A stretch of 64,000 nucleotides of DNA from Fischerella sp. CENA71 (GTDB lineage: Bacteria; Cyanobacteriota; Cyanobacteriia; Cyanobacteriales; Nostocaceae), in assembly GCA_024239075.1 (NCBI GenBank), contig JANBVI010000009.1, forward strand, positions 124,001-188,000, written 5' to 3'. Shown here in pieces: positions 1 through 64,000 of the stretch; within the stretch, counting starts at the first letter, position 1; every line of letters begins with the position of its first letter. The translations under genes and the position numbers were made by a program. A model generated the notes under the pieces. The model was not told the origin of the DNA and ran no database searches. It saw only the letters and a program-made list of their open reading frames with translations.

Positions 1-300
1 CTCAGAGACTTAAATAAAAAATCTTCTGTTGCTACCAGTCTCACCTTACCTGCACAGCCAGTTGTGGCTTCACCTCCACCTCCACCCACTCCTAAACCTA
101 CTCATAGTTATAATCCTATTGAAAAAGAATTAGAAGAAATGAGAACTACATTTCTCGGTTCTCATAAATCTGCAAATAACAAAACAGCGCGATCGCCCCA
201 ACCATCAACAAATCAACCTGCTCCTCACAGCAAAATCGACGAAGAATTAGAAGAATTACGAGCTAAATATCTCGGTAATAACAATTCTCCTGATGTGTGA
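1..300 (+). CDS. C-terminal part of a coiled-coil/low-complexity protein (5' end outside window)
   Basis: The reading frame is open from base 1 to the TGA at 298-300, so this is the last 99 codons of a gene that begins before the window. A GTG at 64 is in frame but has no reason to be the start. The visible part has a proline-rich linker and two copies of a short helical motif about 50 residues apart, ELEEMRTTFLG and ELEELRAKYLG, each preceded by an acidic I(E/D)xEL stretch. This looks like a repeated amphipathic helix or peptide-binding module in a cyanobacterial coiled-coil protein. I do not recognise the family and assign no function. The gene converges on the Pnkp gene across a heptamer-repeat gap. 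Confidence 0.6.
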   Translation, partial: LRDLNKKSSVATSLTLPAQPVVASPPPPPTPKPTHSYNPIEKELEEMRTTFLGSHKSANNKTARSPQPSTNQPAPHSKIDEELEELRAKYLGNNNSPDV

Positions 301-310
301 TGTTAATAAT

Positions 311-426
311 TTGTCATTTGTCATTTGTCATTGGTCATTTGTCCCTCTGCTCCCTGCTAAGAGGTTCCTTTTGTCTCCTGTGTCCCCTTTTCAATCCCCA
401 ATCCCTAATCCCTAATCCCTAATCCC
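311..426. repeat. Heptanucleotide tandem repeats (STRR type)
   Basis: Two arrays lie in the gap between convergent genes: about four copies of a TCATTTG heptamer at 311-342 and about four copies of CCCTAAT/CCCCAAT at 392-426. This is the short tandem heptamer class known from heterocystous cyanobacteria. Confidence 0.8.
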
Positions 427-3159
427 CTACAACCTGGGATCTACAGGTTCACTCTCTAGTGCCAAAATTCCAACGATGCACTCATGGACACGGCGTAGGG
501 GTGCGTGACTCACAAAACGTTCTAATGCTTCTACACCCAAAGCAAACTCTCGCTTTGCTAAAGAACGCTTGAGTGATAATCCCCGTTGACGCAAACGTTT
601 TATATTTTCAGGTGTAGAGTACTCCAAGCCATAAACAGTTCGCAAATACTCTTGTCCGCGACATTTCATTGCAGGTTGAATAATTCCCTGATTGTTTTTC
701 ACAATAAATTGTATTGGTTTAATGACCATACCTTCACGACCCATTGCTGTCAGTTCTTCCCACCAACTGACTCCTGCGGCTTCACTGCTTGGATCTGTTA
801 AATCTATGACTTTATATGCTGTTAGTGACAGTAAGCTGGGGTCATGCAGAGCTATGTTTGTTACCTCTTGCATATGCCATTGGTGATCTTTGTCGGTGTG
901 GACAGCTGTTTCTGTTGCCAAGATGTGCAACGGTGCGAGTCTATAGTCAGAAATTGGGTTAACAGGCCAGCAGTAGCGATGGTAAGCTGTGATGTATTTT
1001 TCAGACATCTCGGCTTTTTGTTGATATTTGGTTAATTGTAGAGTCACATCTACACGACGCCGTTCAGCCTTCTTCAGTAAGGTGATAGTATCACCAAGAG
1101 CAAGCTTTGATGCAACGCTAACAGGCGCATATTGTTCTCGTAATTGTCTTTGGCCTTTAGCTGACGAAGGTACGAATTCACACTCTAAGCACACCCAATC
1201 AGTCTGAAATTTTTCCCAGAAGCCACTAGCACTAAGGCAAGTATTTAAACTTACCAATAATTTTGTTTCTAGAGTCGCGTCTTCAAAAAACTTGTTACCT
1301 GTACGGGTATAGCAGATACCAATACCTTCATTCACTACACCAAAACGCTTTTCTGCTGCTGTTTCATCCCGACAAACAATTACCACTACTGGTGAACCTA
1401 TATGTTTTTCTTTACATATGACTTGGGAAATTCCTTGGTTACGATAGTAAGCAAAAGCTTGTCCAGGGTGTTCCAAGTATCCCAAAAATGGGGATGTTCC
1501 TACTGGAGACATAGTAGGTGGTAGATAAATCAGCCATTTGGGATTAGCTGTAAAACGACTGATCACCTCCAAAGCTGCGATCGCATTTTCTTCTCGAATT
1601 TTAATATTAGGTAGTAAGCGGGTATGAATAATTCGCTTACCTATTACATCATTAATATGTAGTACATCATCTTGTTGCTCTTGGGCTGTTATTGCTTCTT
1701 TAACAACGCCATCAATAGGTTTGGCTGGTTGAGTATAAACACGAATAGCAGGAACACTGACTAATTCTTTTTCGGGATAGCGCAGAGCTGTCAGTTTGCC
1801 TCCAAAAACACAACCTGTGTCAATATTAATCGTGTTATTCAGCCATTCTGCTGAGAGTACGGGTGTATGTCCATAGACAACCATTGCTTTACCCTGGTAC
1901 TCTGCTGCCCAATTGTAACGAATAGGCAAGCCAAATTCGTCTATTTCTCCTGTTGTTTCACCATATAAAGCAAATTCTCGGATTTGAGCCGAGCCTCGTC
2001 CCTGATATTCTTGCTTCATTCCAGCGTGAGCAACTACTAGCCGACCATCATCAAGTACGTAATGACACACTAAAGTATCTAAAAATGCTTTTAATTCTTT
2101 GATTTGATGTTCACGCCATTCTTCTGGCAAAGCCTCTATTTCAGCCAAAGTTTTCTCTAGACCATGGTTAACCTTGACCGTCTTTCCACGTAATTTACGC
2201 AAAAATTTGTTTTCATGATTACCAGGAATACAGATAGCTGTCCCTGCTACCACCATATTTCGTACCAATTTCACCGTATCGAGAATACGTGGTCCCCGGT
2301 CTATCAAATCACCCAAAAAAACAGCTTTACGTCCTTCGGGATGGTAGTAGGTAGGAGCATTCCATAGGGAGAGAGGCGTTGGGAGACTGGGGGGAGACGC
2401 GGTTCCATCAGACGCGGAGAAAGCGAGAGGGGGAGACGCGGAGAGTGTTTTGTTGGTGTTCCCCATATCTCCGTGTCTCCGTGTCTCCGTGTCTCCGTGT
2501 CCCCCTTGTTCCCCCAATCCTACTAGTCCCCCAACTCCTCCTTTGACGTAACCTAATTTTTCCAATAAAGCTTCTAGTTCATCACAACAACCATGAATAT
2601 CACCGATGATGTCAAAGGGGCCGTGTTCGTATTTGCGGTTATTCCACAGAGGCTGACGTTCAATTTCTACTGAATCAATTTCTGCTATGGAATTAAGGAT
2701 ATATACGTAGCGAAAACCTTCTCTTTCTAATCCGCGTAGAGAACGCCGTAAAAATTGGGTGTGACGTCGCACCGTATGGGAACCAAACTGACGATTTGGG
2801 CGTTGTTGGTTACGTTCGTGACAAACTTCTTCAGGTGGGTTGAGAGCGATCGCTACCGGAAAAAAATGGTATCTTCGTGCTAATTGCACAAAAATTTTCC
2901 GGTCTTCTGGGTGGATATTGGTCGCGTCAATAACTGTCAGTTTTCCTGCTGTAAGTCGTTTGGTAGTGATAAGTTGTAGTACATCAAAAGCATCTCTAGT
3001 AGCAAATTGATTACTCTCATCATCAGATACCAGTCCCCGGAAGAAATCTGAGGATAAAATCTCAAAAGGTTGAAAAAGTCTACGCGCAAAGGTTGATTTA
3101 CCGGCGCCAGAAGCACCAATGAGAACAACTAAAGAAAGTTCGGGAATAGTTAGTTTCAT
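427..3159 (-). CDS. pnkp: Polynucleotide kinase-phosphatase (Pnkp) of bacterial RNA repair
   Basis: Three-domain RNA end-healing and sealing enzyme, 910 residues from the ATG at 3159; an upstream TTG at 3198 would add 13 residues, but the P-loop would then sit unusually deep. Domain order: kinase with P-loop GASGAGKST at residues 15-23; metallophosphoesterase with GDIHG near 183-188, GDLIDRGPR near 282-290 and GNHE after it; ligase-like adenylyltransferase with the candidate lysine in KEKHIGS near residue 585 and EGMVIKP further on. The family heals 5'-OH and 2',3'-cyclic phosphate ends of cleaved RNA, and works with the methyltransferase Hen1. No hen1 is adjacent: the neighbours are a glycosyltransferase and a coiled-coil gene, both on the other strand. 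About 60 residues between the first two phosphatase motifs are repeat-encoded (separate entry). The residue two after the motif I glycine is proline, where nucleotidyltransferases usually have arginine. Confidence 0.93.
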   Translation of the reverse strand: MKLTIPELSLVVLIGASGAGKSTFARRLFQPFEILSSDFFRGLVSDDESNQFATRDAFDVLQLITTKRLTAGKLTVIDATNIHPEDRKIFVQLARRYHFFPVAIALNPPEEVCHERNQQRPNRQFGSHTVRRHTQFLRRSLRGLEREGFRYVYILNSIAEIDSVEIERQPLWNNRKYEHGPFDIIGDIHGCCDELEALLEKLGYVKGGVGGLVGLGEQGGHGDTETRRHGDMGNTNKTLSASPPLAFSASDGTASPPSLPTPLSLWNAPTYYHPEGRKAVFLGDLIDRGPRILDTVKLVRNMVVAGTAICIPGNHENKFLRKLRGKTVKVNHGLEKTLAEIEALPEEWREHQIKELKAFLDTLVCHYVLDDGRLVVAHAGMKQEYQGRGSAQIREFALYGETTGEIDEFGLPIRYNWAAEYQGKAMVVYGHTPVLSAEWLNNTINIDTGCVFGGKLTALRYPEKELVSVPAIRVYTQPAKPIDGVVKEAITAQEQQDDVLHINDVIGKRIIHTRLLPNIKIREENAIAALEVISRFTANPKWLIYLPPTMSPVGTSPFLGYLEHPGQAFAYYRNQGISQVICKEKHIGSPVVVIVCRDETAAEKRFGVVNEGIGICYTRTGNKFFEDATLETKLLVSLNTCLSASGFWEKFQTDWVCLECEFVPSSAKGQRQLREQYAPVSVASKLALGDTITLLKKAERRRVDVTLQLTKYQQKAEMSEKYITAYHRYCWPVNPISDYRLAPLHILATETAVHTDKDHQWHMQEVTNIALHDPSLLSLTAYKVIDLTDPSSEAAGVSWWEELTAMGREGMVIKPIQFIVKNNQGIIQPAMKCRGQEYLRTVYGLEYSTPENIKRLRQRGLSLKRSLAKREFALGVEALERFVSHAPLRRVHECIVGILALESEPVDPRL
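2357..2545. repeat. In-frame purine/pyrimidine-rich repeat inside pnkp
   Basis: The segment holds four consecutive copies of the octamer TCTCCGTG near 2468-2500 and oppositely oriented GGAGACGCGG tracts near 2390-2450, so it can fold on itself. It resembles the noncoding repeats at 4433-4560 and 8255-8372. It encodes a low-complexity stretch (about residues 205-267, including TETRRHGDM) between phosphatase motifs GDIHG and GDLIDRG. No stop or frameshift results. Confidence 0.75.
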
Positions 3160-3471
3160 AATTAGTGGTTGGTTACTAATAGTTTGTACAAGCGCCAAAA
3201 CTAGGACTTGTACTGTTGTTGGTAGTTTTGCTTTACCTTGACCTCCACTCTCCCTTCCTCTTTTCCCCTAATCTCGTAGGGGCTACTGAGTTCTAATTTC
3301 CAAGACAGTTTGTTGTCTGAGAACTACTCTTCCAAATTTGATATGGGTGTAAGCAAACCTATTTATGCAGTTAAATGCTTTATTTTGACGTTAGTTCGAT
3401 AAATTGCTTTAAAACTCTGTCCAAATCACAGAAGGAACAGTGTTTGTGCGTCAGTTGTCCTATCTTAAAAG
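3160..3471. other. Intergenic region between divergent pnkp and glycosyltransferase genes
   Basis: 312 bases that should hold both promoters. A small hairpin, CCCCTA(6 nt)TAGGGG, lies at 3265-3282. No convincing promoter consensus or further gene was seen. Confidence 0.5.
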
Positions 3472-4431
3472 ATGGGTAGTAGTGTGGTGAGTGATACTGT
3501 GTTTTTTAGCGTTGTGATTCCGACATACAATCGCCAGCCGATTTTGTCAAAGTGCCTCAGAGCATTAGAAATACAGCAATTGAGTGCATCTAGTTCAATC
3601 GCTGGTTACGAAATTATCTTGGTGGATGATGGTTCTACTGATGGCACATTGGAATGGTTAGAGACACACAAAAGTGAGTTTCCCCATGTGCGAATTTTTC
3701 AGCAAAATCATCAAGGGCCTGCTGTAGCGCGAAATTTAGGTGTGGAGAAGGCGCAGGGTGACACTATTATCTTTATAGATAGCGATTTAGTGGTGACAGA
3801 GAATTTTCTACAAGCTCATGCTGACGCACTAAGGGAGGGACACTCAAAATTGGGAAGCGATCGCGCCTTTACCTATGGTGCTGTCATTAACACTTGTAAT
3901 TTTGATCATCCTACCTCTGAGCCATACAAAATCACAGATTTTTCTGCGGCTTTTTTTGCTACAGGTAATGTTGCTATTCCTAAGCATTGGTTAGAAAAAG
4001 CTGGATTGTTTGATACGAGTTTTCAACTTTATGGTTGGGAAGATTTAGAATTAGGCGTGAGGCTGAAAAAACTAGGTTTAACACTGATTAAATGTCCGCA
4101 GGCAGTCGGCTACCATTGGCATCCACCCTTTAGCTTAGACCAAATTAAGAGCTTAATTGACAAAGAAATTCAGCGCGGAAAGATGGGAGTTTTGTTTTAT
4201 CAAAAACACCCGACTTGGGAAGTACGAATGATGATTCAAATGACTTGGTTACATCGCTTACTGTGGGGAATTCTTTCATTCAATGGTGCTTTAAATGAAC
4301 GGACAATGGCTCCTTTGTTGCAATGGCTGATTAATAGAGGTAAGCCCCAACTAGCTTTAGAAATTGCGCGAATTTTCCTCAATTGGTACAACGTCAAAGG
4401 TGTGTATGAAGCGTATGCGGAAATGAGGTGA
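3472..4431 (+). CDS. Family 2 glycosyltransferase
   Basis: Inverting GT-A fold sugar transferase of 319 residues. The N-terminus has VVIPTYNR (about 14-21) and VDDGSTDG (about 51-58); the metal-binding acidic motif is in FIDSDLV near residue 105; a C-terminal YGWEDLELGVRL segment near 187-198 matches the ED motif seen in galactosyltransferase-like GT2 enzymes. There is no membrane segment, so it is probably cytosolic or peripheral. Acceptor and donor cannot be read from sequence. It stands alone, with no other cell-wall or polysaccharide gene beside it. The start is the first ATG ahead of the conserved fold; no strong Shine-Dalgarno is visible. Confidence 0.88.
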   Translation: MGSSVVSDTVFFSVVIPTYNRQPILSKCLRALEIQQLSASSSIAGYEIILVDDGSTDGTLEWLETHKSEFPHVRIFQQNHQGPAVARNLGVEKAQGDTIIFIDSDLVVTENFLQAHADALREGHSKLGSDRAFTYGAVINTCNFDHPTSEPYKITDFSAAFFATGNVAIPKHWLEKAGLFDTSFQLYGWEDLELGVRLKKLGLTLIKCPQAVGYHWHPPFSLDQIKSLIDKEIQRGKMGVLFYQKHPTWEVRMMIQMTWLHRLLWGILSFNGALNERTMAPLLQWLINRGKPQLALEIARIFLNWYNVKGVYEAYAEMR

Positions 4432-4432
4432 G

Positions 4433-4560
4433 CGGGGGAAGACGCGGGGACGCGGGGACACCGGGACGCGGAAACACCGGGAATACAGATGAAATACTCT
4501 CCGCATCACCGTGTCTCCTACTCTCCGCGTCTTCTCCCAATTCCCAATCCCCTTTCCCCG
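4433..4560. repeat. Purine-rich/pyrimidine-rich dispersed repeat, intergenic copy
   Basis: A GACGCGGGG/ACACCGGG purine-rich arm (4439-4482) is followed by a TCTCC/GCGTCTTC pyrimidine-rich arm (4498-4540) and a CCCAATCCCC tail, giving an imperfect inverted repeat. The same composition recurs at 8255-8372 and inside several genes. Confidence 0.75.
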
Positions 4561-4578
4561 ATTCCAAAATATGCTACC

Positions 4579-4677
4579 CTATTATGGTTCTTTAAATTCC
4601 GCACATCCAGGCGTTCGGGTGTTTCTAATAAGGAAATCCACCTGGATGGAGGTTTAACCCGAATAGGAGTAACAAAT
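4579..4677 (+). promoter_or_regulatory. Possible structured rpsB leader (pseudoknot next to the ribosome binding site)
   Basis: Two perfect complementary pairs interleave in order A-B-A'-B'. CATCCAGG (4604-4611) pairs with CCTGGATG (4641-4648), and TTCGGGT (4614-4620) pairs with ACCCGAA (4657-4663). This is the arrangement of an H-type pseudoknot. B' ends one base before the Shine-Dalgarno AGGAG (4665-4669), which is 8 nt from the ATG. An alternative stem, GGTGTTTC/GAAA..CACC (4618-4625 with 4633-4642), overlaps both and would compete. A TATTAT at 4580-4585 is a possible -10. E. coli rpsB is known to be autoregulated through a leader RNA; a similar role here is inference. Confidence 0.5.
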
Positions 4678-5472
4678 ATGCCAGTAGTTTCTTTGGCTCA
4701 GATGATGGAGTCAGGGGTTCATTTTGGTCATCAGACCCGCAGATGGAACCCAAAAATGTCTCCATACATCTATACCGCCCGCAACGGAGTACATATCATT
4801 GACTTGGTGCAAACAGCCCAGTTGATGGAAGAGGCATATACCTATATGCGATCGCAAGCCGAACAAGGCAAAAAGTTTCTTTTTGTTGGCACTAAGCGGC
4901 AAGCAGCAGGTATCATTGCTCAAGAAGCTTCCCGTTGTGGCGCTCACTACATTAACCAGCGCTGGTTGGGCGGGATGCTCACTAACTGGGCGACGATCAA
5001 AACGCGGGTAGACCGTCTCAAAGACTTGGAACGTCGGGAAGAAAGCGGCGCTCTTGATTTATTGCCAAAAAAAGAAGCCTCAATGCTACGCCGTGAGTTG
5101 GCGAAGCTTCAGAAATATCTGGGCGGCATTAAAACTATGCGGAAAGTCCCCGATGTTGTGGTAATTGTAGACCAACGCCGGGAATATAACGCAGTTCAAG
5201 AATGCATCAAGCTCGGAATTCCCATTGTGTCTATGCTGGACACAAACTGTGATCCAGATGTAGTAGATATTCCCATCCCAGCCAATGATGATGCCATCCG
5301 CTCAATTAAACTGATTGTTGGTAAATTGGCGGACGCGATTTATGAAGGTCGTCATGGTCAGTTGGATGTAGAAGAGGAATACGAAGACTACGAAGGCGCA
5401 GAAGAAGAATACGATTACGAAGAAAGCGATTTTTCTGACTCGTTCATTCCCGACGAAGAAGAGGAAGAATAA
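4678..5472 (+). CDS. rpsB: 30S ribosomal protein S2
   Basis: Small-subunit ribosomal protein of 264 residues, starting [19 protein letters not shown]. The start is the ATG at 4678, supported by AGGAG 8 nt upstream; the frame is open further 5', but that part is repeat DNA and leader. S2 signatures visible are the [15 protein letters not shown] segment near residues 13-28, the FVGTKRQA region and the [12 protein letters not shown] block. The C-terminus is a long acidic tail, rich in Glu, Asp and Tyr, typical of cyanobacterial S2. It is followed after 124 bases by tsf, the usual bacterial pairing. Confidence 0.98.
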
Positions 5473-5596
5473 TTCAGTTACCAGTGAACAGTGAACAGTT
5501 ACTAGTTGATAATTCATAACTGATAACTGTTCACTGAAAAATACTCAAAACCCAAGAGCAATTAAAATTGTCAGTCTAAGTAGGAATTGAGGCAAA

Positions 5597-6256
5597 ATGG
5601 CGGAAATATCTGCAAAACTCGTCCAGGAGCTACGCCAGAAAACGGGCGCCGGCATGATGGACTGCAAAAAGGCGCTAAAAGAAAACGATGGTGATTTAGC
5701 AAAAGCTGAAGAATGGCTGCGGAAAAAAGGTATTGCTAAAGCCGGAGCCAAAGCTGATCGGGTGGCTGCGGAAGGACTCGTAGGCAGCTATATCCACACT
5801 GGTGGTAGAGTCGGTGTACTTGTAGAAGTTAACTGTGAGACTGACTTTGTTGCTCGCCGCGAAGAATTTCAAACCCTCGTGCGGAACATCGCCATGCAAA
5901 TTGCGGCTTGTCCAAACGTAGAGTATGTGAAAGTGTCAGATATCCCAGCTGATATCGTCCAAAAGGAAAAAGATATTGAGATGGGACGCGATGACATTTC
6001 CAACAAGCCTGATAACGTTAAAGAAAAAATTGTTCAGGGACGCATTGATAAGCGCCTGAAAGAATTGACTTTGCTTGATCAGCCTTACATCCGTGATCAA
6101 AGTATTACAGTAGAAGAACTTGTAAAACAAGCGATCGCTCAAATTGGTGAAAATATCCAAGTGCGTCGTTTCGTTCGCTTTGTTCTCGGTGAAGGTATTG
6201 AAAAGCAAGAAATAAGCTTTGCAGATGAAGTAGCCGCTCAAACGGGTGGTAAGTAA
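5597..6256 (+). CDS. tsf: Translation elongation factor Ts
   Basis: Guanine-nucleotide exchange factor that releases GDP from EF-Tu; 219 residues, the short form usual in cyanobacteria. The N-terminal UBA-like domain ([21 protein letters not shown], here residues 7-27) and the core motif [12 protein letters not shown] (about 76-87) are both complete. It is second in an rpsB-tsf operon; the 124-base gap holds a short repeat rich in GAACAGT/ATAACTG. A hairpin terminator follows at 6354-6389. Confidence 0.98.
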
Positions 6257-6353
6257 TTTTAGTTGTTAGTTGTTGGTTGGTTGTTGTTTGTCAATAGTTT
6301 GATAGATTGGCAACTATCAACAGCTAACTACCAACGATTAACTAAATTTTAGG

Positions 6354-6389
6354 ACAGGTCAACTATAACTTAAGTTGACCTGTTTTTTG
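6354..6389 (+). terminator. Intrinsic terminator after rpsB-tsf
   Basis: A perfect 10-bp stem, ACAGGTCAAC (6354-6363) with GTTGACCTGT (6374-6383), has a 10-nt loop and is followed directly by a run of T. Confidence 0.9.
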
Positions 6390-6539
6390 TTGTAATTTAA
6401 CGTGCGCCTCTGCTGGAGACTCAGGTTAAATTACTAACGTTAAACCATTTGTGATTTTTGTGAGAGCGATCGCTTTTACGAGTGCGTGAATTACTGAAAT
6501 GAGTAAGCATTTTGGCAATTTATCGCACCTTTACTTCAC

Positions 6540-6673
6540 AGTCAACAGCCAATACGGTTCGGTTAAGAATTTTTCGTCATGCTTTGGGATGTAGAGACGT
6601 GCCATGGCACGTCTCTACAGGGTATTAGATGTCTAATCGATTTGTCTTATCCGAACCGTATTGAGTCAACAGC
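6540..6673. mobile_element. MITE copy 1 with 10-bp target-site duplication
   Basis: A 114-bp element (6550-6663) is bounded by 19-bp terminal inverted repeats beginning CAATACGGTTCGG and ending CCGAACCGTATTG, with one mismatch between the arms. A perfect 28-bp palindrome (6591-6618) lies in its centre. It is flanked by an exact 10-bp direct repeat, AGTCAACAGC, at 6540-6549 and 6664-6673. There is no coding capacity. A second copy lies at 18274-18386. Confidence 0.88.
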
Positions 6674-6729
6674 GATCGCTTTTATCTTAAGCCTTTATTG
6701 TTGTAACGTTAAGGATTAACCTTGTAACA

Positions 6730-6757
6730 TTTTGACTTTTGACTTTTAACTTTTGAC
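6730..6757. repeat. Heptamer array (TTTTGAC x4)
   Basis: Four head-to-tail heptamers, one with a G-to-A change. The rest of the 6257-6912 gap holds the terminator and the MITE; no further gene is visible. Confidence 0.8.
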
Positions 6758-6912
6758 TTCCCCAAAGCGGTTGTAGTGGTGTGGCACAGCTAAAATAGTG
6801 CATTAGATAAAGATGTTAATTGTTTATGTGCGTCGCGATGCTTTAATCCGCTAACTATTTCGTAATAGGTGATGATGCTGATGTTTATTTTGGCATCTTA
6901 GAATGCTAAACT

Positions 6913-7488
6913 TTACAAGTCTGGACGCGAGAGAACAGAGACTAACCCACCAGCCCCCAAACACCACCCATAAACCCAAATCCCATCACCACACCCACAC
7001 CGCAACCCGCTACACAGTTGCAATGGGAGGTGTCCTTCAGGTGCTGAAGTGCTAAAAATAACTTCGTCCGGGTAGTCAATCCAGTTATCTTTAACTCTCC
7101 ATCCGACGCGATCGCCAAACTTACAAAATGTTTCATAGCTAGCATCAGGATTTCCCCGGACGCTTTCCCAAATATGCTTTTGCACACTTAAGCCAAAGCG
7201 CTCATTGCTGTATTTTACCCAAAGTTGGTCAATAGTGCGTAAGTCAGTGCAGGGAAAATTTTCGATGGATTCCTCATCAAGCCAGCCTTCCGCTTCTCTG
7301 CCAGATGCCTTTAGCATGACAGCTAAAGTTTCCTCATCCGCTTCTTTCCACTTACCTACTGCTAGCAAATTCTGCAATTGCGTGTAATCTACTCCCTTCG
7401 CAGAACTGAGATCATCAGCTTGAATAATATCTGGCTTATCCTGACTATTGTGAGCTAGGAAAACATCAAATTGTGGTTGATTGCTCAT
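6913..7488 (-). CDS. GUN4-domain protein with a remnant TIR N-terminus
   Basis: 191 residues. The first 20 (MSNQPQFDVFLAHNSQDKP) are the beta-1 and loop start typical of a TIR domain, but the remaining 100 or so residues of a TIR fold are missing. After a short linker the protein goes into a complete GUN4 domain (DYTQLQNLLAVGKWKEAD near 34-51, CTDLRTIDQLWVKYS, GDRVGWR). GUN4 domains bind porphyrins. In cyanobacteria many are fused to signalling or effector domains rather than acting in chlorophyll synthesis. The end, LSRPDL, looks natural. The start ATG at 7488 has AAGGAA upstream. The gene follows 7508-8005 by 19 bases, so the two are probably one operon. I read it as an internally deleted TIR-GUN4 protein. 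Confidence 0.75.
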   Translation of the reverse strand: MSNQPQFDVFLAHNSQDKPDIIQADDLSSAKGVDYTQLQNLLAVGKWKEADEETLAVMLKASGREAEGWLDEESIENFPCTDLRTIDQLWVKYSNERFGLSVQKHIWESVRGNPDASYETFCKFGDRVGWRVKDNWIDYPDEVIFSTSAPEGHLPLQLCSGLRCGCGDGIWVYGWCLGAGGLVSVLSRPDL

Positions 7489-7507
7489 TCTTAAAATATT
7501 CCTTTTG

Positions 7508-8005
7508 TTATTCCTTCACACCCGCAATAATTGCCAATGCATCTGCATATTGCTCCAAATCCCTTCTCAACAATTCCAACTCCACCCGCAATTTCGGTTC
7601 CTCAGACCAATTGCGCTCATGCTCTTTCGGACTCAGGTGAGGTGGACGCTGGGCTTCCCAGGTTTGTAATAGCGGATGCCATTTTGCCAAGACAGGACGC
7701 AAACCATAATTCAACACTGCGATCGCAATTCCCCCGACTGAATCGTGAGATGCACCAACATCAGGCCCAGCTTCTTTGAGGATTGCTCGTGTTGTGCCAA
7801 ATAGGCTATATAAAGAATTTAGAGCCTCGCGCATTAATCCTTCGTTAGTATCCAAAGGCTGAACAGCAATCCGTGTCACAAGTTCCACATACAACGACCA
7901 TGCAGCCCGTCGTTCAGTTGGATCAACTTCCCATTCAGCCGAACCAATACCAAAGGGAAGGCTCACAGATACTTTTTTCCACTTAGCACCATCGAATTTA
8001 GGCAT
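7508..8005 (-). CDS. Conserved-looking protein of unknown function paired with the GUN4 gene
   Basis: 165 residues, soluble, no signal peptide or membrane segment. The N-terminus MPKFDGAKWKKVSVSLPFGIG contains a predicted beta strand; the rest is helical, with an ERRAAWSLYVELVTRIAVQPL block near 30-50, a LNSLYSLFGTTRAILKEAGPD block near 62-83, and a charged C-terminal helix. I do not recognise a named family. It lies 19 bases upstream of the GUN4 gene on the same strand, which suggests a two-gene unit. A role in signalling or conflict is only a guess from the partner's TIR remnant. Confidence 0.7.
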   Translation of the reverse strand: MPKFDGAKWKKVSVSLPFGIGSAEWEVDPTERRAAWSLYVELVTRIAVQPLDTNEGLMREALNSLYSLFGTTRAILKEAGPDVGASHDSVGGIAIAVLNYGLRPVLAKWHPLLQTWEAQRPPHLSPKEHERNWSEEPKLRVELELLRRDLEQYADALAIIAGVKE

Positions 8006-8401
8006 GTGTTTAATTAACTAAAGTTTCTATAATTACCAGTATATTTGTCTAAATAACGGCTTAACAGCATAGATGCTGTTTGCAATATCTACATTTAGAT
8101 TGCTGTAATTGCCAGCTTAAAAGCAACTAAAAAACTAAGGGTTTTAACCGTTGGCATTATATTGAGAATATTGGGATGTTCTCTGTTAGCCAAAGGCGTA
8201 ACGTACCTTACCTTCTGTAATTTTGGAAGTTTACAATACAAGGAATTGGGATAGGGGGAACAAGGAGGACAAGGGAGACATGGGGACAAGGGAGAATGTC
8301 AATCAAATACTCTCCGCGTTCTCTTCTCTCTGCTTCTTTGCGTCACCCCCTCCCCGCGTCTTGCTAAATTTCCAATCCCCTACATCCAATCTAAAATTAC
8401 T
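8006..8401. repeat. Intergenic region with purine/pyrimidine-rich repeat
   Basis: 8255-8372 holds a GGGGAACAAGGAGGACAAGG-type arm followed by a CTCCGCGTTCTCTTC/CCCCGCGTCTTG arm, the same family as 4433-4560. Both promoters of the divergent flanking genes should be here; none was convincing. Confidence 0.65.
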
Positions 8402-9277
8402 ATGTTTCTAGTCACAGGAGCTTCCGGAGGAATTGGTCGTCGTGTCGTACGACTACTGCGCGATCGCGAAATGTCAGTTCGAGCATTTGTTCGCCTCACT
8501 TCGCGTTATGGTGAGTTAGAACATCGAGGTGCTGATATCTTTATTGGTGATTTAGAACAAAAACAGGATATTCACAAAGCTTGTCAAGGTGTGCAGTACA
8601 TTATTAGCACTCACGGTTCTGATGGCAATCCCTTGGCTTTGGACTATCGCGCCAACATAGAACTAATTGACCAAGCAAAAGTCAATGGAGTGCAACACTT
8701 TGTATTAATTTCTGTATTAGGAGCCAACCGGGGGTATGAAGATGCTCCGGTGTTTAAGGCGAAACGAGCAGTAGAACGATATTTAGAAAGCAGTGGCTTA
8801 AATTACACTATTTTACGTCCAGCTGGATTAGCATCTAACTTGCTGCCATTGGCAGAACGATTTCGGGAGACAGGGGTATATTTGCTAATTGGCGACCCCA
8901 AAAACCGGAGTTCGATAGTAAGTACAGACGATTTAGCAAGAATGGTAGTCGAATCTGTGACAAACGAACGCGCTCGTAATCAAATTTTATCAGTGGGAGG
9001 GCCAGAGATTTTATTACGAGAAGATATTCCAAAAATTTTTGGTCGCATCTTTAACAAAGAGCCAATTATCATTAATCCGCCACTATTTATGATTGATGGA
9101 TTGCGGGGAGTGTTGGGTTTTATGAATCCTCAAGCCCAAAAAAATTTGGGAACCTTCCGCACATTGCTAGCAAACGAATTTTTCTGTACAACTGAAGAGA
9201 TTGCTAACTTAGAAACGATTTTCGGTTTTGAATTGGAAACCCTAGAACAATTTTTAAGGCGTTATTTAGCAGTTTAA
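8402..9277 (+). CDS. Atypical SDR / NmrA-like NAD(P)-binding protein
   Basis: 291 residues with an N-terminal Rossmann motif, LVTGASGGIGRRVVRLL (about 3-19), and an FVLISVLGANRG segment near 100. The catalytic YxxxK of classical short-chain dehydrogenases is not evident, which places it with atypical SDRs of the NmrA/Ycf39/complex I NDUFA9-like group. These act as reductases, redox sensors or assembly factors. The C-terminal half (residues 200-290) contains a Gly- and Pro-bearing segment and a helical tail. It is monocistronic, with repeat DNA on both sides. Substrate unknown. Confidence 0.85.
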   Translation: MFLVTGASGGIGRRVVRLLRDREMSVRAFVRLTSRYGELEHRGADIFIGDLEQKQDIHKACQGVQYIISTHGSDGNPLALDYRANIELIDQAKVNGVQHFVLISVLGANRGYEDAPVFKAKRAVERYLESSGLNYTILRPAGLASNLLPLAERFRETGVYLLIGDPKNRSSIVSTDDLARMVVESVTNERARNQILSVGGPEILLREDIPKIFGRIFNKEPIIINPPLFMIDGLRGVLGFMNPQAQKNLGTFRTLLANEFFCTTEEIANLETIFGFELETLEQFLRRYLAV

Positions 9278-9362
9278 TTGGTCATTTGTCATTAGTGTTA
9301 TTCTCTCCCTTGTCTCCCTTGTCCCCCCACACTCCCCCAATTCCTTATCTATCAAAAATTCT

Positions 9363-10859
9363 ATGAGATACTCCTTAGCTGCAAATGCTGCTCAAGCACG
9401 TCAAACTAAACAAAGATTTGCTAAACCAGACGAACAACTTTCTTATGAATTGGGTAAGGCGGTGCAAGAATTACCGCCTTTATATACAAGATTATTAGCA
9501 GGAACTATTAGTGTTGTTGTGTTTGGAGCGATCGCATGGGCTAATTTTTCCCAGGTGGATGAAGTGGCGACAGCTACTGGAGAGTTAATTGCTTCTAGTC
9601 AAGTACGACCGATTACATCTTTGGGAAATGGCACGATTTTAGCTGTGAAAGTCAAAGAAGGCGATCGCGTCAATAAAGGTCAAGTTGTTGTTGAACGTGA
9701 TCCAGATTTACAGCTATCTGATGTTGTACGCCTGAGCAAATCTGCTAATTTAATCAAAGAAGATTTGCGGCGTTTGGATGCAGAACGCACGGGAGCAACA
9801 AACGCAGGTACACAACTGCAAGATCAACTGTTGACTTCACGCTTGCAAGATTATAAAGCGCGTCAAGTAGGAGCAGAAGCAGAAGCAAATCGTCAAAAGG
9901 CTTTAATTGAACAAGCAAAAGTCCGTCTCACTCGGCTGGAAGATAACTTAGTTAACGCTCAAACTAGCCTTGCTAACGCCAAAACTAACCTTGTCAACGC
10001 CAAAAGTCTTAGAGAAAAAACTGTCAGTAGCTTGGCGATCGCGCAAAAAAGAGAACAAGGGTTACGCACTCTTGATAATACTGGTGCTATACCCAGAATA
10101 GATTATCTCGAAGCACAAGACAGACTCAATCGTGCCAAAGCAGAAATTACCAAAGCCAGTGATGAAATCACAAACGCTCAAAATAAGATTACAGAAGCTC
10201 AAGATAAAGTTATTTCTTTAAAGAAAGATATTGATGCTCAAAAGCAAGAAATTCTCCAAGCACAAGCAGCTTATCAAGCTGCTAGCAGTCAAGCACAGCG
10301 TTTAGCTTCAGAACGTTTAAGTGAAATTTTGACCCAGATTAATAAGCGTAAAGAAGAACTAACCAATGTTCAAGGTCAACTTGATCAAGCCCAAAAGCAG
10401 CGACAGTTAGAAACAATTGCAGCGCCAGTTTCCGGCACTGTCTATAGAGTAAAAGCGACCAAAGGCCCTGTACAATCTGGTGAAGAATTACTGTCTATTT
10501 TGCCAGATGGAGAAGAATTGCTATTAGAAGTAAAAGTCCTCAACCGTGATATCGGTTTTATTCGCGAAGGGATGAGAGCAAAAGTCAAAATGGCAACTTT
10601 TCCATTTCAAGAATTTGGCGTTGTTGATGGAGAAGTTGTTCAAGTCAGTCCCAACGCCATTGTTGATAAAGAATTAGGTTTAGTTTTCCCCACAAGAATT
10701 AAGTTAGATAAACACTCTTTAATGGTGCGAGGTCAAGAAGTCGCCTTTACACCTGGTATGACAGCTAATGGTGAAATTGTCACCCGTCAAAAGTCAATTT
10801 TAACTTTCATTTTAGAACCCGTAACTCGCAGATTCAGCGAAGCATTTTCTGTGAGATAA
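9363..10859 (+). CDS. HlyD-family membrane fusion (periplasmic adaptor) protein
   Basis: 498 residues: a cytoplasmic N-terminus, one membrane segment near 45-63, a lipoyl/barrel-sandwich half (GTILAVKVKEGDRVNKGQVVVERDP, about 96-120), a long alpha-helical coiled coil about 130-345 rich in Ala, Gln and Lys, then the second lipoyl half (IAAPVSGTVYRVKATKGPVQ) and a beta-barrel domain. This is the adaptor layout of type I secretion and related ABC exporters, linking inner-membrane pump and outer-membrane channel. The matching ABC ATPase is not in the window, so the partner must be unlinked. The gap before it is short, with a TCTCCCTTG repeat. Confidence 0.9.
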   Translation: MRYSLAANAAQARQTKQRFAKPDEQLSYELGKAVQELPPLYTRLLAGTISVVVFGAIAWANFSQVDEVATATGELIASSQVRPITSLGNGTILAVKVKEGDRVNKGQVVVERDPDLQLSDVVRLSKSANLIKEDLRRLDAERTGATNAGTQLQDQLLTSRLQDYKARQVGAEAEANRQKALIEQAKVRLTRLEDNLVNAQTSLANAKTNLVNAKSLREKTVSSLAIAQKREQGLRTLDNTGAIPRIDYLEAQDRLNRAKAEITKASDEITNAQNKITEAQDKVISLKKDIDAQKQEILQAQAAYQAASSQAQRLASERLSEILTQINKRKEELTNVQGQLDQAQKQRQLETIAAPVSGTVYRVKATKGPVQSGEELLSILPDGEELLLEVKVLNRDIGFIREGMRAKVKMATFPFQEFGVVDGEVVQVSPNAIVDKELGLVFPTRIKLDKHSLMVRGQEVAFTPGMTANGEIVTRQKSILTFILEPVTRRFSEAFSVR

Positions 10860-10884
10860 GCAAGTTGTCCTCATTTGTCATTGG

Positions 10885-10912
10885 TAGAGACGCGATGTTC
10901 CTCGCGTCTGTA
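10885..10912. repeat. Palindromic dispersed repeat (GAGACGCG type)
   Basis: TAGAGACGCGA and TCGCGTCTGTA arms with a 6-nt loop. It is related to the palindrome inside the MITE and to copies near 35272-35330 and, within a gene, 53315-53338. Confidence 0.7.
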
Positions 10913-10957
10913 CAATAGCTATTTGTCATTGCTGAGAGTTTGGTGGCGCGCTCTTGT

Positions 10958-11932
10958 TTATCTAGATTGTTGAATTTGTTGTTGGACGGGTTGTTGAATT
11001 TGTTGTTGAACGGGTTGTTGGACAGGTTGTTGGACAGGTTGTTGAACGGGTTGTTGAACTTGTTGAGGAGTTGGTGAGGTGTTGAACAAAGAGTTAACCA
11101 CATTTTGCGGTAAGTTAATTAATGGGTCAGCTAAAAAACCAAGACTAGAGCTAAACGTAGATACTAATTGATTTAGTTGACCAGCAGATAAAGTCTTAGC
11201 TGCTTGTTGAATTCCAACACCGATTTTATCTAAAGCAAAGGCTGCAACTAAGCGTACAGCTTGGTTTGGATCTGTCAAGCTAGTAAGTAAAGCAGGCGCT
11301 GCACCTTTGGCTTGATCGCCAAGACAACCGAGAGTTGCACCAGCAAAAAAGCGAACCAATTCGTCTTGATTTTGCAAACCTCCAATCAGTGCTGGTACAA
11401 CAGATCCTGGATTTGACACGAAACATCTACCTGCATTTGATTGGGCTTTCGGCTGATTATTGAGTTGAGCCTGTGGTTGGTTATTTTGTTGGGTGTTTGG
11501 TTGGCCTAGTTGTTGCACCTGCTGTTGTAGCTGAGGATTTTGATTTTGCAAAGCTTGAATAATACCAGGAACCGCAGCCGCAGCATCTGAGCGTATTTGA
11601 GGATTATTGCCCTGTATGCCTTGCATTAAAATGGGTATTGCAGAAGTTGCATCAAAGCCTGATGGTGCTTGTTTACCTTGTAAAACCTGAATGAGTACTG
11701 GTACAGCCGCAGCACCCAGATTACCACCAGGTTGAGAATTACCGTTGAGGGGTAAAGTTACTTTAATATTTTGTCCATTCACCTGCGCCCAACTAGCGCT
11801 GGTGAGAAGTAACGGTGAAGATAAGCACAATAAACCGACTGTTGCTTTGGCGATCGCGAAGCGACTCCCTCCTGGGAGTATCGCATTCCAACGAACTCGA
11901 ATCGGGAATTTTGAATGATGAGATTTAATCAT
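10958..11932 (-). CDS. Exported HEAT-repeat protein with QQPV tail
   Basis: 324 residues. A long basic N-terminus leads to a hydrophobic segment ending in SASWAQ (cleavage likely after residue 49), so the protein is exported. Two blocks of HEAT-like helical repeats follow (about 70-125 and 170-240; SVVPALIGGL, AAPALLTSLTDPNQAVRLVAAFAL), separated by a Gln/Asn-rich linker. The C-terminus is a tandem QQPV/QQQI repeat made by a 12-bp DNA repeat. Residues 16-28 of the signal region are encoded by a HIP1-containing palindromic repeat (about 11850-11885). HEAT repeats bind proteins; the partner is unknown. Confidence 0.8.
   Translation of the reverse strand: MIKSHHSKFPIRVRWNAILPGGSRFAIAKATVGLLCLSSPLLLTSASWAQVNGQNIKVTLPLNGNSQPGGNLGAAAVPVLIQVLQGKQAPSGFDATSAIPILMQGIQGNNPQIRSDAAAAVPGIIQALQNQNPQLQQQVQQLGQPNTQQNNQPQAQLNNQPKAQSNAGRCFVSNPGSVVPALIGGLQNQDELVRFFAGATLGCLGDQAKGAAPALLTSLTDPNQAVRLVAAFALDKIGVGIQQAAKTLSAGQLNQLVSTFSSSLGFLADPLINLPQNVVNSLFNTSPTPQQVQQPVQQPVQQPVQQPVQQQIQQPVQQQIQQSR
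10967..11065. repeat. 12-bp tandem repeat encoding QQPV
   Basis: About eight copies of a TTGTTGAACGGG-like unit in the 3' end of the HEAT-repeat gene. The unit is a multiple of three, so copy number can vary without frameshift. Confidence 0.85.
11850..11885. repeat. HIP1-containing palindrome in the signal-peptide coding region
   Basis: A GCGATCGC site is followed by a GCGA-TCCC(4 nt)GGGA-TCGC hairpin. It encodes ILPGGSRFAIAKA in the n-region of the exported HEAT protein. Confidence 0.6.
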
Positions 11933-12131
11933 GGGTGTAGGTGGGTAGGTTCATTTGCAAGATTAATACACCACTAATAATCGCAATTACGAAAATCACC
12001 CAAGATATCGCTAAAAATTTTAACCAATCCCCCATTTCTTAAACTTCACACAGTTTTACAAAAAAATTGCGTAAATAAAACTCCCAACAGTGTAGGAATA
12101 TATAGAGCAACTAAATTAATTACTATAAAAA

Positions 12132-12974
12132 ATGAAATTAGCATTATCAGGTCAAGTATTGGCAGGGGTTTTAGGGTTCTGTGGTGTAGCAATATTTACA
12201 ATGACTACTTCTGTAGCATCCGCTAATGCGACACAGATGACAAATAATTTTAAAACAGAGCAAGTCACAACCACCAAAGCTGATGACTTTTACAATCAGG
12301 GAGTCAATAAGTATAGTCAAGGAGATTTAGAAGGTGCGATCGCAGCTTTTTCCGCAGCTATTAAACTAGATCCTGATGATGCGATCTCCTATGTTAACCG
12401 GGGCTATACGCGCTACGATTTAGGAGACAAACAAGGAGCAATCGAAGACTTCAGCGCCGCAATTCGCCTCAACCCTAGTGATGCTGTTGCTTATGTGAAT
12501 CGCGGATATAGTCGCTATGACTTGGGAGATAGCCAAGGAGCCATCAAAGATTACAATACAGCGATCGGTCTTGATCGTAGCAATGCCCTTGCTTACTACA
12601 ACCGAGGTTTGGCTCGTAATCAATTAGGAGACAAAAAAGGAGCAATCGAAGATTACACCACAGCAATCCGCCTCAATCCTAATGATACCCTTGCGTATGT
12701 TGGTCGAGGTAATGTCCGCGATGAACAAGGAGATTACAAAGGAGCGATCGAAGACTATAATCAAGCACTTAGTATTAATCCTAATGAGGCTTTTGCCTAC
12801 TACAACCGAGGTGTAACTCGCTATAATCAGGAAGACTCTTTAGGGGCCATAAAAGATTTTAAGAAATCCGCAAGTCTATTTTTAGAACAAGGAAACACCA
12901 CAAAGTATCAAGAAGTTTTAGAATTAATTACAAATATTGAGCAGCAAAAAGGTGAAAGCTTGGTTCGTCTCTGA
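12132..12974 (+). CDS. Exported tetratricopeptide-repeat protein
   Basis: 280 residues. The N-terminal 33 residues form a signal peptide (hydrophobic GVLGFCGVAIFTMTTSVASA). Five to six consecutive TPRs of 34 residues follow from about residue 50, each with the pattern AYxNRGxxRxxLGDxxGAIxDYxxAI. TPRs are protein-interaction scaffolds. The gene looks monocistronic, and no catalytic domain is present. Direct start at ATG 12132; no clear Shine-Dalgarno. Confidence 0.88.
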   Translation: MKLALSGQVLAGVLGFCGVAIFTMTTSVASANATQMTNNFKTEQVTTTKADDFYNQGVNKYSQGDLEGAIAAFSAAIKLDPDDAISYVNRGYTRYDLGDKQGAIEDFSAAIRLNPSDAVAYVNRGYSRYDLGDSQGAIKDYNTAIGLDRSNALAYYNRGLARNQLGDKKGAIEDYTTAIRLNPNDTLAYVGRGNVRDEQGDYKGAIEDYNQALSINPNEAFAYYNRGVTRYNQEDSLGAIKDFKKSASLFLEQGNTTKYQEVLELITNIEQQKGESLVRL

Positions 12975-13171
12975 AATGAGCGGTACATCTGTGGTTCTCA
13001 GTTTAAAAAGCCTTTGACCAAATACTGAGTTATTTTAAATTTTTGGCTAAATAGAGATATTTACTGAACATATCATTACTTGGAAGCAGGCGATCGCATT
13101 TAAATTCAATAATATTTAAATAATCGAATAGTTTTATACTTTAGATAGATGACAAATTAAATGAATTTAAC

Positions 13172-13199
13172 TTGTCAAAGCATATACTCTCCTTATAAT
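13172..13199 (+). promoter_or_regulatory. Sigma-70-like promoter in the gap before the RND operon
   Basis: TTGTCA (13172-13177), a 16-bp spacer and a perfect TATAAT (13194-13199). It lies about 440 bases before the adaptor gene start. The rest of 12975-13639 is AT-rich with no gene; only a 10-codon ATG frame at 13229 follows the promoter. Either the RND mRNA has a long leader or a small RNA starts here. Confidence 0.45.
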
Positions 13200-13639
13200 G
13201 CCTTTGATTCAAGAACAGAAGTGCTTTTATGAGGAGATATCTTACTTTTAGTAGAGTGTAATCACTTAAATTACCACAAGATAAAAAATTGAATTATTTC
13301 GCAGAAGTAGCGCTCATCAACAAGGCATTTTGTCAAATACAAACAAACTGTCTGCTCTCTAATAAATGATTGTTTTTACCTGATTAATTACTCAGTGTGG
13401 TGATTTCTGAAATCGCAAGATTAGAACATTTTTAGCAAGAATAGAAAAGACAATTAGCTTATTTTCTTCGTATACTAGGTGAAATAATTTACCTTTAGGT
13501 GGATTAGATATAAACTATAAAAATACTGTATTTTGAATGGGTTGTTGCATAATTCACCCAAAGACAACGGTAACTTCTAATATCGCTTCCCTAGTTCCTG
13601 TTTCACATATCCTTAATTTGTTTTTAGTCTCTGCTAATC

Positions 13640-14959
13640 ATGACATCCCCGCAGTCTGACACTAAAGTTGAAAATAATTTTCCACAAACAGAAAGCCAGC
13701 CACCTCGCAAACAAAGCCGGTGGCTTTGGTTATTGTTAGCTCTGGTAGCCTTGGCAGGAGGAGGAATCACTGTTTGGCGTGTGTTTGCCTCAGAAAATCA
13801 AACACCTGCAAATGCGAATGCAACGGCTCAACCCCCAGCAATACCAGTGAAAGTATCTGCCGTTGAATCAGGCACAATTGAAGAAAGTTCAGAATATATC
13901 GCTAACATCGAATCGCGCCGTTCAGTAGCTCTGCAACCAAGAATTCAAGGTCAAGTGAGTCAAATATTTGTCAGAGCAGGAGATCCAGTTAAGGATGGAG
14001 ATCCGATTATTCAAGTAGACTCAAGAGAGCAACAAGCAGCAGTGAGTAGTGTTAATGCTGCTGCACAAGCGGCGCGATCGCAAGTAGAAAACGCCAAAGC
14101 TACCCTGAGATCCTTAGAAGCAGACAGACAATCCTTTGTTGCGGATGTGAAATTAAACCAGGAAGATTACAACCGCTATGTCGATCTTGCCAACCAAGGA
14201 GCCGTATCTCAACAAACAAAAGAACAGTATGCCAATAAACTAGCTGTAGCCAGAGCTGCTTTCAACGCCAATGAATCCAAAATTAAAGCGCAACAAGCCG
14301 CAGTCGTCGAAGCCGAAAAATCTTTACAACAAGCTTTAGCTAACACTAACCAACAAAAAGTCCAACTCCAGTACTACAGAGTCACAGCTCCGTTTGCTGG
14401 TACAGTTGGTGATATACCTGTCAAAATAGGTGATTTCGTTAACACTTCCACACAGCTAGCTAATATTACTCAAAATCGACCTTTAGAAATAAATGTATCT
14501 GTACCAATAGAACGTGCATCTCAACTGCGTAACGGAATGCCAGTAGAACTGATTAATGCTCAAGGTCAGACTATTGGTACTAGTCGGGTATTTTTTATCT
14601 CTCCGAAAGCGAATAACGAAAATCGGATGGTACTAATTAAAGCCTTATTTGACAATGAGAAAAATCAGTTGCGAGCTGACGAATATATCCGGGCTAAAGT
14701 GATCTTTAATCAGCGCTCTGGTGCATTAATTCCAACAACTGCTGTGACACGTGTGGCAGGGAAAACTTTTGTTTATGTTGCCCAAACACAAAAATCACCA
14801 GAAGGAAAGACGCAACTAGTAGCTAAACAAAAACCTATTAGTGTAGGCAATATCACTGGTAACAATTATCAAGTATTGAAAGGATTACAACCAGGAGAAA
14901 AAGTTATAGTCTCAGGACTACTGAATCTCAGAGATGGAGTTCCCGTAAATCCTGAATAG
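13640..14959 (+). CDS. RND efflux periplasmic adaptor (AcrA/MdtA type)
   Basis: 439 residues. A basic, proline-rich N-terminus (1-30) is followed by a membrane anchor, LLLALVALAGGGITVW (about 32-47). Then come the first lipoyl half (ALQPRIQGQVSQIFVRAGDPVKDG), a helical hairpin, the second half (RVTAPFAGTVGDIPVKIGDFV) and beta-barrel and membrane-proximal domains. It bridges the RND pump and an outer-membrane channel. It is followed by the pump gene after 119 bases containing GTCAAGT/GTCAATG heptamers, so the two are probably cotranscribed. Substrate unknown. Confidence 0.94.
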   Translation: MTSPQSDTKVENNFPQTESQPPRKQSRWLWLLLALVALAGGGITVWRVFASENQTPANANATAQPPAIPVKVSAVESGTIEESSEYIANIESRRSVALQPRIQGQVSQIFVRAGDPVKDGDPIIQVDSREQQAAVSSVNAAAQAARSQVENAKATLRSLEADRQSFVADVKLNQEDYNRYVDLANQGAVSQQTKEQYANKLAVARAAFNANESKIKAQQAAVVEAEKSLQQALANTNQQKVQLQYYRVTAPFAGTVGDIPVKIGDFVNTSTQLANITQNRPLEINVSVPIERASQLRNGMPVELINAQGQTIGTSRVFFISPKANNENRMVLIKALFDNEKNQLRADEYIRAKVIFNQRSGALIPTTAVTRVAGKTFVYVAQTQKSPEGKTQLVAKQKPISVGNITGNNYQVLKGLQPGEKVIVSGLLNLRDGVPVNPE

Positions 14960-15078
14960 GTTGGTCAAGTGTCAAGTGTCAAGGGTCAATGGTCAATGAT
15001 CATTGGTCAATGCTTTTTATTCTCTCCCTTGTCCCCCTTGTCTCCAATTCCCAATCCCAAATCCCCAATCCCCAATTT

Positions 15079-18000
15079 ATGTTTGTTGATTTCTTTATCA
15101 GGCGACCTGTATTTACTAGCGTCTGTGCCATTATTATTTTGCTAGTAGGGGCAATTAGTATTCCCACACTTCCTACAACCCAGTATCCAGAAATTAGCCC
15201 GACTCAAGTTAACGTTACTGCTAACTACGTTGGTGCTAGTGCTGAAGTTGTAGAAAATACTGTTACTACTATCTTGGAACGGCAGATTAACGGTGTCGAA
15301 GGCATGAAATACATGACTTCGAGTAGTAGTAACAATGGCAGTAGTACGATTACAGTTACATTTGACGCTTCCCGCAACAAAGATATTGCGGCAGTTGATG
15401 TCCAAAATCGTGTGTCCCTGGCTGAACCGCAGTTACCGCAACCAGTACAGCAAACGGGAGTTACTGTTAGCAAACAATCCAATGATATTTTATTAGCGAT
15501 CGGGCTGTACGGTGATAAACAACAGTACGACAACGTATTTTTGAGCAACTATGCGGATCTCTATCTAATAGATGCTCTCAAAAGAATCGAGGGTGTTGGT
15601 GAAGCGCGGATTTTTGGTGAACGTCGCTATGCTATGCGTTTGTGGCTCGATCCAAACCGCCTTGCTAGTCGCAATCTCACGGCTCAAGATGTGATCGATG
15701 CTCTTAACGAGCAAAACTTGCAGGTGGGTGCAGGGCAAATTGGTCAGCAACCAACACCATCTGATCAAATGTATCAAATTGACTTACGGGCTGTGGGTAG
15801 GCTGACAGAAGTCCCAGAATTTGAAGACATGGTGATCAAAGCGGGTAGCGATGGCACGCTGATCAAGCTCAAAGATGTGGGACGGGCAGAGTTAGGAGCA
15901 GAGAACTACAACACATTCCTGAGATTTAGAGGTCAAGATGGGGTGGGGATTGGTATATTCACCACTCCTGGTAGTAATGCCTTAAACGTTGCTAAAGCAG
16001 TGAAAGCTGAAATGGCACAACTGAGACAAAAATTCCCGCCAGGAATGCAATATCAGGTAGCGTTTGACACAACATTATTTGTAACAGCATCTTTATCTGA
16101 AGTTGTCAAGACTCTGTTTGAGTCGGTCATCCTTGTAGTCTTGGTGATTTATATTTTCTTGCAGGACTGGCGTACAACTCTAATTCCGGTAATTGTAATT
16201 CCCTTGGCATTAATTGGCACATTTGCCTTTGTTAAGGTCTTTGGGTTTTCAATCAACACCCTGACTTTGTTTGGTTTAACTTTAGCGACTGGGCTAGTAG
16301 TTGATGACGCGATTATCGTCGTTGAGAATATCTCTCGCTTAATTGAAGATGAAGGAATGTCGCCGCGTCAGGCTGCGTCCGAATCAATGCGCGAACTAAC
16401 TGGGGCGGTAATTGCCACCTCCTTAGTGCTAATGGCGGTGTTTGTTCCTGTTGCTTTTTTCCCTGGTGCTACCGGACAGATATATAAACAATTTGCGCTG
16501 ACAATTGCCTTTTCGATCGCCTTATCAACCTTTCTAGCCTTGACTTTGAGTCCTTCTCTAGGAGCCTTACTCCTACGTCAGGGTCAAAGACCAGGTGGTT
16601 GGCTGGGTTGGGTGTTTGACAAATTTAATAACGCTTTAAATTGGACACGTAAAAAATATGAGCGATCGCTTTTACGGCTCAATCGTATCAGAGCAATTGT
16701 CATATTACTATTCGTCATCTCTCTAGGAGTGACAGGCTGGCTTTACACCCGCGTACCTAGTGCATTTTTTCCTGAAGAAGACCAAGGTTACTTCATTACC
16801 ATTATTCAAGGGCCAGAAGGGGCTTCGCTTAACTACACCAGCAAAGTCATGAGCCAGGTGGAAAAAGAAATCCTGCAATTGCCAGAAGTTAATGGTACAT
16901 TCGCGATCGGTGGTTTTGGTTTTAGTGGCAATAGTGCTAACAACGGTGCGATCTTTACAACACTAAAACCCTGGGACCAACGTAAAGAGCATGATCAATC
17001 AGCCCAAGCAATTATCGCTAACTTACAACAGAAGGTGTCAGCAATTACTGACGCACGAGTAATACCAGTTAATCCTCCAGCTATCCGAGGTTTAGGTAGT
17101 TTTGGTGGCTTCCAATATGAATTACAAGACAGACAAGGCAACAATAGTCTAGACACCATGGTGCAAGTCATGGGTCAATTACTAGGACGTGCTAACCAAA
17201 CACCAGAATTACAAAAACCTGTATTTAGTACTTTTGCTGCAAGCACCCCTCAGCTGTTGATTGAAGTAAATCGTAACCAAGCCAAAGCTCTACAAGTAGA
17301 TGTAGAAGATATCTTTAATACCCTCCAGAGTTACTTGGGTTCGCGATATGTCAACGACTTTAATTTACAGCAACGGACTTACCGTGTATATGTCCAAGCT
17401 GATGCTCAGTTTCGCTCTAACCCAGGGGATATCAATAAACTATATGTCCGCTCTCAGAACAATCAAATGATTCCTCTGAGCGATTTGGTCAAAATTACTC
17501 CCACGACTGGAGCGCAAACAATTAACCACTATAATTTGTTCCGTTCGATTGAAATTACTGGCTCGGCTGCTCCTGGTTACAGTTCTGGACAAGCAATCAA
17601 AGCAATGGAAGAAGCATCAAAGCAGGTTCTTCCTCAAAGTTTCGGTTTTGAATGGTCAGGACTCTCTGCTGAAGAGCTAGCATCTGGCGGTTTAGCACCA
17701 TTGATTTTTGGCTTGGGACTTGTCTTCGTTTTCTTGGTACTAGCTGCTCAGTACGAGAACTATTTTGATCCGTTGATTATTATGTTTTCTGTGCCTTTAG
17801 CTATCCTGGGGGCGCTGTCAGCACAATTACTGCGGGGTTTAAATAACGATATTTTTTGCCAAGTTGGTTTAGTAATGCTAATTGGTTTGGCAAGTAAGAA
17901 CGCGATTTTGATTGTGGAATTTGCCAACCAGTTGCGAGAAAAAGGTCTATCGATTACCAAAGCAGCTATACAAGCATCAGAAGAACGCTTACGACCAATT

Positions 18001-18264
18001 TTGATGACTTCCTTTGCTTTTATCCTGGGTATTTATCCGTTGGTAAATCCTGAAGGAGCAGGAGCAGCCAGTAGAGAATCTCTTGGTACAGCTGTTGCTG
18101 GTGGGATGATTGTCTCTACTTTCCTGAGTTTATTTGTAGTGCCAATCCTCTATATCGTGGTTAGTAACATACGCGATCGCATTTTCAAAGGCCGTCGTCC
18201 ACCTCAACAACCACCCCATCAATTAGAAGAAGATGGTCGGGTGACTACCGAAATCTATCGATAG
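15079..18264 (+). CDS. RND multidrug efflux permease (AcrB/HAE1 family)
   Basis: 1061 residues from ATG 15079 (MFVDFFIRRPVFTSV); the frame is open 90 bases further 5' through repeat DNA, but the family begins at this Met. Twelve membrane segments are expected: TM1 near residue 10-30, TM2-6 near 340-540, TM7 near 540-560 and TM8-12 at 860-1040, with two large periplasmic loops. The GLATGLVVDDAIIVVENI segment carries the paired aspartates of the proton relay in TM4. It exports substrates using the proton gradient together with the adaptor upstream. A MITE begins 9 bases after its stop. Confidence 0.97.
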   Translation: MFVDFFIRRPVFTSVCAIIILLVGAISIPTLPTTQYPEISPTQVNVTANYVGASAEVVENTVTTILERQINGVEGMKYMTSSSSNNGSSTITVTFDASRNKDIAAVDVQNRVSLAEPQLPQPVQQTGVTVSKQSNDILLAIGLYGDKQQYDNVFLSNYADLYLIDALKRIEGVGEARIFGERRYAMRLWLDPNRLASRNLTAQDVIDALNEQNLQVGAGQIGQQPTPSDQMYQIDLRAVGRLTEVPEFEDMVIKAGSDGTLIKLKDVGRAELGAENYNTFLRFRGQDGVGIGIFTTPGSNALNVAKAVKAEMAQLRQKFPPGMQYQVAFDTTLFVTASLSEVVKTLFESVILVVLVIYIFLQDWRTTLIPVIVIPLALIGTFAFVKVFGFSINTLTLFGLTLATGLVVDDAIIVVENISRLIEDEGMSPRQAASESMRELTGAVIATSLVLMAVFVPVAFFPGATGQIYKQFALTIAFSIALSTFLALTLSPSLGALLLRQGQRPGGWLGWVFDKFNNALNWTRKKYERSLLRLNRIRAIVILLFVISLGVTGWLYTRVPSAFFPEEDQGYFITIIQGPEGASLNYTSKVMSQVEKEILQLPEVNGTFAIGGFGFSGNSANNGAIFTTLKPWDQRKEHDQSAQAIIANLQQKVSAITDARVIPVNPPAIRGLGSFGGFQYELQDRQGNNSLDTMVQVMGQLLGRANQTPELQKPVFSTFAASTPQLLIEVNRNQAKALQVDVEDIFNTLQSYLGSRYVNDFNLQQRTYRVYVQADAQFRSNPGDINKLYVRSQNNQMIPLSDLVKITPTTGAQTINHYNLFRSIEITGSAAPGYSSGQAIKAMEEASKQVLPQSFGFEWSGLSAEELASGGLAPLIFGLGLVFVFLVLAAQYENYFDPLIIMFSVPLAILGALSAQLLRGLNNDIFCQVGLVMLIGLASKNAILIVEFANQLREKGLSITKAAIQASEERLRPILMTSFAFILGIYPLVNPEGAGAASRESLGTAVAGGMIVSTFLSLFVVPILYIVVSNIRDRIFKGRRPPQQPPHQLEEDGRVTTEIYR

Positions 18265-18396
18265 GGGATAGGTCAATACGGTTCGGATAAGAATTTTTCG
18301 TCATGCTTTGGGATGTAGAGACGTGCTATGGCACGTCTCTAGTGGATTTATATGTCTAATCGGTTTGTCTTATCCGAACCATATTGAGAGATAGGC
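18264..18396. mobile_element. MITE copy 2 (same family as 6550-6663)
   Basis: A 113-bp element at 18274-18386 with the same 19-bp terminal repeats (18 of 19 match between arms) and the same central palindrome in slightly decayed form. The 10 bases on the left (GGGGATAGGT) and right (AGAGATAGGC) match at 7 positions, all differences being transitions, as expected for an aged target duplication. Confidence 0.82.
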
Positions 18397-18681
18397 GATT
18401 TAGTTTTAACGGAAACACAGAAATGTCGTGCGCTAAAAAATCAAGTCGTGCCGATTGCAGATATACTCGTACCGATTTAGTTAGTAGCGATCGCCTAAAT
18501 AAAAATTGATCAATCCTTCATCACTTTCTTTGAAGTCACCCACCATAGTAAAGTGGCAGAAACCCACCCCTACTTAGATATCCGACTTGTTAAAGAAGTG
18601 GGGGAGCTATGACCCCTTAAAATTAAGGCAGAGTTTTAAAGAATTGGTTTAACAGAAAATTTAGAGGGGAAGTAAAAAATC

Positions 18682-19077
18682 ATGAAAGTAGGTGCAGGAT
18701 ACACAAGATTATTGGTAAATGACTGGAAAGCTTGCTTTTTGTTTTACAAAGATTTACTGGAATTTGAAGTTGTTGTAGGAAATGAAACAGACGAATACGC
18801 CGAATTTAAAGCTGGAGATATGAGGCTATCTCTGTCTCGACGCCAGGAAATAGCCCAACTTATCCATAATGCAGACAAACCACCCTTCGCCGAATGTCAG
18901 GATACTGTAGTCTTAATTTTTACAGTTCATGATTTGGAAGAAGAATATCAACAATTAAGACATAAAGGTGTACAATTCACCGCACCACCAATGAATAATC
19001 CTTACTATGGCATCAAAACAGCTTATCTGCGCGACCCAGATAGAACTTTAATCGGTCTGTATGAGTTTTTAACCTAA
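18682..19077 (+). CDS. VOC-family (glyoxalase/bleomycin-resistance fold) protein
   Basis: 131 residues forming one vicinal-oxygen-chelate domain: an N-terminal beta-alpha-beta-beta-beta unit (YTRLLVNDWKACFLFYKDLLEFEVV), then a second unit (TVVLIFTVHDLEEEYQQLRHKGVQF) ending in YLRDPDRTLIGLYEF. VOC proteins are metal-dependent enzymes or ligand binders; substrate is not predictable. AGAGGGGAAGT lies just upstream of the ATG. Apparently monocistronic, between the MITE and a redox-like fusion gene. Confidence 0.85.
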   Translation: MKVGAGYTRLLVNDWKACFLFYKDLLEFEVVVGNETDEYAEFKAGDMRLSLSRRQEIAQLIHNADKPPFAECQDTVVLIFTVHDLEEEYQQLRHKGVQFTAPPMNNPYYGIKTAYLRDPDRTLIGLYEFLT

Positions 19078-19117
19078 TATTTTGATGGTAAAAGCCCCCA
19101 CAAAAATCTCTGGAGTC

Positions 19118-19190
19118 AATCCAAAATCCGAAATCCAAAATCGTTCGACTGAGCGCTCACGACGAAGTCCAAAATCTAAAATTGAATGAC
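19118..19190. repeat. Dispersed repeat with TTCGACTGA...GCGCTCACGACGAAG core, short form
   Basis: Related to the copies at 38856-38932, 41896-41983 and 43663-43743, but lacking 24 internal bases. It ends in AAAATTGAATGAC, so it creates an in-frame ATG 24 bases ahead of the likely true start of the next gene. Confidence 0.75.
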
Positions 19191-19209
19191 GAGGAGGTCG
19201 CATTGCACC

Positions 19210-20874
19210 ATGGCTAAACCTGTAATTCTGACGGTTGATGATGATGTTGATGTCTTACAAGCTGTAGCGCGGGATCTGCGTCAGGAATATGGAGAAGACT
19301 ATCGCATATTACGTGCTGACTCTGGTGCAACCGCTTTGGAAGCATTAGAACAAATCAAACTTCGTAACCAGGCTGTGGCGCTGTTTTTGGTAGATCAAAA
19401 AATGCCGCAGATGTCTGGAGTTGAATTATTACAACAAGCAATTACAATCTTTCCAGACGCAAAACGAGCTTTACTCACTGCTTATGCAGACACCGACGCA
19501 GCCATCAACGCTATCAACACCACAAAAATTGATTATTATTTGATGAAGCCGTGGAATCCACCAGAAGAAAGGCTGTATCCGGTATTAAATGATTTGCTTG
19601 ATGATTGGCAAGCAAAATTTCACCCACCCTTTGAAGGTATTCGTGTTATTGGTAATCGCTGGTCGCCCTATTCTCATCAAGTTAAAGATTTTTTGGCGCG
19701 AAATCAAGTGCCTTATGAGTGGATGGATATTGAATTTTCTCAGGAAGCCGAACAGTTAACTGAGTATGCAAAATGTGATAAAGTACGCTTGCCTCTAGTT
19801 ATTTTTCCGGATGGAGAACAATTGAGGCAGCCAACAAATTTGGAAATAGCTCAGAAAATAGGACTACGAACCCAAGCACAAAAACCATTTTATGACTTGG
19901 CGATCGTTGGTAGTGGTCCTGCTGGATTAGCAGCTGCGGTGTATGGTGCATCGGAAGGGTTACGTACAGTGATGATTGAACGAGAAGCCCCTGGTGGACA
20001 AGCGGGAACAAGTTCACGGATTGAAAACTACTTGGGTTTTCCCATAGGCTTAAGCGGTGGCGATTTAGCACGCCGTGCTGTTACGCAAGCTAGACGCTTT
20101 GGTGTCGAAATTCTCACACCCCAAGAAGTTACGAATATTCGTATAGCTAATCCATATCGTTTTATACAATTATCTGACGGTAGCGAAATTAGTTGCCATG
20201 CCTTGATTTTGGCGATGGGTGTAGCGTGGCGGCGGTTAGATGTACCAGGAATTGAACGCTTGACTGGTGCGGGTGTTTATTATGGTGCGGCTCAAACTGA
20301 GGCTATGAGTTGTAAAGATGAAGATGTTTACATCATCGGTGGCGCAAACTCAGCCGGACAAGCAGCCATGTATTTTTCTAAATATGCTCGCCATGTAACG
20401 ATGTTGGTACGTGGTGAATCTTTAAGTATCAGTATGTCCCAATACTTAATAGACCAAATCGCCGAAACACCAAATATCACTGTCAAAACATACACTAGTG
20501 TGATTGAGGTCAAAGGTGACAAATGTCTAGAAGCAATTATTACTAAAAATAATCACACTGGGGAAATTGAAACGCTTCCCGCTACCTCATTATTTATCTT
20601 TATTGGAGCAGCACCACGCACTGAATGGTTAGATGGTATTGTACAACGGAGCGATCGCGGCTTTATTTTAACCGGATCAGATTTACAACGCGATGGACAA
20701 CGTATCCCTGGCTGGAATTTAGAACGTGACCCCTACTTACTAGAAACAAATATCCCCGGTATCTTTGCAGTTGGTGACGTGCGTCATGGTTCAGTTAAAC
20801 GCGTTGCTTCTGGAGTAGGCGAAGGTTCAATTTGTGTGCAATTCATCCATCAGTATTTAGCCAAGGTGTTGTAA
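19210..20874 (+). CDS. Receiver / glutaredoxin-like / thioredoxin-reductase-like fusion protein
   Basis: 554 residues from ATG 19210; AGGAGGT 11 bases upstream favours this over a repeat-derived ATG at 19186. Domain order: response-regulator receiver (1-125; VDDDVD at 9-14, phospho-acceptor D62 in LFLVDQKMP, T90, K113); a glutaredoxin/thioredoxin-like fold (about 142-220) whose active-site position reads SPYS (152-155) instead of CPYC; and a pyridine-nucleotide oxidoreductase with FAD motif GSGPAG (234-239) and NADPH motif GGANSAGQAA. The CxxC of true thioredoxin reductase is replaced by QTEAMSC. The fold is preserved, but thiol-disulfide transfer by the usual cysteines looks impossible. Probably a phosphorylation-controlled flavoprotein of unknown substrate. 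Confidence 0.88.
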   Translation: MAKPVILTVDDDVDVLQAVARDLRQEYGEDYRILRADSGATALEALEQIKLRNQAVALFLVDQKMPQMSGVELLQQAITIFPDAKRALLTAYADTDAAINAINTTKIDYYLMKPWNPPEERLYPVLNDLLDDWQAKFHPPFEGIRVIGNRWSPYSHQVKDFLARNQVPYEWMDIEFSQEAEQLTEYAKCDKVRLPLVIFPDGEQLRQPTNLEIAQKIGLRTQAQKPFYDLAIVGSGPAGLAAAVYGASEGLRTVMIEREAPGGQAGTSSRIENYLGFPIGLSGGDLARRAVTQARRFGVEILTPQEVTNIRIANPYRFIQLSDGSEISCHALILAMGVAWRRLDVPGIERLTGAGVYYGAAQTEAMSCKDEDVYIIGGANSAGQAAMYFSKYARHVTMLVRGESLSISMSQYLIDQIAETPNITVKTYTSVIEVKGDKCLEAIITKNNHTGEIETLPATSLFIFIGAAPRTEWLDGIVQRSDRGFILTGSDLQRDGQRIPGWNLERDPYLLETNIPGIFAVGDVRHGSVKRVASGVGEGSICVQFIHQYLAKVL

Positions 20875-21236
20875 GTGGTTGAATAGGAAACAGGAAGACA
20901 ATGTGTGTAATTAATTTTGGTTGAGTACTTAAATAAAACAGTTGAACTCATGTTGAATTAATTGATACTTAATTTACATTTAAAACTTAGTTAACCTTAT
21001 ATTTAAGTTTCATTAATATAAAATTAAGAGACTGATATACAGCATGACTAAATTATTTGTGAACAACAAGCTCCCCGACTTCGCAGAATTTGTCGGGGAT
21101 ATAGCTCTCTCACTTTTCACAATTCATTTTCACAACTCATTTAGAATTGCTATAGTTACGCAAAAAATTAAATAAGAAAATTAACTTAATTATTAATAGA
21201 TATTAGGTCAATCTAAAATCCAAAATCTAAAATCGA
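20875..21236. other. Intergenic region with hairpin and repeat preceding ppk
   Basis: An AT-rich gap. A stem CCCCGAC (21073-21079) / GTCGGGG (21092-21098) has a 12-nt loop and no T run, so it is not a clear terminator. Bases 21210-21236 are an AATCTAAAATCC-type repeat that runs into the ppk start codon. Confidence 0.5.
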
Positions 21237-23378
21237 ATGACCAAATCCAAAGAAATAGCCAAAACTATCAATCTCAGCAACTCACAGTATTACTTAAATC
21301 GCGAATTAAGTTGGTTAGAATTCAATCGTCGAGTTTTGCATGAGGCGTTAGATAGCCGTACACCGTTACTCGAAAGACTTAAATTTACTGCTATTTTCAG
21401 CTCGAATTTAGATGAATTTTTCATGATTCGTGTGGCAATAATTAAAGATCAGGTACAAGCACTTTTAAGCAAAAGAACCCCTGATGGACGTACACCACAA
21501 GAACAATTAGAAGCGATCGCTCAACTTTTACGTCCAATGATCATAGAACAACATAGCCTGTTTGAGAAGGTGCTACGAAAAGAAATGGCTGCTCACGGTA
21601 TTCATCTTCTCAATTACACAGACATCAGTAGAGAACAACGTTCTTACCTAGAAGATTTATTTAAACAACGAATTTTTCCCGTCCTCACACCTCTAGCAGT
21701 AGATCCGAGTCATCCCTTCCCTTTGATGGCAAATCTCAGTCTCAATTGGGCGGTAGTTGTCAAAGATCCAGCGACAGGAGAAGAAAAGTTTGCTAGAGTC
21801 AAAGTTCCGAATATTTTACCTCGATTTATTGCCTTACCTAAAGAATTAGAACCACATAACGGCAAATTAAATCATTGGACTGGTGTACCAATTGAACAGG
21901 TAGTTGCTCACAATTTAGAAGCCTTATTTCCCGGCATGATCATTAAAGAATATTACCTATTTCGACTGACTCGCAAAGCCGATTTATCAGTAGTTGAAGA
22001 AGAAGCAGATGACTTACTACTAGCAATTCAACAAGAATTACGCGGGCGACAGTTTCGTGGTTCTGTGGTGCGGTTGGAAATTCAACCATCAATGCCAAAA
22101 TCTTTACGAAAGATGCTAGTCCAAGAAATGGAAATATCTGAAAGTGACGTCTATGAAATAGATGGTTTAATCAATTTAAAAGATTTAATGTCCTTCATGG
22201 CTTTACCATTGCCGGAACTCAAAGATCAATCTTGGACACCTGTTATTCCTCCACGTCTGCGTCATTTTCATCAATCAAATAATATTGCTCAATTAGACGA
22301 AGCAGAGAATATCTTCTCTGTAATTCAGCAAAATGATTTGCTAGTACATCATCCCTACGAATCCTTTAGCGCTTCTGTAGAACAATTCATCGCCCAAGCA
22401 GCTCGTGATCCTCAAGTCTTGGCGATCAAAATGACACTGTATCGCACTTCTGGGGATTCTGAAATTGTTAGTTCCTTAATTACTGCGGCAGAAAGTGGTA
22501 AGCAAGTTGCAGCCCTGGTAGAATTAAAAGCCCGTTTTGATGAAGAAAATAATATTACTTGGGCGCAGAAATTAGAAAAATCCGGTGTACATGTCGTTTA
22601 TGGATTGGTAGGATTAAAAACCCACACCAAAATTGTGTTGGTAGTACGTCAGGAAGGAGAGAAAATTTGTCGCTACGTCCACATCGGTACTGGTAACTAC
22701 AATCCCAAAACAGCCAAGTTGTACACAGATTTAGGACTGCTGAGTTGTCGAGAAGAATTAGGCGCAGATTTAACAGATTTATTTAATTACTTAACTGGCT
22801 ATTCTTGTCAAAATTATTACCGTAAATTGCTAGTATCACCCGTAACTATGCGCGATCGCATGATTGCCCTAATTCGTCGAGAAATCGAACACAGCCAAAA
22901 CGGTAGAAAGGGCCGGATCATCGCCAAAATGAACTCATTGGTAGACCCGAAAATCATTGCTACCTTATACGAAGCATCACAAGCTGGTGTAGAAATTGAC
23001 TTAATTATTCGGGGTATATGCTGTTTGCGTCCTGGAGTTCCTGATGTGAGCGAAAATATCCGAGTGATTAGTATTATCGGTCGCTTTTTAGAACACTCAC
23101 GCATTTTTCACTTCCACAACAATGGCAGCGATGAAATATACATCGGTAGCGCTGATTGGATGCCCCGCAACCTAGATCGGCGTGTGGAAGCCGTGACACC
23201 AGTGGAAGATCCAAAAATTTTACAAAACTTGCAAAATATTCTCGAAATTATGCTACAAGACAATCGTCAAGCTTGGGAACTAAAATCAGATGGTTCCTAT
23301 ACTCAGCGTCATCCTGGCAAAGATGAACCAGAACGCCATACCCAAAATATACTGATGGAAATGGCAGCGAAATCCTGA
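21237..23378 (+). CDS. ppk: Polyphosphate kinase 1
   Basis: 713 residues, full length for the family. PPK1 polymerises the gamma phosphate of ATP into polyphosphate, using a phosphohistidine intermediate. The N-terminal domain begins YYLNRELSWLEFNRRVL (about 18-34); the C-terminal catalytic domains contain the phospho-accepting histidine in RYVHIGTGNYNP (about residues 480-490) and the second histidine in IFHFHNNGSDEIYIGSADWMPRN. The start ATG is the end of an upstream repeat (AAAATCGAATGAC), so the MTKSKE N-terminus is partly repeat-derived. The next gene converges on it across an inverted repeat. Confidence 0.97.
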   Translation: MTKSKEIAKTINLSNSQYYLNRELSWLEFNRRVLHEALDSRTPLLERLKFTAIFSSNLDEFFMIRVAIIKDQVQALLSKRTPDGRTPQEQLEAIAQLLRPMIIEQHSLFEKVLRKEMAAHGIHLLNYTDISREQRSYLEDLFKQRIFPVLTPLAVDPSHPFPLMANLSLNWAVVVKDPATGEEKFARVKVPNILPRFIALPKELEPHNGKLNHWTGVPIEQVVAHNLEALFPGMIIKEYYLFRLTRKADLSVVEEEADDLLLAIQQELRGRQFRGSVVRLEIQPSMPKSLRKMLVQEMEISESDVYEIDGLINLKDLMSFMALPLPELKDQSWTPVIPPRLRHFHQSNNIAQLDEAENIFSVIQQNDLLVHHPYESFSASVEQFIAQAARDPQVLAIKMTLYRTSGDSEIVSSLITAAESGKQVAALVELKARFDEENNITWAQKLEKSGVHVVYGLVGLKTHTKIVLVVRQEGEKICRYVHIGTGNYNPKTAKLYTDLGLLSCREELGADLTDLFNYLTGYSCQNYYRKLLVSPVTMRDRMIALIRREIEHSQNGRKGRIIAKMNSLVDPKIIATLYEASQAGVEIDLIIRGICCLRPGVPDVSENIRVISIIGRFLEHSRIFHFHNNGSDEIYIGSADWMPRNLDRRVEAVTPVEDPKILQNLQNILEIMLQDNRQAWELKSDGSYTQRHPGKDEPERHTQNILMEMAAKS

Positions 23379-23396
23379 AACATCATTGCAATTTGA

Positions 23397-23464
23397 CTTA
23401 GTGTCTTAGTGTCTTGGTGTTTCAAAAGTCGATTTTTTAACCACTAAGACACCAAGACACCAAG
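23397..23464. repeat. Inverted GTGTCTT repeat between convergent genes
   Basis: A CTTAGTGTCTTAGTG... arm (23397-23419) pairs with CACTAAGACACCAAG... (23441-23464), with about 20 of 23 positions complementary. A T run lies in the loop. It may act as a bidirectional terminator for ppk and the kinase gene. Confidence 0.6.
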
Positions 23465-23499
23465 AAAAGTCCATTACACCTTGAAAGGGCTATTCCTAA

Positions 23500-24945
23500 T
23501 TATTTAGATAAAAATAAAGTTAATAATTTATAAATAAGACGAAATAAAGCTGTAACAGCGATCGCTACCAAACCCCCAGCAATAGCTATGATCATTACTT
23601 GCCGAATAGTTAGCCCAAATCGCAAGAAAGGGAAAAAAAATATCGCTGCGGATGTTCCTGCTGCGAACACTAACATCTCGGTTTTTTCAATCCAGCGTTG
23701 CTTTTGCCCAAAAAGCAATACTGCCAAAATCACAGCACAAGCAGCTAAAGTAATACTTGGCGAACGCAGTACACTGTACAATGTGATCGCGATCAATCCA
23801 CCTTCAAAACCACTAAATCCAGCCCCGATCAGTAACTCCAAAGTAGACAACGGTGCAACTCGCAAAGTCGGAGATAATGGTGTTTGTGGCGGAGGCTGAA
23901 TCTGTCTAGGCTGTGGTTGCGATTTTGTTTGTGGCGGTAATTGTGTCGGTTGGTGAGGGTGAATGTGTGTTGGTGTTATGGGCTGACAAGTTAAATTGAG
24001 AGCATTTAATACTTCTTGGGCTGACTGAAAGCGTTGATTAACAGCAGGTAGAAGCATTCTATCAAGAGTATTTGCCAGTAAAGGACTAACAGAAACATGC
24101 TCGTGCCATTTCCACTGGTTATTATAAACATCAAATAGCTTCGTTACATCCTTTTCACCGGTTAACAACATTACAATTGTCACAGCCAAAGCATATAAAT
24201 CTGTAGATGGAAAGACTTGTCCACCGGACATCTGTTCAGGTGGCGCAAACCCCAGAGAAAAGATACCAGTGGAAGAAGCTACTCCTCCGGGGGGTGCATT
24301 TGCTACCTGCTTCACGGCGCCAAAATCTAAGAGATAAAGCTTACCGTTACGATGGCGCATAATATTGGAGGGTTTGATATCTCTGTGAATGATGCCTTTT
24401 TGATGGACAAACTGCAAGATTTTAAGAATATCTTGCAGTACGTCTAATACTTCTTGCTCAGAGAATTTACCTTTCTGCGCTAATTCTTCTTCTAAACTCT
24501 GTCCATCTATATATTCTTGAACCAGATAAAAAAATTGCTCTTGTTGTCCTGGTTGAAAAAAGCTAGAAACTATGACTGGGAAATAAGCGAATAAATCAGG
24601 AATTTGCTCATGTTTAGAGCCTATTTCTTCTAAGACCGTGGCTTCTCTCTCAAATAAATCTTGTGCGAGTTGCAGTTGAGTTGAACTGAGATTCCCTGCT
24701 GGTTGAAATTGCTTCACCACACACTGGCGCATTCCTGGAGTATAGCGATCGCAGGCTAAAAACGCTGCCCCAAAACCGCCTCGTCCCAATAATTTTGATG
24801 GCAAATAACGACCAACCAAAATCAACGGCATTCCACAAGTAGTACAGTATTTTTGCTGCACAGTTCTCAAAATAGAATGATCATCTAAATCTGAAAAATA
24901 GTTGCGTGGACGGGGACAACCAGGACGCGTACAGTAAATTTCCAT
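23500..24945 (-). CDS. Membrane-anchored Ser/Thr protein kinase with N-terminal zinc ribbon
   Basis: 481 residues from ATG 24945; a TTG three codons upstream lies in a heptamer repeat and is less likely. Cysteines at 5 and 10 and at 34 and 37 form a zinc-ribbon-like N-terminus. The Hanks-type kinase domain follows: glycine loop GRGGFG (54-59), VVK lysine 78, catalytic HRDIKPSNIM near residue 185, DFG near 205 and a PEQM motif. A Pro/Gln/His-rich linker precedes several hydrophobic helices at the C-terminus, so the kinase is membrane bound with no receptor-like domain outside. Substrate unknown. Its promoter lies in a heptamer-rich gap. Confidence 0.93.
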   Translation of the reverse strand: MEIYCTRPGCPRPRNYFSDLDDHSILRTVQQKYCTTCGMPLILVGRYLPSKLLGRGGFGAAFLACDRYTPGMRQCVVKQFQPAGNLSSTQLQLAQDLFEREATVLEEIGSKHEQIPDLFAYFPVIVSSFFQPGQQEQFFYLVQEYIDGQSLEEELAQKGKFSEQEVLDVLQDILKILQFVHQKGIIHRDIKPSNIMRHRNGKLYLLDFGAVKQVANAPPGGVASSTGIFSLGFAPPEQMSGGQVFPSTDLYALAVTIVMLLTGEKDVTKLFDVYNNQWKWHEHVSVSPLLANTLDRMLLPAVNQRFQSAQEVLNALNLTCQPITPTHIHPHQPTQLPPQTKSQPQPRQIQPPPQTPLSPTLRVAPLSTLELLIGAGFSGFEGGLIAITLYSVLRSPSITLAACAVILAVLLFGQKQRWIEKTEMLVFAAGTSAAIFFFPFLRFGLTIRQVMIIAIAGGLVAIAVTALFRLIYKLLTLFLSK

Positions 24946-24949
24946 TTTT

Positions 24950-25066
24950 GTCAATAGTCAATAGTCATTTAGTCATGAGTCATTGGTCATTGGTCACTAA
25001 TCATTAGCTTCTTCACAAAGGACAAATGACACATGACAAATGACAACTGACTAATGACAAATGACT
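24950..25066. repeat. Heptamer-rich gap (GTCAATA / GTCATTG / AATGACA)
   Basis: Runs of GTCAATA, GTCATTG and, in the opposite sense, ATGACAA heptamers fill the space between the kinase start and the LysR gene end. Confidence 0.75.
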
Positions 25067-25071
25067 AAATC

Positions 25072-26091
25072 TTAACTTTCATCTGAGTGAGAATTGTCTA
25101 AGTCCAGTGTGGTATTGATGGCTAAACTCTTGTGATTTTGCGATGATTTTAACACATCTATATTCCATCCAGGTGCAGCAAACTGGGGTAGAATTTCCCG
25201 GCTAAAAGCTTCCGCGGCTTTGGATCTATAGCGATTGGGATTAAAAATCAGCCACAGTGTCCTCTTGACAACAACACCCTCAATAGGAGCGCAATGTAAT
25301 ACATCCATTTGCAATTCTTTAGCAATGGCAGAAGTCGAGACAAAAGCAGCTCCCAAACCAGATTGCACAGCATTTTTAATTGCTTCTATAGAATTAAGTT
25401 CCATTTCCACTTTTAAACGCCGTGTATCAATATCATGACGCGCTAAAACTTGGTCTATGACTTTGCGGATTGTTGATTGAGAATCAAGGGCAATGAATTG
25501 TAATTTATATAGGTCTTCTTTTTGGATGGTTTCAAGTTTGCCAAAGGGATGGAATACAGGTAAAATCAGCGCTAATTCATCATCTGAGTAGGGAATAATC
25601 TCTAAAGATTCTCCCAATTCTCCAGGAATTTCACCACCAATAATTGCCAAATCAACTTGTCCATTCACTACACTCCAAGCAGTGCGGCGGGTAGAGTGGA
25701 CATGTAATTGCACCGCCACATCAGGATATTTTTGTCGGAACAAGCCAATCATCCTGGGTAGAAGATAAGTACCGGTGGTTTGAGAAGCGCCGACAATTAA
25801 TGTACCGCCTTGAAGATTTTGTAAATCTTCAATAGCGCGACACGTTTCCTGACAAAGACTGAGAATTTTTTCTCCATAGCTCAGGAGTAAATGTCCTGCT
25901 TCAGTTAACTGAGCGCGACGTCCTCCGCGGTCAAACAAGGGAACATCTAATTGCCGTTCTAAATTTTGCACTTGCAAACTGACGGCAGGTTGGGAAACGT
26001 AAAGACTGTCAGCGGCGCGCTTGAAGCTCCCTTCTTGAGCGATCGCTTTCAGAATCCGTAACTGGTCTAGTGTGAATGGAAGGTCAGACAT
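25072..26091 (-). CDS. rbcR: LysR-family regulator, RbcR/PacR type
   Basis: 339 residues. The winged helix-turn-helix occupies 1-62 ([40 protein letters not shown]), followed by the periplasmic-binding-protein-like effector domain (about 93-300). The sequence matches the RbcR/Ycf30 group controlling carbon fixation. In Anabaena the orthologue PacR lies beside nnrU and upstream of ndhF/ndhD, the same order as here. Such regulators sense carbon metabolites and act on RuBisCO, carbon-uptake and NDH-1 genes. The C-terminal 35 residues are a poorly conserved Ser/Asp-rich tail. It is divergent from the NnrU gene, with a 214-bp shared promoter region. Confidence 0.85.
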
Positions 26092-26305
26092 ATAGGCTCA
26101 ACCCACAAACAAGAAAGGAGCAGCATTAGCAAAAATCCAGTGATTCATAGTATTCTGACTGGGCATAATTTGTTGCATATTAAAATCGGAGGATTTATCC
26201 GAAAAAGACAGTAACACAACATCTTGACTAAAGTCCCCCTTTGAATACTTTGTGGTATTGATTGTACTGAATTAAGTTTTCTTTAAATTACTTCACCTGT
26301 GTATT

Positions 26306-27022
26306 ATGATGCTGCCATCATGGTTAACCCCCAGTCATTTTATAATGTTGGGACTACAATTTGGTTTTGCAATTGCCCATAGCGGTGGAGCCGCATTGCG
26401 ACCTTGGGCAGAAAAATATATTGGCCCACGAGTTTATCGGATTATCTTTGCGTTAGTTAGTTTACCTTTAGCTGTAATATTGATTGTTTACTTTTTTAAC
26501 CACCGTTATGATGGTTTACAAATGTGGCAAATCCAATATTTACCCTGGGTAAAACCATTGGTTTGGGTGCTATCGGCAATTTCTTTTTTGTTTTTGTACC
26601 CTGCTACTTTCAATCTACTAGAAATTGCTGCCATTCAAAAGCCCCAAGTCCATCTCTACGAAACAGGAATTATTCGCATTACTCGCCATCCCCAAATGGT
26701 GGGACAGGTTATTTGGTGTATTGCCCATACTTTGTGGTTGGGTACGACTTTTACCTTAGTCACTTCTTTGGGCTTGATTTTGCATCACCTGTTTGGGGTT
26801 TGGCATGGCGATCGCCGACTTGCTTGGCGTTATGGCTCGGCGTTTAGCGCAGTTAAGCAGCGTACGAGCATTATTCCTTTTGCAGCAATTTTAGATGGAC
26901 GCCAATCTCTACGGTGGCAAGAATTCTTTCGTCCCGCTTATATTGGAGTAGCTGTGTTTGTGCTGCTATTGTGGTGGTCCCATCCCCTTTTATTGGTGGC
27001 AACTAGTAAGGTACAATGGTAG
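26306..27022 (+). CDS. NnrU-family integral membrane protein
   Basis: 238 residues with six or so hydrophobic segments starting WLTPSHFIMLGLQFGFAIAHSGGAAL. Conserved histidines and arginines, including GIIRITRHPQMVGQVIW (about 122-138) and HHLFGVWHGDRRL, are typical of NnrU. The family includes the plant 15-cis-zeta-carotene isomerase Z-ISO, a heme enzyme; whether this protein isomerises carotenoids is inference. Divergent from the LysR gene and followed by the thioredoxin and ndh genes. Two ATGs three bases apart (26306, 26309) are both possible starts. Confidence 0.83.
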   Translation: MMLPSWLTPSHFIMLGLQFGFAIAHSGGAALRPWAEKYIGPRVYRIIFALVSLPLAVILIVYFFNHRYDGLQMWQIQYLPWVKPLVWVLSAISFLFLYPATFNLLEIAAIQKPQVHLYETGIIRITRHPQMVGQVIWCIAHTLWLGTTFTLVTSLGLILHHLFGVWHGDRRLAWRYGSAFSAVKQRTSIIPFAAILDGRQSLRWQEFFRPAYIGVAVFVLLLWWSHPLLLVATSKVQW

Positions 27023-27454
27023 CCTAGACTAAAACCCGATTCACAACAGCATAAGACAGATAACAAATGAAGATTTACGCTCATCTGTAGATTACCAAAT
27101 CAATGTACGATGAATGAAAACAGCTGTTCAGTGGAGGGGGTAGGTCAAATCAATTTGAGATTTTGTCCTAGTAGTTGCTGGTCAATTGTCATCATTGGGA
27201 GTAAATGATAGATATCGAGCGTCTAATTTCCCTCCCCAGCAGAGGCATAAATTGGAGTTCAAAATCCCCAAATGCCAATGTGTATAAATGCCGCGATGGC
27301 TTTTTTGTCAGCGGCAAAATTACCACTATCAAGGCTGGAAAATTTGCATACCTTCTGTTATGCCTACCAGAGCATCTATCGGCAGTTACTGGCTTACTTT
27401 ACCCTTGTGCTGATAGCAAGTTGCATATAAAAACCCTATAGTATTAGAGGCATC

Positions 27455-27841
27455 ATGGTGTTGTCGGTTAGTGAGCGGACATTTACTCAAGAAGTTTTAG
27501 AATCCCCTATTCCTGTTTTAGTAAATTTTGAAGCTCCTTGGTGTGGTTTGTGCCGCATCATACACCCATTGCTGTTGCAATTTAAAGATAAATGCAACGA
27601 GCAAATCAAATTAGTTAATGTGAATGCCGATGACAATTTTAAATTGTCTACCAAATATCGGCTCAAGTCACTACCAACTTTACTTTTGATCGAAAACGGC
27701 ATTGTCAGAAGACGTTTAGAAGGTTTTCGCGGTCGTGAAGATTTGCTCCAAGCATTGGAAGAAATCAAACTCAGCTACGACAAGTCTTCCCGTGCTTACA
27801 ATACCCCCACAACCGCGGATTTAGGATGCCGATCAGCATAA
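27455..27841 (+). CDS. Thioredoxin-like protein with CGLC active site
   Basis: 128 residues, one thioredoxin fold. The active site is WCGLC (residues 29-33) instead of WCGPC; loss of that proline normally raises the redox potential. The cis-proline is present in SLPTLLLI (about 75). A 20-residue Ser/Ala/Thr tail follows the last helix. The conserved location between nnrU and ndhF, also known in Anabaena, suggests a link to photosynthetic electron flow. The 430-base gap upstream contains no convincing gene. Confidence 0.88.
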   Translation: MVLSVSERTFTQEVLESPIPVLVNFEAPWCGLCRIIHPLLLQFKDKCNEQIKLVNVNADDNFKLSTKYRLKSLPTLLLIENGIVRRRLEGFRGREDLLQALEEIKLSYDKSSRAYNTPTTADLGCRSA

Positions 27842-27880
27842 TGGTCATTTGTCATTTGTCATTTGTCATTTGTCAATAGC
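27842..27880. repeat. Heptamer array (TCATTTG x4-5)
   Basis: TGGTCATTTGTCATTTG-type units run directly after the thioredoxin stop codon; the same unit occurs at 311-342. Confidence 0.8.
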
Positions 27881-27964
27881 CAATGGTAAAAACTTGGAAC
27901 TATAGACTATAGACTATGGATAAATGACCAATGACCAATGACAAAATCTAAAACTATACTTAAT

Positions 27965-28000
27965 TACCCCACCTAATCAGTATCAGGTGGGGTATTTTAT
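27965..28000 (+). terminator. Intrinsic terminator after the thioredoxin gene
   Basis: Stem TACCCCACCT (27965-27974) / AGGTGGGGTA (27985-27994), 10 bp perfect, 10-nt loop, followed by TTTTAT. It separates the thioredoxin gene from ndhF, whose leader (28001-28302) shows only a small CGCCCACTAGGGCG hairpin. Confidence 0.87.
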
Positions 28001-28302
28001 CCTAAAGGGTGTGTGTCACAATTATTAACAGATCGACAAGTTACTCAACTCAAGGCTGAAGTATGTAGACGCCCACTAGGGCGGCTGACCGCAGATAGGT
28101 TGAAGTATGAAAAAATGTTTAATTGCTTAGTTATGTCGAGACTTGTACTGTTCCCAGAGACTGGACTTCGCCATAACATAAGGTGTGAAAGTTCCTCTTT
28201 GTTGACACTCTCAACAGCCATTTGCAAGTAGTGCATTCTTTCATCCTTAATCCTTGAGCCTTCATCCTTGCTCATAAAGAATTCTAAAAGTAGGCGTCAG
28301 TG

Positions 28303-30399
28303 ATGGAAGTAATCTATCAATATTCCTGGCTAATCCCAGTATTGCCCCTCCTCGGAGCAATGCTGGTAGGGCTGGGATTAATTTCTTTAAATCAGGTGAC
28401 TAACCGCCTACGACAGCTCAATGCCGCATTAATTATTTCCTTAATGGGAGCGGCTATGGGGCTGTCGTTTGCCATATTGTGGAGCCAACTACAAGGACAC
28501 GCCCCTTACACCCGCACCCTAGAATGGGCTGCGGCTGGCAATTTTCATCTGAGTATGGGCTACACAATTGACCACTTGACAGCATTAATGCTGGTGATTG
28601 TGACGACGGTAGCCTTCCTGGTCATGGTTTACACTGATGGCTACATGGCCCACGACCCTGGCTATGTGAGGTTTTATGCCTATCTCAGCTTGTTTGGCTC
28701 ATCAATGTTGGGTTTGGTAGTCAGTCCCAACTTGGTACAGATTTATATCTTCTGGGAACTGGTAGGGATGTGTTCTTACTTGCTGGTCGGCTTCTGGTAC
28801 GATCGCAAGTCAGCAGCAGACGCAGCCCAAAAAGCCTTTGTCACTAACCGTGTAGGTGACTTTGGTTTGTTGTTGGGCATTTTAGGGCTATTCTGGGCAA
28901 CAGGAAGCTTTGATTTTCAAATTATGGGCGATCGCCTTACCGAACTCGTTCACACGGGTTCTCTGAGCAATATACTAGCAGCCCTGTTTGCAATCTTGGT
29001 CTTTTTAGGCCCGGTAGCTAAATCTGCTCAATTTCCCCTCCATGTCTGGCTACCCGATGCTATGGAAGGCCCGACACCCATTTCTGCTTTAATTCATGCA
29101 GCAACAATGGTGGCAGCAGGTGTTTTCCTGATTGCCCGCATGTATCCCGTATTTGAACATGTTCCAGCAGCAATGGACACAATTGCCTACACTGGGGCAT
29201 TCACTGCCTTTTTAGGGGCAAGCATTGCGATTACTCAAAACGACATCAAAAAAGGCTTGGCTTACTCCACCATTTCCCAACTTGGTTACATGGTAATGGC
29301 TATGGGAGTAGGCGCATACAGCGCTGGACTTTTCCACCTGATGACCCACGCCTACTTTAAGGCGATGCTGTTTTTAGGTTCTGGTTCAGTAATTCACGGC
29401 ATGGAAGCAGTTGTCGGCCATGACCCCGACTTGGCGCAAGATATGCGCTTGATGGGTGGACTGCGGAAATATATGCCAATTACAGCAATTACCTTCTTTA
29501 TTGGTTGTGTAGCAATCTCCGGAATTCCGCCCTTTGCTGGTTTCTGGTCAAAAGACGAAATCCTCAGTGCGGCGTTTGCCTCGAACCCGTTGTTGTGGGG
29601 TGTTGGCTGGCTAACAGCAGGAATTACCGCCTTTTACATGTTCCGGATGTATTTCACCACCTTTGAAGGTCAATTCCGGGGTAATAAAACCCAGTTATGG
29701 GAAAAACTCAAATCTCCTATTGGCATGGGTATAGTTACGGGTTTTGAAAGAACTCCTGCTTTTGGTCCTGGTGCAATGACCAAAGGAGAACTAGAAGCCC
29801 ACGCCGAACACCACAACGACCATGATCATGGTCACGGCCACAGTGAATATCCTCACGAGTCACCCTGGACAATGACCCTGCCTTTGGTACTATTGGCAGT
29901 TCCTTCGATACTCATTGGTTTGGTGGGGACGCCCTTTGCTAACTACTTTGAGGAGTTTATTTACTCTCCCAATGAAACCCTTGAAGAAGTGATAGCCAAA
30001 GCTGCTGAAGTTGACCTGCATGAGTTTTACATTATGGCGGGTGCTTCGGTGGCAATTTCCCTCATCGGCATTACCATCGCCTCCTTAATGTATTTGTGGG
30101 GTAAAATCAATCCGGTGGCGATCGCTGCCAAAATCAAACCACTTTACAACCTGTCCCTCAACAAGTGGTACTTCGATGACATTTACCACCAAGTCTTTGT
30201 CCTGGGCTTGCGTCGGTTAGCTAGACAAGTCATGGAAGTTGATTTCCGTGTTGTTGATGGTGCTGTTAACCTCACAGGGTTTTTCACCCTTGTGAGTGGC
30301 GAGGGTTTGAAATACCTCGAAAACGGTCGTGCTCAATTCTACGCGTTGATTGTGTTTGCTGCTGTATTGGGCTTAGTGATTGTTTTTGGTGTCACTTAA
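28303..30399 (+). CDS. ndhF: NAD(P)H-quinone oxidoreductase subunit 5 (NdhF1 type)
   Basis: 698 residues from ATG 28303; a GTG overlaps just before it. A proton-pumping antiporter-like subunit of thylakoid NDH-1, used in respiration and cyclic electron flow around photosystem I. About 16 membrane segments; the proton channel lysine/histidine motifs are in VAKSAQFPLHVWLPDAMEG (about 246-264) and ISALIHAATMVAAGVF. A histidine-rich loop (HAEHHNDHDHGHGHSEY, about residues 506-522) is a plausible metal-binding insertion. The C-terminal amphipathic helix typical of ND5 is present. It has its own terminator before ndhD. Confidence 0.96.
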   Translation: MEVIYQYSWLIPVLPLLGAMLVGLGLISLNQVTNRLRQLNAALIISLMGAAMGLSFAILWSQLQGHAPYTRTLEWAAAGNFHLSMGYTIDHLTALMLVIVTTVAFLVMVYTDGYMAHDPGYVRFYAYLSLFGSSMLGLVVSPNLVQIYIFWELVGMCSYLLVGFWYDRKSAADAAQKAFVTNRVGDFGLLLGILGLFWATGSFDFQIMGDRLTELVHTGSLSNILAALFAILVFLGPVAKSAQFPLHVWLPDAMEGPTPISALIHAATMVAAGVFLIARMYPVFEHVPAAMDTIAYTGAFTAFLGASIAITQNDIKKGLAYSTISQLGYMVMAMGVGAYSAGLFHLMTHAYFKAMLFLGSGSVIHGMEAVVGHDPDLAQDMRLMGGLRKYMPITAITFFIGCVAISGIPPFAGFWSKDEILSAAFASNPLLWGVGWLTAGITAFYMFRMYFTTFEGQFRGNKTQLWEKLKSPIGMGIVTGFERTPAFGPGAMTKGELEAHAEHHNDHDHGHGHSEYPHESPWTMTLPLVLLAVPSILIGLVGTPFANYFEEFIYSPNETLEEVIAKAAEVDLHEFYIMAGASVAISLIGITIASLMYLWGKINPVAIAAKIKPLYNLSLNKWYFDDIYHQVFVLGLRRLARQVMEVDFRVVDGAVNLTGFFTLVSGEGLKYLENGRAQFYALIVFAAVLGLVIVFGVT

Positions 30400-30604
30400 C
30401 TTCAATCTGTGAACAGCGAACAGTGTAGACGCCCAAACCGCTTGCCCCAGACCACAGTTATCAGTAAATAGCCTGATGGTGGCAGATGAAATCCATAACC
30501 ATTGCCTTTGGTACAACCTAATAACTGATAACTGGTAACTGGTAACTGTATAAACTTTGCTATCTCAAGACTGAGTTATTTCTCAAAAAGTGTGTGTTAT
30601 TTAG

Positions 30605-30646
30605 ATGAAGGCAGGGCAAGCGGTTCACCTGCCTTCATATTTTTTG
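30605..30646 (+). terminator. Intrinsic terminator between ndhF and ndhD
   Basis: An 11-bp perfect stem, ATGAAGGCAGG (30605-30615) / CCTGCCTTCAT (30628-30638), 12-nt loop, followed by ATTTTTTG. It lies about 205 bases after ndhF; the preceding gap holds ACTGATAACTGG-type repeats. Confidence 0.88.
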
Positions 30647-30742
30647 ATTTTTGTTAAATCAACCTAACAAATAGCAACCGAATCACGAAAAAACTGCTAG
30701 TTAATAGCTAGTAGCAGATAGCCGAACCTTAAGAGCGACTTC

Positions 30743-32323
30743 ATGAATACAGCTAATTTTCCCTGGCTGACTACAATCATCCTATTACCTATAGCAGCAT
30801 CGCTGCTCATCCCTGTTTTGCCAGATAAAGACGGCAAAACAGTACGTTGGTATGCCCTAATTGTTGGGCTGATAGATTTTGCACTAATTGTTACTGCTTT
30901 TTACCTTGGGTATGACTTCTCTAACCCCGATTTACAATTGTTTGAGAGTTATCCTTGGGTTCCACAACTGGATTTGAATTGGTCAGTAGGGGCAGATGGT
31001 TTGTCTATGCCCCTAATTATTTTGACTGGATTCATTACCACCTTGGCAGCTTTAGCAGCTTGGCCTGTGACACTCAAGCCAAAACTCTTTTACTTTTTAC
31101 TGCTTGCAATGTACGGCGGCCAAATTGCTGTGTTCGCCGTCCAGGATATGCTGTTGTTTTTCCTGGTGTGGGAGTTGGAATTAATTCCGGTTTACCTACT
31201 GCTAGCAATTTGGGGAGGTAAAAAGCGTCAATATGCAGCAACCAAATTTATTTTATATACTGCGGGCGGTTCGCTGTTTATTTTGGTCGCTGCCTTAGCA
31301 ATGGCATTTTACGGCGATACAGTCAGCTTTGATATGCGATCGCTCGCGGCGAAAAATATCGCCCTGAATCTACAATTATGGCTGTATGCTGCTTTCTTGA
31401 TTGCCTACGCTGTCAAATTGCCTATCTTCCCCCTCCATACCTGGCTCCCAGATGCCCATGGTGAAGCTACAGCCCCGGTGCATATGTTGCTGGCTGGAAT
31501 TTTGTTGAAAATGGGCGGTTACGCCTTGATTCGCATGAATGCCCAAATGCTTCCCGATGCCCATGCTTATTTTGCTCCTGTATTGGTAATTTTGGGTGTA
31601 GTTAATATCATCTACGCTGCCTTAACATCCTTTGCCCAGCGCAACCTCAAACGGAAAATTGCCTACTCTTCAATTTCCCACATGGGCTTTGTCACCATTG
31701 GTATTGCTTCCTTCACAGATTTAGGTTTGAATGGGGCGATGCTGCAAATGGTTTCCCACGGGTTGATTGGGGCGAGTTTATTCTTCCTAGTAGGGGCAAC
31801 TTACGATCGCACACACACCCTGATGTTGGATGAAATGGGCGGTGTTGGTAAGAAAATGGGTAAGATTTTCGCTATGTGGACGACTTGTTCTTTGGCGTCT
31901 TTGGCATTACCAGGAATGAGTGGTTTCGTAGCAGAATTGATGGTGTTTGTTGGCTTTGCCACTAGCGATGCCTATAGCTCTACCTTCAAAATTATTGTGG
32001 TGTTCTTGATGGCAGTTGGTGTGATTTTAACGCCGATTTATCTACTGTCCATGCTGCGGGAAATTTTCTACGGCGAAGAGAACAAAGAGTTAGTTTCTCA
32101 TCAAAAACTCATCGATGCCGAACCCCGCGAAATCTTCATTATCGCTTGCTTGTTAGTACCAATTATTGGCATTGGTTTGTATCCTAAGATTTTAACTCAG
32201 GTTTACGATGCCACAACAGTACAGCTAACAGAAAGATTGCGTGATGCAGTACCTTCACTGGCACAGCAAATTACACCGGAAGTGTCATTAAGTGCGCCTG
32301 TGATTGAGGAAGGTGTCAGGTAA
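30743..32323 (+). CDS. ndhD: NAD(P)H-quinone oxidoreductase subunit 4 (NdhD1 type)
   Basis: 526 residues, about 14 membrane segments. Antiporter-like proton-pumping subunit of NDH-1. The channel motif is in [19 protein letters not shown] (about 213-231) and [20 protein letters not shown]; the functional glutamate is in [16 protein letters not shown]. It follows ndhF, but the strong terminator and 340-base gap suggest a separate promoter or limited read-through. Paired ndhF/ndhD copies of this type give the respiratory/cyclic NDH-1 complex rather than the CO2-uptake form, judging from the regulator-linked context. Confidence 0.96.
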
Positions 32324-32372
32324 AGGTAAAAGTAAAAAGATTGATGACTTTTACTTTTGGTGATAGTTGAAG

Positions 32373-32400
32373 GGGTGGGTTTTTTACCTGCCCTTTTTTG
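32373..32400 (+). terminator. Intrinsic terminator after ndhD
   Basis: GGGTGGGT and ACCTGCCC arms (eight pairs including two G-U) around a short T-rich loop, then TTTTTT. Confidence 0.75.
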
Positions 32401-33295
32401 TGTGTTAATTCAGGAATAAAAACTATTAGGAATAGTAATGCTTGGCGTGAAAAAGTAGCGATTTGAAACGCAGAGGCTCGCAAAGGTAAGCGCAGAGGAA
32501 GGCAGAGTTTAAGGATGAACTATTGCTTAAGTACTCATAGAGACTGTGCGATCGCCACTCAGATCAAATCATTTGGAATCATTCTCTACAATCTATAGTG
32601 GAATCTTAATTCTGCAAATCTCCTATATTAGAGTACAATCCCTTAAACTGCTTACCCTGTTCTGAGGAAGTACCCGATTCTGACGACACACTTCCCGGTT
32701 GAAACAAGAAACTTGTAACTTGAAAATGCGTGTGGGGGTATATGGGTGTAAAGGTGCACTAGGAGTGAAAATTTTTATTCACCTTGGTGTACGCAGTGCA
32801 TAATGGCTACTTAAGTTAAGTTGTTTCTTTTTGGTCTTGTGATTTGAAAAGTTTTATCGTAACAATCATCACAAGTTGACACGAACACCCTCTTGTCTAC
32901 ATAGCTAACACCTAAGCGCGATTCCCGTATCTTAAACAAACTATGAATACTTGATAAAAAAGCATAGAATACAGCATTATATAAGTCAAACTTAACGTCA
33001 TAATAAAAAAATGTAAGCAATAATTGTGCTGGTAAGTAATTAAATTCTAGAATTGGAAGTATTTTTGATGTTCAGCTATCTAGGAATCAGATTCATTACC
33101 TGTAGACAAACCCAAATCGAAATAGTTATTATCACTAGTCATGGTTTGCAAGCTTTCAAAAACAATCATACAAATTAATTGTAAATTTAATGTTTAATGA
33201 ACGCTTATATAGTCTTTACCAGTTTTTGATCCCCATTTCGATAAAATGACGTGGCAGAAGCTTATAATTAGAAACCGCTTTTGACAGCGACGCCC
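32401..33295. other. Long AT-rich intergenic region with one dispersed repeat
   Basis: 32458-32507 is a repeat (GCGATTTGAAACGCAGAGG..., CGCAAAGGTAAGCGCAGAGG) whose sister copy is at 62365-62415. A GTGAA(7 nt)TTCAC hairpin occurs near 32767-32782. No gene is evident; short frames lack family features. Confidence 0.55.
33120..33134 (+). promoter_or_regulatory. Weak candidate Zur-type box
   Basis: AAATAGTTATTATCA matches 11 of 14 defined positions of the cyanobacterial Zur consensus TGATAATnATTATCA. It lies about 160 bases upstream of a permease pair whose Bacillus relatives (YcgR/YcgQ) are Zur-regulated. Chance similarity in AT-rich DNA is quite possible. Confidence 0.25.
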
Positions 33296-34342
33296 ATGAA
33301 TCAACTTAACAATGGTTTTACTCTATTTTTGAGTCTGCTAGTCGAGGCGATGCCTTTTTTGCTGTTGGGAGTATTTTTATCCAGTTTGCTGCTATTTTTT
33401 ATAGATGAGCGCAAATTGGTAGAAAAAATGCCCAAAAATCCCCTACTAGGTGCTTTAGTCGGTAGTATGGTCGGGTTTTTGTTTCCGGTCTGCGAGTGTG
33501 GTAACGTGCCAGTAGCACGGCGTTTATTGATGCAGGGAGTACCTACATCAGTAGCAATAGGCTTTTTGCTTGCCGCACCAACAATTAATCCGATTGTCAT
33601 TTGGGCAACTTGGACAGCATTTCGCGATCAGCCAGAAATAGTAGTATTACGAGTAGTATTTTCCCTATTAATCGCCACTATTATTGGTTTTGTGTTTAGC
33701 TTTCAAAAGGACTTGACTCCCATAGTTCAACCTGCGATCGCTCGTTACTTGAAATTTAACCCACCCCCGACTCCAGACACAAAACGCCGTGTGAAACTTT
33801 CCTCAACACAGCAGCAAACAAATGTACCCACTTTATTACAGTCTGGAACGTTTTTGTTAGGAGCAGGGCAAACTACGCGCTTAGAAACTGCTGCGGAAAC
33901 TACAACCACAAATTCGATACAGAGTAAACCCTTAAAAGCAAAACTGCAATTAGTATTAGAAAATACCGTACAAGAACTGCGAGAATTGGGAGCAGTATTA
34001 GTGATCGGTAGTGCGATCGCCGCTGCTATTCAAGTTCTTGCTCCTCGCGAATTAATTCTCAGTTTGGGTTCAGGTCCAATTAGTTCAATTACTACCATGT
34101 TGTTACTCGCAACGGTAGTGTCAATTTGCTCTACTGTTGATTCTTTTTTTGCTCTGTCTTTTGCTTCTATTTTTACTAGTGGTTCCTTATTAGCATTTTT
34201 GGTATTTGGACCAATGGTTGACCTTAAAGGCATAGGTTTGATGTTAACAATATTAAAACCCAGAGCGATATTTTACCTATTTGGTTTAGCTGCATTATTA
34301 ACTTTTTTGTTCACCCTGATCATTAATTTGCATTTTCTTTAA
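33296..34342 (+). CDS. Permease of the DUF318 / YraQ family
   Basis: 348 residues from ATG 33296; a TTG five codons upstream is less likely. Eight or so membrane segments. The first half carries VCECGNVPVARRLLMQGVP (about 67-85), the conserved Cys-containing motif of the family; the second half carries the mirrored CSTVDSFFALSF. A soluble loop (about 150-220) is poorly conserved. It pairs with the next gene (88-base gap), as YcgR pairs with YcgQ. The family is implicated in metal or metalloid transport; substrate unproven. Confidence 0.85.
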   Translation: MNQLNNGFTLFLSLLVEAMPFLLLGVFLSSLLLFFIDERKLVEKMPKNPLLGALVGSMVGFLFPVCECGNVPVARRLLMQGVPTSVAIGFLLAAPTINPIVIWATWTAFRDQPEIVVLRVVFSLLIATIIGFVFSFQKDLTPIVQPAIARYLKFNPPPTPDTKRRVKLSSTQQQTNVPTLLQSGTFLLGAGQTTRLETAAETTTTNSIQSKPLKAKLQLVLENTVQELRELGAVLVIGSAIAAAIQVLAPRELILSLGSGPISSITTMLLLATVVSICSTVDSFFALSFASIFTSGSLLAFLVFGPMVDLKGIGLMLTILKPRAIFYLFGLAALLTFLFTLIINLHFL

Positions 34343-34429
34343 AACTTAAGTTCCTAGTCTAAAGCCAATAGTCCGAAGCAATGACTATTGCCTACTAATT
34401 CTTGAATTTTGGCTCTTGACTAATCAGCA

Positions 34430-35203
34430 ATGACTAAAAATCCAAACCGTATAAATAGAATTCAAAAGAAATTACTCCCCTGGCTTGATGTCTTAGCAAT
34501 TACAGCTTGGGGAATTTTGCTGTTGAAATACTGGTTGACTGACAAGCTTAATTTGTTAATTCATCCGAATTATTTTGGATTAGTAGTGGCGGCTGCATTA
34601 TGCTTGTTAATTGTCGGTTTTTTTAAAGCCAAAGAACTTTTGCAGCGGCGTCGTCATGAAATGACTGGTAACATGCAACACATCAGTTTATTTCCGCCGG
34701 GATGGGGTAGTGTTTTGTTGTTGATAGCAGCCATCTTGGGATTGACCTTTACACCACAAGTATTTGCTAGTGATAAAGCACTACAACGAGATTTCAGTGA
34801 ATTATTGGGTTCTACGCGCGTCAAACCCCAAGCATTTCGCGCCTCTGTTACTCCTGAAGAGCGATCACTCGTAGACTGGGTACGTATGCTTAACGTCTAT
34901 CCAGAACCAGATAGATATCAAGGTAGTAAAGTTAAGGTACAGGGATTTGTCATCCATCCGCCAGACCTTGGAAAAGAATATATTTTTTTAGCGCGTTTTG
35001 TTCTGACTTGCTGCGCCGCCGATGCTTATCCTGTGGGATTACCAGTCAAAATAAAAGAAACTCGTGACCAATACCCAACAGATACCTGGTTAGAAGTAGA
35101 GGGAGAAATGACCACCGAAACAATAGCAGACAAACGTCAACTCACCATTGCAGCCAGTTCCTTGAAAAAAATTCCTCAACCAAAAAATCCCTATAGTTAT
35201 TAG
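34430..35203 (+). CDS. TIGR03943-family (DUF1980) permease-associated protein
   Basis: 257 residues: two or three membrane helices in the first 110 residues (WLDVLAITAWGILLLKYWL, YFGLVVAAALCLLIVGFF, VLLLIAAILGLTF), then a soluble domain with VKVQGFVIHPPDLGKEYIFLARFVLTCCAADAYPVGLPV. The paired cysteines there are characteristic of the family. Expected to act with the upstream permease as a two-component transporter. The start codon lies just after a CTTGACTAATCAGCAATGAC repeat. Confidence 0.85.
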   Translation: MTKNPNRINRIQKKLLPWLDVLAITAWGILLLKYWLTDKLNLLIHPNYFGLVVAAALCLLIVGFFKAKELLQRRRHEMTGNMQHISLFPPGWGSVLLLIAAILGLTFTPQVFASDKALQRDFSELLGSTRVKPQAFRASVTPEERSLVDWVRMLNVYPEPDRYQGSKVKVQGFVIHPPDLGKEYIFLARFVLTCCAADAYPVGLPVKIKETRDQYPTDTWLEVEGEMTTETIADKRQLTIAASSLKKIPQPKNPYSY

Positions 35204-35358
35204 TTATTAGTCAATAGTCGATAGTCAATAGTCCATAGTCAAGATTCTTTCACCATTGACCATTGACTATTGTACAGACGCGTAGACGCTCGCAAGAGCG
35301 GTTTCTCGTAAGAGTAGAATCGCGTCTCTAATGACCATTCACAAATGACCATTGACAA
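35204..35358. repeat. Repeat-filled gap: heptamers and GAGACGCG palindrome
   Basis: TAGTCAA heptamers (35208-35272), a nested palindrome with GTACAGACGCG and CGCGTCTCTAAT ends (about 35272-35330), and AATGACCATTCACAA units that end in the ATG of the next gene. Confidence 0.75.
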
Positions 35359-36906
35359 ATGACTACAAAAAAATTTTTTTTCCAACCCTTAGATCGTGTA
35401 GCGATCGCATTAATGTTATTGCTCATTTTAATCATTGGGCTAATCATATCCCAAGGTGATGTAGTCAGAGTTCGTGTCCGAGAATTTACTTGGAAACACC
35501 TACAAAGTGAGGAAAAAGATATATATTTGACTAATTTCACCACCCAAAACCAACAAATTAGCGCAGAATACAAAGCCTTTATCCTCAGCTTTAGTCGTCC
35601 TATGGATACGAAAAGCGTAGAGGAAAATTTGAAAATAGAGCCTCCCTTAGCAGGTACATTTAGTTGGGCGGGGCGACGCATGGGTTACAGTTTCATCACA
35701 CCAGCACCCTATGGAACAACTTACAAAGTGAAGTTGGAGAATGCAAAAGATAAATTCGCTAGCCAAGAACAAACAAATAAAGTCATTCAATCATTTGAAA
35801 CAACATTTAGCACACGCGATCGCGTGATTATTTATATTGGGGCTACTAATGAAGATAAAGGAAGTTTAGTTCTCTATAACTTAACCCAAGAACAAAAAAA
35901 GATACTCACTCCCAAAGACCTCATAGTTACCGACTTTAAGCCATTTCCAGATGGGCAGAAAATATTATTTGCTGCTCGCCCTGCAAAGAGTCAAGACTTA
36001 CTATCAGCACAGTTATATACAGTCACAACCGGTTTTAATGCGCCTTATGAAAAAACAGCAGAACCAGCAGCTAAAGTAGACTTGCTTTTAGACAACAAAG
36101 AATATCAAAACTTAAAATTTGATGTCTCGCCTGATGGACAAACCATTGTTGTCCAAAGAGGGAAAAAAGACAATCCTGGCGACTTTGGATTGTGGTTTAT
36201 GCCAGCTAACAATGATAGTTCTGGCCAAAAAACACCTCCTCAACGCTTGCAAAGTCAACCGGGGGGAGATTTTATGATTACACCGGATAGTAAAGCTGTA
36301 GCGCTTGCTCAAGGGCAAGGAACAGCTATTTTGCCCTTACAAAAAGATGGTACTAAACCCCTAGATTTTTTCCCTCAATTCGGCTTGGTACAAGCCTTCT
36401 CTGTGGATGGTTCACAAGCAGCAATGGTTAAGTTTAATACAGACTATACACGAGACTTGTTTTTAGTCACCAACCAGGGCGTTCAGAAAAAACTCCTCTC
36501 CACCACAGGTACGATAGTGAATTGTCAATTTGATACTGCGTCCCCCACACTTTACTGCTTGCTAACACAGCTATTACCAGGAGAATATTATCAAGAACAA
36601 CCATATCTAATTGCCATTGATACTAAAACAGGACAACAGAAACCATTATTGGTGCTACCCCCCGATCAACGAAATGTACAAATGAGTTTATCTCCTGATG
36701 GTTTGGGTTTATTATTTGACCAGATCCAGACAAACCCGAACCCACCAACGAATGCACCTTTGTTGACAACTGATGATGGAGAGGCGATCGCTACTAGCAA
36801 CCTGTGGTTAATGCCATTATTACCAATAGCTGATGCTCAGGACAATCCAGACCTTAAACCAGAACAACTACCGTTAACAGGATTTTATCCTCGTTGGTTG
36901 CCTTGA
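35359..36906 (+). CDS. Membrane-anchored protein with Ig-like domain and beta-propeller-like region
   Basis: 515 residues. One N-terminal membrane segment (VAIALMLLLILIIGLIIS, about 14-31) anchors an extracytoplasmic part. Residues about 60-155 resemble a bacterial Ig-like domain (FILSFSRPMDTKSVEENLKI). The rest has repeated SPDG / DPDG-type blades (FKPFPDGQKILFAARP, FDVSPDGQTIVVQR, SLSPDGLGLLFD) like TolB/WD40-type propellers. It probably binds a ligand or protein at the cell surface; no enzyme motif seen. The first codons MTTKKF continue an upstream heptamer array. Confidence 0.75.
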   Translation: MTTKKFFFQPLDRVAIALMLLLILIIGLIISQGDVVRVRVREFTWKHLQSEEKDIYLTNFTTQNQQISAEYKAFILSFSRPMDTKSVEENLKIEPPLAGTFSWAGRRMGYSFITPAPYGTTYKVKLENAKDKFASQEQTNKVIQSFETTFSTRDRVIIYIGATNEDKGSLVLYNLTQEQKKILTPKDLIVTDFKPFPDGQKILFAARPAKSQDLLSAQLYTVTTGFNAPYEKTAEPAAKVDLLLDNKEYQNLKFDVSPDGQTIVVQRGKKDNPGDFGLWFMPANNDSSGQKTPPQRLQSQPGGDFMITPDSKAVALAQGQGTAILPLQKDGTKPLDFFPQFGLVQAFSVDGSQAAMVKFNTDYTRDLFLVTNQGVQKKLLSTTGTIVNCQFDTASPTLYCLLTQLLPGEYYQEQPYLIAIDTKTGQQKPLLVLPPDQRNVQMSLSPDGLGLLFDQIQTNPNPPTNAPLLTTDDGEAIATSNLWLMPLLPIADAQDNPDLKPEQLPLTGFYPRWLP

Positions 36907-37122
36907 TTGAGGTCAGGGGTGTGGGGAAATTTTTATAGGTTATTAATTTTTGAGCAACTTCGCACTTTAGGGTAGCAAAAAGTTATAACAAAATAATCAC
37001 AAATCACTCTCCTTGGGAAGGTGACAAACTTGCCGAATAGAGTAGATTTTGATAAGACAGCATTGATACGTAATGCTACCGCAGTCACCAATCGATAAGT
37101 TTAAGCTGGTGGGTGAAAAGTG

Positions 37123-38691
37123 ATGAATGAAGCAGACACCCCAAACAACGGGGCTTTTGATGAACCCCAAAATCCTGCTGGTGCGCCACAACCGCAACAA
37201 GCAAGTTGTCCTTTTTATTCTGTTTTGCCTCTCGAAAACAGAACAATTTCGCAATTGCCATTGTTAGCACCAGCGCAAGATCAGCAGTGTCAGGAAGATG
37301 CATCTTGTCAAGACTCAATGACAGAAACGAACCAACAAATAGAGGAAACGAGTAATTCTGAATACATATTAGAGTCAAATCAGCAACAACTAGAGGAATT
37401 AAAACCTGAACTAGATTGGGTTGCGGAGCCTGAAAAAGAAAAACAAGCACTGATTGACTCTGAATTTAAGCAACTGTTGGCATTAAATGAAGAATTGTGT
37501 TCTGCCAACAATGATTTATATGAACAAATAAAAGGTTTAAAAACAGCTTTATCTGAGTCAGAGGGGGCTGTGCAATGGCAGCAAAAGCGTTCTACTGTTG
37601 CAGAGTCTATGCTTAACCAACAGACTCAAGAGCTAAATGCCGCTCAAGAACAGATAAAATCCCTATATCAACAGTTGGAAACTGCACTACAAACAGTGCA
37701 AACTCAAGAAACTGTTATAGAGAACTATAAAGCACAGCTAGAAATTAACCAACAACGTCTTGCCCTACTGGAGCGAGAATGTACCTTACTTCAAACTAAA
37801 TATAACGAACAATCACACCAGCTACTGCAATCAGAAAATTCCTGTCGAGAATTACGTACTCGCTTAATGCGGCAACAACGCCAGACATTACAATTTAAAG
37901 CAGCTCTCGAAAAATGTCTAGAAACACCACCACCTAGCTCTGATTCTACAGAGACTCATAATAATACCAATAATGTAGGTAGTAAACACGCGAGAAATTA
38001 TCAGCGAACTCATTCTTTACTTCCCAACCAGCAACCAATTCAACCTTGGTCAGCAGAAGCTGATTCTTCCACAGAAGATATAGATCGTTTCAGGGTAGAA
38101 TCTTCTTGCTCAAACCCACCACATCCATGGGATAACTCAACCTCTAGTCAATCATCGACTGCTGATACTCCATCCCAAGAAAGCATACTGACTCCAGACC
38201 AAACAAATATCGAGCCAGGAATTGATGATGAAACTGGATCACAAACAATTTCATCTTCAGACTCGTTAAGCTTAGATGAGCAAGTTGATAACTTAATTCA
38301 ATTGTTTTTTGCTGCCCAGACTACATCTGTATCACCACCACAATTGCTTGGAAAAGATCCAGAAGATATAGAAGAAGCAAAAAATGATGAGCAAACTGTG
38401 ACGCCCCATTGGGAAACAGTAGCTACTCCCGTTAAAGATACAGAAGATACAGAAGATACAGAAGATACAGAAGATACAAAAGAACCAATAATTGTCATCT
38501 CAGCCAGTGCTAACACAGATCCTGAGAACAATGAGGATTTATGGTTAGATATCTCACCATTACCTCCTTCTTTACCAGGGTCTGATGAGTCTGACAAATC
38601 GCCCTCACCCGTGGTTTATCCTGAACGACCACCAAAAGGGCGAAAGTCTTTAGCATCAGTAGAATTACCAGATTTTCGCCAAAACAAGTAG
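37123..38691 (+). CDS. Coiled-coil protein with disordered acidic C-terminus
   Basis: 522 residues from ATG 37123 (GTG at 37120 overlaps). The N-terminus (1-60) is proline- and glutamine-rich; residues about 85-270 form a long coiled coil; the C-terminal half is Ser/Asp/Glu-rich and probably disordered. It contains four to five EDT repeats made by a 9-bp DNA repeat (about 38437-38480). The last residues, RKSLASVELPDFRQNK, may be a short conserved tail. No signal peptide, no membrane helix. Not recognised; such architecture fits a structural or scaffold protein. Confidence 0.72.
   Translation: MNEADTPNNGAFDEPQNPAGAPQPQQASCPFYSVLPLENRTISQLPLLAPAQDQQCQEDASCQDSMTETNQQIEETSNSEYILESNQQQLEELKPELDWVAEPEKEKQALIDSEFKQLLALNEELCSANNDLYEQIKGLKTALSESEGAVQWQQKRSTVAESMLNQQTQELNAAQEQIKSLYQQLETALQTVQTQETVIENYKAQLEINQQRLALLERECTLLQTKYNEQSHQLLQSENSCRELRTRLMRQQRQTLQFKAALEKCLETPPPSSDSTETHNNTNNVGSKHARNYQRTHSLLPNQQPIQPWSAEADSSTEDIDRFRVESSCSNPPHPWDNSTSSQSSTADTPSQESILTPDQTNIEPGIDDETGSQTISSSDSLSLDEQVDNLIQLFFAAQTTSVSPPQLLGKDPEDIEEAKNDEQTVTPHWETVATPVKDTEDTEDTEDTEDTKEPIIVISASANTDPENNEDLWLDISPLPPSLPGSDESDKSPSPVVYPERPPKGRKSLASVELPDFRQNK
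38437..38480. repeat. 9-bp tandem repeat encoding EDT
   Basis: About five copies of a GATACAGAA-like unit within the coiled-coil gene, in frame. Confidence 0.85.
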
Positions 38692-38718
38692 TCAATTGTC
38701 AATAGTAAAAACATTGGA

Positions 38719-38837
38719 ATCTAGTGGTCTGTCCCATTAATTTTGAGGGGTTACATAATTTTAATGAATTACCCTTTTTTCCTCTTCTGTTGGCGCACTT
38801 GGCGTCTTAGCGGTTCTAATGCGATAGACCACTAGAT
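38719..38837. mobile_element. MITE-like element with 12-bp terminal inverted repeats
   Basis: ATCTAGTGGTCT (38719-38730) and AGACCACTAGAT (38826-38837) are perfect inverted ends of a 119-bp noncoding segment between convergent genes. The interior has a GGCGTCTTAGCGGTTC stretch. Only one copy is in the window, and no target duplication can be separated from the palindromic ends. Confidence 0.6.
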
Positions 38838-38855
38838 GTGGTTTAGCTTAATACC

Positions 38856-38932
38856 AATCCAAAATCGTTCGACTGACTTGTACTGAGCCTTGTCGAAGTA
38901 GCGCTCACGACGAAGTCCAAAATCCAAAATCG
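38856..38932. repeat. Dispersed repeat with TTCGACTGA / GCGCTCACGACGAAG core (long form)
   Basis: AATCCAAAATCG at both ends encloses TTCGACTGACTTGTACTGAG and the GTCGAAGTAGCGCTCACG segment. Further long copies are at 41896-41983 and 43663-43743, and a short one at 19118-19190. Confidence 0.8.
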
Positions 38933-38935
38933 GAT

Positions 38936-41087
<2,152 letters not shown>

Positions 41088-41249
41088 TCTTTTGCAAATC
41101 TCCAGCTAATAATATGTACTAAGGCAGTTTCCAAACAAGGGTGATTTACGGTATGATCCGCCCTATCTTGTTGAATAAAAATTCAATAAAGAAATTTTAA
41201 AAGTTTGTCAAAATTTTTGTTCATTCTCTGTTTCATTAAACCTTACGCC

Positions 41250-41483
41250 ATGAATTATCCCATTCCAGACAACCCTCAAGAAATCATTGCCTTAAGGCAA
41301 AAACCAGTTGATGAAGCCCTAGTGGCTGCTGCGATCGCAGGTGTAATAAAAATTGTCCGCGATCAAGGCCAATCTCTGGAGGAACTAACAGCTCAATTGC
41401 TAGCTGAAGATACTTTACTAGATAAACAGCAGCGACAGTGGCTTAGTCAAGTGGTCAGCCAAGCTTGGGAAAGTTTTTCTTAG
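41250..41483 (+). CDS. Small conserved-type cyanobacterial protein, function unknown
   Basis: 77 residues from ATG 41250 (MNYPIPDNPQEIIALRQKPV). A 15-codon upstream extension to a start at 41205 is possible but hydrophobic and unlikely. Mostly helical and soluble, with acidic and glutamine-rich helices (IIALRQKPVDEALVAAAIAG; LLDKQQRQWLSQVVSQAW). I do not recognise a domain. It is divergent from the CruA-like gene. Confidence 0.65.
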   Translation: MNYPIPDNPQEIIALRQKPVDEALVAAAIAGVIKIVRDQGQSLEELTAQLLAEDTLLDKQQRQWLSQVVSQAWESFS

Positions 41484-41970
41484 ATTTGTTAGTAATTAAT
41501 AGTTAGTAGTTAGTAGTTAGTGGTCTACTAACAAACAAAAAATTTATTGCCAATCATTTTGTGTGGTGTGTGAGTTTATTGTGTGTGGTACGAGATTGGC
41601 AATCTGCGGGTGAAAAACAATGACCACTTCTAAAGCAACAGACTTGCGACAAACAAGTCAGCAATTCTCAAGATAATATCTTGATTTAAGTCTTGACGCG
41701 GATAAATTTAGGATTACGCTTCAAATTCCTCAAAAATTCAATTATCCGTAATGACAATTAAATACCTAATAAGTAGAACAGCGTAAATAATCAAAGGTTT
41801 GTAGTAAGGACTAAAGTCCTTACTACGAACTAGATTCCAATAATTTTACATTAATTCACATAGTTTGTTTTGTTCAAATCGTTCTACTTAGATTTAATCC
41901 AAAATCTAAAATCGTTCGACTGACTTGTACTGAGCCTTGTCGAAGTAGCGCTCACGACGAAGTCCAAAAT
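41484..41970. other. Intergenic region with palindromic repeat
   Basis: TAGTTAG heptamers at 41499-41525; a perfect palindrome GTAGTAAGGACT-AA-AGTCCTTACTAC at 41801-41826, of which the 3' half recurs near 50328-50348; and a long-form dispersed repeat at 41896-41983 reaching the cimA stop. No gene seen. Confidence 0.6.
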
Positions 41971-41983
41971 CTAAAATTGAATG
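41896..41983. repeat. Dispersed repeat (long form), second copy
   Basis: Same core as 38856-38932. Its GAATGAC end overlaps the last four codons and the stop of cimA on the other strand. Confidence 0.8.
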
Positions 41984-43584
41984 ACTGCTGCTTCTGCTTG
42001 TGAATGTAGCAACAAGCCATATTCTAATCCTTCTACCACTGCTTGATAGGAAGCCTCCAAAATATTGGTAGAAACTCCTACTGTTGTCCACCGTTGATGA
42101 CCACTTCCCGACTCTACCATGACACGGGTTTTGGCTGCTGTACCTGTATGTCCGTTGAGAATCCGCACTTTGTAGTCTGTCAGTTCAAAAGCTGCAATCT
42201 GGGGATAAAAATTCACTAAAGCCTTACGTAAAGCTGCATCCAAAGCAGCAACAGGACCATTCCCTTCTGCTGCTTCCAAAATATTTTTACCATTTACGGT
42301 CACTTTAACTGTAGCTAGGGCGCTAGTATTTTCTTCTCCCTGTCCTAACTCACAATGAACTTGAAAACCCCTAATTTCAAAAAATAGCCGCCGACTTCCT
42401 AAAGCTTGGCGCATCAATAATTCAAAACTCGCCTCTGCTGCTTCAAATTGGTATCCTTCACTTTCCAAAGCTTTCAACCGTTCAAGGATTTTTCGGGTTG
42501 TCGGATCATTTTTATCTAATTCAATCCCAAATGAGCGCGCTTTTGATAGAACATTACTAATTCCTGATTGTTCCGAAATGACAATCCGGCGACAATTACC
42601 AATCTGTTGTGGTTGAATATGTTCGTAAGTGAGGGGATTACGTTCTACCGCTGATACATGGATACCACCTTTGTGGGCAAATGCTGATCTCCCAACAAAT
42701 GGTGCATGTTCATCTGGAGCAAGATTAACAACTTCACTGACAAAACGACTGGTTTCTGTCAATTGTGAGATTTGGTTCTCTTCTATACATTGAAACCCCA
42801 GTTTGAGTTGTAAATTGGGAATTAGCGAACAGAGATTGGCATTACCACAACGTTCGCCATAACCATTGATTGTACCCTGTACCATTCTGACGCCTGTCAT
42901 GACTGCGACTAGAGCGTTGGCGACTGCTGTATCCGAATCGTTATGAGTATGGATACCTAATTTAGTGCCGCTAGGAATATATTTAACTACATCAGTAATA
43001 ATTTGCGTAATTTCATGGGGTAACGTACCACCATTCGTGTCACAAAAGACTAACCACTCAGCACCAGATGCGATCGCAGTTTCTAAAGTTTGTAAAGCAT
43101 AATCACGATTGTGCTTATAGCCATCAAACCAGTGTTCGGCATCGTAGATCACACGACGTCCTTGAGCGCGCAAGTACTCAATCGTATCGCCAATCATTGC
43201 TAAATTTTCAGTCAAAGTAGTCTTGAGTCCTTCAGTGACATGTAAATCCCAAGATTTACCAAAAATTGTCACCCAGCGAGTGCCAGCAGCGAGAATAGCT
43301 TGTAGTATTGGCTCAGAAGCCACTGTTGTGTTTGGGCGTCGAGTCGAACAAAAAGCCACGATTTCAGCTTGTTTAAGCGGTTCTTCCTGCAATTGCCAGA
43401 AAAACTGCACATCTTTTGGATTCGCACCAGGCCAACCACCTTCAATGAACGGAATACCCAGTTGATCAAGTCTTCTAGCAATACGTAACTTATCTTCTAT
43501 AGATACAGATAGCCCTTCGCGTTGAGTACCATCTCGAAGTGTAGTGTCATAGATCCAAAGTTGAGGTAAAGAGTTAGCGATCAT
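41971..43584 (-). CDS. cimA: (R)-citramalate synthase
   Basis: 537 residues. Condenses pyruvate and acetyl-CoA to citramalate, giving a threonine-independent route to isoleucine. The TIM-barrel opens with LWIYDTTLRDGTQREGLS (about 9-26), the metal-binding DTTLRDGTQ signature; GIHTHNDSDTAVANALVAV (about 209-227) carries the HxH metal ligands; the C-terminal LeuA-type allosteric domain follows after about 390 and is likely feedback regulated. Length and motifs fit the CimA branch rather than 2-isopropylmalate synthase. Its last codons and stop lie in a dispersed repeat. Confidence 0.92.
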   Translation of the reverse strand: MIANSLPQLWIYDTTLRDGTQREGLSVSIEDKLRIARRLDQLGIPFIEGGWPGANPKDVQFFWQLQEEPLKQAEIVAFCSTRRPNTTVASEPILQAILAAGTRWVTIFGKSWDLHVTEGLKTTLTENLAMIGDTIEYLRAQGRRVIYDAEHWFDGYKHNRDYALQTLETAIASGAEWLVFCDTNGGTLPHEITQIITDVVKYIPSGTKLGIHTHNDSDTAVANALVAVMTGVRMVQGTINGYGERCGNANLCSLIPNLQLKLGFQCIEENQISQLTETSRFVSEVVNLAPDEHAPFVGRSAFAHKGGIHVSAVERNPLTYEHIQPQQIGNCRRIVISEQSGISNVLSKARSFGIELDKNDPTTRKILERLKALESEGYQFEAAEASFELLMRQALGSRRLFFEIRGFQVHCELGQGEENTSALATVKVTVNGKNILEAAEGNGPVAALDAALRKALVNFYPQIAAFELTDYKVRILNGHTGTAAKTRVMVESGSGHQRWTTVGVSTNILEASYQAVVEGLEYGLLLHSQAEAAVIQF

Positions 43585-44154
43585 AAGATGAAGAGGTGTT
43601 CAGACTACAAAATAAAATGAAAGATATGTCACGATATATAATTGCCAGGAAAGCTAGTCTATTTTAGATTTTGGACTTCGTCGTGAGCGCTACTTCGACA
43701 AGGCTCAGTACAAGTCAGTCGAACGATTTTGGATTTTGGATTGGCTCCAGCCCCCATTCCCCCAAACTGGGATTAGGGGGAGAAGCTCTGTAGCTTCCAA
43801 GAAGTATCGGTCAGAAGTTTATGGGCTTGCTATTCCTTGCAGTTCATAACAACTATATTTCAAGGTCAATTGTGACAACACTACGCTGATGAAAATTTGA
43901 GCTACAGATGGTGACATTGATAGCATCATTCAAATCTAGAAAACATCGACATCAAAAAGTCTGTATTTCCAACCGCGCAACCACTTCAGGGTTTTTCAAG
44001 AACATAATAATATGACAATATCAAATGATTTCTAAACTTATCCTTAAGGATATGATTGTGATTGTTTCATAACTAAAATAAGATTGGAAAATAGTTTTTT
44101 CTGTATCAGAAATAAATTGTTACAATACAACCTAAAACTGTGTAGTGATCTGTA
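43585..44154. other. Intergenic region with dispersed repeat
   Basis: Long-form repeat at 43663-43743 (inverted relative to 41896) and a CCCCCATTCCC...GGGATTAGGGGG hairpin around 43750-43782. The rest is AT-rich, with no gene visible. Confidence 0.6.
43663..43743. repeat. Dispersed repeat (long form), third copy, inverted
   Basis: GATTTTGGACTTCGTCGTGA and AAGTCAGTCGAACGATTTTG ends in reverse orientation to the copies at 38856 and 41896. cimA is thus bracketed by inverted copies. Confidence 0.8.
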
Positions 44155-44490
44155 ATGCCCAGGGTGCTAGCTCAAGCTAAAACTAGTGAGTGTATACGCG
44201 GAACCAATCTGCGGAAGATTGTGCTGCAAAATGGTATTGACCTCTACAATAGCGATGCTAAGGTTATTAACTGTCGGTTAATCGATAGTTGTTCTTGGCA
44301 AATGCAAGTAGAAAGTAATTTTGCAGAAGCTCATTGGCGTCAAGAAGGGCGGTACTCACTACCTCCTCATTCTCCGCCAATCAATCTGGGTTTAACTTGT
44401 CAAACTCAGCTTTTAGGAAATGTCAAAATTACTAAATTTGATGGATTCTGGGCAGAAGGTTCTCAAGTAGTCTGGACACCAAAAGGTTAA
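44155..44490 (+). CDS. Protein of unknown function, paired with next gene
   Basis: 111 residues, soluble, with no signal peptide and only short alternating beta-like segments (LRKIVLQNGIDLYNSDAKVI; FAEAHWRQEGRYSLPPHS; NVKITKFDGFWAEGSQVVWT). I do not recognise the family. It ends 14 bases before the next gene, which has an AAGGAG site in that gap, so the two form an operon. Confidence 0.65.
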   Translation: MPRVLAQAKTSECIRGTNLRKIVLQNGIDLYNSDAKVINCRLIDSCSWQMQVESNFAEAHWRQEGRYSLPPHSPPINLGLTCQTQLLGNVKITKFDGFWAEGSQVVWTPKG

Positions 44491-44504
44491 AAAGGAGAAA
44501 AAAT

Positions 44505-44855
44505 ATGGGTAGATGGACACCACTCATTTTGATGGCTGGAGGTTTGGCAATTTTACTAGGTACGTTGCTGGGGATTAGCTTTCCGATGGGCGGACAAAAT
44601 ACTGCTCAAGCCCCAGGAGGCAAAACATCAAAAGTTCTCCCTGCCAACATCAATGTCAACAGCACTGCAACTGGTACAACTTCCACCAAAACCAACAAAA
44701 CTAATGTTGCTCAAAACAACGCTGCTGATGACACCTTGACCGATACTATGACTGACACAACAACAACTGCTCAAGATAATTCAAATACAACCACCACAGA
44801 CGATACTCAATCAAATGATAGTAACAATAACGAACCAATTCGTGCTTTGTGGTAG
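44505..44855 (+). CDS. Membrane-anchored Thr/Asn-rich protein
   Basis: 116 residues. A single N-terminal hydrophobic segment (LILMAGGLAILLGTLLGISF, about 6-25) without a good cleavage site is followed by a low-complexity tail of Thr, Asn, Asp and Ser. AAGGAG lies 10 bases before ATG 44505. The tail is probably extracytoplasmic and disordered. The gene probably works with the protein encoded just upstream. Function unknown. Confidence 0.7.
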   Translation: MGRWTPLILMAGGLAILLGTLLGISFPMGGQNTAQAPGGKTSKVLPANINVNSTATGTTSTKTNKTNVAQNNAADDTLTDTMTDTTTTAQDNSNTTTTDDTQSNDSNNNEPIRALW

Positions 44856-45180
44856 TGCTTGCTAATTATCAATTAATAGTTATGAGTTACTAGTTATGAG
44901 TTACCAATTATGAGTTAGGAGTTATATAGTCAATAGTCAATTGTTGATAGCCATTACTCTTGACTATGAACTCTTGACTAAATTTTAGATTTTGGATTTT
45001 GGATTTTGGATTGAGCTTTTTCGGTTCATGCCCCGCCCCTTGTGGGCAGAATAAATCTAAAATCGTCAATCTAAAATCCCCAAGCCCCTCACCCAAGGAG
45101 TGGTCGGGGTCAATCCAAAATCGCAAATCTAAAATCCAAAATTGGTTGACTATGGACTCTTGACTATGGACTCTTGACTA
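44856..45180. repeat. Repeat-filled gap ahead of thiO-thiG
   Basis: ATGAGTTA heptamer-like units (44876-44920), TTTTGGA runs, TCTAAAATC units and a two-copy 14-mer TATGGACTCTTGAC (45151-45178) that continues into the next start codon. No TPP riboswitch structure was seen. Confidence 0.7.
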
Positions 45181-47229
45181 ATGACTAACGATGTTTTGAT
45201 TATTGGTGGCGGTATCATCGGTTTAGCGATCGCCGTTGAATTGAAACTGCGTGGCGCGAAAGTCGTCGTGACTAGTCGCGACTTCCACGCAGCCGCTACA
45301 CATGCTGCTGCTGGGATGTTAGCACCGGATGCAGAAAACATCTCCAATTTAGCAATGCAAGAATTATGTTGGCGATCGCGTGCTCTTTATCCTGAGTGGA
45401 CACACAAATTAGAACAACTTACTGGTGTAAACACTGGTTACTGGCCCTGTGGTATTTTAGCGCCAGTCTATGAAGAGGAGGTTCTGACGCGGGGAAGCGA
45501 GGATACGGGGATGATTGTTGATACATTTTCCGCGTCTGCTTCTCTCCGTTTCCCCGCGTCTTCACAAATGTCACCGCCTCTTCCTCTCCCTGCGTCTTCT
45601 CAAACAGCTTACTGGTTAGACAAAGAAACTATTCATCAATATCAGCCGGGTTTAGGAGAAGAAGTAATCGGTGGTTGGTGGTATCCTGAAGATGCCCAAG
45701 TAAATAATCGAGCCTTGGCAAAGGCACTGGTTGGTGCAGCACAATGTTTGGGTGTGGAACTAAAAGAAGGAACAGCAGTAGAAGGCATTTTACAGCAGCA
45801 AGGGCAAGTTGCAGGAGTTCAAACCAATGCTGGAATTTTGCGTGCCGAACACTATGTTTTAGCTACAGGTGCTTGGACTAATCAATTATTTCCCTTGCCT
45901 GTACGTCCAACCAAGGGACAAATGTTAAGTGTACGTGTACCAGAAGCGATTGCGGAATTACCCCTAACACGGATTTTATTTGGTCACGATATTTACATAG
46001 TGCCAAGGCGCGATCGACGAATTATCATTGGTGCTACCGTCGAGGAAGTTGGCTTTATTCCCCAAAACACACCAGCAGGGATTCAAACTTTACTACAACA
46101 AGCCATCCGTTTATATCCTCAAATCCAGAATTATCCCATAGAAGAATTATGGTGGGGATTTCGTCCTGCTACCCCCGATGAGTTACCAATCCTGGGAAAT
46201 AGTTCCTGTCAAAACCTCACCTTTGCAACGGGACACTATCGTAATGGGATTCTGCTTGCACCGATAACAGCAGTATTAATTGCTGATTTGATTTGGGGAC
46301 AAAAATCTGACCCCCTATTGTCGCATTTTCATTACTCGCGCTTCCAGAACCAATCATCTACCTCCCCTGTGATGCTTACTCCTTCGCCTTCACCACTATC
46401 CTATAGGCAGATTTCCCAACCCACCCCTACCATTGCTGACACACCCCTCGTTATTGCTGGTAAAACTTTTACCTCCCGCTTGATGACGGGAACTGGTAAA
46501 TATCGCAGCATCGAAGAAATGCAGCAAAGTGTCGTGGAAAGTGGTTGTCAAATTGTGACAGTCGCAGTTAGACGAGTACAAACTCATGCACCTGGACATG
46601 AAGGTTTAGCCGAAGCGCTAGACTGGACAAAAATTTGGATGCTACCAAATACTGCTGGCTGTAAAACAGCCGAAGAAGCTATTCGCGTTGCCCGTTTGGG
46701 GCGAGAAATGGCAAAACTTTTGGGACAGGAAGAAAATAATTTTGTCAAGTTAGAAGTAATTCCCGACTCTAAATATTTATTACCAGATCCCATTGGCACC
46801 CTACAAGCGGCGGAACAATTAGTCAAAGAAGGCTTTGCGGTTTTACCTTATATTAATGCTGACCCAATGCTAGCCAAGCGTTTAGAAGAAGTCGGCTGTG
46901 CAACAGTAATGCCTCTCGCCTCACCGATTGGTTCCGGTCAGGGATTGAAAACAACTGCTAACATTCAAATTATTATCGAAAATGCCCATATTCCGGTAGT
47001 GGTAGATGCTGGTATTGGTGCGCCATCGCAAGCAGCAGAAGCAATGGAAATGGGTGCGGATGCTTTGTTGATTAACAGTGCGATCGCCTTGGCAAAAAAC
47101 CCACCCCTAATGGCACGCGCCATGAATCTGGCAACAACTGCCGGTCGTATAGCCTATCTAGCCGGAAGGATGCCCATCAAAGACTACGCCAGCCCCTCTT
47201 CACCAATGACTGGAACAATTACAAATTAG
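45181..47229 (+). CDS. thiO-thiG: Bifunctional glycine oxidase ThiO / thiazole synthase ThiG
   Basis: 682 residues combining two steps of thiamin thiazole synthesis. The ThiO half (about 1-380) has the FAD motif [15 protein letters not shown] near residues 6-20 and makes dehydroglycine from glycine. The ThiG half (about 420-675) starts [19 protein letters not shown] and carries [16 protein letters not shown] (about 521-536), whose lysine forms the imine with deoxyxylulose phosphate, and the phosphate-binding [18 protein letters not shown]. Such fusions are known in Nostocales. Residues about 99-141 are repeat-encoded low complexity. The start ATGAC continues a heptamer array. Confidence 0.95.
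45475..45605. repeat. In-frame purine/pyrimidine-rich repeat inside thiO
   Basis: A GACGCGGGGAAGCGAGG arm at 45486 is followed by TCCGCGTCTGCTTCTC, CCCCGCGTCTTC and CCCTGCGTCTTC tracts. It encodes an Ser/Pro-rich stretch (residues about 99-141) inside the oxidase fold. Confidence 0.75.
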
Positions 47230-47380
47230 GGATTGGGGATCGGGGATTGGGGATCGAGGATCGGGGACAAAGGAGACAAGGGAGACAAGGGAGAATTTTT
47301 TTACAAGTCTCTTCCCGATCCCTAATCCCCGATCCCCAATCCCCGAGCCCCGATCCCCAATTCCTAATCCCTTTTGTAAC
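47230..47380. repeat. Long inverted heptamer repeat (GGGGATT / AATCCCC)
   Basis: GGGGATT, GGGGATC and GACAAGGGAGA units (47230-47295) are followed by AATCCCC, GATCCCC and CGAGCCCCGATC units (47315-47372) in reverse complement. Together they can form a long imperfect hairpin after the thiazole gene. Confidence 0.78.
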
Positions 47381-47457
47381 GAATTATCTCTAATCGCAAG
47401 AGCAGTGTATTGCATTTATGTAACATAAAATGAATAAGCAGCGTAAGGAATTTATTC

Positions 47458-47637
47458 ATGCCCTACACGACTGAAGAAGGCGGTCGCCTCAACAATTTTG
47501 CCCGTGAACCCAAAGTTTACCAAGCAGAGCCTCCTACAGCCCAGCAAAAGCGCAATTATCTTATTATGGGAGTTGTAGGAATACTTCTGGTCAGTGGTTT
47601 GATTTTTGTTGCTTTTTCAGTTTCTAACCTTAGCTAA
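47458..47637 (+). CDS. Ssl1498-family light-harvesting-like small protein
   Basis: 59 residues starting MPYTTEEGGRLNNFAREPKV, which matches the N-terminus of the cyanobacterial Ssl1498 family, related to high-light-inducible proteins. The single membrane helix is NYLIMGVVGILLVSGLIFVAF (33-53); the soluble N-terminus faces the cytoplasm. AAGGAA lies about 12 bases upstream of ATG 47458. The gene is followed by a clear terminator. Role inferred as thylakoid stress or pigment-protein assembly; exact function not known to me. Confidence 0.85.
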   Translation: MPYTTEEGGRLNNFAREPKVYQAEPPTAQQKRNYLIMGVVGILLVSGLIFVAFSVSNLS

Positions 47638-47678
47638 TAAAATTTGCTTTCACAAATCAATTTTATTTTACAATTATT

Positions 47679-47712
47679 CAGGTTTCTAAATTTTTGGAAA
47701 CCTGGTTTTTTT
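47679..47712 (+). terminator. Intrinsic terminator after the Ssl1498-like gene
   Basis: CAGGTTTC (47679-47686) / GAAACCTG (47697-47704), perfect 8 bp, 10-nt loop, then a T run. The rest of 47713-47972 shows no gene. Confidence 0.88.
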
Positions 47713-47972
47713 GTCTAATCTTTAAGATAGAGATAGAGGGTGATAGATTCAGAAATTTGCCCTTCAATACCAAGTTATTGCTATTTTATGCAAGAAAATA
47801 AGTGCAAAAACTAAGTATCATAATATACAATCCCTCTATTCTTATTTCAAACCTTGATTTATCCTGAGCAGAGCAATAACTACTTGAAAATCGTAGTCAT
47901 AGTTAAGATATACAGACTGCTTAGATATGCCCTTAAAAGGGATGTACACTGCGTTTCGGCTCCTTAGCCACC

Positions 47973-50159
47973 ATGAGCGTGAACGATACTGCACATTCGG
48001 ATAAATTTGCGTGGAATCGCCAAGTATACCACCGTCTAAAAGTTGCCCTCAGTCTTGGTTTGCGGCGACAAATTTTGGTAGCGGTATGTGATGACTTAAC
48101 CCTGAGAAATCAGGTAGCAGCACGTTTGCATTCAACCTTGGCCTATCCAGTGGGGCAAGTGCTGTATCAACCATCAAATACACAGGAAGAAAGTACACCA
48201 GCTTATCCACGATTAGTTACTCTGAGGTTGAATTTAAGTGACCCTAACCCAATTGCACAAATAAATCAATGGCTGGTAAATTATCCACCGCCAATTGTTG
48301 GTGTTTCTAAAGATAACCCTGGACGATCACTGCCAGTACCAGCTTTTCAGATTGTAGGTGTTGAGCAGTTGACCAAGCAACCAGTCGCAATGCAACGTTT
48401 ATTTTTGCATTATTTACGGTTAACTGAACAACATTTATCAAGCCCAGAATCCAGTAGTTTTCTGGAATCCTGCCTATTACTATGGGTATCGCGTCCTTGG
48501 TTGTACGCCATACAGCAATCAGCCCCACAGTTTTGGCGTTGTCGTACTGGAGTGTTTGTGTTTGCTGGAGAACCGACACCAACAACTCATACCAAAAACT
48601 CACCAGAACGCTTTTCTGGTTCTAGAAGCTTAGATGTGGGAAACATTGAACAGGTAGCCTGGGAAGAACCTGTTTCTGGTGATGATTTTCCTGTGGAAGA
48701 GATTGATTTTGCGATCCAAACACCTGTAAATCGTGGACACAAACCACAAGAACCTTCACCAATCAAATCAGAATTATTTGTTCCAGAAGCATTTCAGGAG
48801 GAAGCCAGAGATAAAGTTAATATCCGCAAGACTCCACCACCACCGCGTTTATCGCACATTAGTAGAGAGTTAACAGAGTTAGTACTGGCAACTCTTAACA
48901 GTGCGATCGCTCACGATCAAAATGAGAGTGTCCAAGTAGAGGAACTTCTAGAAGAAATAGACTCTTTGCATTCCACAAAAGCTTCACCAGAAACACTAGC
49001 AGTAGCTTATCATCGTCTGGGCAACTTGTATCGCCTCCGCATTGAACAGGGACAAACTAATTTAGAGAACTTGATGGTGGCTATTTTGGCGTACCAAGAA
49101 GCTATCACTCACGATGAAACTTCCCCCCAAGTACCAGATATTTTGAATGACTTGGGTACACTCTATTGGATGCTATATCGCACGCCACCCAATTCTGAAG
49201 AAGGACAATCTTACATAGAACAGGGAATAGAATTTTATCAATTAGCTTTAAAGCTAATTTCACCTGAAACCCATCCAGAAACTTATGCACGTGTGCAAAA
49301 TAATCTGGGGACTGCTTATGGTGACCTAGCACGTTTTTCTCACGCTGGGGAAAACTGGCAAAAAGCGGTGACTGCTTATCGAGAAGCACTCAACTTCCGT
49401 ACCGCCGATATGGAACCATTGAAGTATGCCGCAACTCAGAATAACTTGGGTACTGCTTACTGGCATTTGGCGCAATACAATCAACCAATGGAGCATTTAA
49501 AGAATGCGATCGTTGCTTACAGTCTTGCCTTAGCCTACTACAATCCAGAACAGGAACCACTCAAATATGGCATGATTCAAAACAATATTGGTACTGCTCA
49601 TTGGAATTTAGCACAGTACGAAAATCCAGGGGAGAATCTGCAACTTGCTGTGGCTGCCTATGGAGAAGCTTTGAAATATCGTACACCAGCACATGTTCCC
49701 GCCGCTTGTGCTGCCACACAAAATAATCTGGGTACTGCTTACTGGCACTTGGCCAACCAGCCACAAATCACTAAAGAAGAACGACAAAAGTTTTTAGAAC
49801 TGTGCATTCATGCTTATGAAGAATCCCTATCTCTTGCTCACTCTCTCAATGGTGCTGCTTTAAGTTTTGATATTTTTGCGACTCATAATAACTTAGGGTT
49901 AGCACATTATAATCTGGCAACAGATCAATTTTTGAATGGTGATAAAACTGCACGTTCCCAACATTTAGAATCAGCACTGGATAATCATCTACAAGCATTA
50001 AATGGATTAACTCAAAAACCTGAAGCTTACCAAACAACATTTAATTATGTAGTGAAAACTATTCGCGCTTTTCATAGTGAATTAGGAATACAAGGACAAA
50101 ACCTGGCTTTATCTAAAGTTCCTGGTCACTTACTACCAGAAATCCTGCCAAAGTTGTAA
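47973..50159 (+). CDS. TPR-repeat protein with N-terminal domain of unknown function
   Basis: 728 residues. Residues about 1-200 form an alpha/beta domain (AVCDDLTLRNQVAARLHSTL; PAFQIVGVEQLTKQ; CLLLWVSRPWLYAIQQSAPQFW) that resembles nothing I can name with confidence. A charged linker follows. Residues about 310-700 are TPRs, four of them near 450-600 of unusual length with the recurrent QNNLGTAYWHLAQYxxPxENLxxAVxAY pattern. No signal peptide or membrane helix, so probably a cytosolic scaffold. Start ATG 47973 lies beside a CCTTAAAAGG hairpin; single gene. Confidence 0.8.
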   Translation: MSVNDTAHSDKFAWNRQVYHRLKVALSLGLRRQILVAVCDDLTLRNQVAARLHSTLAYPVGQVLYQPSNTQEESTPAYPRLVTLRLNLSDPNPIAQINQWLVNYPPPIVGVSKDNPGRSLPVPAFQIVGVEQLTKQPVAMQRLFLHYLRLTEQHLSSPESSSFLESCLLLWVSRPWLYAIQQSAPQFWRCRTGVFVFAGEPTPTTHTKNSPERFSGSRSLDVGNIEQVAWEEPVSGDDFPVEEIDFAIQTPVNRGHKPQEPSPIKSELFVPEAFQEEARDKVNIRKTPPPPRLSHISRELTELVLATLNSAIAHDQNESVQVEELLEEIDSLHSTKASPETLAVAYHRLGNLYRLRIEQGQTNLENLMVAILAYQEAITHDETSPQVPDILNDLGTLYWMLYRTPPNSEEGQSYIEQGIEFYQLALKLISPETHPETYARVQNNLGTAYGDLARFSHAGENWQKAVTAYREALNFRTADMEPLKYAATQNNLGTAYWHLAQYNQPMEHLKNAIVAYSLALAYYNPEQEPLKYGMIQNNIGTAHWNLAQYENPGENLQLAVAAYGEALKYRTPAHVPAACAATQNNLGTAYWHLANQPQITKEERQKFLELCIHAYEESLSLAHSLNGAALSFDIFATHNNLGLAHYNLATDQFLNGDKTARSQHLESALDNHLQALNGLTQKPEAYQTTFNYVVKTIRAFHSELGIQGQNLALSKVPGHLLPEILPKL

Positions 50160-50375
50160 TTAGCGGATATACAGCAGATTACAGGTAAATGAAGTACAGA
50201 TTTTAAGAATAAAACCATATACCAAAAGACTTTCAAGCCTGTTCTCTGTTCCCTGCTGTAGGAATTACGCAAGGGTACATACGATTCTCATTTTCTTGTA
50301 TTAAGTGGCTTTAGATCCGATTTTGAGAACTAAAGTCCTTACTACAAACTTAAGAATAGTGCGTTAGGCGCTTTA

Positions 50376-51341
50376 ATGATTTTTTGGCGGCTTAAAATTT
50401 ACTTTTTTGACTTTATCAATCAGATTTTATTTGTGATTCCAGAAGAAAATTGTCATATAAGAAAATATGATTCACAAACACCTCAAGCTTTTTATTACCA
50501 TCCTCATGGAGAATTATGGATTGGTGATGCAATTAAATGGCTACAAACTCTTGCTTCAGAATCAGTAGATTTAGTATTTGCAGATCCTCCTTATAATATA
50601 AAAAAAGCTTCATGGGATAATTTTGAATCGCAAGCAGCTTATGTAAATTGGTCTTTAATTTGGATAGAAGAAGTTTCTCGAATATTGAAACCCACTGGCT
50701 CATTATATATTTGTGGTTTTTCAGAAATTATCGCTGATATTAAACTGCCAGCATTGAAATTTTTTAGTGGGTGTCGGTGGCTGATTTGGCATTATAAAAA
50801 TAAAGCAAATCTCTCAAACGATTGGGGGCGCTCTCATGAAAGTATCTTACATTTTAGAAAAACAAAAGATTTTTATTTGAATCCAGATAATATACGTATA
50901 ACTTATGGGCAACACACTTTAAAATATCCACAACGTTCTCAAGCAAAAACAAGCCAATACGCCAATAATGGTAAGAATGATAGTAGAATTTGGCATCCCC
51001 ATCCCAAGGGTGCAAAACCCAGAGATGTCATCGAAATACCAACAACATGCAATGGAATGCATGAAAAAACAAAACATCCAACTCAAAAGCCAGAGGAGTT
51101 AGTGAGAAAGTTTGTACTTTCTTCATCTTCTAGAGGGGATATTGTTGTCGATCCATTTTTCGGATCAGGAACAACGCTTGTTGTTGCAGAACAACTTGGT
51201 AGAAAATGGTTAGGTTGTGAGATTATTCCTGAATATGCACAATGGGCGGTGGAACGTATCAAATCTGTAAAATATATGTCAGATGAAGAGTGGTTTTGGT
51301 GCGATCGCAAGAATGAAGAACGGAGGAAAAAGATTAGGTAA
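50376..51341 (+). CDS. DNA methyltransferase (N6-adenine or N4-cytosine, beta class)
   Basis: 321 residues. Catalytic motif IV DPPYNI is near residue 70 and the AdoMet motif FFGSGTTLVVAEQLGRKWLGCE near 265-286, so the order IV-TRD-I places it in the beta group. The specificity region between them is about 190 residues. The N-terminal 18 residues are hydrophobic and unlike the family; a GTG inside FVIPEEN may be the real start. There is no restriction endonuclease gene beside it, so it looks like a solitary methyltransferase. Target sequence cannot be predicted; in Anabaena solitary enzymes methylate GATC, CGATCG and GGCC sites. Confidence 0.88.
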   Translation: MIFWRLKIYFFDFINQILFVIPEENCHIRKYDSQTPQAFYYHPHGELWIGDAIKWLQTLASESVDLVFADPPYNIKKASWDNFESQAAYVNWSLIWIEEVSRILKPTGSLYICGFSEIIADIKLPALKFFSGCRWLIWHYKNKANLSNDWGRSHESILHFRKTKDFYLNPDNIRITYGQHTLKYPQRSQAKTSQYANNGKNDSRIWHPHPKGAKPRDVIEIPTTCNGMHEKTKHPTQKPEELVRKFVLSSSSRGDIVVDPFFGSGTTLVVAEQLGRKWLGCEIIPEYAQWAVERIKSVKYMSDEEWFWCDRKNEERRKKIR

Positions 51342-51374
51342 TTAGATAAATATCAAAGGTAAAGAGAAAATTTT

Positions 51375-52241
51375 TTAATTTTCTCCTGATTTAATTACAG
51401 AAAATATAGACGAATAATCTTGGTGAGCAAATGACATTTTCATTGCCATTTCTAATATTTTTCGTACACCTTCAATACTGCTGACATTCAAACCAGCTGC
51501 TTTTGCTTCTTCAATAAAGAAATCAGTATCTTTCATCAGGTGTTTGGTGGGAAAATTGGGATTAGCATAATTTCCTGCCAACATTGTTTGCAACTTTTTG
51601 TCAAAAGTTGGGGCATAAAGCACACTTTGACGCAGAATGTACATAAACAGGTCTTCGTCAATACCATAACGCTGGACAAAGCCAAGACTAAGGGCGAAAC
51701 TTGCTGTTAGAGAAGCAATTAATTGATTTAAAGCCAGTTTCAACGCCGCAGCAGTCCCCACTGGCCCAACTAGGACAGGTTCTGGACCAAAATGTTTTAA
51801 TAACTCTAAGTGACGTTGGTATTGTTCTTGATGCGCGCCTACCATCACAATTAAATTTCCTGTTTGTGCTTCTGAGATGCTGCCCAGTACGGGTGCTTCT
51901 AAATACTCACCACCTGCGGCAACTACTGCATCTCTAATTTCTCTGCTTTCGGTAGGAGTAATAGTCCCCATTTGAATGACGCTTTTTCCGGCTACAGCTT
52001 TTGAACATCGGTCTGAAAGTAAGACACTATAGATAGCTGCGGTATTCGTCAGCATCAAAATTACACAGTCAGCTGCATTAATTGCTTGATAGGGTTTTCC
52101 TGCGACTTCCGCACCAGCTGCTTTCAACGGTTCTAACTTTTCTGGGGTGCGGTTATAGGCTATTAGCTGGACTCTTGCTTCTAACAAATTATGTGCCATT
52201 GGCAGTCCCATTAATCCAGTCCCCAGAAATGCTACCTTCAT
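51375..52241 (-). CDS. NAD(P)-dependent beta-hydroxyacid dehydrogenase
   Basis: 288 residues, complete. The N-terminal Rossmann motif is FLGTGLMGLPMAHNLL (4-19), followed by substrate motif ITPTESREI near 114 and the catalytic lysine in AALKLALNQL (about 165-175). This is the 3-hydroxyisobutyrate/glyoxylate/GABA-type dehydrogenase family; members of this branch reduce glyoxylate or succinic semialdehyde, but the substrate is not settled. A 31-codon gene lies upstream on the same strand, 141 bases away. Confidence 0.9.
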   Translation of the reverse strand: MKVAFLGTGLMGLPMAHNLLEARVQLIAYNRTPEKLEPLKAAGAEVAGKPYQAINAADCVILMLTNTAAIYSVLLSDRCSKAVAGKSVIQMGTITPTESREIRDAVVAAGGEYLEAPVLGSISEAQTGNLIVMVGAHQEQYQRHLELLKHFGPEPVLVGPVGTAAALKLALNQLIASLTASFALSLGFVQRYGIDEDLFMYILRQSVLYAPTFDKKLQTMLAGNYANPNFPTKHLMKDTDFFIEEAKAAGLNVSSIEGVRKILEMAMKMSFAHQDYSSIFSVIKSGEN

Positions 52242-52274
52242 TTTTATTTTCCTTTGGTAGAGCGATCGCTGTTT

Positions 52275-52318
52275 TTCAGTTATCAGTTGTCAGTTATCAG
52301 TTATCAGTTAGTGGTTAG
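52275..52318. repeat. Heptamer array (CAGTTAT)
   Basis: About five CAGTTAT/CAGTTGT/CAGTTAG units between the dehydrogenase and the small membrane-peptide gene. Confidence 0.8.
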
Positions 52319-52382
52319 TTTTATCCCCTTTTTTTGTCTCCCTTACAAACTAATATCTACTAACCACTAACGAACTAGTTTT

Positions 52383-52478
52383 TTAGCCGCCTGCGGCAAA
52401 AGTCACCATAATCATTACTGAAAGTAAAATTCCGGGAATGAGTAGCACGATAAGCATTAATAAATCATGGGTGGTCAT
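52383..52478 (-). CDS. 31-residue single-helix membrane peptide
   Basis: A complete frame on the minus strand from ATG 52478 to TAA 52383: MTTHDLLMLIVLLIPGILLS, then VMIMVTFAAGG. AAAGG stands 8 bases before the ATG. Nearly the whole peptide is one hydrophobic helix with a central Pro-Gly and a Gly-Gly end. It is the size of photosystem or cytochrome small subunits (PsaM, PetM, PetL, PsbX class), but the sequence is not one I recognise. It is too short for routine gene calling. Neighbours are the dehydrogenase downstream and an NDUFAF7-like gene upstream. Confidence 0.6.
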   Translation of the reverse strand: MTTHDLLMLIVLLIPGILLSVMIMVTFAAGG

Positions 52479-52620
52479 AATTATTACCTTTGGACTAAAG
52501 AAGGATAAAATGTATAACGATAAAGGTTAAAGATATTTACTTGAGCCTTTATACTTTATTCTTCAGCCTTTAATGGTAAATTAGTTTTCACCCAAGTGAG
52601 ATTAATATAGTTTTAACTTT

Positions 52621-53910
52621 TCAGTTTGATATTGGTAGTTCTGGCAAAATAAATCCCTTCAGTGTTAAAAATGTTTCTGTTTCCTTGAGTCCTTTACTTT
52701 GTGCCAAGACACCAAATCCACCCAATCCATAAGGATCTACAAGCTGACGCAATGCATCGCGACGACGCAGTAAATCTGAGATGGGTTGATTTGTAGTATT
52801 AGACAGGCTAACCATGCGATCGCCTAAACCCAACGCCATCAAAAATAATTCTTGCTGCGTCCAACCAACTTTAGCTAATCCGCAGCGTTCACCCCATCGT
52901 TCTAAAGCTGTAAAATCAACATGGGCTGTAATGTCTTGTCGCCCAATATTGATGTAGGGGTTATTATGGCGTTGATGATGCCAGTAACACTGGAGTGTAC
53001 CTTGCGATCGCCTCGGATTATAGTAACGACTTGCTGGATAACCATAATCTATAGTTAACACATACCCTCGCTGCAAACGGTCTGCTACTACACCTAACCA
53101 ATCTAGCGCCGCTAAATTTACCTCACTGCGATATCCTTCTGGATAAACGTTTTCTAGGAACTGAATACCAACTAAATCAAAGTATTCCGCTAGTTTTGGT
53201 GTAGAAGGTTCAGCGATAACTTCCGTAAAGGGAGTGTGGGGAGATGAGGAGATGGGGGGACGAGGGGACGCGGAGAGAGGGGAAGTGGGAGGAGTAAATA
53301 ACTCTTGACTTTGTACAGACGTGATTAATCGCGTCTGTGCTGACTCTGACTGTAGAGTTACATAAATTTCTCGTAATTGCCCTTGTTCCAAAATAAATTG
53401 ATGTACTGGTAGAGCATCCACCAATTCATTTGAGAAAAAGCAGCCGATAATAGAGTTACTAGATATTTCTTCTAAACTGCTTTTGATTTCGACTGGAAAT
53501 TCTTGTAGGCGTTGCTGCTGTTCTTGCCTGAGAATGGGCGACTTTTCTACAATAATGTAGTTTAGGGCAGCAAAAAAATTTGGATAGCGCAGTTTGAGAT
53601 AATTTAGAATATCTAATGCTAAATGTCCTTGGCCTGCACCCATTTCTACCAAAGAAAAAGCCGCAGGTTGACCTATAATTTCCCACATTTGCACAAATTG
53701 TTCAGCTAGCAACTCACCAAAGTCAGGGCCAAGATGAACAGAGGTGAAAAAGTCGCCCTGCTTACCAATATTCACAGCTTCGGTAGAATAGTAACCATAA
53801 TCAGGATGATACAATGCCATATCCATGTAGGTGGCAAAAGTAATTCGCTGATCAGGACTATTGGTAATACGCTCGCCTATAGCAGCACATAATGTTGAAT
53901 GAGAATTCAT
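52621..53910 (-). CDS. NDUFAF7/MidA-family SAM-dependent methyltransferase
   Basis: 429 residues. The N-terminus (ITFATYMDMALYHPDYGYYS, about 24-43) and the AdoMet segment FSLVEMGAGQGHLALDIL (about 85-102) are characteristic of the family, which methylates an arginine of complex I subunit NDUFS2 in mitochondria. Here NDH-1 assembly is a possible but unproven role. Other family blocks seen are FFSNELVDALPVHQF, VLTIDYGYPASRYY and CQRTHHQHN-like histidines near CYWHHQRH. Residues about 188-232 are encoded by two different repeats (separate entry). Confidence 0.88.
   Translation of the reverse strand: MNSHSTLCAAIGERITNSPDQRITFATYMDMALYHPDYGYYSTEAVNIGKQGDFFTSVHLGPDFGELLAEQFVQMWEIIGQPAAFSLVEMGAGQGHLALDILNYLKLRYPNFFAALNYIIVEKSPILRQEQQQRLQEFPVEIKSSLEEISSNSIIGCFFSNELVDALPVHQFILEQGQLREIYVTLQSESAQTRLITSVQSQELFTPPTSPLSASPRPPISSSPHTPFTEVIAEPSTPKLAEYFDLVGIQFLENVYPEGYRSEVNLAALDWLGVVADRLQRGYVLTIDYGYPASRYYNPRRSQGTLQCYWHHQRHNNPYINIGRQDITAHVDFTALERWGERCGLAKVGWTQQELFLMALGLGDRMVSLSNTTNQPISDLLRRRDALRQLVDPYGLGGFGVLAQSKGLKETETFLTLKGFILPELPISN
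53215..53345. repeat. In-frame compound repeat inside the NDUFAF7-like gene
   Basis: A GGGGAGATGAGGAGATGG / GGGGACGCGGAG stretch (53237-53290) is followed by a near-perfect 24-bp palindrome ACAGACGTGATTAATC..GTCTGT (53315-53338). Both repeat families also occur outside genes. They encode residues about 188-232. Confidence 0.75.
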
Positions 53911-53995
53911 AAATTCTGAGATTTAAAATTTTCTATATATGGATTAAATCGGATTACGATACATATCCTTGAAAAATTAAAACTTATTTCTTCCT

Positions 53996-54673
53996 ATGTC
54001 AGCCATATCTACTACTAATTTTCCTCCTTTAGAAAGTGGCGATCGCTTGACTCGCGACGAATTTGAACGCCGCTATCAGGCAATGATACGAAAGATAAAA
54101 GCAGAATTAATCGAAGGAGTGGTATACTTGGCTTCACCTGTACGTGCTAGAGGTCACGGCAGACCTCATGCAAAAATCATGACTTGGTTGGGAACCTACA
54201 CTGCTGCAACACCTGGAGTTGATTTACAAGATAACGCCACAGTACGCCTTGATGCTGACAATGAACCTCAACCGGACGCTCTAGTACGAATTGAACCAGA
54301 GGTAGGTGGCAATTCTCGTATTAATGATGATGATTATATTGAAGGCACGCCAGAATTAATCGTAGAAATTGCTGCTAGTAGTGCTGCTTATGACCTGAAT
54401 GATAAGCTTAATGCCTATCGTCGCAATGGCGTCAAAGAGTATATTGTTTGGCAAAGTTACGAGAATCGCCTAGATTGGTTCAACTTACAACAAGGACGAT
54501 ATGTTTTGCAAAAACCAGATGCAGATGGCATAATTCGCAGTCAGATTTTTCCTGGATTATGGTTGGTAGTTGATGCTTTGCGAGAAGGTAACATGGCTGA
54601 GGTTCTAGCAGTTCTTCAACAGGGTTTGCAAACAGCAGAACATCAAGAATTTGTTCAGAAACTCAGGAGTTAA
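53996..54673 (+). CDS. Uma2-family (PD-(D/E)XK fold) protein
   Basis: 225 residues. Fold landmarks: LTRDEFERRYQAM (about 18-30), IEGVVYLASPVRARGHGRPHA (about 40-60), DALVRIEPE near 99-107 and PELIVEIAASSAAYDLNDKLNAYRRNGVKEYIVW (about 120-153), which contains the E-x-K/D catalytic pattern of restriction-like nucleases. Uma2 genes are abundant in cyanobacterial genomes, with function unproven despite the endonuclease label. Followed by a GST gene 4 bases later. Confidence 0.88.
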   Translation: MSAISTTNFPPLESGDRLTRDEFERRYQAMIRKIKAELIEGVVYLASPVRARGHGRPHAKIMTWLGTYTAATPGVDLQDNATVRLDADNEPQPDALVRIEPEVGGNSRINDDDYIEGTPELIVEIAASSAAYDLNDKLNAYRRNGVKEYIVWQSYENRLDWFNLQQGRYVLQKPDADGIIRSQIFPGLWLVVDALREGNMAEVLAVLQQGLQTAEHQEFVQKLRS

Positions 54674-54677
54674 GGTT

Positions 54678-55712
54678 GTGCAGGACAAGAAGCCAAGCAA
54701 CGAAAATATAAAAAAGAAAGGTAAATCGCTGCCTTCTGGTATGATCATCAAATTGGGAAAGTTTGTCTGGACGACGATGTGGCATCTGATGATGTCAAAT
54801 CTGGCCCCTCGTAATCAGTCAGGAGAATATATCCGTCCAGCTAGTCAGTTCCGCAACTTTATTAGTACAGAAGCAGACAATGCTTATCAACCCCAAGCAG
54901 GACGCTATCGCCTTTATGTAGGTTTAGGGTGTCCCTGGGCGCATCGAACTTTAGTGGTGCGATCGCTCAAAGGTCTGGAAAATGCCATACTAGTTTCGAT
55001 TGTGTCTCCTTCACCAAACGAAGGTATTTGGGTTCTCAACCAAGAAGAAGAAGACCGTCGTACTCTTCCCGATATCTACAATTTAGCTGTACCTGGTTAT
55101 CAAGGACGCTGTACTGTTCCCGTACTCTGGGATACGCAAACCAAAACGATAGTTAATAACGAAAGTGCAGAGATTATCGTCATGTTGAATTCTCAATTTA
55201 ACGAGTTTGCGACTAATCCCGGACTTGATCTTTATCCAGAAGAATTACATGAGCAAATTGACCGTTGGAACGAAAAAATTTATCATGCGGTAAATAACGG
55301 TGTTTATCGTTGTGGTTTTGCCCAAAGTCAACAAGCCTATGACAAAGCTTGTAACGAATTGTTCACCACTCTTGACGAAATAGACGCTGCATTGAAAAAA
55401 AGTCGCTACCTGTGTGGAGATGAAGTAACACTAGCAGATGTGCGTTTATTTACTACCTTGTTCCGCTTCGATGTGGTTTATTATGGATTATTTAAGTGCG
55501 ATCGCCACAGAATTCAAGACTACGAAAATTTAGGGCCTTATCTACGTGATTTATATCAGTTACCAGGAGTTTCTGACACCTGTGATCTAGATAGCGTCAA
55601 GCGAGACTACTATGGAAACCTCTTCCCACTCAACCCCGGTGGTATCATCCCCTGCGGACCTGATGTCAACAATCTCTTGAAACCACATAATCGTCAAGAG
55701 GTTAGTTGTTGA
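54678..55712 (+). CDS. Xi-class glutathione S-transferase (glutathionyl-hydroquinone reductase)
   Basis: 344 residues from GTG 54678, with AGGAG 8 bases upstream. A TTG 27 bases further 5' overlaps the Uma2 gene and is less likely. The catalytic motif LGCPWAHRTLVV (about 85-96) has the active cysteine; GGIIPCGP and the Tyr-rich C-terminal helix domain are typical of the YqjG/Xi class, which reduces glutathionyl hydroquinones. The ATG at 54741 is an alternative start. The four-base spacing suggests cotranscription with the Uma2 gene. Confidence 0.9.
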   Translation: MQDKKPSNENIKKKGKSLPSGMIIKLGKFVWTTMWHLMMSNLAPRNQSGEYIRPASQFRNFISTEADNAYQPQAGRYRLYVGLGCPWAHRTLVVRSLKGLENAILVSIVSPSPNEGIWVLNQEEEDRRTLPDIYNLAVPGYQGRCTVPVLWDTQTKTIVNNESAEIIVMLNSQFNEFATNPGLDLYPEELHEQIDRWNEKIYHAVNNGVYRCGFAQSQQAYDKACNELFTTLDEIDAALKKSRYLCGDEVTLADVRLFTTLFRFDVVYYGLFKCDRHRIQDYENLGPYLRDLYQLPGVSDTCDLDSVKRDYYGNLFPLNPGGIIPCGPDVNNLLKPHNRQEVSC

Positions 55713-55713
55713 T

Positions 55714-55805
55714 TGTCATTTGTCAAGGGTCAATAGTCAATAGTCAATAGTCAATAGTTATCTCCTTGTCCCCAATCCTCAATCCCCAATCCCCAATCCC
55801 TAAAT
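55714..55805. repeat. Heptamer arrays (GTCAATA; CCCCAAT)
   Basis: Five GTCAATA units (55729-55765), then about four CCCCAAT/CCTCAAT units (55775-55800) after the GST gene. Confidence 0.78.
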
Positions 55806-55836
55806 ATTTCCTTATTTATGGATTAGGAAATACTAA

Positions 55837-56052
55837 TCAATTTCGTCTTTTTCTTGCTTGATAATCTAATAAAGCTCCTGCGCTAACTGTAGTCCTTCCA
55901 TGTGTTCTCCGCATAGGAATTTCTCCTCTTTGTAGGGCGATATAAAGGTTAGCTTGGTCTACATTTAAAAACTTTGCTGCTTGAACAAGAGAAATACCTC
56001 GCTTCGGAAAAACTAGTCTGTTTCTTTTGCGATGAGATAAGCGACTAAACAT
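55837..56052 (-). CDS. Small helix-turn-helix protein
   Basis: 71 residues. GISLVQAAKFLNVDQANLYIALQRGEIPMRRTHGRTTV (about 19-56) fits an excisionase/MerR-like winged helix with a turn at NVDQ. The start MFSRLSHRKRNRLVFPKR is basic. It probably binds DNA. Divergent from the ArsR-type gene; between them lies the palindromic operator, so both could be controlled from one site. Confidence 0.7.
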   Translation of the reverse strand: MFSRLSHRKRNRLVFPKRGISLVQAAKFLNVDQANLYIALQRGEIPMRRTHGRTTVSAGALLDYQARKRRN

Positions 56053-56192
56053 AGCGAAATATAAAAAACTACTTAAGAAAGTTAACTTTTCTTACAAAAG
56101 CGTTACAAAATCACATAAAGACACAACCCATCTACGCAGCATTTCGGTTGCGTCAGAGGGACATTGCACAACTTAGTTAGTTTGACGAACAA

Positions 56193-56216
56193 CTAATTAG
56201 ATAGAAATCTAATTAG
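56193..56216. promoter_or_regulatory. Palindromic operator upstream of the ArsR-type gene
   Basis: Perfect 10-bp arms CTAATTAGAT / ATCTAATTAG with a 4-bp spacer, ending 13 bases before the ATG at 56230 and overlapping a GATTATAAC -10 candidate. The position fits autorepression by the ArsR-type protein. Confidence 0.7.
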
Positions 56217-56229
56217 ATTATAACAGATT

Positions 56230-56808
56230 ATGAAAACGGAACAAATTCAAATCGTGCTACGTTTTTTCAAAGCTTTAGCGGACGAAAGTCGGTTAAAGAT
56301 TTTGAGTTTTCTAGCTAACCAAGAATGTAGTGTTGAAGAGCTAGCTGTATTACTACAACTTAAGGAACCAACAGTATCTCATCATTTAGCGAAATTAAAA
56401 GAAGTAAATTTAGTGACTATGCGCCCTGAAGGTAATACCCACCTGTATCAATTGGAAAGTATGACTTTAGAGAGTGTTAGCAAAGAAATTTTTACACCAG
56501 GAAATATTGCTTCTTGGGTTGAAGATGTAGATATAGAAGCGTGGGAAATGAAAATAATTCAAACCTATATAGAGGGAGAACACCTCAAAGAAATTCCCTC
56601 TAGTCGGAAAAAACGCTTGGTAATTATGAAGTGGTTAGCGAATAAATTTGAATTCGGTGTTCAGTATTCAGAAAGTACTATTGATGAAATTCTGAAGCGT
56701 TACCATCCTGATTTTGCTAATCTCAGACGGGAGTTGATTAATTACAAATTTATTCAACAAAAAGATAGATATTACTACCTTGTGGACAATAGGAACGCAA
56801 ATAATTAA
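56230..56808 (+). CDS. ArsR-family regulator with C-terminal DUF2087 domain
   Basis: 192 residues. The winged helix occupies about 5-75: FFKALADESRLKILSFLANQ, EELAVLLQLKEPTVSHHLAKLK. The C-terminal half (about 115-185) is the DUF2087 domain (RKKRLVIMKWLANKFE... YSESTIDEILKRYHPDFANLRRELINY). ArsR cysteine ligands for metals are absent apart from C33, so the signal is not obviously a metal. Fusion of the two domains is known in bacteria, but ligand and targets are unknown. The upstream palindrome suggests self-regulation. Confidence 0.9.
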   Translation: MKTEQIQIVLRFFKALADESRLKILSFLANQECSVEELAVLLQLKEPTVSHHLAKLKEVNLVTMRPEGNTHLYQLESMTLESVSKEIFTPGNIASWVEDVDIEAWEMKIIQTYIEGEHLKEIPSSRKKRLVIMKWLANKFEFGVQYSESTIDEILKRYHPDFANLRRELINYKFIQQKDRYYYLVDNRNANN

Positions 56809-56825
56809 TAACTTTCATTGATTAA

Positions 56826-56936
56826 ACTTGTCTATGTTCTAAATAATAGACAAGTAAAATAGTTAATTTAATATGTTAATTGGTTTATATCCTTGGAGAA
56901 TTTCTGAAGCTATGAACAACAAAATATCATAGCTTC
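56826..56936. other. Two hairpins between convergent genes
   Basis: ACTTGTCTAT / ATAGACAAGT (56826-56835 and 56846-56855) and GAAGCTATG / CATAGCTTC (56906-56914 and 56928-56936) are both perfect. Neither has a long T run, but as a pair they could stop transcription from either side. Confidence 0.55.
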
Positions 56937-56997
56937 TGTGTAATGATTGCTGACAATAGTTATAGCTACAAAAATTGAAATATTTCTTATTAATTTT

Positions 56998-57777
56998 CTA
57001 TTTCCCCAAATAAGCTTCTAAAACTTTGGCGTCACGCTGAATTTCTGCGGGAACACCATCAGCCAAATTTCTACCTTCAGCGAGTACCCAAACACGATCG
57101 CACAACGACATGATCACATCCATATTGTGTTCAATAATCAAAAAAGTCATACCTTGTTGATTCCATTTGACGATGCGATCGCAAATCTCATCAATTAGTC
57201 TCGGATTTACCCCTGCTGCTGGTTCATCTAACAAAATCAACTTGGGATTAGTCATCAACGCCCGTCCCATTTCCAACAACTTGCGTTGTCCACCAGATAA
57301 CCCACCAGCGTAATCATCGGCTTTATGGGCTAAACCCACTGATTCTAATATAGATAGCGCCTGTTGTTGAAGCTGTTTTTCTTCTTTAGCTACTATATGG
57401 GGTTGAAATTGCAACTGCCAAAAATTTTCGCCAGTTTGCTTTTGCGCTGCTAGTAGCATATTTTCCAACACCGACAACTTAGAAAGGGCGCGCGCTACCT
57501 GAAATGTCCGTACTAAACCCTGTTGAGCAATTTGATAGGATGGTAAGTGCTGAATTGGTTCACCGTCAAAAACGACTTTTCCTTTATCGGGACGAATAAA
57601 GTTGGAAAGTAAGTTAAATAAAGTTGTTTTACCAGCACCATTGGGGCCGATTAAACCTGTGATACTACCTGTTGGAACTTGAATTTCAGCATGATCAACA
57701 GCTCTAATACCGCCAAAGCTTTTGCACAATCCACTAGCAGCTAATAAGGGAACCTGGGAAGAATGATTATTTACCAA
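56998..57777 (-). CDS. livG: Branched-chain/neutral amino acid ABC transporter ATPase (LivG type)
   Basis: 259 residues. Walker A GPNGAGKTT (about 42-50), signature LSGGQRK (about 155), Walker B LILLDEPAAG (about 178) and switch histidine in IIEHNMD are all intact. An extended region between Walker A and signature is typical of LivG. It powers import of amino acids; in Anabaena and Synechocystis the Nat systems use such ATPases. Its 5' end overlaps the permease gene by 11 bases, so the two are one transcription unit. Periplasmic binding protein and LivH/LivF genes are not present here. Confidence 0.93.
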   Translation of the reverse strand: MVNNHSSQVPLLAASGLCKSFGGIRAVDHAEIQVPTGSITGLIGPNGAGKTTLFNLLSNFIRPDKGKVVFDGEPIQHLPSYQIAQQGLVRTFQVARALSKLSVLENMLLAAQKQTGENFWQLQFQPHIVAKEEKQLQQQALSILESVGLAHKADDYAGGLSGGQRKLLEMGRALMTNPKLILLDEPAAGVNPRLIDEICDRIVKWNQQGMTFLIIEHNMDVIMSLCDRVWVLAEGRNLADGVPAEIQRDAKVLEAYLGK

Positions 57778-58888
57778 GGGTAAGTTCCTCCTTTTTACCT
57801 AAGATACCTTGAGGACGCCAAATCATCAGCACCATCAAAATTAGTCCTATGATCATGATGCGAAATGCGCCCAATTGATCGGAGGTAAGGTTAGTAAAAA
57901 TCCGGGGTAGGTATTCACGAGTCAGAGTGTCGTAAGCAAAGTAAATTACAGCCCCTAAAATCGTACCAATATTATTACCAGAACCTCCTAAGATCACCAT
58001 AATCCAAGCGTCAAAAGTTAACTGTGGTTGGAAATTATCAGTATAAATAGCACTGAGTTGCCAAGCAAAGAAAGCCCCAGCAACACCGGCGATCGCACCA
58101 CCCAACATCAAAGATTGTAACTTGTACCAAAAAACGTTTTTGCCTAAAGCTTTGGGAACTTCTTCATCTTCACGGATAGCTTTGAGGACTCTACCCCAAG
58201 GCGATCGCACCAAAATTTCTAAACGCCAAAAAACAAAAGCAAGGGTTAACAACGACAACAGCATCAAACCTGCTTTTGGGTTGTAATTGTATAAGCCAAT
58301 CACCCCCGAAATATAAATTGCTGCTGACAATAGGCCCAATAAACTTGCTACTACTAGACGCGAAATATATTCTTGTTTGTTAGCTGTTCGTTTGGGTGCA
58401 TCTGTCGAACGAGTCCAGCGCCACAACCAATAAAAAGTTACCCCAGCAACCAAAGTCAACACACCAATCATCAGCAGTTTGACAAACAAATTTGGTTGTA
58501 AATTTACAAGCGGGATTGGGTAACTTTGGACACCAAACGCACCAGAAATCCAGGTGTCACCCACGGGTAAATCTTGGTTATTGAGTATCAGACGAACTAG
58601 TTCCCCCACACCAATAGTCACAATCGCCAAATAATCTTCTCGCAAACGCAGAGTCGAAAAACCGATTAACAAACCCAATAAAGCCGCAACAGCACTTCCA
58701 ATGATCACCGCCAGCAGTATGGGGACACCCTTAAGGCTTAATAATACAGTCGTGTAGGCTCCCAGTGTCATAAATGCCACATGACCAAAGTTGATTAAGC
58801 CTGTAAAACCCCACTGCAAGTTGAGTCCAAGAGCGAACAAAGCAAAAATAGAAGTAGATATTGCTAAAAAAATCAGATATTCAGCCAT
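57767..58888 (-). CDS. livM: Branched-chain/neutral amino acid ABC transporter permease (LivM type)
   Basis: 373 residues with about nine or ten membrane helices. The cytoplasmic coupling (EAA-type) loop is SPWGRVLKAIREDEEVPKALGKN (about 220-242), normal for LivM. The segment SLMLGGAIAGVAGAFF follows. About 20 residues between helices (RWTRSTDAPKRTANKQEY, about 155-175) are a charged loop. It forms a heterodimer with a LivH permease and is driven by LivG. First gene of the two-gene unit; its promoter must lie near the 21-bp tandem array and heptamer repeats upstream. Confidence 0.92.
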   Translation of the reverse strand: MAEYLIFLAISTSIFALFALGLNLQWGFTGLINFGHVAFMTLGAYTTVLLSLKGVPILLAVIIGSAVAALLGLLIGFSTLRLREDYLAIVTIGVGELVRLILNNQDLPVGDTWISGAFGVQSYPIPLVNLQPNLFVKLLMIGVLTLVAGVTFYWLWRWTRSTDAPKRTANKQEYISRLVVASLLGLLSAAIYISGVIGLYNYNPKAGLMLLSLLTLAFVFWRLEILVRSPWGRVLKAIREDEEVPKALGKNVFWYKLQSLMLGGAIAGVAGAFFAWQLSAIYTDNFQPQLTFDAWIMVILGGSGNNIGTILGAVIYFAYDTLTREYLPRIFTNLTSDQLGAFRIMIIGLILMVLMIWRPQGILGKKEELTLGK

Positions 58889-58892
58889 ATTT

Positions 58893-58970
58893 TGTCAATA
58901 GTCATTTGTCATTTGTCAATAGTTAATAGTCAATAGTCAAGCGTCAAGAGTCAATAGTCAAGAGTTAAAA
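58893..58970. repeat. Heptamer array (GTCAATA / GTCAAGA)
   Basis: About nine TAGTCAA/AGTCATT/GTCAAGA units between the permease start and the 21-bp array. Confidence 0.75.
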
Positions 58971-59094
58971 CTCAAAGTTCTAGTTTCAAACCTCAAGATT
59001 CTAGTTTCAAACCTCAAGATTCTAGTTTCAAACCTCAAAGTTCTAGTTTCAAACCTCAAGGTTCTAGTTTCAAACCTCAAGGTTCTAGTTTCAA
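58971..59094. repeat. 21-bp tandem array, about six copies
   Basis: Each unit is CTCAA(A/G)(G/A)TTCTAGTTTCAAAC. Five full copies start at 58971, 58992, 59013, 59034 and 59055, with a sixth shortened at 59076. Only two positions vary. The spacing equals two turns of DNA. Confidence 0.92.
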
Positions 59095-59215
59095 TACTAA
59101 GCAGTGAGTAATTTAATTAAGTAGTAAAGCAAAAATATTTATACATTTAATGATATAGTATCCACTGGGAAATAAGATAAAAAGTAAAGGTGTAGGTGTG
59201 CGTTTTATTAGAGGA

Positions 59216-59545
59216 TTAAGTCGAGAAACTATCGGGATCTAAGGAAGCTGCTTCCCAGATGGGGTAGAAGTGTAAACCGATCGCGTTGGAAGAAGGTACT
59301 ACTGCACCGGAGATGATGTTGTTTCCGTACATTAAGGAACCTGCTACGGGTTCACGGATGCCATCGATGTCTACTGGAGGTGCAGCGATGAAGGCGATGA
59401 TAAAGCAGGTTGTTGCTGCGAGCAAGGTTGGGATCATGAGTACGCCGAACCAGCCTACGTATAGGCGGTTGTCGGTGCTGGTTACCCAGTTACAGAAGCG
59501 ATCCCATACGTTAGCGCTTTCGCGTCTTTGTAAGGTTGCTGTCAT
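59216..59545 (-). pseudogene. psbA: 5' fragment of psbA (photosystem II D1), truncated after 103 matching residues
   Basis: 109 codons. The first 103 residues ([20 protein letters not shown]... to [12 protein letters not shown]) are normal D1, including the first membrane helix (about 33-55) and the lumenal loop. It then departs into six unrelated residues, PDSFST, and stops at TAA. D1 is normally about 360 residues, so the pigment, manganese and quinone ligands are all absent and the piece cannot be a functional reaction centre subunit. No downstream psbA remnant is found in the next 120 bases. The upstream leader and possible promoter are intact. Either a dead copy, a donor for gene conversion, or an expressed short peptide. 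Confidence 0.85.
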
Positions 59546-59640
59546 TGTTCTTATGATTGCGTTAAGTGAATTATGTATGATGTGTTAGCAAGTTCTCTTG
59601 CTTGTTTTTAAGACTACTTTACATTTAGTTACAAAAGCAA
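59546..59640 (-). promoter_or_regulatory. Promoter/leader of the truncated psbA copy
   Basis: On the minus strand TTGCTT (59640-59635), an 18-bp gap and TAGTCT (59616-59611) form a possible promoter. Just downstream AGCAAG-AGAA-CTTGCT (59602-59587) is a perfect 6-bp hairpin in the leader. Confidence 0.45.
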
Positions 59641-59695
59641 GAGATTTACATTTACCTTTTCTTTTCTAAGTCATCAGGTTTACTTATCTATTGCT

Positions 59696-61111
59696 CTAAA
59701 CCAGGGCTTTAAGCAACGCCTGAAGTTTGAGTTGAATTTCTGCGAGTTCTTTTTCTGGATCGGAACCTGCAACGATACCAGCACCAGCGTAAAGTCTGGC
59801 GCGATCGCCATCTATAAGTGCAGAACGAATTCCCACAATAAACTCACAGTTCCCGTCTGCGTCTACCCATCCCAAGGGTGCAGCGTATAAACCTCTCTCA
59901 AAGCTTTCGTAACGGCGAATTTCGACGCAGGCTGCATCTGGTGTAGTTCCAGCAACTGCTGGTGTGGGATGTAGTTGGGAAACTATTTTTAAAGGATGCA
60001 CTTCATCAGGAACAATCGCGCTAATTGGTGTCCATAGATGCTGAATATTAGATAATTGTCGCAACCGGGGTGGTAATATTTGCGGTAATAAACCTAGTTG
60101 CGAGAGACGTTGAGTAATAAAATCAATTACTAGGGAATGTTCGTGTCTTTCTTTTTCACTATTAAGTAAGCGATCCGCATTGGTAGCATCTTCAGCAGGT
60201 GTTTCGCCTCTTGCTGCACTACCTGCTAAAGCATCGGTGATTAATTGTTGGTTGTGAATACTAATTAAACGTTCTGGGCTTGCACCAATAAAGTTTTGTC
60301 CTTTGCCGTTGCTTGTAGAGAAAACATAACAATTCGGATGTAGCTGTCGCAAGTTATGTAAAGAATTAAACAAATTAAATGTGGTATTCGATCTAACATC
60401 TAGTGCATCTGCTAGCACAATTTTACTGACATGGGTAGATTGAATTGTTTGCAGAGCAGATAACACCGAACGTTTGAATTTTTCTGGATTAGCTACAGAT
60501 TTTTTACTAAATTTTGGCTCTTGAAAATCCTGATGGGGAGAATAAGATGTTGAAGAGTTAATAATTTCAATTTTTCTGCACAAATTTTGCAAGATTCTTT
60601 CAATATTTACTTCCGCATGAATGATAAAATTAGCAACTAAGATACAGTATTCCGCTTTAACAGCTATTTGCCAACGAGGAAGAAAAATTGTCGCTGCTGG
60701 AAATGGGTAACTTTCTTGCTGGTTTTGATCAAAAAAACTAAAACCACAAAAAAAGAGTGGTTTAGAAAAATATCTTTCTGTAGCGCCAAAATCAACTATA
60801 TTTTTTAAACAATATTTGATAAATGCTTCAGATTTTATAAATCTTTCTTTTCCCTCTATTTGTAATTTTGCTACAGCATCAATTGCAGCGATCGCTTCTT
60901 TTTTTCCTTTGTTTTCCCAATAAAAATTTAGTTGATGTGGTTGTGCTAGTTTATCAAGTACTACCAAGGGGTCAACCAAGTTAATTTCTAGGGCAATACT
61001 GGCAATTTGAGTGGAATTATTTTTTATACTTTTGCGCTGAACAGCAAAAAGAAATTGGTATAGTTCCCTATTATATACAAAAAAGTCAGCGGCACATGGT
61101 GAAACTGTCAT
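59696..61111 (-). CDS. menF: Isochorismate synthase (phylloquinone/menaquinone pathway)
   Basis: 471 residues. Converts chorismate to isochorismate, the first step toward phylloquinone of photosystem I. The chorismate-binding core is in the C-terminal half: FIGASPERLIS (about 274-284), DALAGSAARGETPAED (about 293-308), HPTPAVAGTTPDAACVEIRRYE (about 381-402) and GIVAGSDPEKELAEI (about 448-462). The N-terminal 200 residues are weakly conserved. Divergent from menA, so the pathway is split between two transcription units. Confidence 0.94.
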   Translation of the reverse strand: MTVSPCAADFFVYNRELYQFLFAVQRKSIKNNSTQIASIALEINLVDPLVVLDKLAQPHQLNFYWENKGKKEAIAAIDAVAKLQIEGKERFIKSEAFIKYCLKNIVDFGATERYFSKPLFFCGFSFFDQNQQESYPFPAATIFLPRWQIAVKAEYCILVANFIIHAEVNIERILQNLCRKIEIINSSTSYSPHQDFQEPKFSKKSVANPEKFKRSVLSALQTIQSTHVSKIVLADALDVRSNTTFNLFNSLHNLRQLHPNCYVFSTSNGKGQNFIGASPERLISIHNQQLITDALAGSAARGETPAEDATNADRLLNSEKERHEHSLVIDFITQRLSQLGLLPQILPPRLRQLSNIQHLWTPISAIVPDEVHPLKIVSQLHPTPAVAGTTPDAACVEIRRYESFERGLYAAPLGWVDADGNCEFIVGIRSALIDGDRARLYAGAGIVAGSDPEKELAEIQLKLQALLKALV

Positions 61112-61413
61112 GGATCTAAAAATAGTAAATTTTTTTGAAGTAATCTTCCTAAACAGTGATAAATCATGGTCGTATTTCTACAGGTAACATAAACAGTCGC
61201 CGTTTCACCAGCGTGTTGGCTCTGCCAAATTATGGTTTTTGCAATACCATGTGTGGTCTTGCCTAGCTTTGCGCTGAATGTTGTGACTAATAGCAAGAAA
61301 TTAATTTCATTCGTAGAAAAATATTTCTTGATGATGTTACCTGCATATGGTTTGAATGAAAACCATAAGTTTTAGGCAGAAGAAAGTCCTAACAATATAA
61401 TTCATTGTGACTG
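61112..61413. other. Divergent menF/menA promoter region
   Basis: 302 AT-rich bases. A minus-strand frame of about 60 codons overlaps it, but has no family feature and no start signal. No clear regulator palindrome found. Confidence 0.5.
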
Positions 61414-62322
61414 ATGACTACAAATTTGATTTCGTATCCCAAAAATAATGCCAAAAATAAGCTATGGATGGCGGCAATAAAACCGCCGATGTATAGCGTT
61501 GCTATTATGCCTATCTGGGTAGGAACGGCTGTAGCGTTTGCGGAAACGAATATTTTGAATTGGGTCGTTTTTGGTGTTTTTTTAGCTGCGGCAATTTTAA
61601 TTTTGGCATGGGAAAACCTCAGTAATGATGTTTTTGATTCGGAGACGGGAATTGATCAAAATAAACATCATTCTCTGGTGAACTTAACAGGTAACAAACT
61701 ATTAATATTTTGGTTAGGAAATCTATTTTTATGCTTAGGTTTGTTGGGGATACTAGCGATCGCTTGGTGGCAATGTGACTGGACTGTAATTGAATTAATT
61801 CTAGTCTGCTGTGCTTTGGGATACGTTTACCAAGGGCCTCCTTTTCGTTTAGGATACCAGGGTTTAGGTGAAATCCTCTGCTTTTTTGCCTTTGGGCCAA
61901 TTGGGATGTCGGCAGTATACTACAGTCAAACTCAAAGCTGGTCAATACAGAATTTAGCAGCCTCAGTGATTGTTGGTATCGCCACAACTTTAATTTTGTA
62001 TTGTTCGCATTTTCACCAGGTGACAGACGATTTAGCAGCAGGGAAGCGATCGCCTATTGTGCGTTTGGGAACTCAAAGAGGCGCACAAGTTTTGAGTTGG
62101 TTTACTGCTAGTATTTATCTCCTGACTTTATTATTTGTTTTGGGGGGAATTTTCCCTGTGTGGACATTACTGAGTTGGGTGAGTTTACCCTTCGCGATTA
62201 AATTATGTCGCCATGTTCAGCAAAATCACAGTCAGCCAGAACAAGTCAGTAACTGTAAATTCCTCGCTGTCGCTGTTCATTTTTGGTGTTGCTTGCTGTT
62301 TGGTGCAGGATTTATGTTTTGA
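61414..62322 (+). CDS. menA: 1,4-dihydroxy-2-naphthoate phytyl/prenyltransferase
   Basis: 302 residues with eight or nine membrane helices. UbiA-superfamily aspartate motif NLSNDVFDSETGID (about 69-82) binds the prenyl diphosphate through magnesium; the second acidic motif is HFHQVTDDLAAGKRSP (about 200-215). Attaches the phytyl (or prenyl) tail to dihydroxynaphthoate. First gene of menA-menC-menE on the plus strand. Confidence 0.95.
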   Translation: MTTNLISYPKNNAKNKLWMAAIKPPMYSVAIMPIWVGTAVAFAETNILNWVVFGVFLAAAILILAWENLSNDVFDSETGIDQNKHHSLVNLTGNKLLIFWLGNLFLCLGLLGILAIAWWQCDWTVIELILVCCALGYVYQGPPFRLGYQGLGEILCFFAFGPIGMSAVYYSQTQSWSIQNLAASVIVGIATTLILYCSHFHQVTDDLAAGKRSPIVRLGTQRGAQVLSWFTASIYLLTLLFVLGGIFPVWTLLSWVSLPFAIKLCRHVQQNHSQPEQVSNCKFLAVAVHFWCCLLFGAGFMF

Positions 62323-62364
62323 CGACGTGATTTGAGTTTTAAGCCAGTACAGCATTAATTCTTT

Positions 62365-62415
62365 GCGATTTAAAACGCAGAGGAACGCAAAGGTAAACGC
62401 AGAGGAGCGCGGAGT
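62365..62415. repeat. Dispersed GCAGAGG repeat, second copy
   Basis: GCGATTTAAAACGCAGAGGA followed by an ACGCAAAGGTAAACGCAGAG-like stretch. Matches 32458-32507 closely. Confidence 0.75.
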
Positions 62416-62491
62416 CTTGGTGTTAAAATTTCGCGATCCCAATTCCAAAATTGTTTGACGCTCGTGATAAATTGATTTGATCTAGAAGGTA

Positions 62492-63445
62492 GTGAATTAT
62501 AAATTTGAATTTCGTCCTTACCAGCGAAAATTTGTGCGCGGGATTGTTACGAGTTATGGGGTTTGGGAGATTCGTGAAGGTATTATTCTTCGCCTTACAG
62601 ATGAAACTAACAAAGTAGGTTGGGGAGAAATAGCGCCGATTAGCTGGTTTGGTTCGGAAACCTTAGCACAAGCCTGGGATTTTTGTCGTCAGTTACCAAT
62701 GGAAATTACTGAGGAAACTATTTTGTCTATCCCTGATCAGTTACCTGCTTGTCAGTTTGGATTTGAGTCAGCACTTTTTTCTCCACCCACTCCCAGTACT
62801 CCCCTCACCCATAGCGCCTTACTACCTGCTGGGGAAGCAGCACTACAAGCGTGGGAGAATTTGTGGCAACAAGGATACTCTACTTTCAAATGGAAAATCG
62901 GTGTTTATCCGACGCCTGTTGAACTAAAAATTTTAGATTTACTCACGCAAAGCTTACCAACGTCTGCAAAACTGCGGTTAGATGCTAATGGTGGATTGAA
63001 GCAAGAGAAAGCAAAGTTGTGGTTAGAGAGTTGCGATCGCCTAAATAGCAAGATTGAATTTCTTGAACAACCTTTATCTGTAGATCAATTTCCGCAAATG
63101 CTGGAGTTGAGTAAATGCTACAAAACAGCGATCGCTTTAGATGAATCTGTCGCTACACTCCCACAGCTAAAATACTGCTTTCAACAAGGTTGGCGAGGAA
63201 TTTTTGTAATTAAACCATCAATAGTCGGTTCTCCATCCCAGTTGCGTCAATTTTGTCAGCACCATGAGATTGATGCAGTGTTTTCATCTGTCTTTGAAAC
63301 TTCTATTGGCAGAAAAGCAGCCATGCAAATAGCAGTGGAATTATCCAGACACAATCGGGCGATGGGTTTTGGTATTAATCATTACTTTGCTGAAGATGAG
63401 GGAATTGGGGATTGGGGAGCAGGGAGAGTAACCAACGCCCAATGA
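62492..63445 (+). CDS. menC: o-Succinylbenzoate synthase
   Basis: 317 residues, GTG start at 62492. An enolase-superfamily enzyme, dehydrating SHCHC to o-succinylbenzoate. Catalytic lysine pair in FKWKIGVYP (about 131-139), metal ligands in LRLDANGGL (about 161-169), FLEQPL and ALDES, and the C-terminal lysine in FVIKPS. The last 17 residues (EDEGIGDWGAGRVTNAQ region) come from a GGGATTGGGG heptamer repeat, and a proline-rich stretch near 95-110 resembles another repeat. Followed by menE after 34 bases of AATGACC heptamers. Confidence 0.93.
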   Translation: MNYKFEFRPYQRKFVRGIVTSYGVWEIREGIILRLTDETNKVGWGEIAPISWFGSETLAQAWDFCRQLPMEITEETILSIPDQLPACQFGFESALFSPPTPSTPLTHSALLPAGEAALQAWENLWQQGYSTFKWKIGVYPTPVELKILDLLTQSLPTSAKLRLDANGGLKQEKAKLWLESCDRLNSKIEFLEQPLSVDQFPQMLELSKCYKTAIALDESVATLPQLKYCFQQGWRGIFVIKPSIVGSPSQLRQFCQHHEIDAVFSSVFETSIGRKAAMQIAVELSRHNRAMGFGINHYFAEDEGIGDWGAGRVTNAQ

Positions 63446-63474
63446 CCAATGACCAATGACCAATGACAACCAAC
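63441..63474. repeat. Heptamer array (AATGACC x4)
   Basis: Four AATGACC units span the menC-menE junction. Confidence 0.82.
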
Positions 63475-63479
63475 AAAAA

Positions 63480-64000
63480 ATGGAGATATTAGGAAATTTT
63501 AGTTTGGTGTGCGATCGCAGTGATGAACTGGCACAATTAATTGAAGAATTTTATTTAGAATTAATAAACTTCTCTAACAGCCAAACAACACCAAAATTAA
63601 TTTTGGCTGAACGCGAACCCGTACGATTTTTGGCAGGATTTATTGCTGCTTACACCGCTAAGTGTCCTGTCTTTCTTTGTAATCCTAACTGGGGAAAACA
63701 GGAATGGCAACAAGTAATTGATTTAGTACAGCCAGATATTATTTGGGGAATAGAGGAAAGACGCGGAGATATGGTGAAGTGGGGACACGGAGATATGATT
63801 CATAATTTCTCCGCGTCTCCCACGCACCGCGTCCCCGTGTCTCACTCCCCAACTATCATGATTCCCACCGGCGGTTCATCTGGTAATATCAAATTTGCTG
63901 TTCACAGTTGGGAAACTCTCACAGCTTCAGTACGTGGATTTACAGAATATTTTCAACTACAAACAGTCAATTCATTTTGTATATTGCCTTTATATCATGT
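63480..64000 (+). CDS. menE: o-Succinylbenzoate-CoA ligase, N-terminal part (runs off window)
   Basis: First 173 codons from ATG 63480; the 3' end is outside the window. The N-terminal acyl-adenylate domain shows the AMP/ATP loop IMIPTGGSSGNIKFAVHSWE (about 127-146). It activates o-succinylbenzoate with CoA in phylloquinone synthesis. Residues about 93-123 are repeat-encoded (RRGDMVKWGHGDM...) and sit just before that loop. Last gene of the menA-menC-menE run visible here. Confidence 0.9.
   Translation, partial: MEILGNFSLVCDRSDELAQLIEEFYLELINFSNSQTTPKLILAEREPVRFLAGFIAAYTAKCPVFLCNPNWGKQEWQQVIDLVQPDIIWGIEERRGDMVKWGHGDMIHNFSASPTHRVPVSHSPTIMIPTGGSSGNIKFAVHSWETLTASVRGFTEYFQLQTVNSFCILPLYH
63755..63850. 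repeat. In-frame purine/pyrimidine-rich repeat inside menE
   Basis: AGACGCGGAGATATGG and GGGGACACGGAGATATG arms are followed by TCCGCGTCTCCCACG and CGCGTCCCCGTGTCTC arms, an inverted repeat of the same family as in pnkp and thiO. The frame is kept. Confidence 0.8.

Follow-up and report, generated by a model that had tools for sequence, protein, structure and literature searches.

How GC-rich repeats come to lie within enzyme genes whose reading frames remain open is the question raised by the stretch of DNA analyzed here (the window, 64,000 nucleotides in full), which comes from a filamentous cyanobacterium. The first-pass annotation placed such segments at two intergenic and five in-gene locations. 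They were found at all seven, with a GC content of 0.53-0.62 compared with 0.41 for the window, and the five in-gene segments carry no stop codon in the frame of pnkp, the CruA-like gene, thiO-thiG, the NDUFAF7-like gene and menE.

Repeat segments of the window

The pnkp insert (2357..2545, minus strand; ORF 427-3198 (-)) encodes some 63 residues within the phosphatase portion of the protein and comprises a match to the repeat model R1, described below, at 2410-2510 together with flanking 9-mers. The thiO-thiG insert (45475..45605, plus strand; ORF 45181-47229 (+)) lies in the ThiO half and matches R1 at 45475-45563. The menE insert (63755..63850, plus strand) matches at 63757-63843, within an ORF that extends beyond the window (C9:187456-188889). 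By eye, the pnkp insert is located between GDIHG and GDLIDRG and the menE insert directly before PTGGSSG. These are regarded as catalytic motifs, and for these two genes the statement that the inserts adjoin catalytic motifs without entering them holds by this inspection.

The insert of the CruA-like gene (40497..40576, minus strand; ORF 38952-41087 (-)) consists of tandem 9-mers (TTGTCCCCC), and the same site is occupied in relatives by heptamers or other fillings. In the NDUFAF7-like methyltransferase gene (PF02636; insert 53215..53345, minus strand; ORF 52621-53910 (-)) a degenerate C-rich arm resembling the R1 family is joined by a separate palindrome (GACGCGATTAATC, GACGCGATTAATCRCGTC) that is absent in genome G001. 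The model search gave no R1 match in either gene at E <= 0.001. The idea of one repeat family, which fits pnkp, thiO and menE, was not borne out for the other two genes, and more than one family is involved in the in-gene segments.

Two intergenic copies of R1 are present in the window, at 4445..4535 between a glycosyltransferase gene and rpsB, and at 8265..8346. The called start of the rpsB ORF (4489) falls within the former copy. An intergenic composite of heptamer and 9-mer units (47225..47371) includes a partial R1 match (47257-47316) and has similar copies in G000-G004. When six element copies and this composite were folded, a significant hairpin was obtained for five of the seven sequences (z -4.2 to -7.5), including the composite (z -7.5), the copy at 4445..4535 (z -4.61) and the menE (z -4.51) and thiO (z -4.16) copies. 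The pnkp copy (z -0.75) and the second intergenic one (8255-8372 as folded; z +1.5) gave no significant hairpin. Inverted-repeat arms were seen in several R1 copies on folding. No base pair resulted when 30 aligned copies were folded to a consensus; a separate alignment of 38 of 46 loci was not the basis of the folding.

The R1 element and its copies

R1 is a model of a palindromic element with 94 positions. It was built from 30 copies, among them the five of the window (pnkp, thiO, menE and both intergenic ones), which therefore match it by construction; the remaining family copies lie elsewhere in the genome. The G-rich arm is made of 8-10-mer units (GGGGACACGG), the middle is a short, non-tandem AT-rich core (GAATAnnnnTGAAATACTC and variants), and the C-rich arm after the core consists of CTCCGCGTC units. 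The predicted peptide is typically GDTGTRGHGD..N..LSASPRLSLSAS. A strict pattern of two adjacent GGGGACRCGG units detected only 2 sites and was replaced by a looser motif scan and then by the model.

The search for further in-gene copies suggested by the first-pass annotation gave 57 R1 copies in 1.0 Mb of the 7.47-Mb genome (27 within ORFs, 27 intergenic and 3 at ORF edges), counts that lean high since the model was built from copies of the same sample. Before merging, 45 of the 105 rows were removed by hand as both-strand duplicates. Extrapolation on the assumption that three large contigs represent the genome suggested about 200 in-gene copies genome-wide (133-293). In the whole genome 159 R1 matches were obtained with 150 of 3313 candidates scored, some being one place on both strands; for genomes of the taxonomic family, 70 candidates each were scored. 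The family search covered the ORFs of 20 of the 27 in-ORF copies; for 19 of these copies the Pfam or NCBIfam match of the ORF exceeded the cut-off, and for one it stayed below the threshold. Seven insert-bearing enzymes scored above the NCBIfam equivalog cut-off: Pnkp (TIGR04075), ThiO (TIGR02352), MenE (NF005662), PyrC, PurL, RecJ and MutS2. In the literature surveyed, mostly papers open without subscription, we recognized no report of R1 family copies inserted in proteins.

Many of the loops are simply tandem arrays of 9-mers or 7-mers (CruA, PyrC of G002, RecJ of G003). Replication slippage acting locally on short units could alone explain this, with no copying, the similarity between loops being a convergence of GC-rich simple repeats. 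We consider this rather unlikely, as R1 copies between genes and within unrelated genes have the AT-rich non-tandem core in common, the scored matches in the genome number 159, and nearly empty orthologous sites exist (below). The recurrence of the core and the nearly empty sites argue for copying and not for local growth alone. R1 is probably a small non-autonomous dispersed repeat, a judgment made jointly with the explanation given below as a whole.

Probable turnover of the loops in relatives

Alignment with relatives, proposed at the outset as a check, revealed some that are nearly without the segments and others with different fillings; contents at the in-gene sites differ among four same-genus genomes. 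G001 and G003 have a nearly empty PitA site, and G003 also has a nearly empty Gfo site, while the element is present at both in G000 and G004. In G001-G003 the insert site of MenE holds ACCAATT heptamers and PurL holds AAAATCC heptamers, and a GTAG-type palindrome is found in CobN of G002-G004. Palindromes also occupy the pnkp loop in Hymenobacter and in an Armatimonadetes MAG, where they are dispersed (95 and 67 matching pieces, respectively, counts that include both strands and the pnkp site). The NDUFAF7-like loop of G061 is only weakly repeated: apart from the loop, the genome of G061 gave 6 partial matches. A second TrpD copy exists in G000 (C45), so that the TrpD insert may sit in a dispensable gene.

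Equal loops were not found in the homologues: they differ in length and in sequence. On these alignments the loops appear to turn over and not to be single fixed insertions. A bolder proposal, which we put forward only tentatively, is that loops in certain enzymes are lasting landing places, filled repeatedly across phyla by unrelated dispersed repeats. In these cyanobacteria repeat cassettes would then be actively exchanged between intergenic DNA and genic loops, rewriting the loops as strains diverge under frame selection at the peptide level; this would be an undirected, genome-wide diversification at some 200 or more gene sites.

Loop lengths change in steps of three

Loop lengths were compared in four same-genus genomes, which are not independent of each other, at 16 sites in addition to those of the five genes of the window. 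Multiples of three were found in 83 of the 84 comparisons: in 19 of the 20 made within the window and in all 64 at the additional sites, 59 of the latter differing in length. Seventeen flank pairs had given these 16 sites; a histidine kinase site (C64:380447) was left out, with no relative among the matches listed. What counted as the sole exception, a broken thiO frame in G003, lies in adapter-like sequence (presumably Nextera) beside other DNA and looks like an assembly fault. In wider homologues, multiples of three were observed in 31 of 31 loops measured in pnkp (32 of 46 loci taken, one of them, L118, unmeasurable where its record ends), 30 of 30 in the NDUFAF7-like gene and 30 of 30 in TrpD, the lengths here and at the 16 sites being taken anchor to anchor with some conserved flanking residues included.

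By length modulo 3, indels of 6 nt or longer in the syntenic DNA outside ORFs were distributed 86/99/85. Within ORFs, only 27 of 48 single alignment gaps of at least 6 nt were multiples of three; the net change per site fits steps of three, except at places at or near ORF ends. One candidate region for comparison, C1:576001-776000 of G004, was rejected with only about 11 kb of synteny.

Some relatives are nearly without the segments and some copies form hairpins, as might be seen if the segments were removed from RNA or protein as introns, inteins or by programmed skipping. We regard such removal as very improbable, because the steps of three and the absence from genes of the stop-bearing core described below would both point to translation.

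Probable filtering of copies in genes

R1 copies are under-represented in genes, with 27 of 57 found there versus a coding fraction of 0.79 (p 1.5e-7). Insertion into genes is therefore filtered, not favored. The stop-bearing core ATATTTTTGAT was present in none of the 27 in-gene copies and in 9 of the 27 between genes (Fisher p 0.0018). The possibility that R1 is intrinsically stop-free was rejected: intergenic copies have 2.81 open frames of 6 compared with 3.05 in shuffles. One codon phase of the C-rich arm is favored in genes, 21:5:1 for the SAS, PR and LRV phases, and among 44 strand readings of non-genic copies these three phases are stop-free in 21, 28 and 19.

No broken gene was detected at the 30 R1 copies other than those in ORFs, in a screen that relies on long open frames to either side of the copy and would miss decayed or short broken genes. 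Six distinct places were flagged among the non-ORF copies, two in one scan and five in a later one with one place common to both, and all were rejected, the flanking ORFs being different genes; at one of the six, C27:149304, the flanking genes encode a histidine kinase and an enzyme like PEP mutase and were distinguished by eye without family search. That the 27 in-ORF copies are in frame follows from the way they were classed. The excess of in-frame insertions expected from the first-pass annotation thus received only an indirect test, from the steps of three and from these 30 copies.

The phase preference, the hydrophilic composition and the presence of inserts in Pnkp, RecJ and MutS2, which are enzymes of nucleic-acid repair, could suggest that the peptides are useful, for example as linkers or as segments for interaction or regulation, and that positive selection maintains them. 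This seems improbable to us: neither sequence nor length of the sites is conserved even within the genus, in-gene copies are depleted relative to coding content, and the phase bias is equally explained by removal of hydrophobic readings.

The explanation that we consider probable is that permissive loops tolerate selfish repeats and subsequently turn over. R1 copies would spread through the genome by some copying route, and an insertion into a gene would survive only if the frame is kept, no stop is introduced and the site is a surface loop. Such a permissive site would carry a flexible, hydrophilic peptide, and in a disordered loop gain, loss and replacement of repeat units would be cheap, allowing continuing turnover by slippage, recombination with other copies or new insertion. 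The repeat would be tolerated rather than useful.

Comparison with known systems

Heterocystous cyanobacteria are known hosts of STRR heptamers and small dispersed repeats. Heptamer arrays do fill several loops in the relatives; R1 itself is not built of tandem 7-bp units, having units of 8-10 bp around a non-tandem core.

Rickettsia palindromic elements are about 150 bp long, with 44 insertions in R. conorii, and are palindromic dispersed repeats found in frame in many unrelated protein genes, according to a review (PMC10969869). In-frame location in many unrelated protein genes was also found for R1. The best reading is that R1 may work like these elements, by analogy in the manner of insertion and not from sequence comparison. 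Our data support the view that dispersed repeats have probably become protein segments as in Rickettsia; the single family of the original likeness did not stand. The host here belongs to a different phylum, the R1 arms are variable tandem 8-10-mers, the in-ORF copies number 27 in 1.0 Mb and by extrapolation some 200, and the loops turn over within the genus, some being common to other repeat families.

As described in PMC3733652, GTAG/CGTC REPs located within genes add residues to the encoded proteins, many of which act in DNA repair; about the same recB site holds a different REP in each of two Xanthomonas species, and GTAG families are reported in cyanobacteria. The GTAG-type palindromes in CobN look like these, and the C-rich arm of R1 has several CGTC; the consensus of 30 R1 copies contains no GTAG. 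By description, R1 is set apart from a single 20-40 bp palindrome by its length of about 94 nt and its tandem-unit arms.

Significance

Selfish DNA would here be turned into protein sequence in an organism that lives freely, and at more sites, by estimate, than the 44 reported for R. conorii. The loops also call for caution, as the source of a low-complexity loop in a cyanobacterial protein may be repeat DNA. Across orthologous enzymes a loop can be nearly empty, short, long or filled with something else, which makes a natural experiment on protein sites that tolerate insertion. With these matched sets of loops it becomes directly testable whether inserts of this kind are neutral or of use, a question of long standing.

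Repeat segments in genes of the window

All seven GC-rich segments named in the first-pass annotation were present, with a GC content of 0.53-0.62 vs 0.41 for the window. Two are intergenic (4433-4560 and 8255-8372) and five lie within genes: pnkp (2357-2545), a CruA-like gene (40497-40576), thiO-thiG (45475-45605), an NDUFAF7-like gene (53215-53345) and menE (63755-63850). As had been proposed, the reading frame stays open through the in-gene segments, all five being free of stop codons in the frame of the host gene. The Pnkp, ThiO-ThiG and MenE identities were backed by Pfam and NCBIfam searches. The NDUFAF7-like gene product is a Methyltransf_28 protein by Pfam and has no NCBIfam match. The name "CruA-like" is that of the annotation, since this protein went unmatched in Pfam and had only a sub-threshold hit in NCBIfam.

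The assignment of the segments to one repeat family held in part. R1, a sequence model of 94 positions describing the main palindromic repeat (G-rich arm, AT-rich core, C-rich arm), matched pnkp, thiO and menE but neither the CruA-like nor the NDUFAF7-like gene. The latter contains at 53315-53338 a second palindrome, GACGCGATTAATCRCGTC, which resembles REP palindromes by eye and is absent in the same-genus genome G001.

Further repeats were seen in the window. At 38936-39009 a heptamer array, (GACTATG)n, supplies the coding sequence for the C-terminal tail of the CruA-like protein, stop codon included; a different repeat class therefore extends into the end of the CruA-like ORF. ORF 37120-38691 holds a 9-mer array, AAGATACAG, at 38435-38483, where strains differ in length by 18-27 nt with the frame kept. 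Two copies of a 68-nt repeat, at 6550-6617 and 18274-18341, are 97% identical and end with a GTAG-like palindrome, TAGAGACGTGCCATGGCACGTCTCTA. The rpsB ORF as called (4489-5472) starts within an intergenic element; because its S2 domain begins at residue 72, either translation probably starts downstream of the called position or the element adds an N-terminal extension to the protein.

Orthologous sites in same-genus genomes

Orthologous sites were sought in four genomes of the same genus (G001-G004), in which the DNA outside the segments is mostly 90-95% identical to that of the source genome. The expected difference of the loops among relatives was borne out: segment length or content varies in nearly every strain. 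At the window sites the length difference was zero or a multiple of three in 19 of 20 comparisons, and at 16 further sites from the genome sample it was a multiple of three in 64/64, with lengths differing in 59/64. The sole exception is thiO-thiG of G003 (L056:12275-14379, i.e. C8:772275-774379 of that genome), where an inverted pair of adapter-like sequences, which we take to be of Nextera type, adjoins unrelated DNA and the frame is broken. Given the adapter-like sequence, this break is probably an assembly or library artefact.

Comparison of syntenic DNA showed that coding indels of at least 18 nt are confined to segment sites with three exceptions: the repeats of ORF 37120-38691, a change of 18 nt at position 100 of the window, and alterations lying at ORF ends or close to them. 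Of 48 single gaps of at least 6 nt within ORFs, 27 had a length divisible by three, the others being mostly parts of split gaps at one site or situated at ORF ends; outside ORFs, such gaps were evenly spread by length modulo 3 (86, 99, 85). These alignments are most simply read as translation of the proteins running through the segments.

Copies of the R1 repeat and their host genes

The consensus of 30 aligned copies was GACACGGGGACACGGGGACACGGGGAATATTnTTGAnAnATTCTCCGCGTCACC...CTCCGCGTC. Its fold contained no base pair, so R1 was built from sequence only. Single-sequence folding gave a fold for five of seven sequences (z -4.2 to -7.5), the pnkp copy and intergenic 8255-8372 being the two with no significant fold.

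The whole genome gave 159 R1 matches with 150 of 3313 candidates scored, some of them representing one place counted on both strands. In a 1.0-Mb sample (C9:1-200000, C27:1-400000 and C64:1-400000), 105 matches on both strands merged into 57 copies: 27 within ORFs (minimum length 120 aa), 27 between genes and three at ORF edges. Scaled to the genome, this corresponds to about 425 copies, 202 of them in genes (Poisson 95% 133-293).

Of the 27 in-ORF copies, 19 (those of pnkp, thiO and menE included) lie in ORFs that score above a family cut-off; seven ORFs were outside the search, and ORF C64:15720-17334, with one copy, has a sub-threshold match only. Apart from those of the window, host genes in the sample encode a LysA-type decarboxylase, a PHO4 phosphate transporter, dihydroorotase, a Gfo/Idh oxidoreductase, PurL, a Methyltransf_30 protein, alpha-mannosidase, RecJ, TrpD (of which the genome has a second copy) and a hybrid histidine kinase, as well as MutS2 and two CobN/Mg-chelatase family proteins, these last three with two copies each. 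NCBIfam cut-offs were passed by Pnkp, ThiO, MenE, PyrC, PurL, RecJ and MutS2. In sequence alignments to solved structures, TrpD matched 1vqu with gaps and with low confidence where the insert lies, and Pnkp matched 4j6o over two separate stretches; the better-scoring of these begins at residue 285, directly after the insert.

Copies inside and outside genes: probable filtering by translation

At 27/57 copies, the in-gene share falls short of the coding fraction, 0.79 (p 1.5e-7). The ATATTTTTGA core variant, whose TGA closes sense frames, occurred in 9/27 intergenic vs 0/27 in-gene copies (p 0.0018). In-gene copies had on average 3.74 open frames of six vs 3.04 in shuffles. An inherently stop-avoiding element was ruled out, because intergenic copies had 2.81 open frames vs 3.05 in shuffles. 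In genes, the C-rich arm lies 21 times in the phase that encodes SAS in the consensus, five times in the PR phase and once in the LRV phase. For the non-genic copies, 44 strand readings were examined, of which 21, 28 and 19 were stop-free in these respective phases. We infer that selection may act against the hydrophobic reading of this arm, from samples that are small and copies that may share descent.

In-ORF copies count as in frame by their classing; an independent test was a screen for interrupted genes at copies outside ORFs. It took in 28 motif clusters plus 30 R1 copies and found no interrupted gene: the six separate places flagged as possible broken genes were each flanked by two different genes and were rejected.

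Occupation of the loops in other genomes

R1 matches at E <= 1e-5 were obtained in 36 of 60 family genomes. With 70 candidates scored per genome, they numbered near 70 in genera g1, g2, g36 and g48 of this survey, 20 to 52 in g8, g21, g50, g52 and g53, and at most 17 in the remaining genera. The R1 element is patchy, and the filling of loops by other repeats is wider. Among the same-genus genomes, GTAG-type palindromes occupy the CobN loop and heptamers the CruA loop of G002-G004; AAAATCC and ACCAATT heptamers occupy the PurL and MenE loops, respectively, of G001-G003. Of 30 TrpD loci, 21 have a loop of 7-15 residues and nine a loop of 19-67, and the NDUFAF7-like gene has 23-54 residues between anchors, varying from genus to genus.

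The Pnkp site measures 42-222 nt between anchors in 23 cyanobacterial loci, that of Iningainema carrying a GTAGAGACG-type palindrome, and 36-63 nt in six of eight loci from other phyla. The remaining two sites, 213 nt long in Hymenobacter qilianensis and 150 nt in an Armatimonadetes MAG, hold palindromes that recur in the respective genomes, with 95 and 67 matching pieces in a count over both strands that includes the site. Other repeats thus occupy the same loops in other strains and phyla, and an insert-tolerant loop has received further inserts independently. PMC3733652 gives a two-species precedent for a shared insertion site, recB of Xanthomonas.

In-frame palindromic inserts are already described in Rickettsia (PMC10969869) and in-frame REP inserts in several bacteria (PMC3733652). 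A search of the accessible literature returned no recognised report on this cyanobacterial family inserting in proteins. On the reading we favour, a non-autonomous repeat would spread through the genome by copying and be tolerated within genes if frame, stops and site permit, and insertion would be followed by turnover within the loop.
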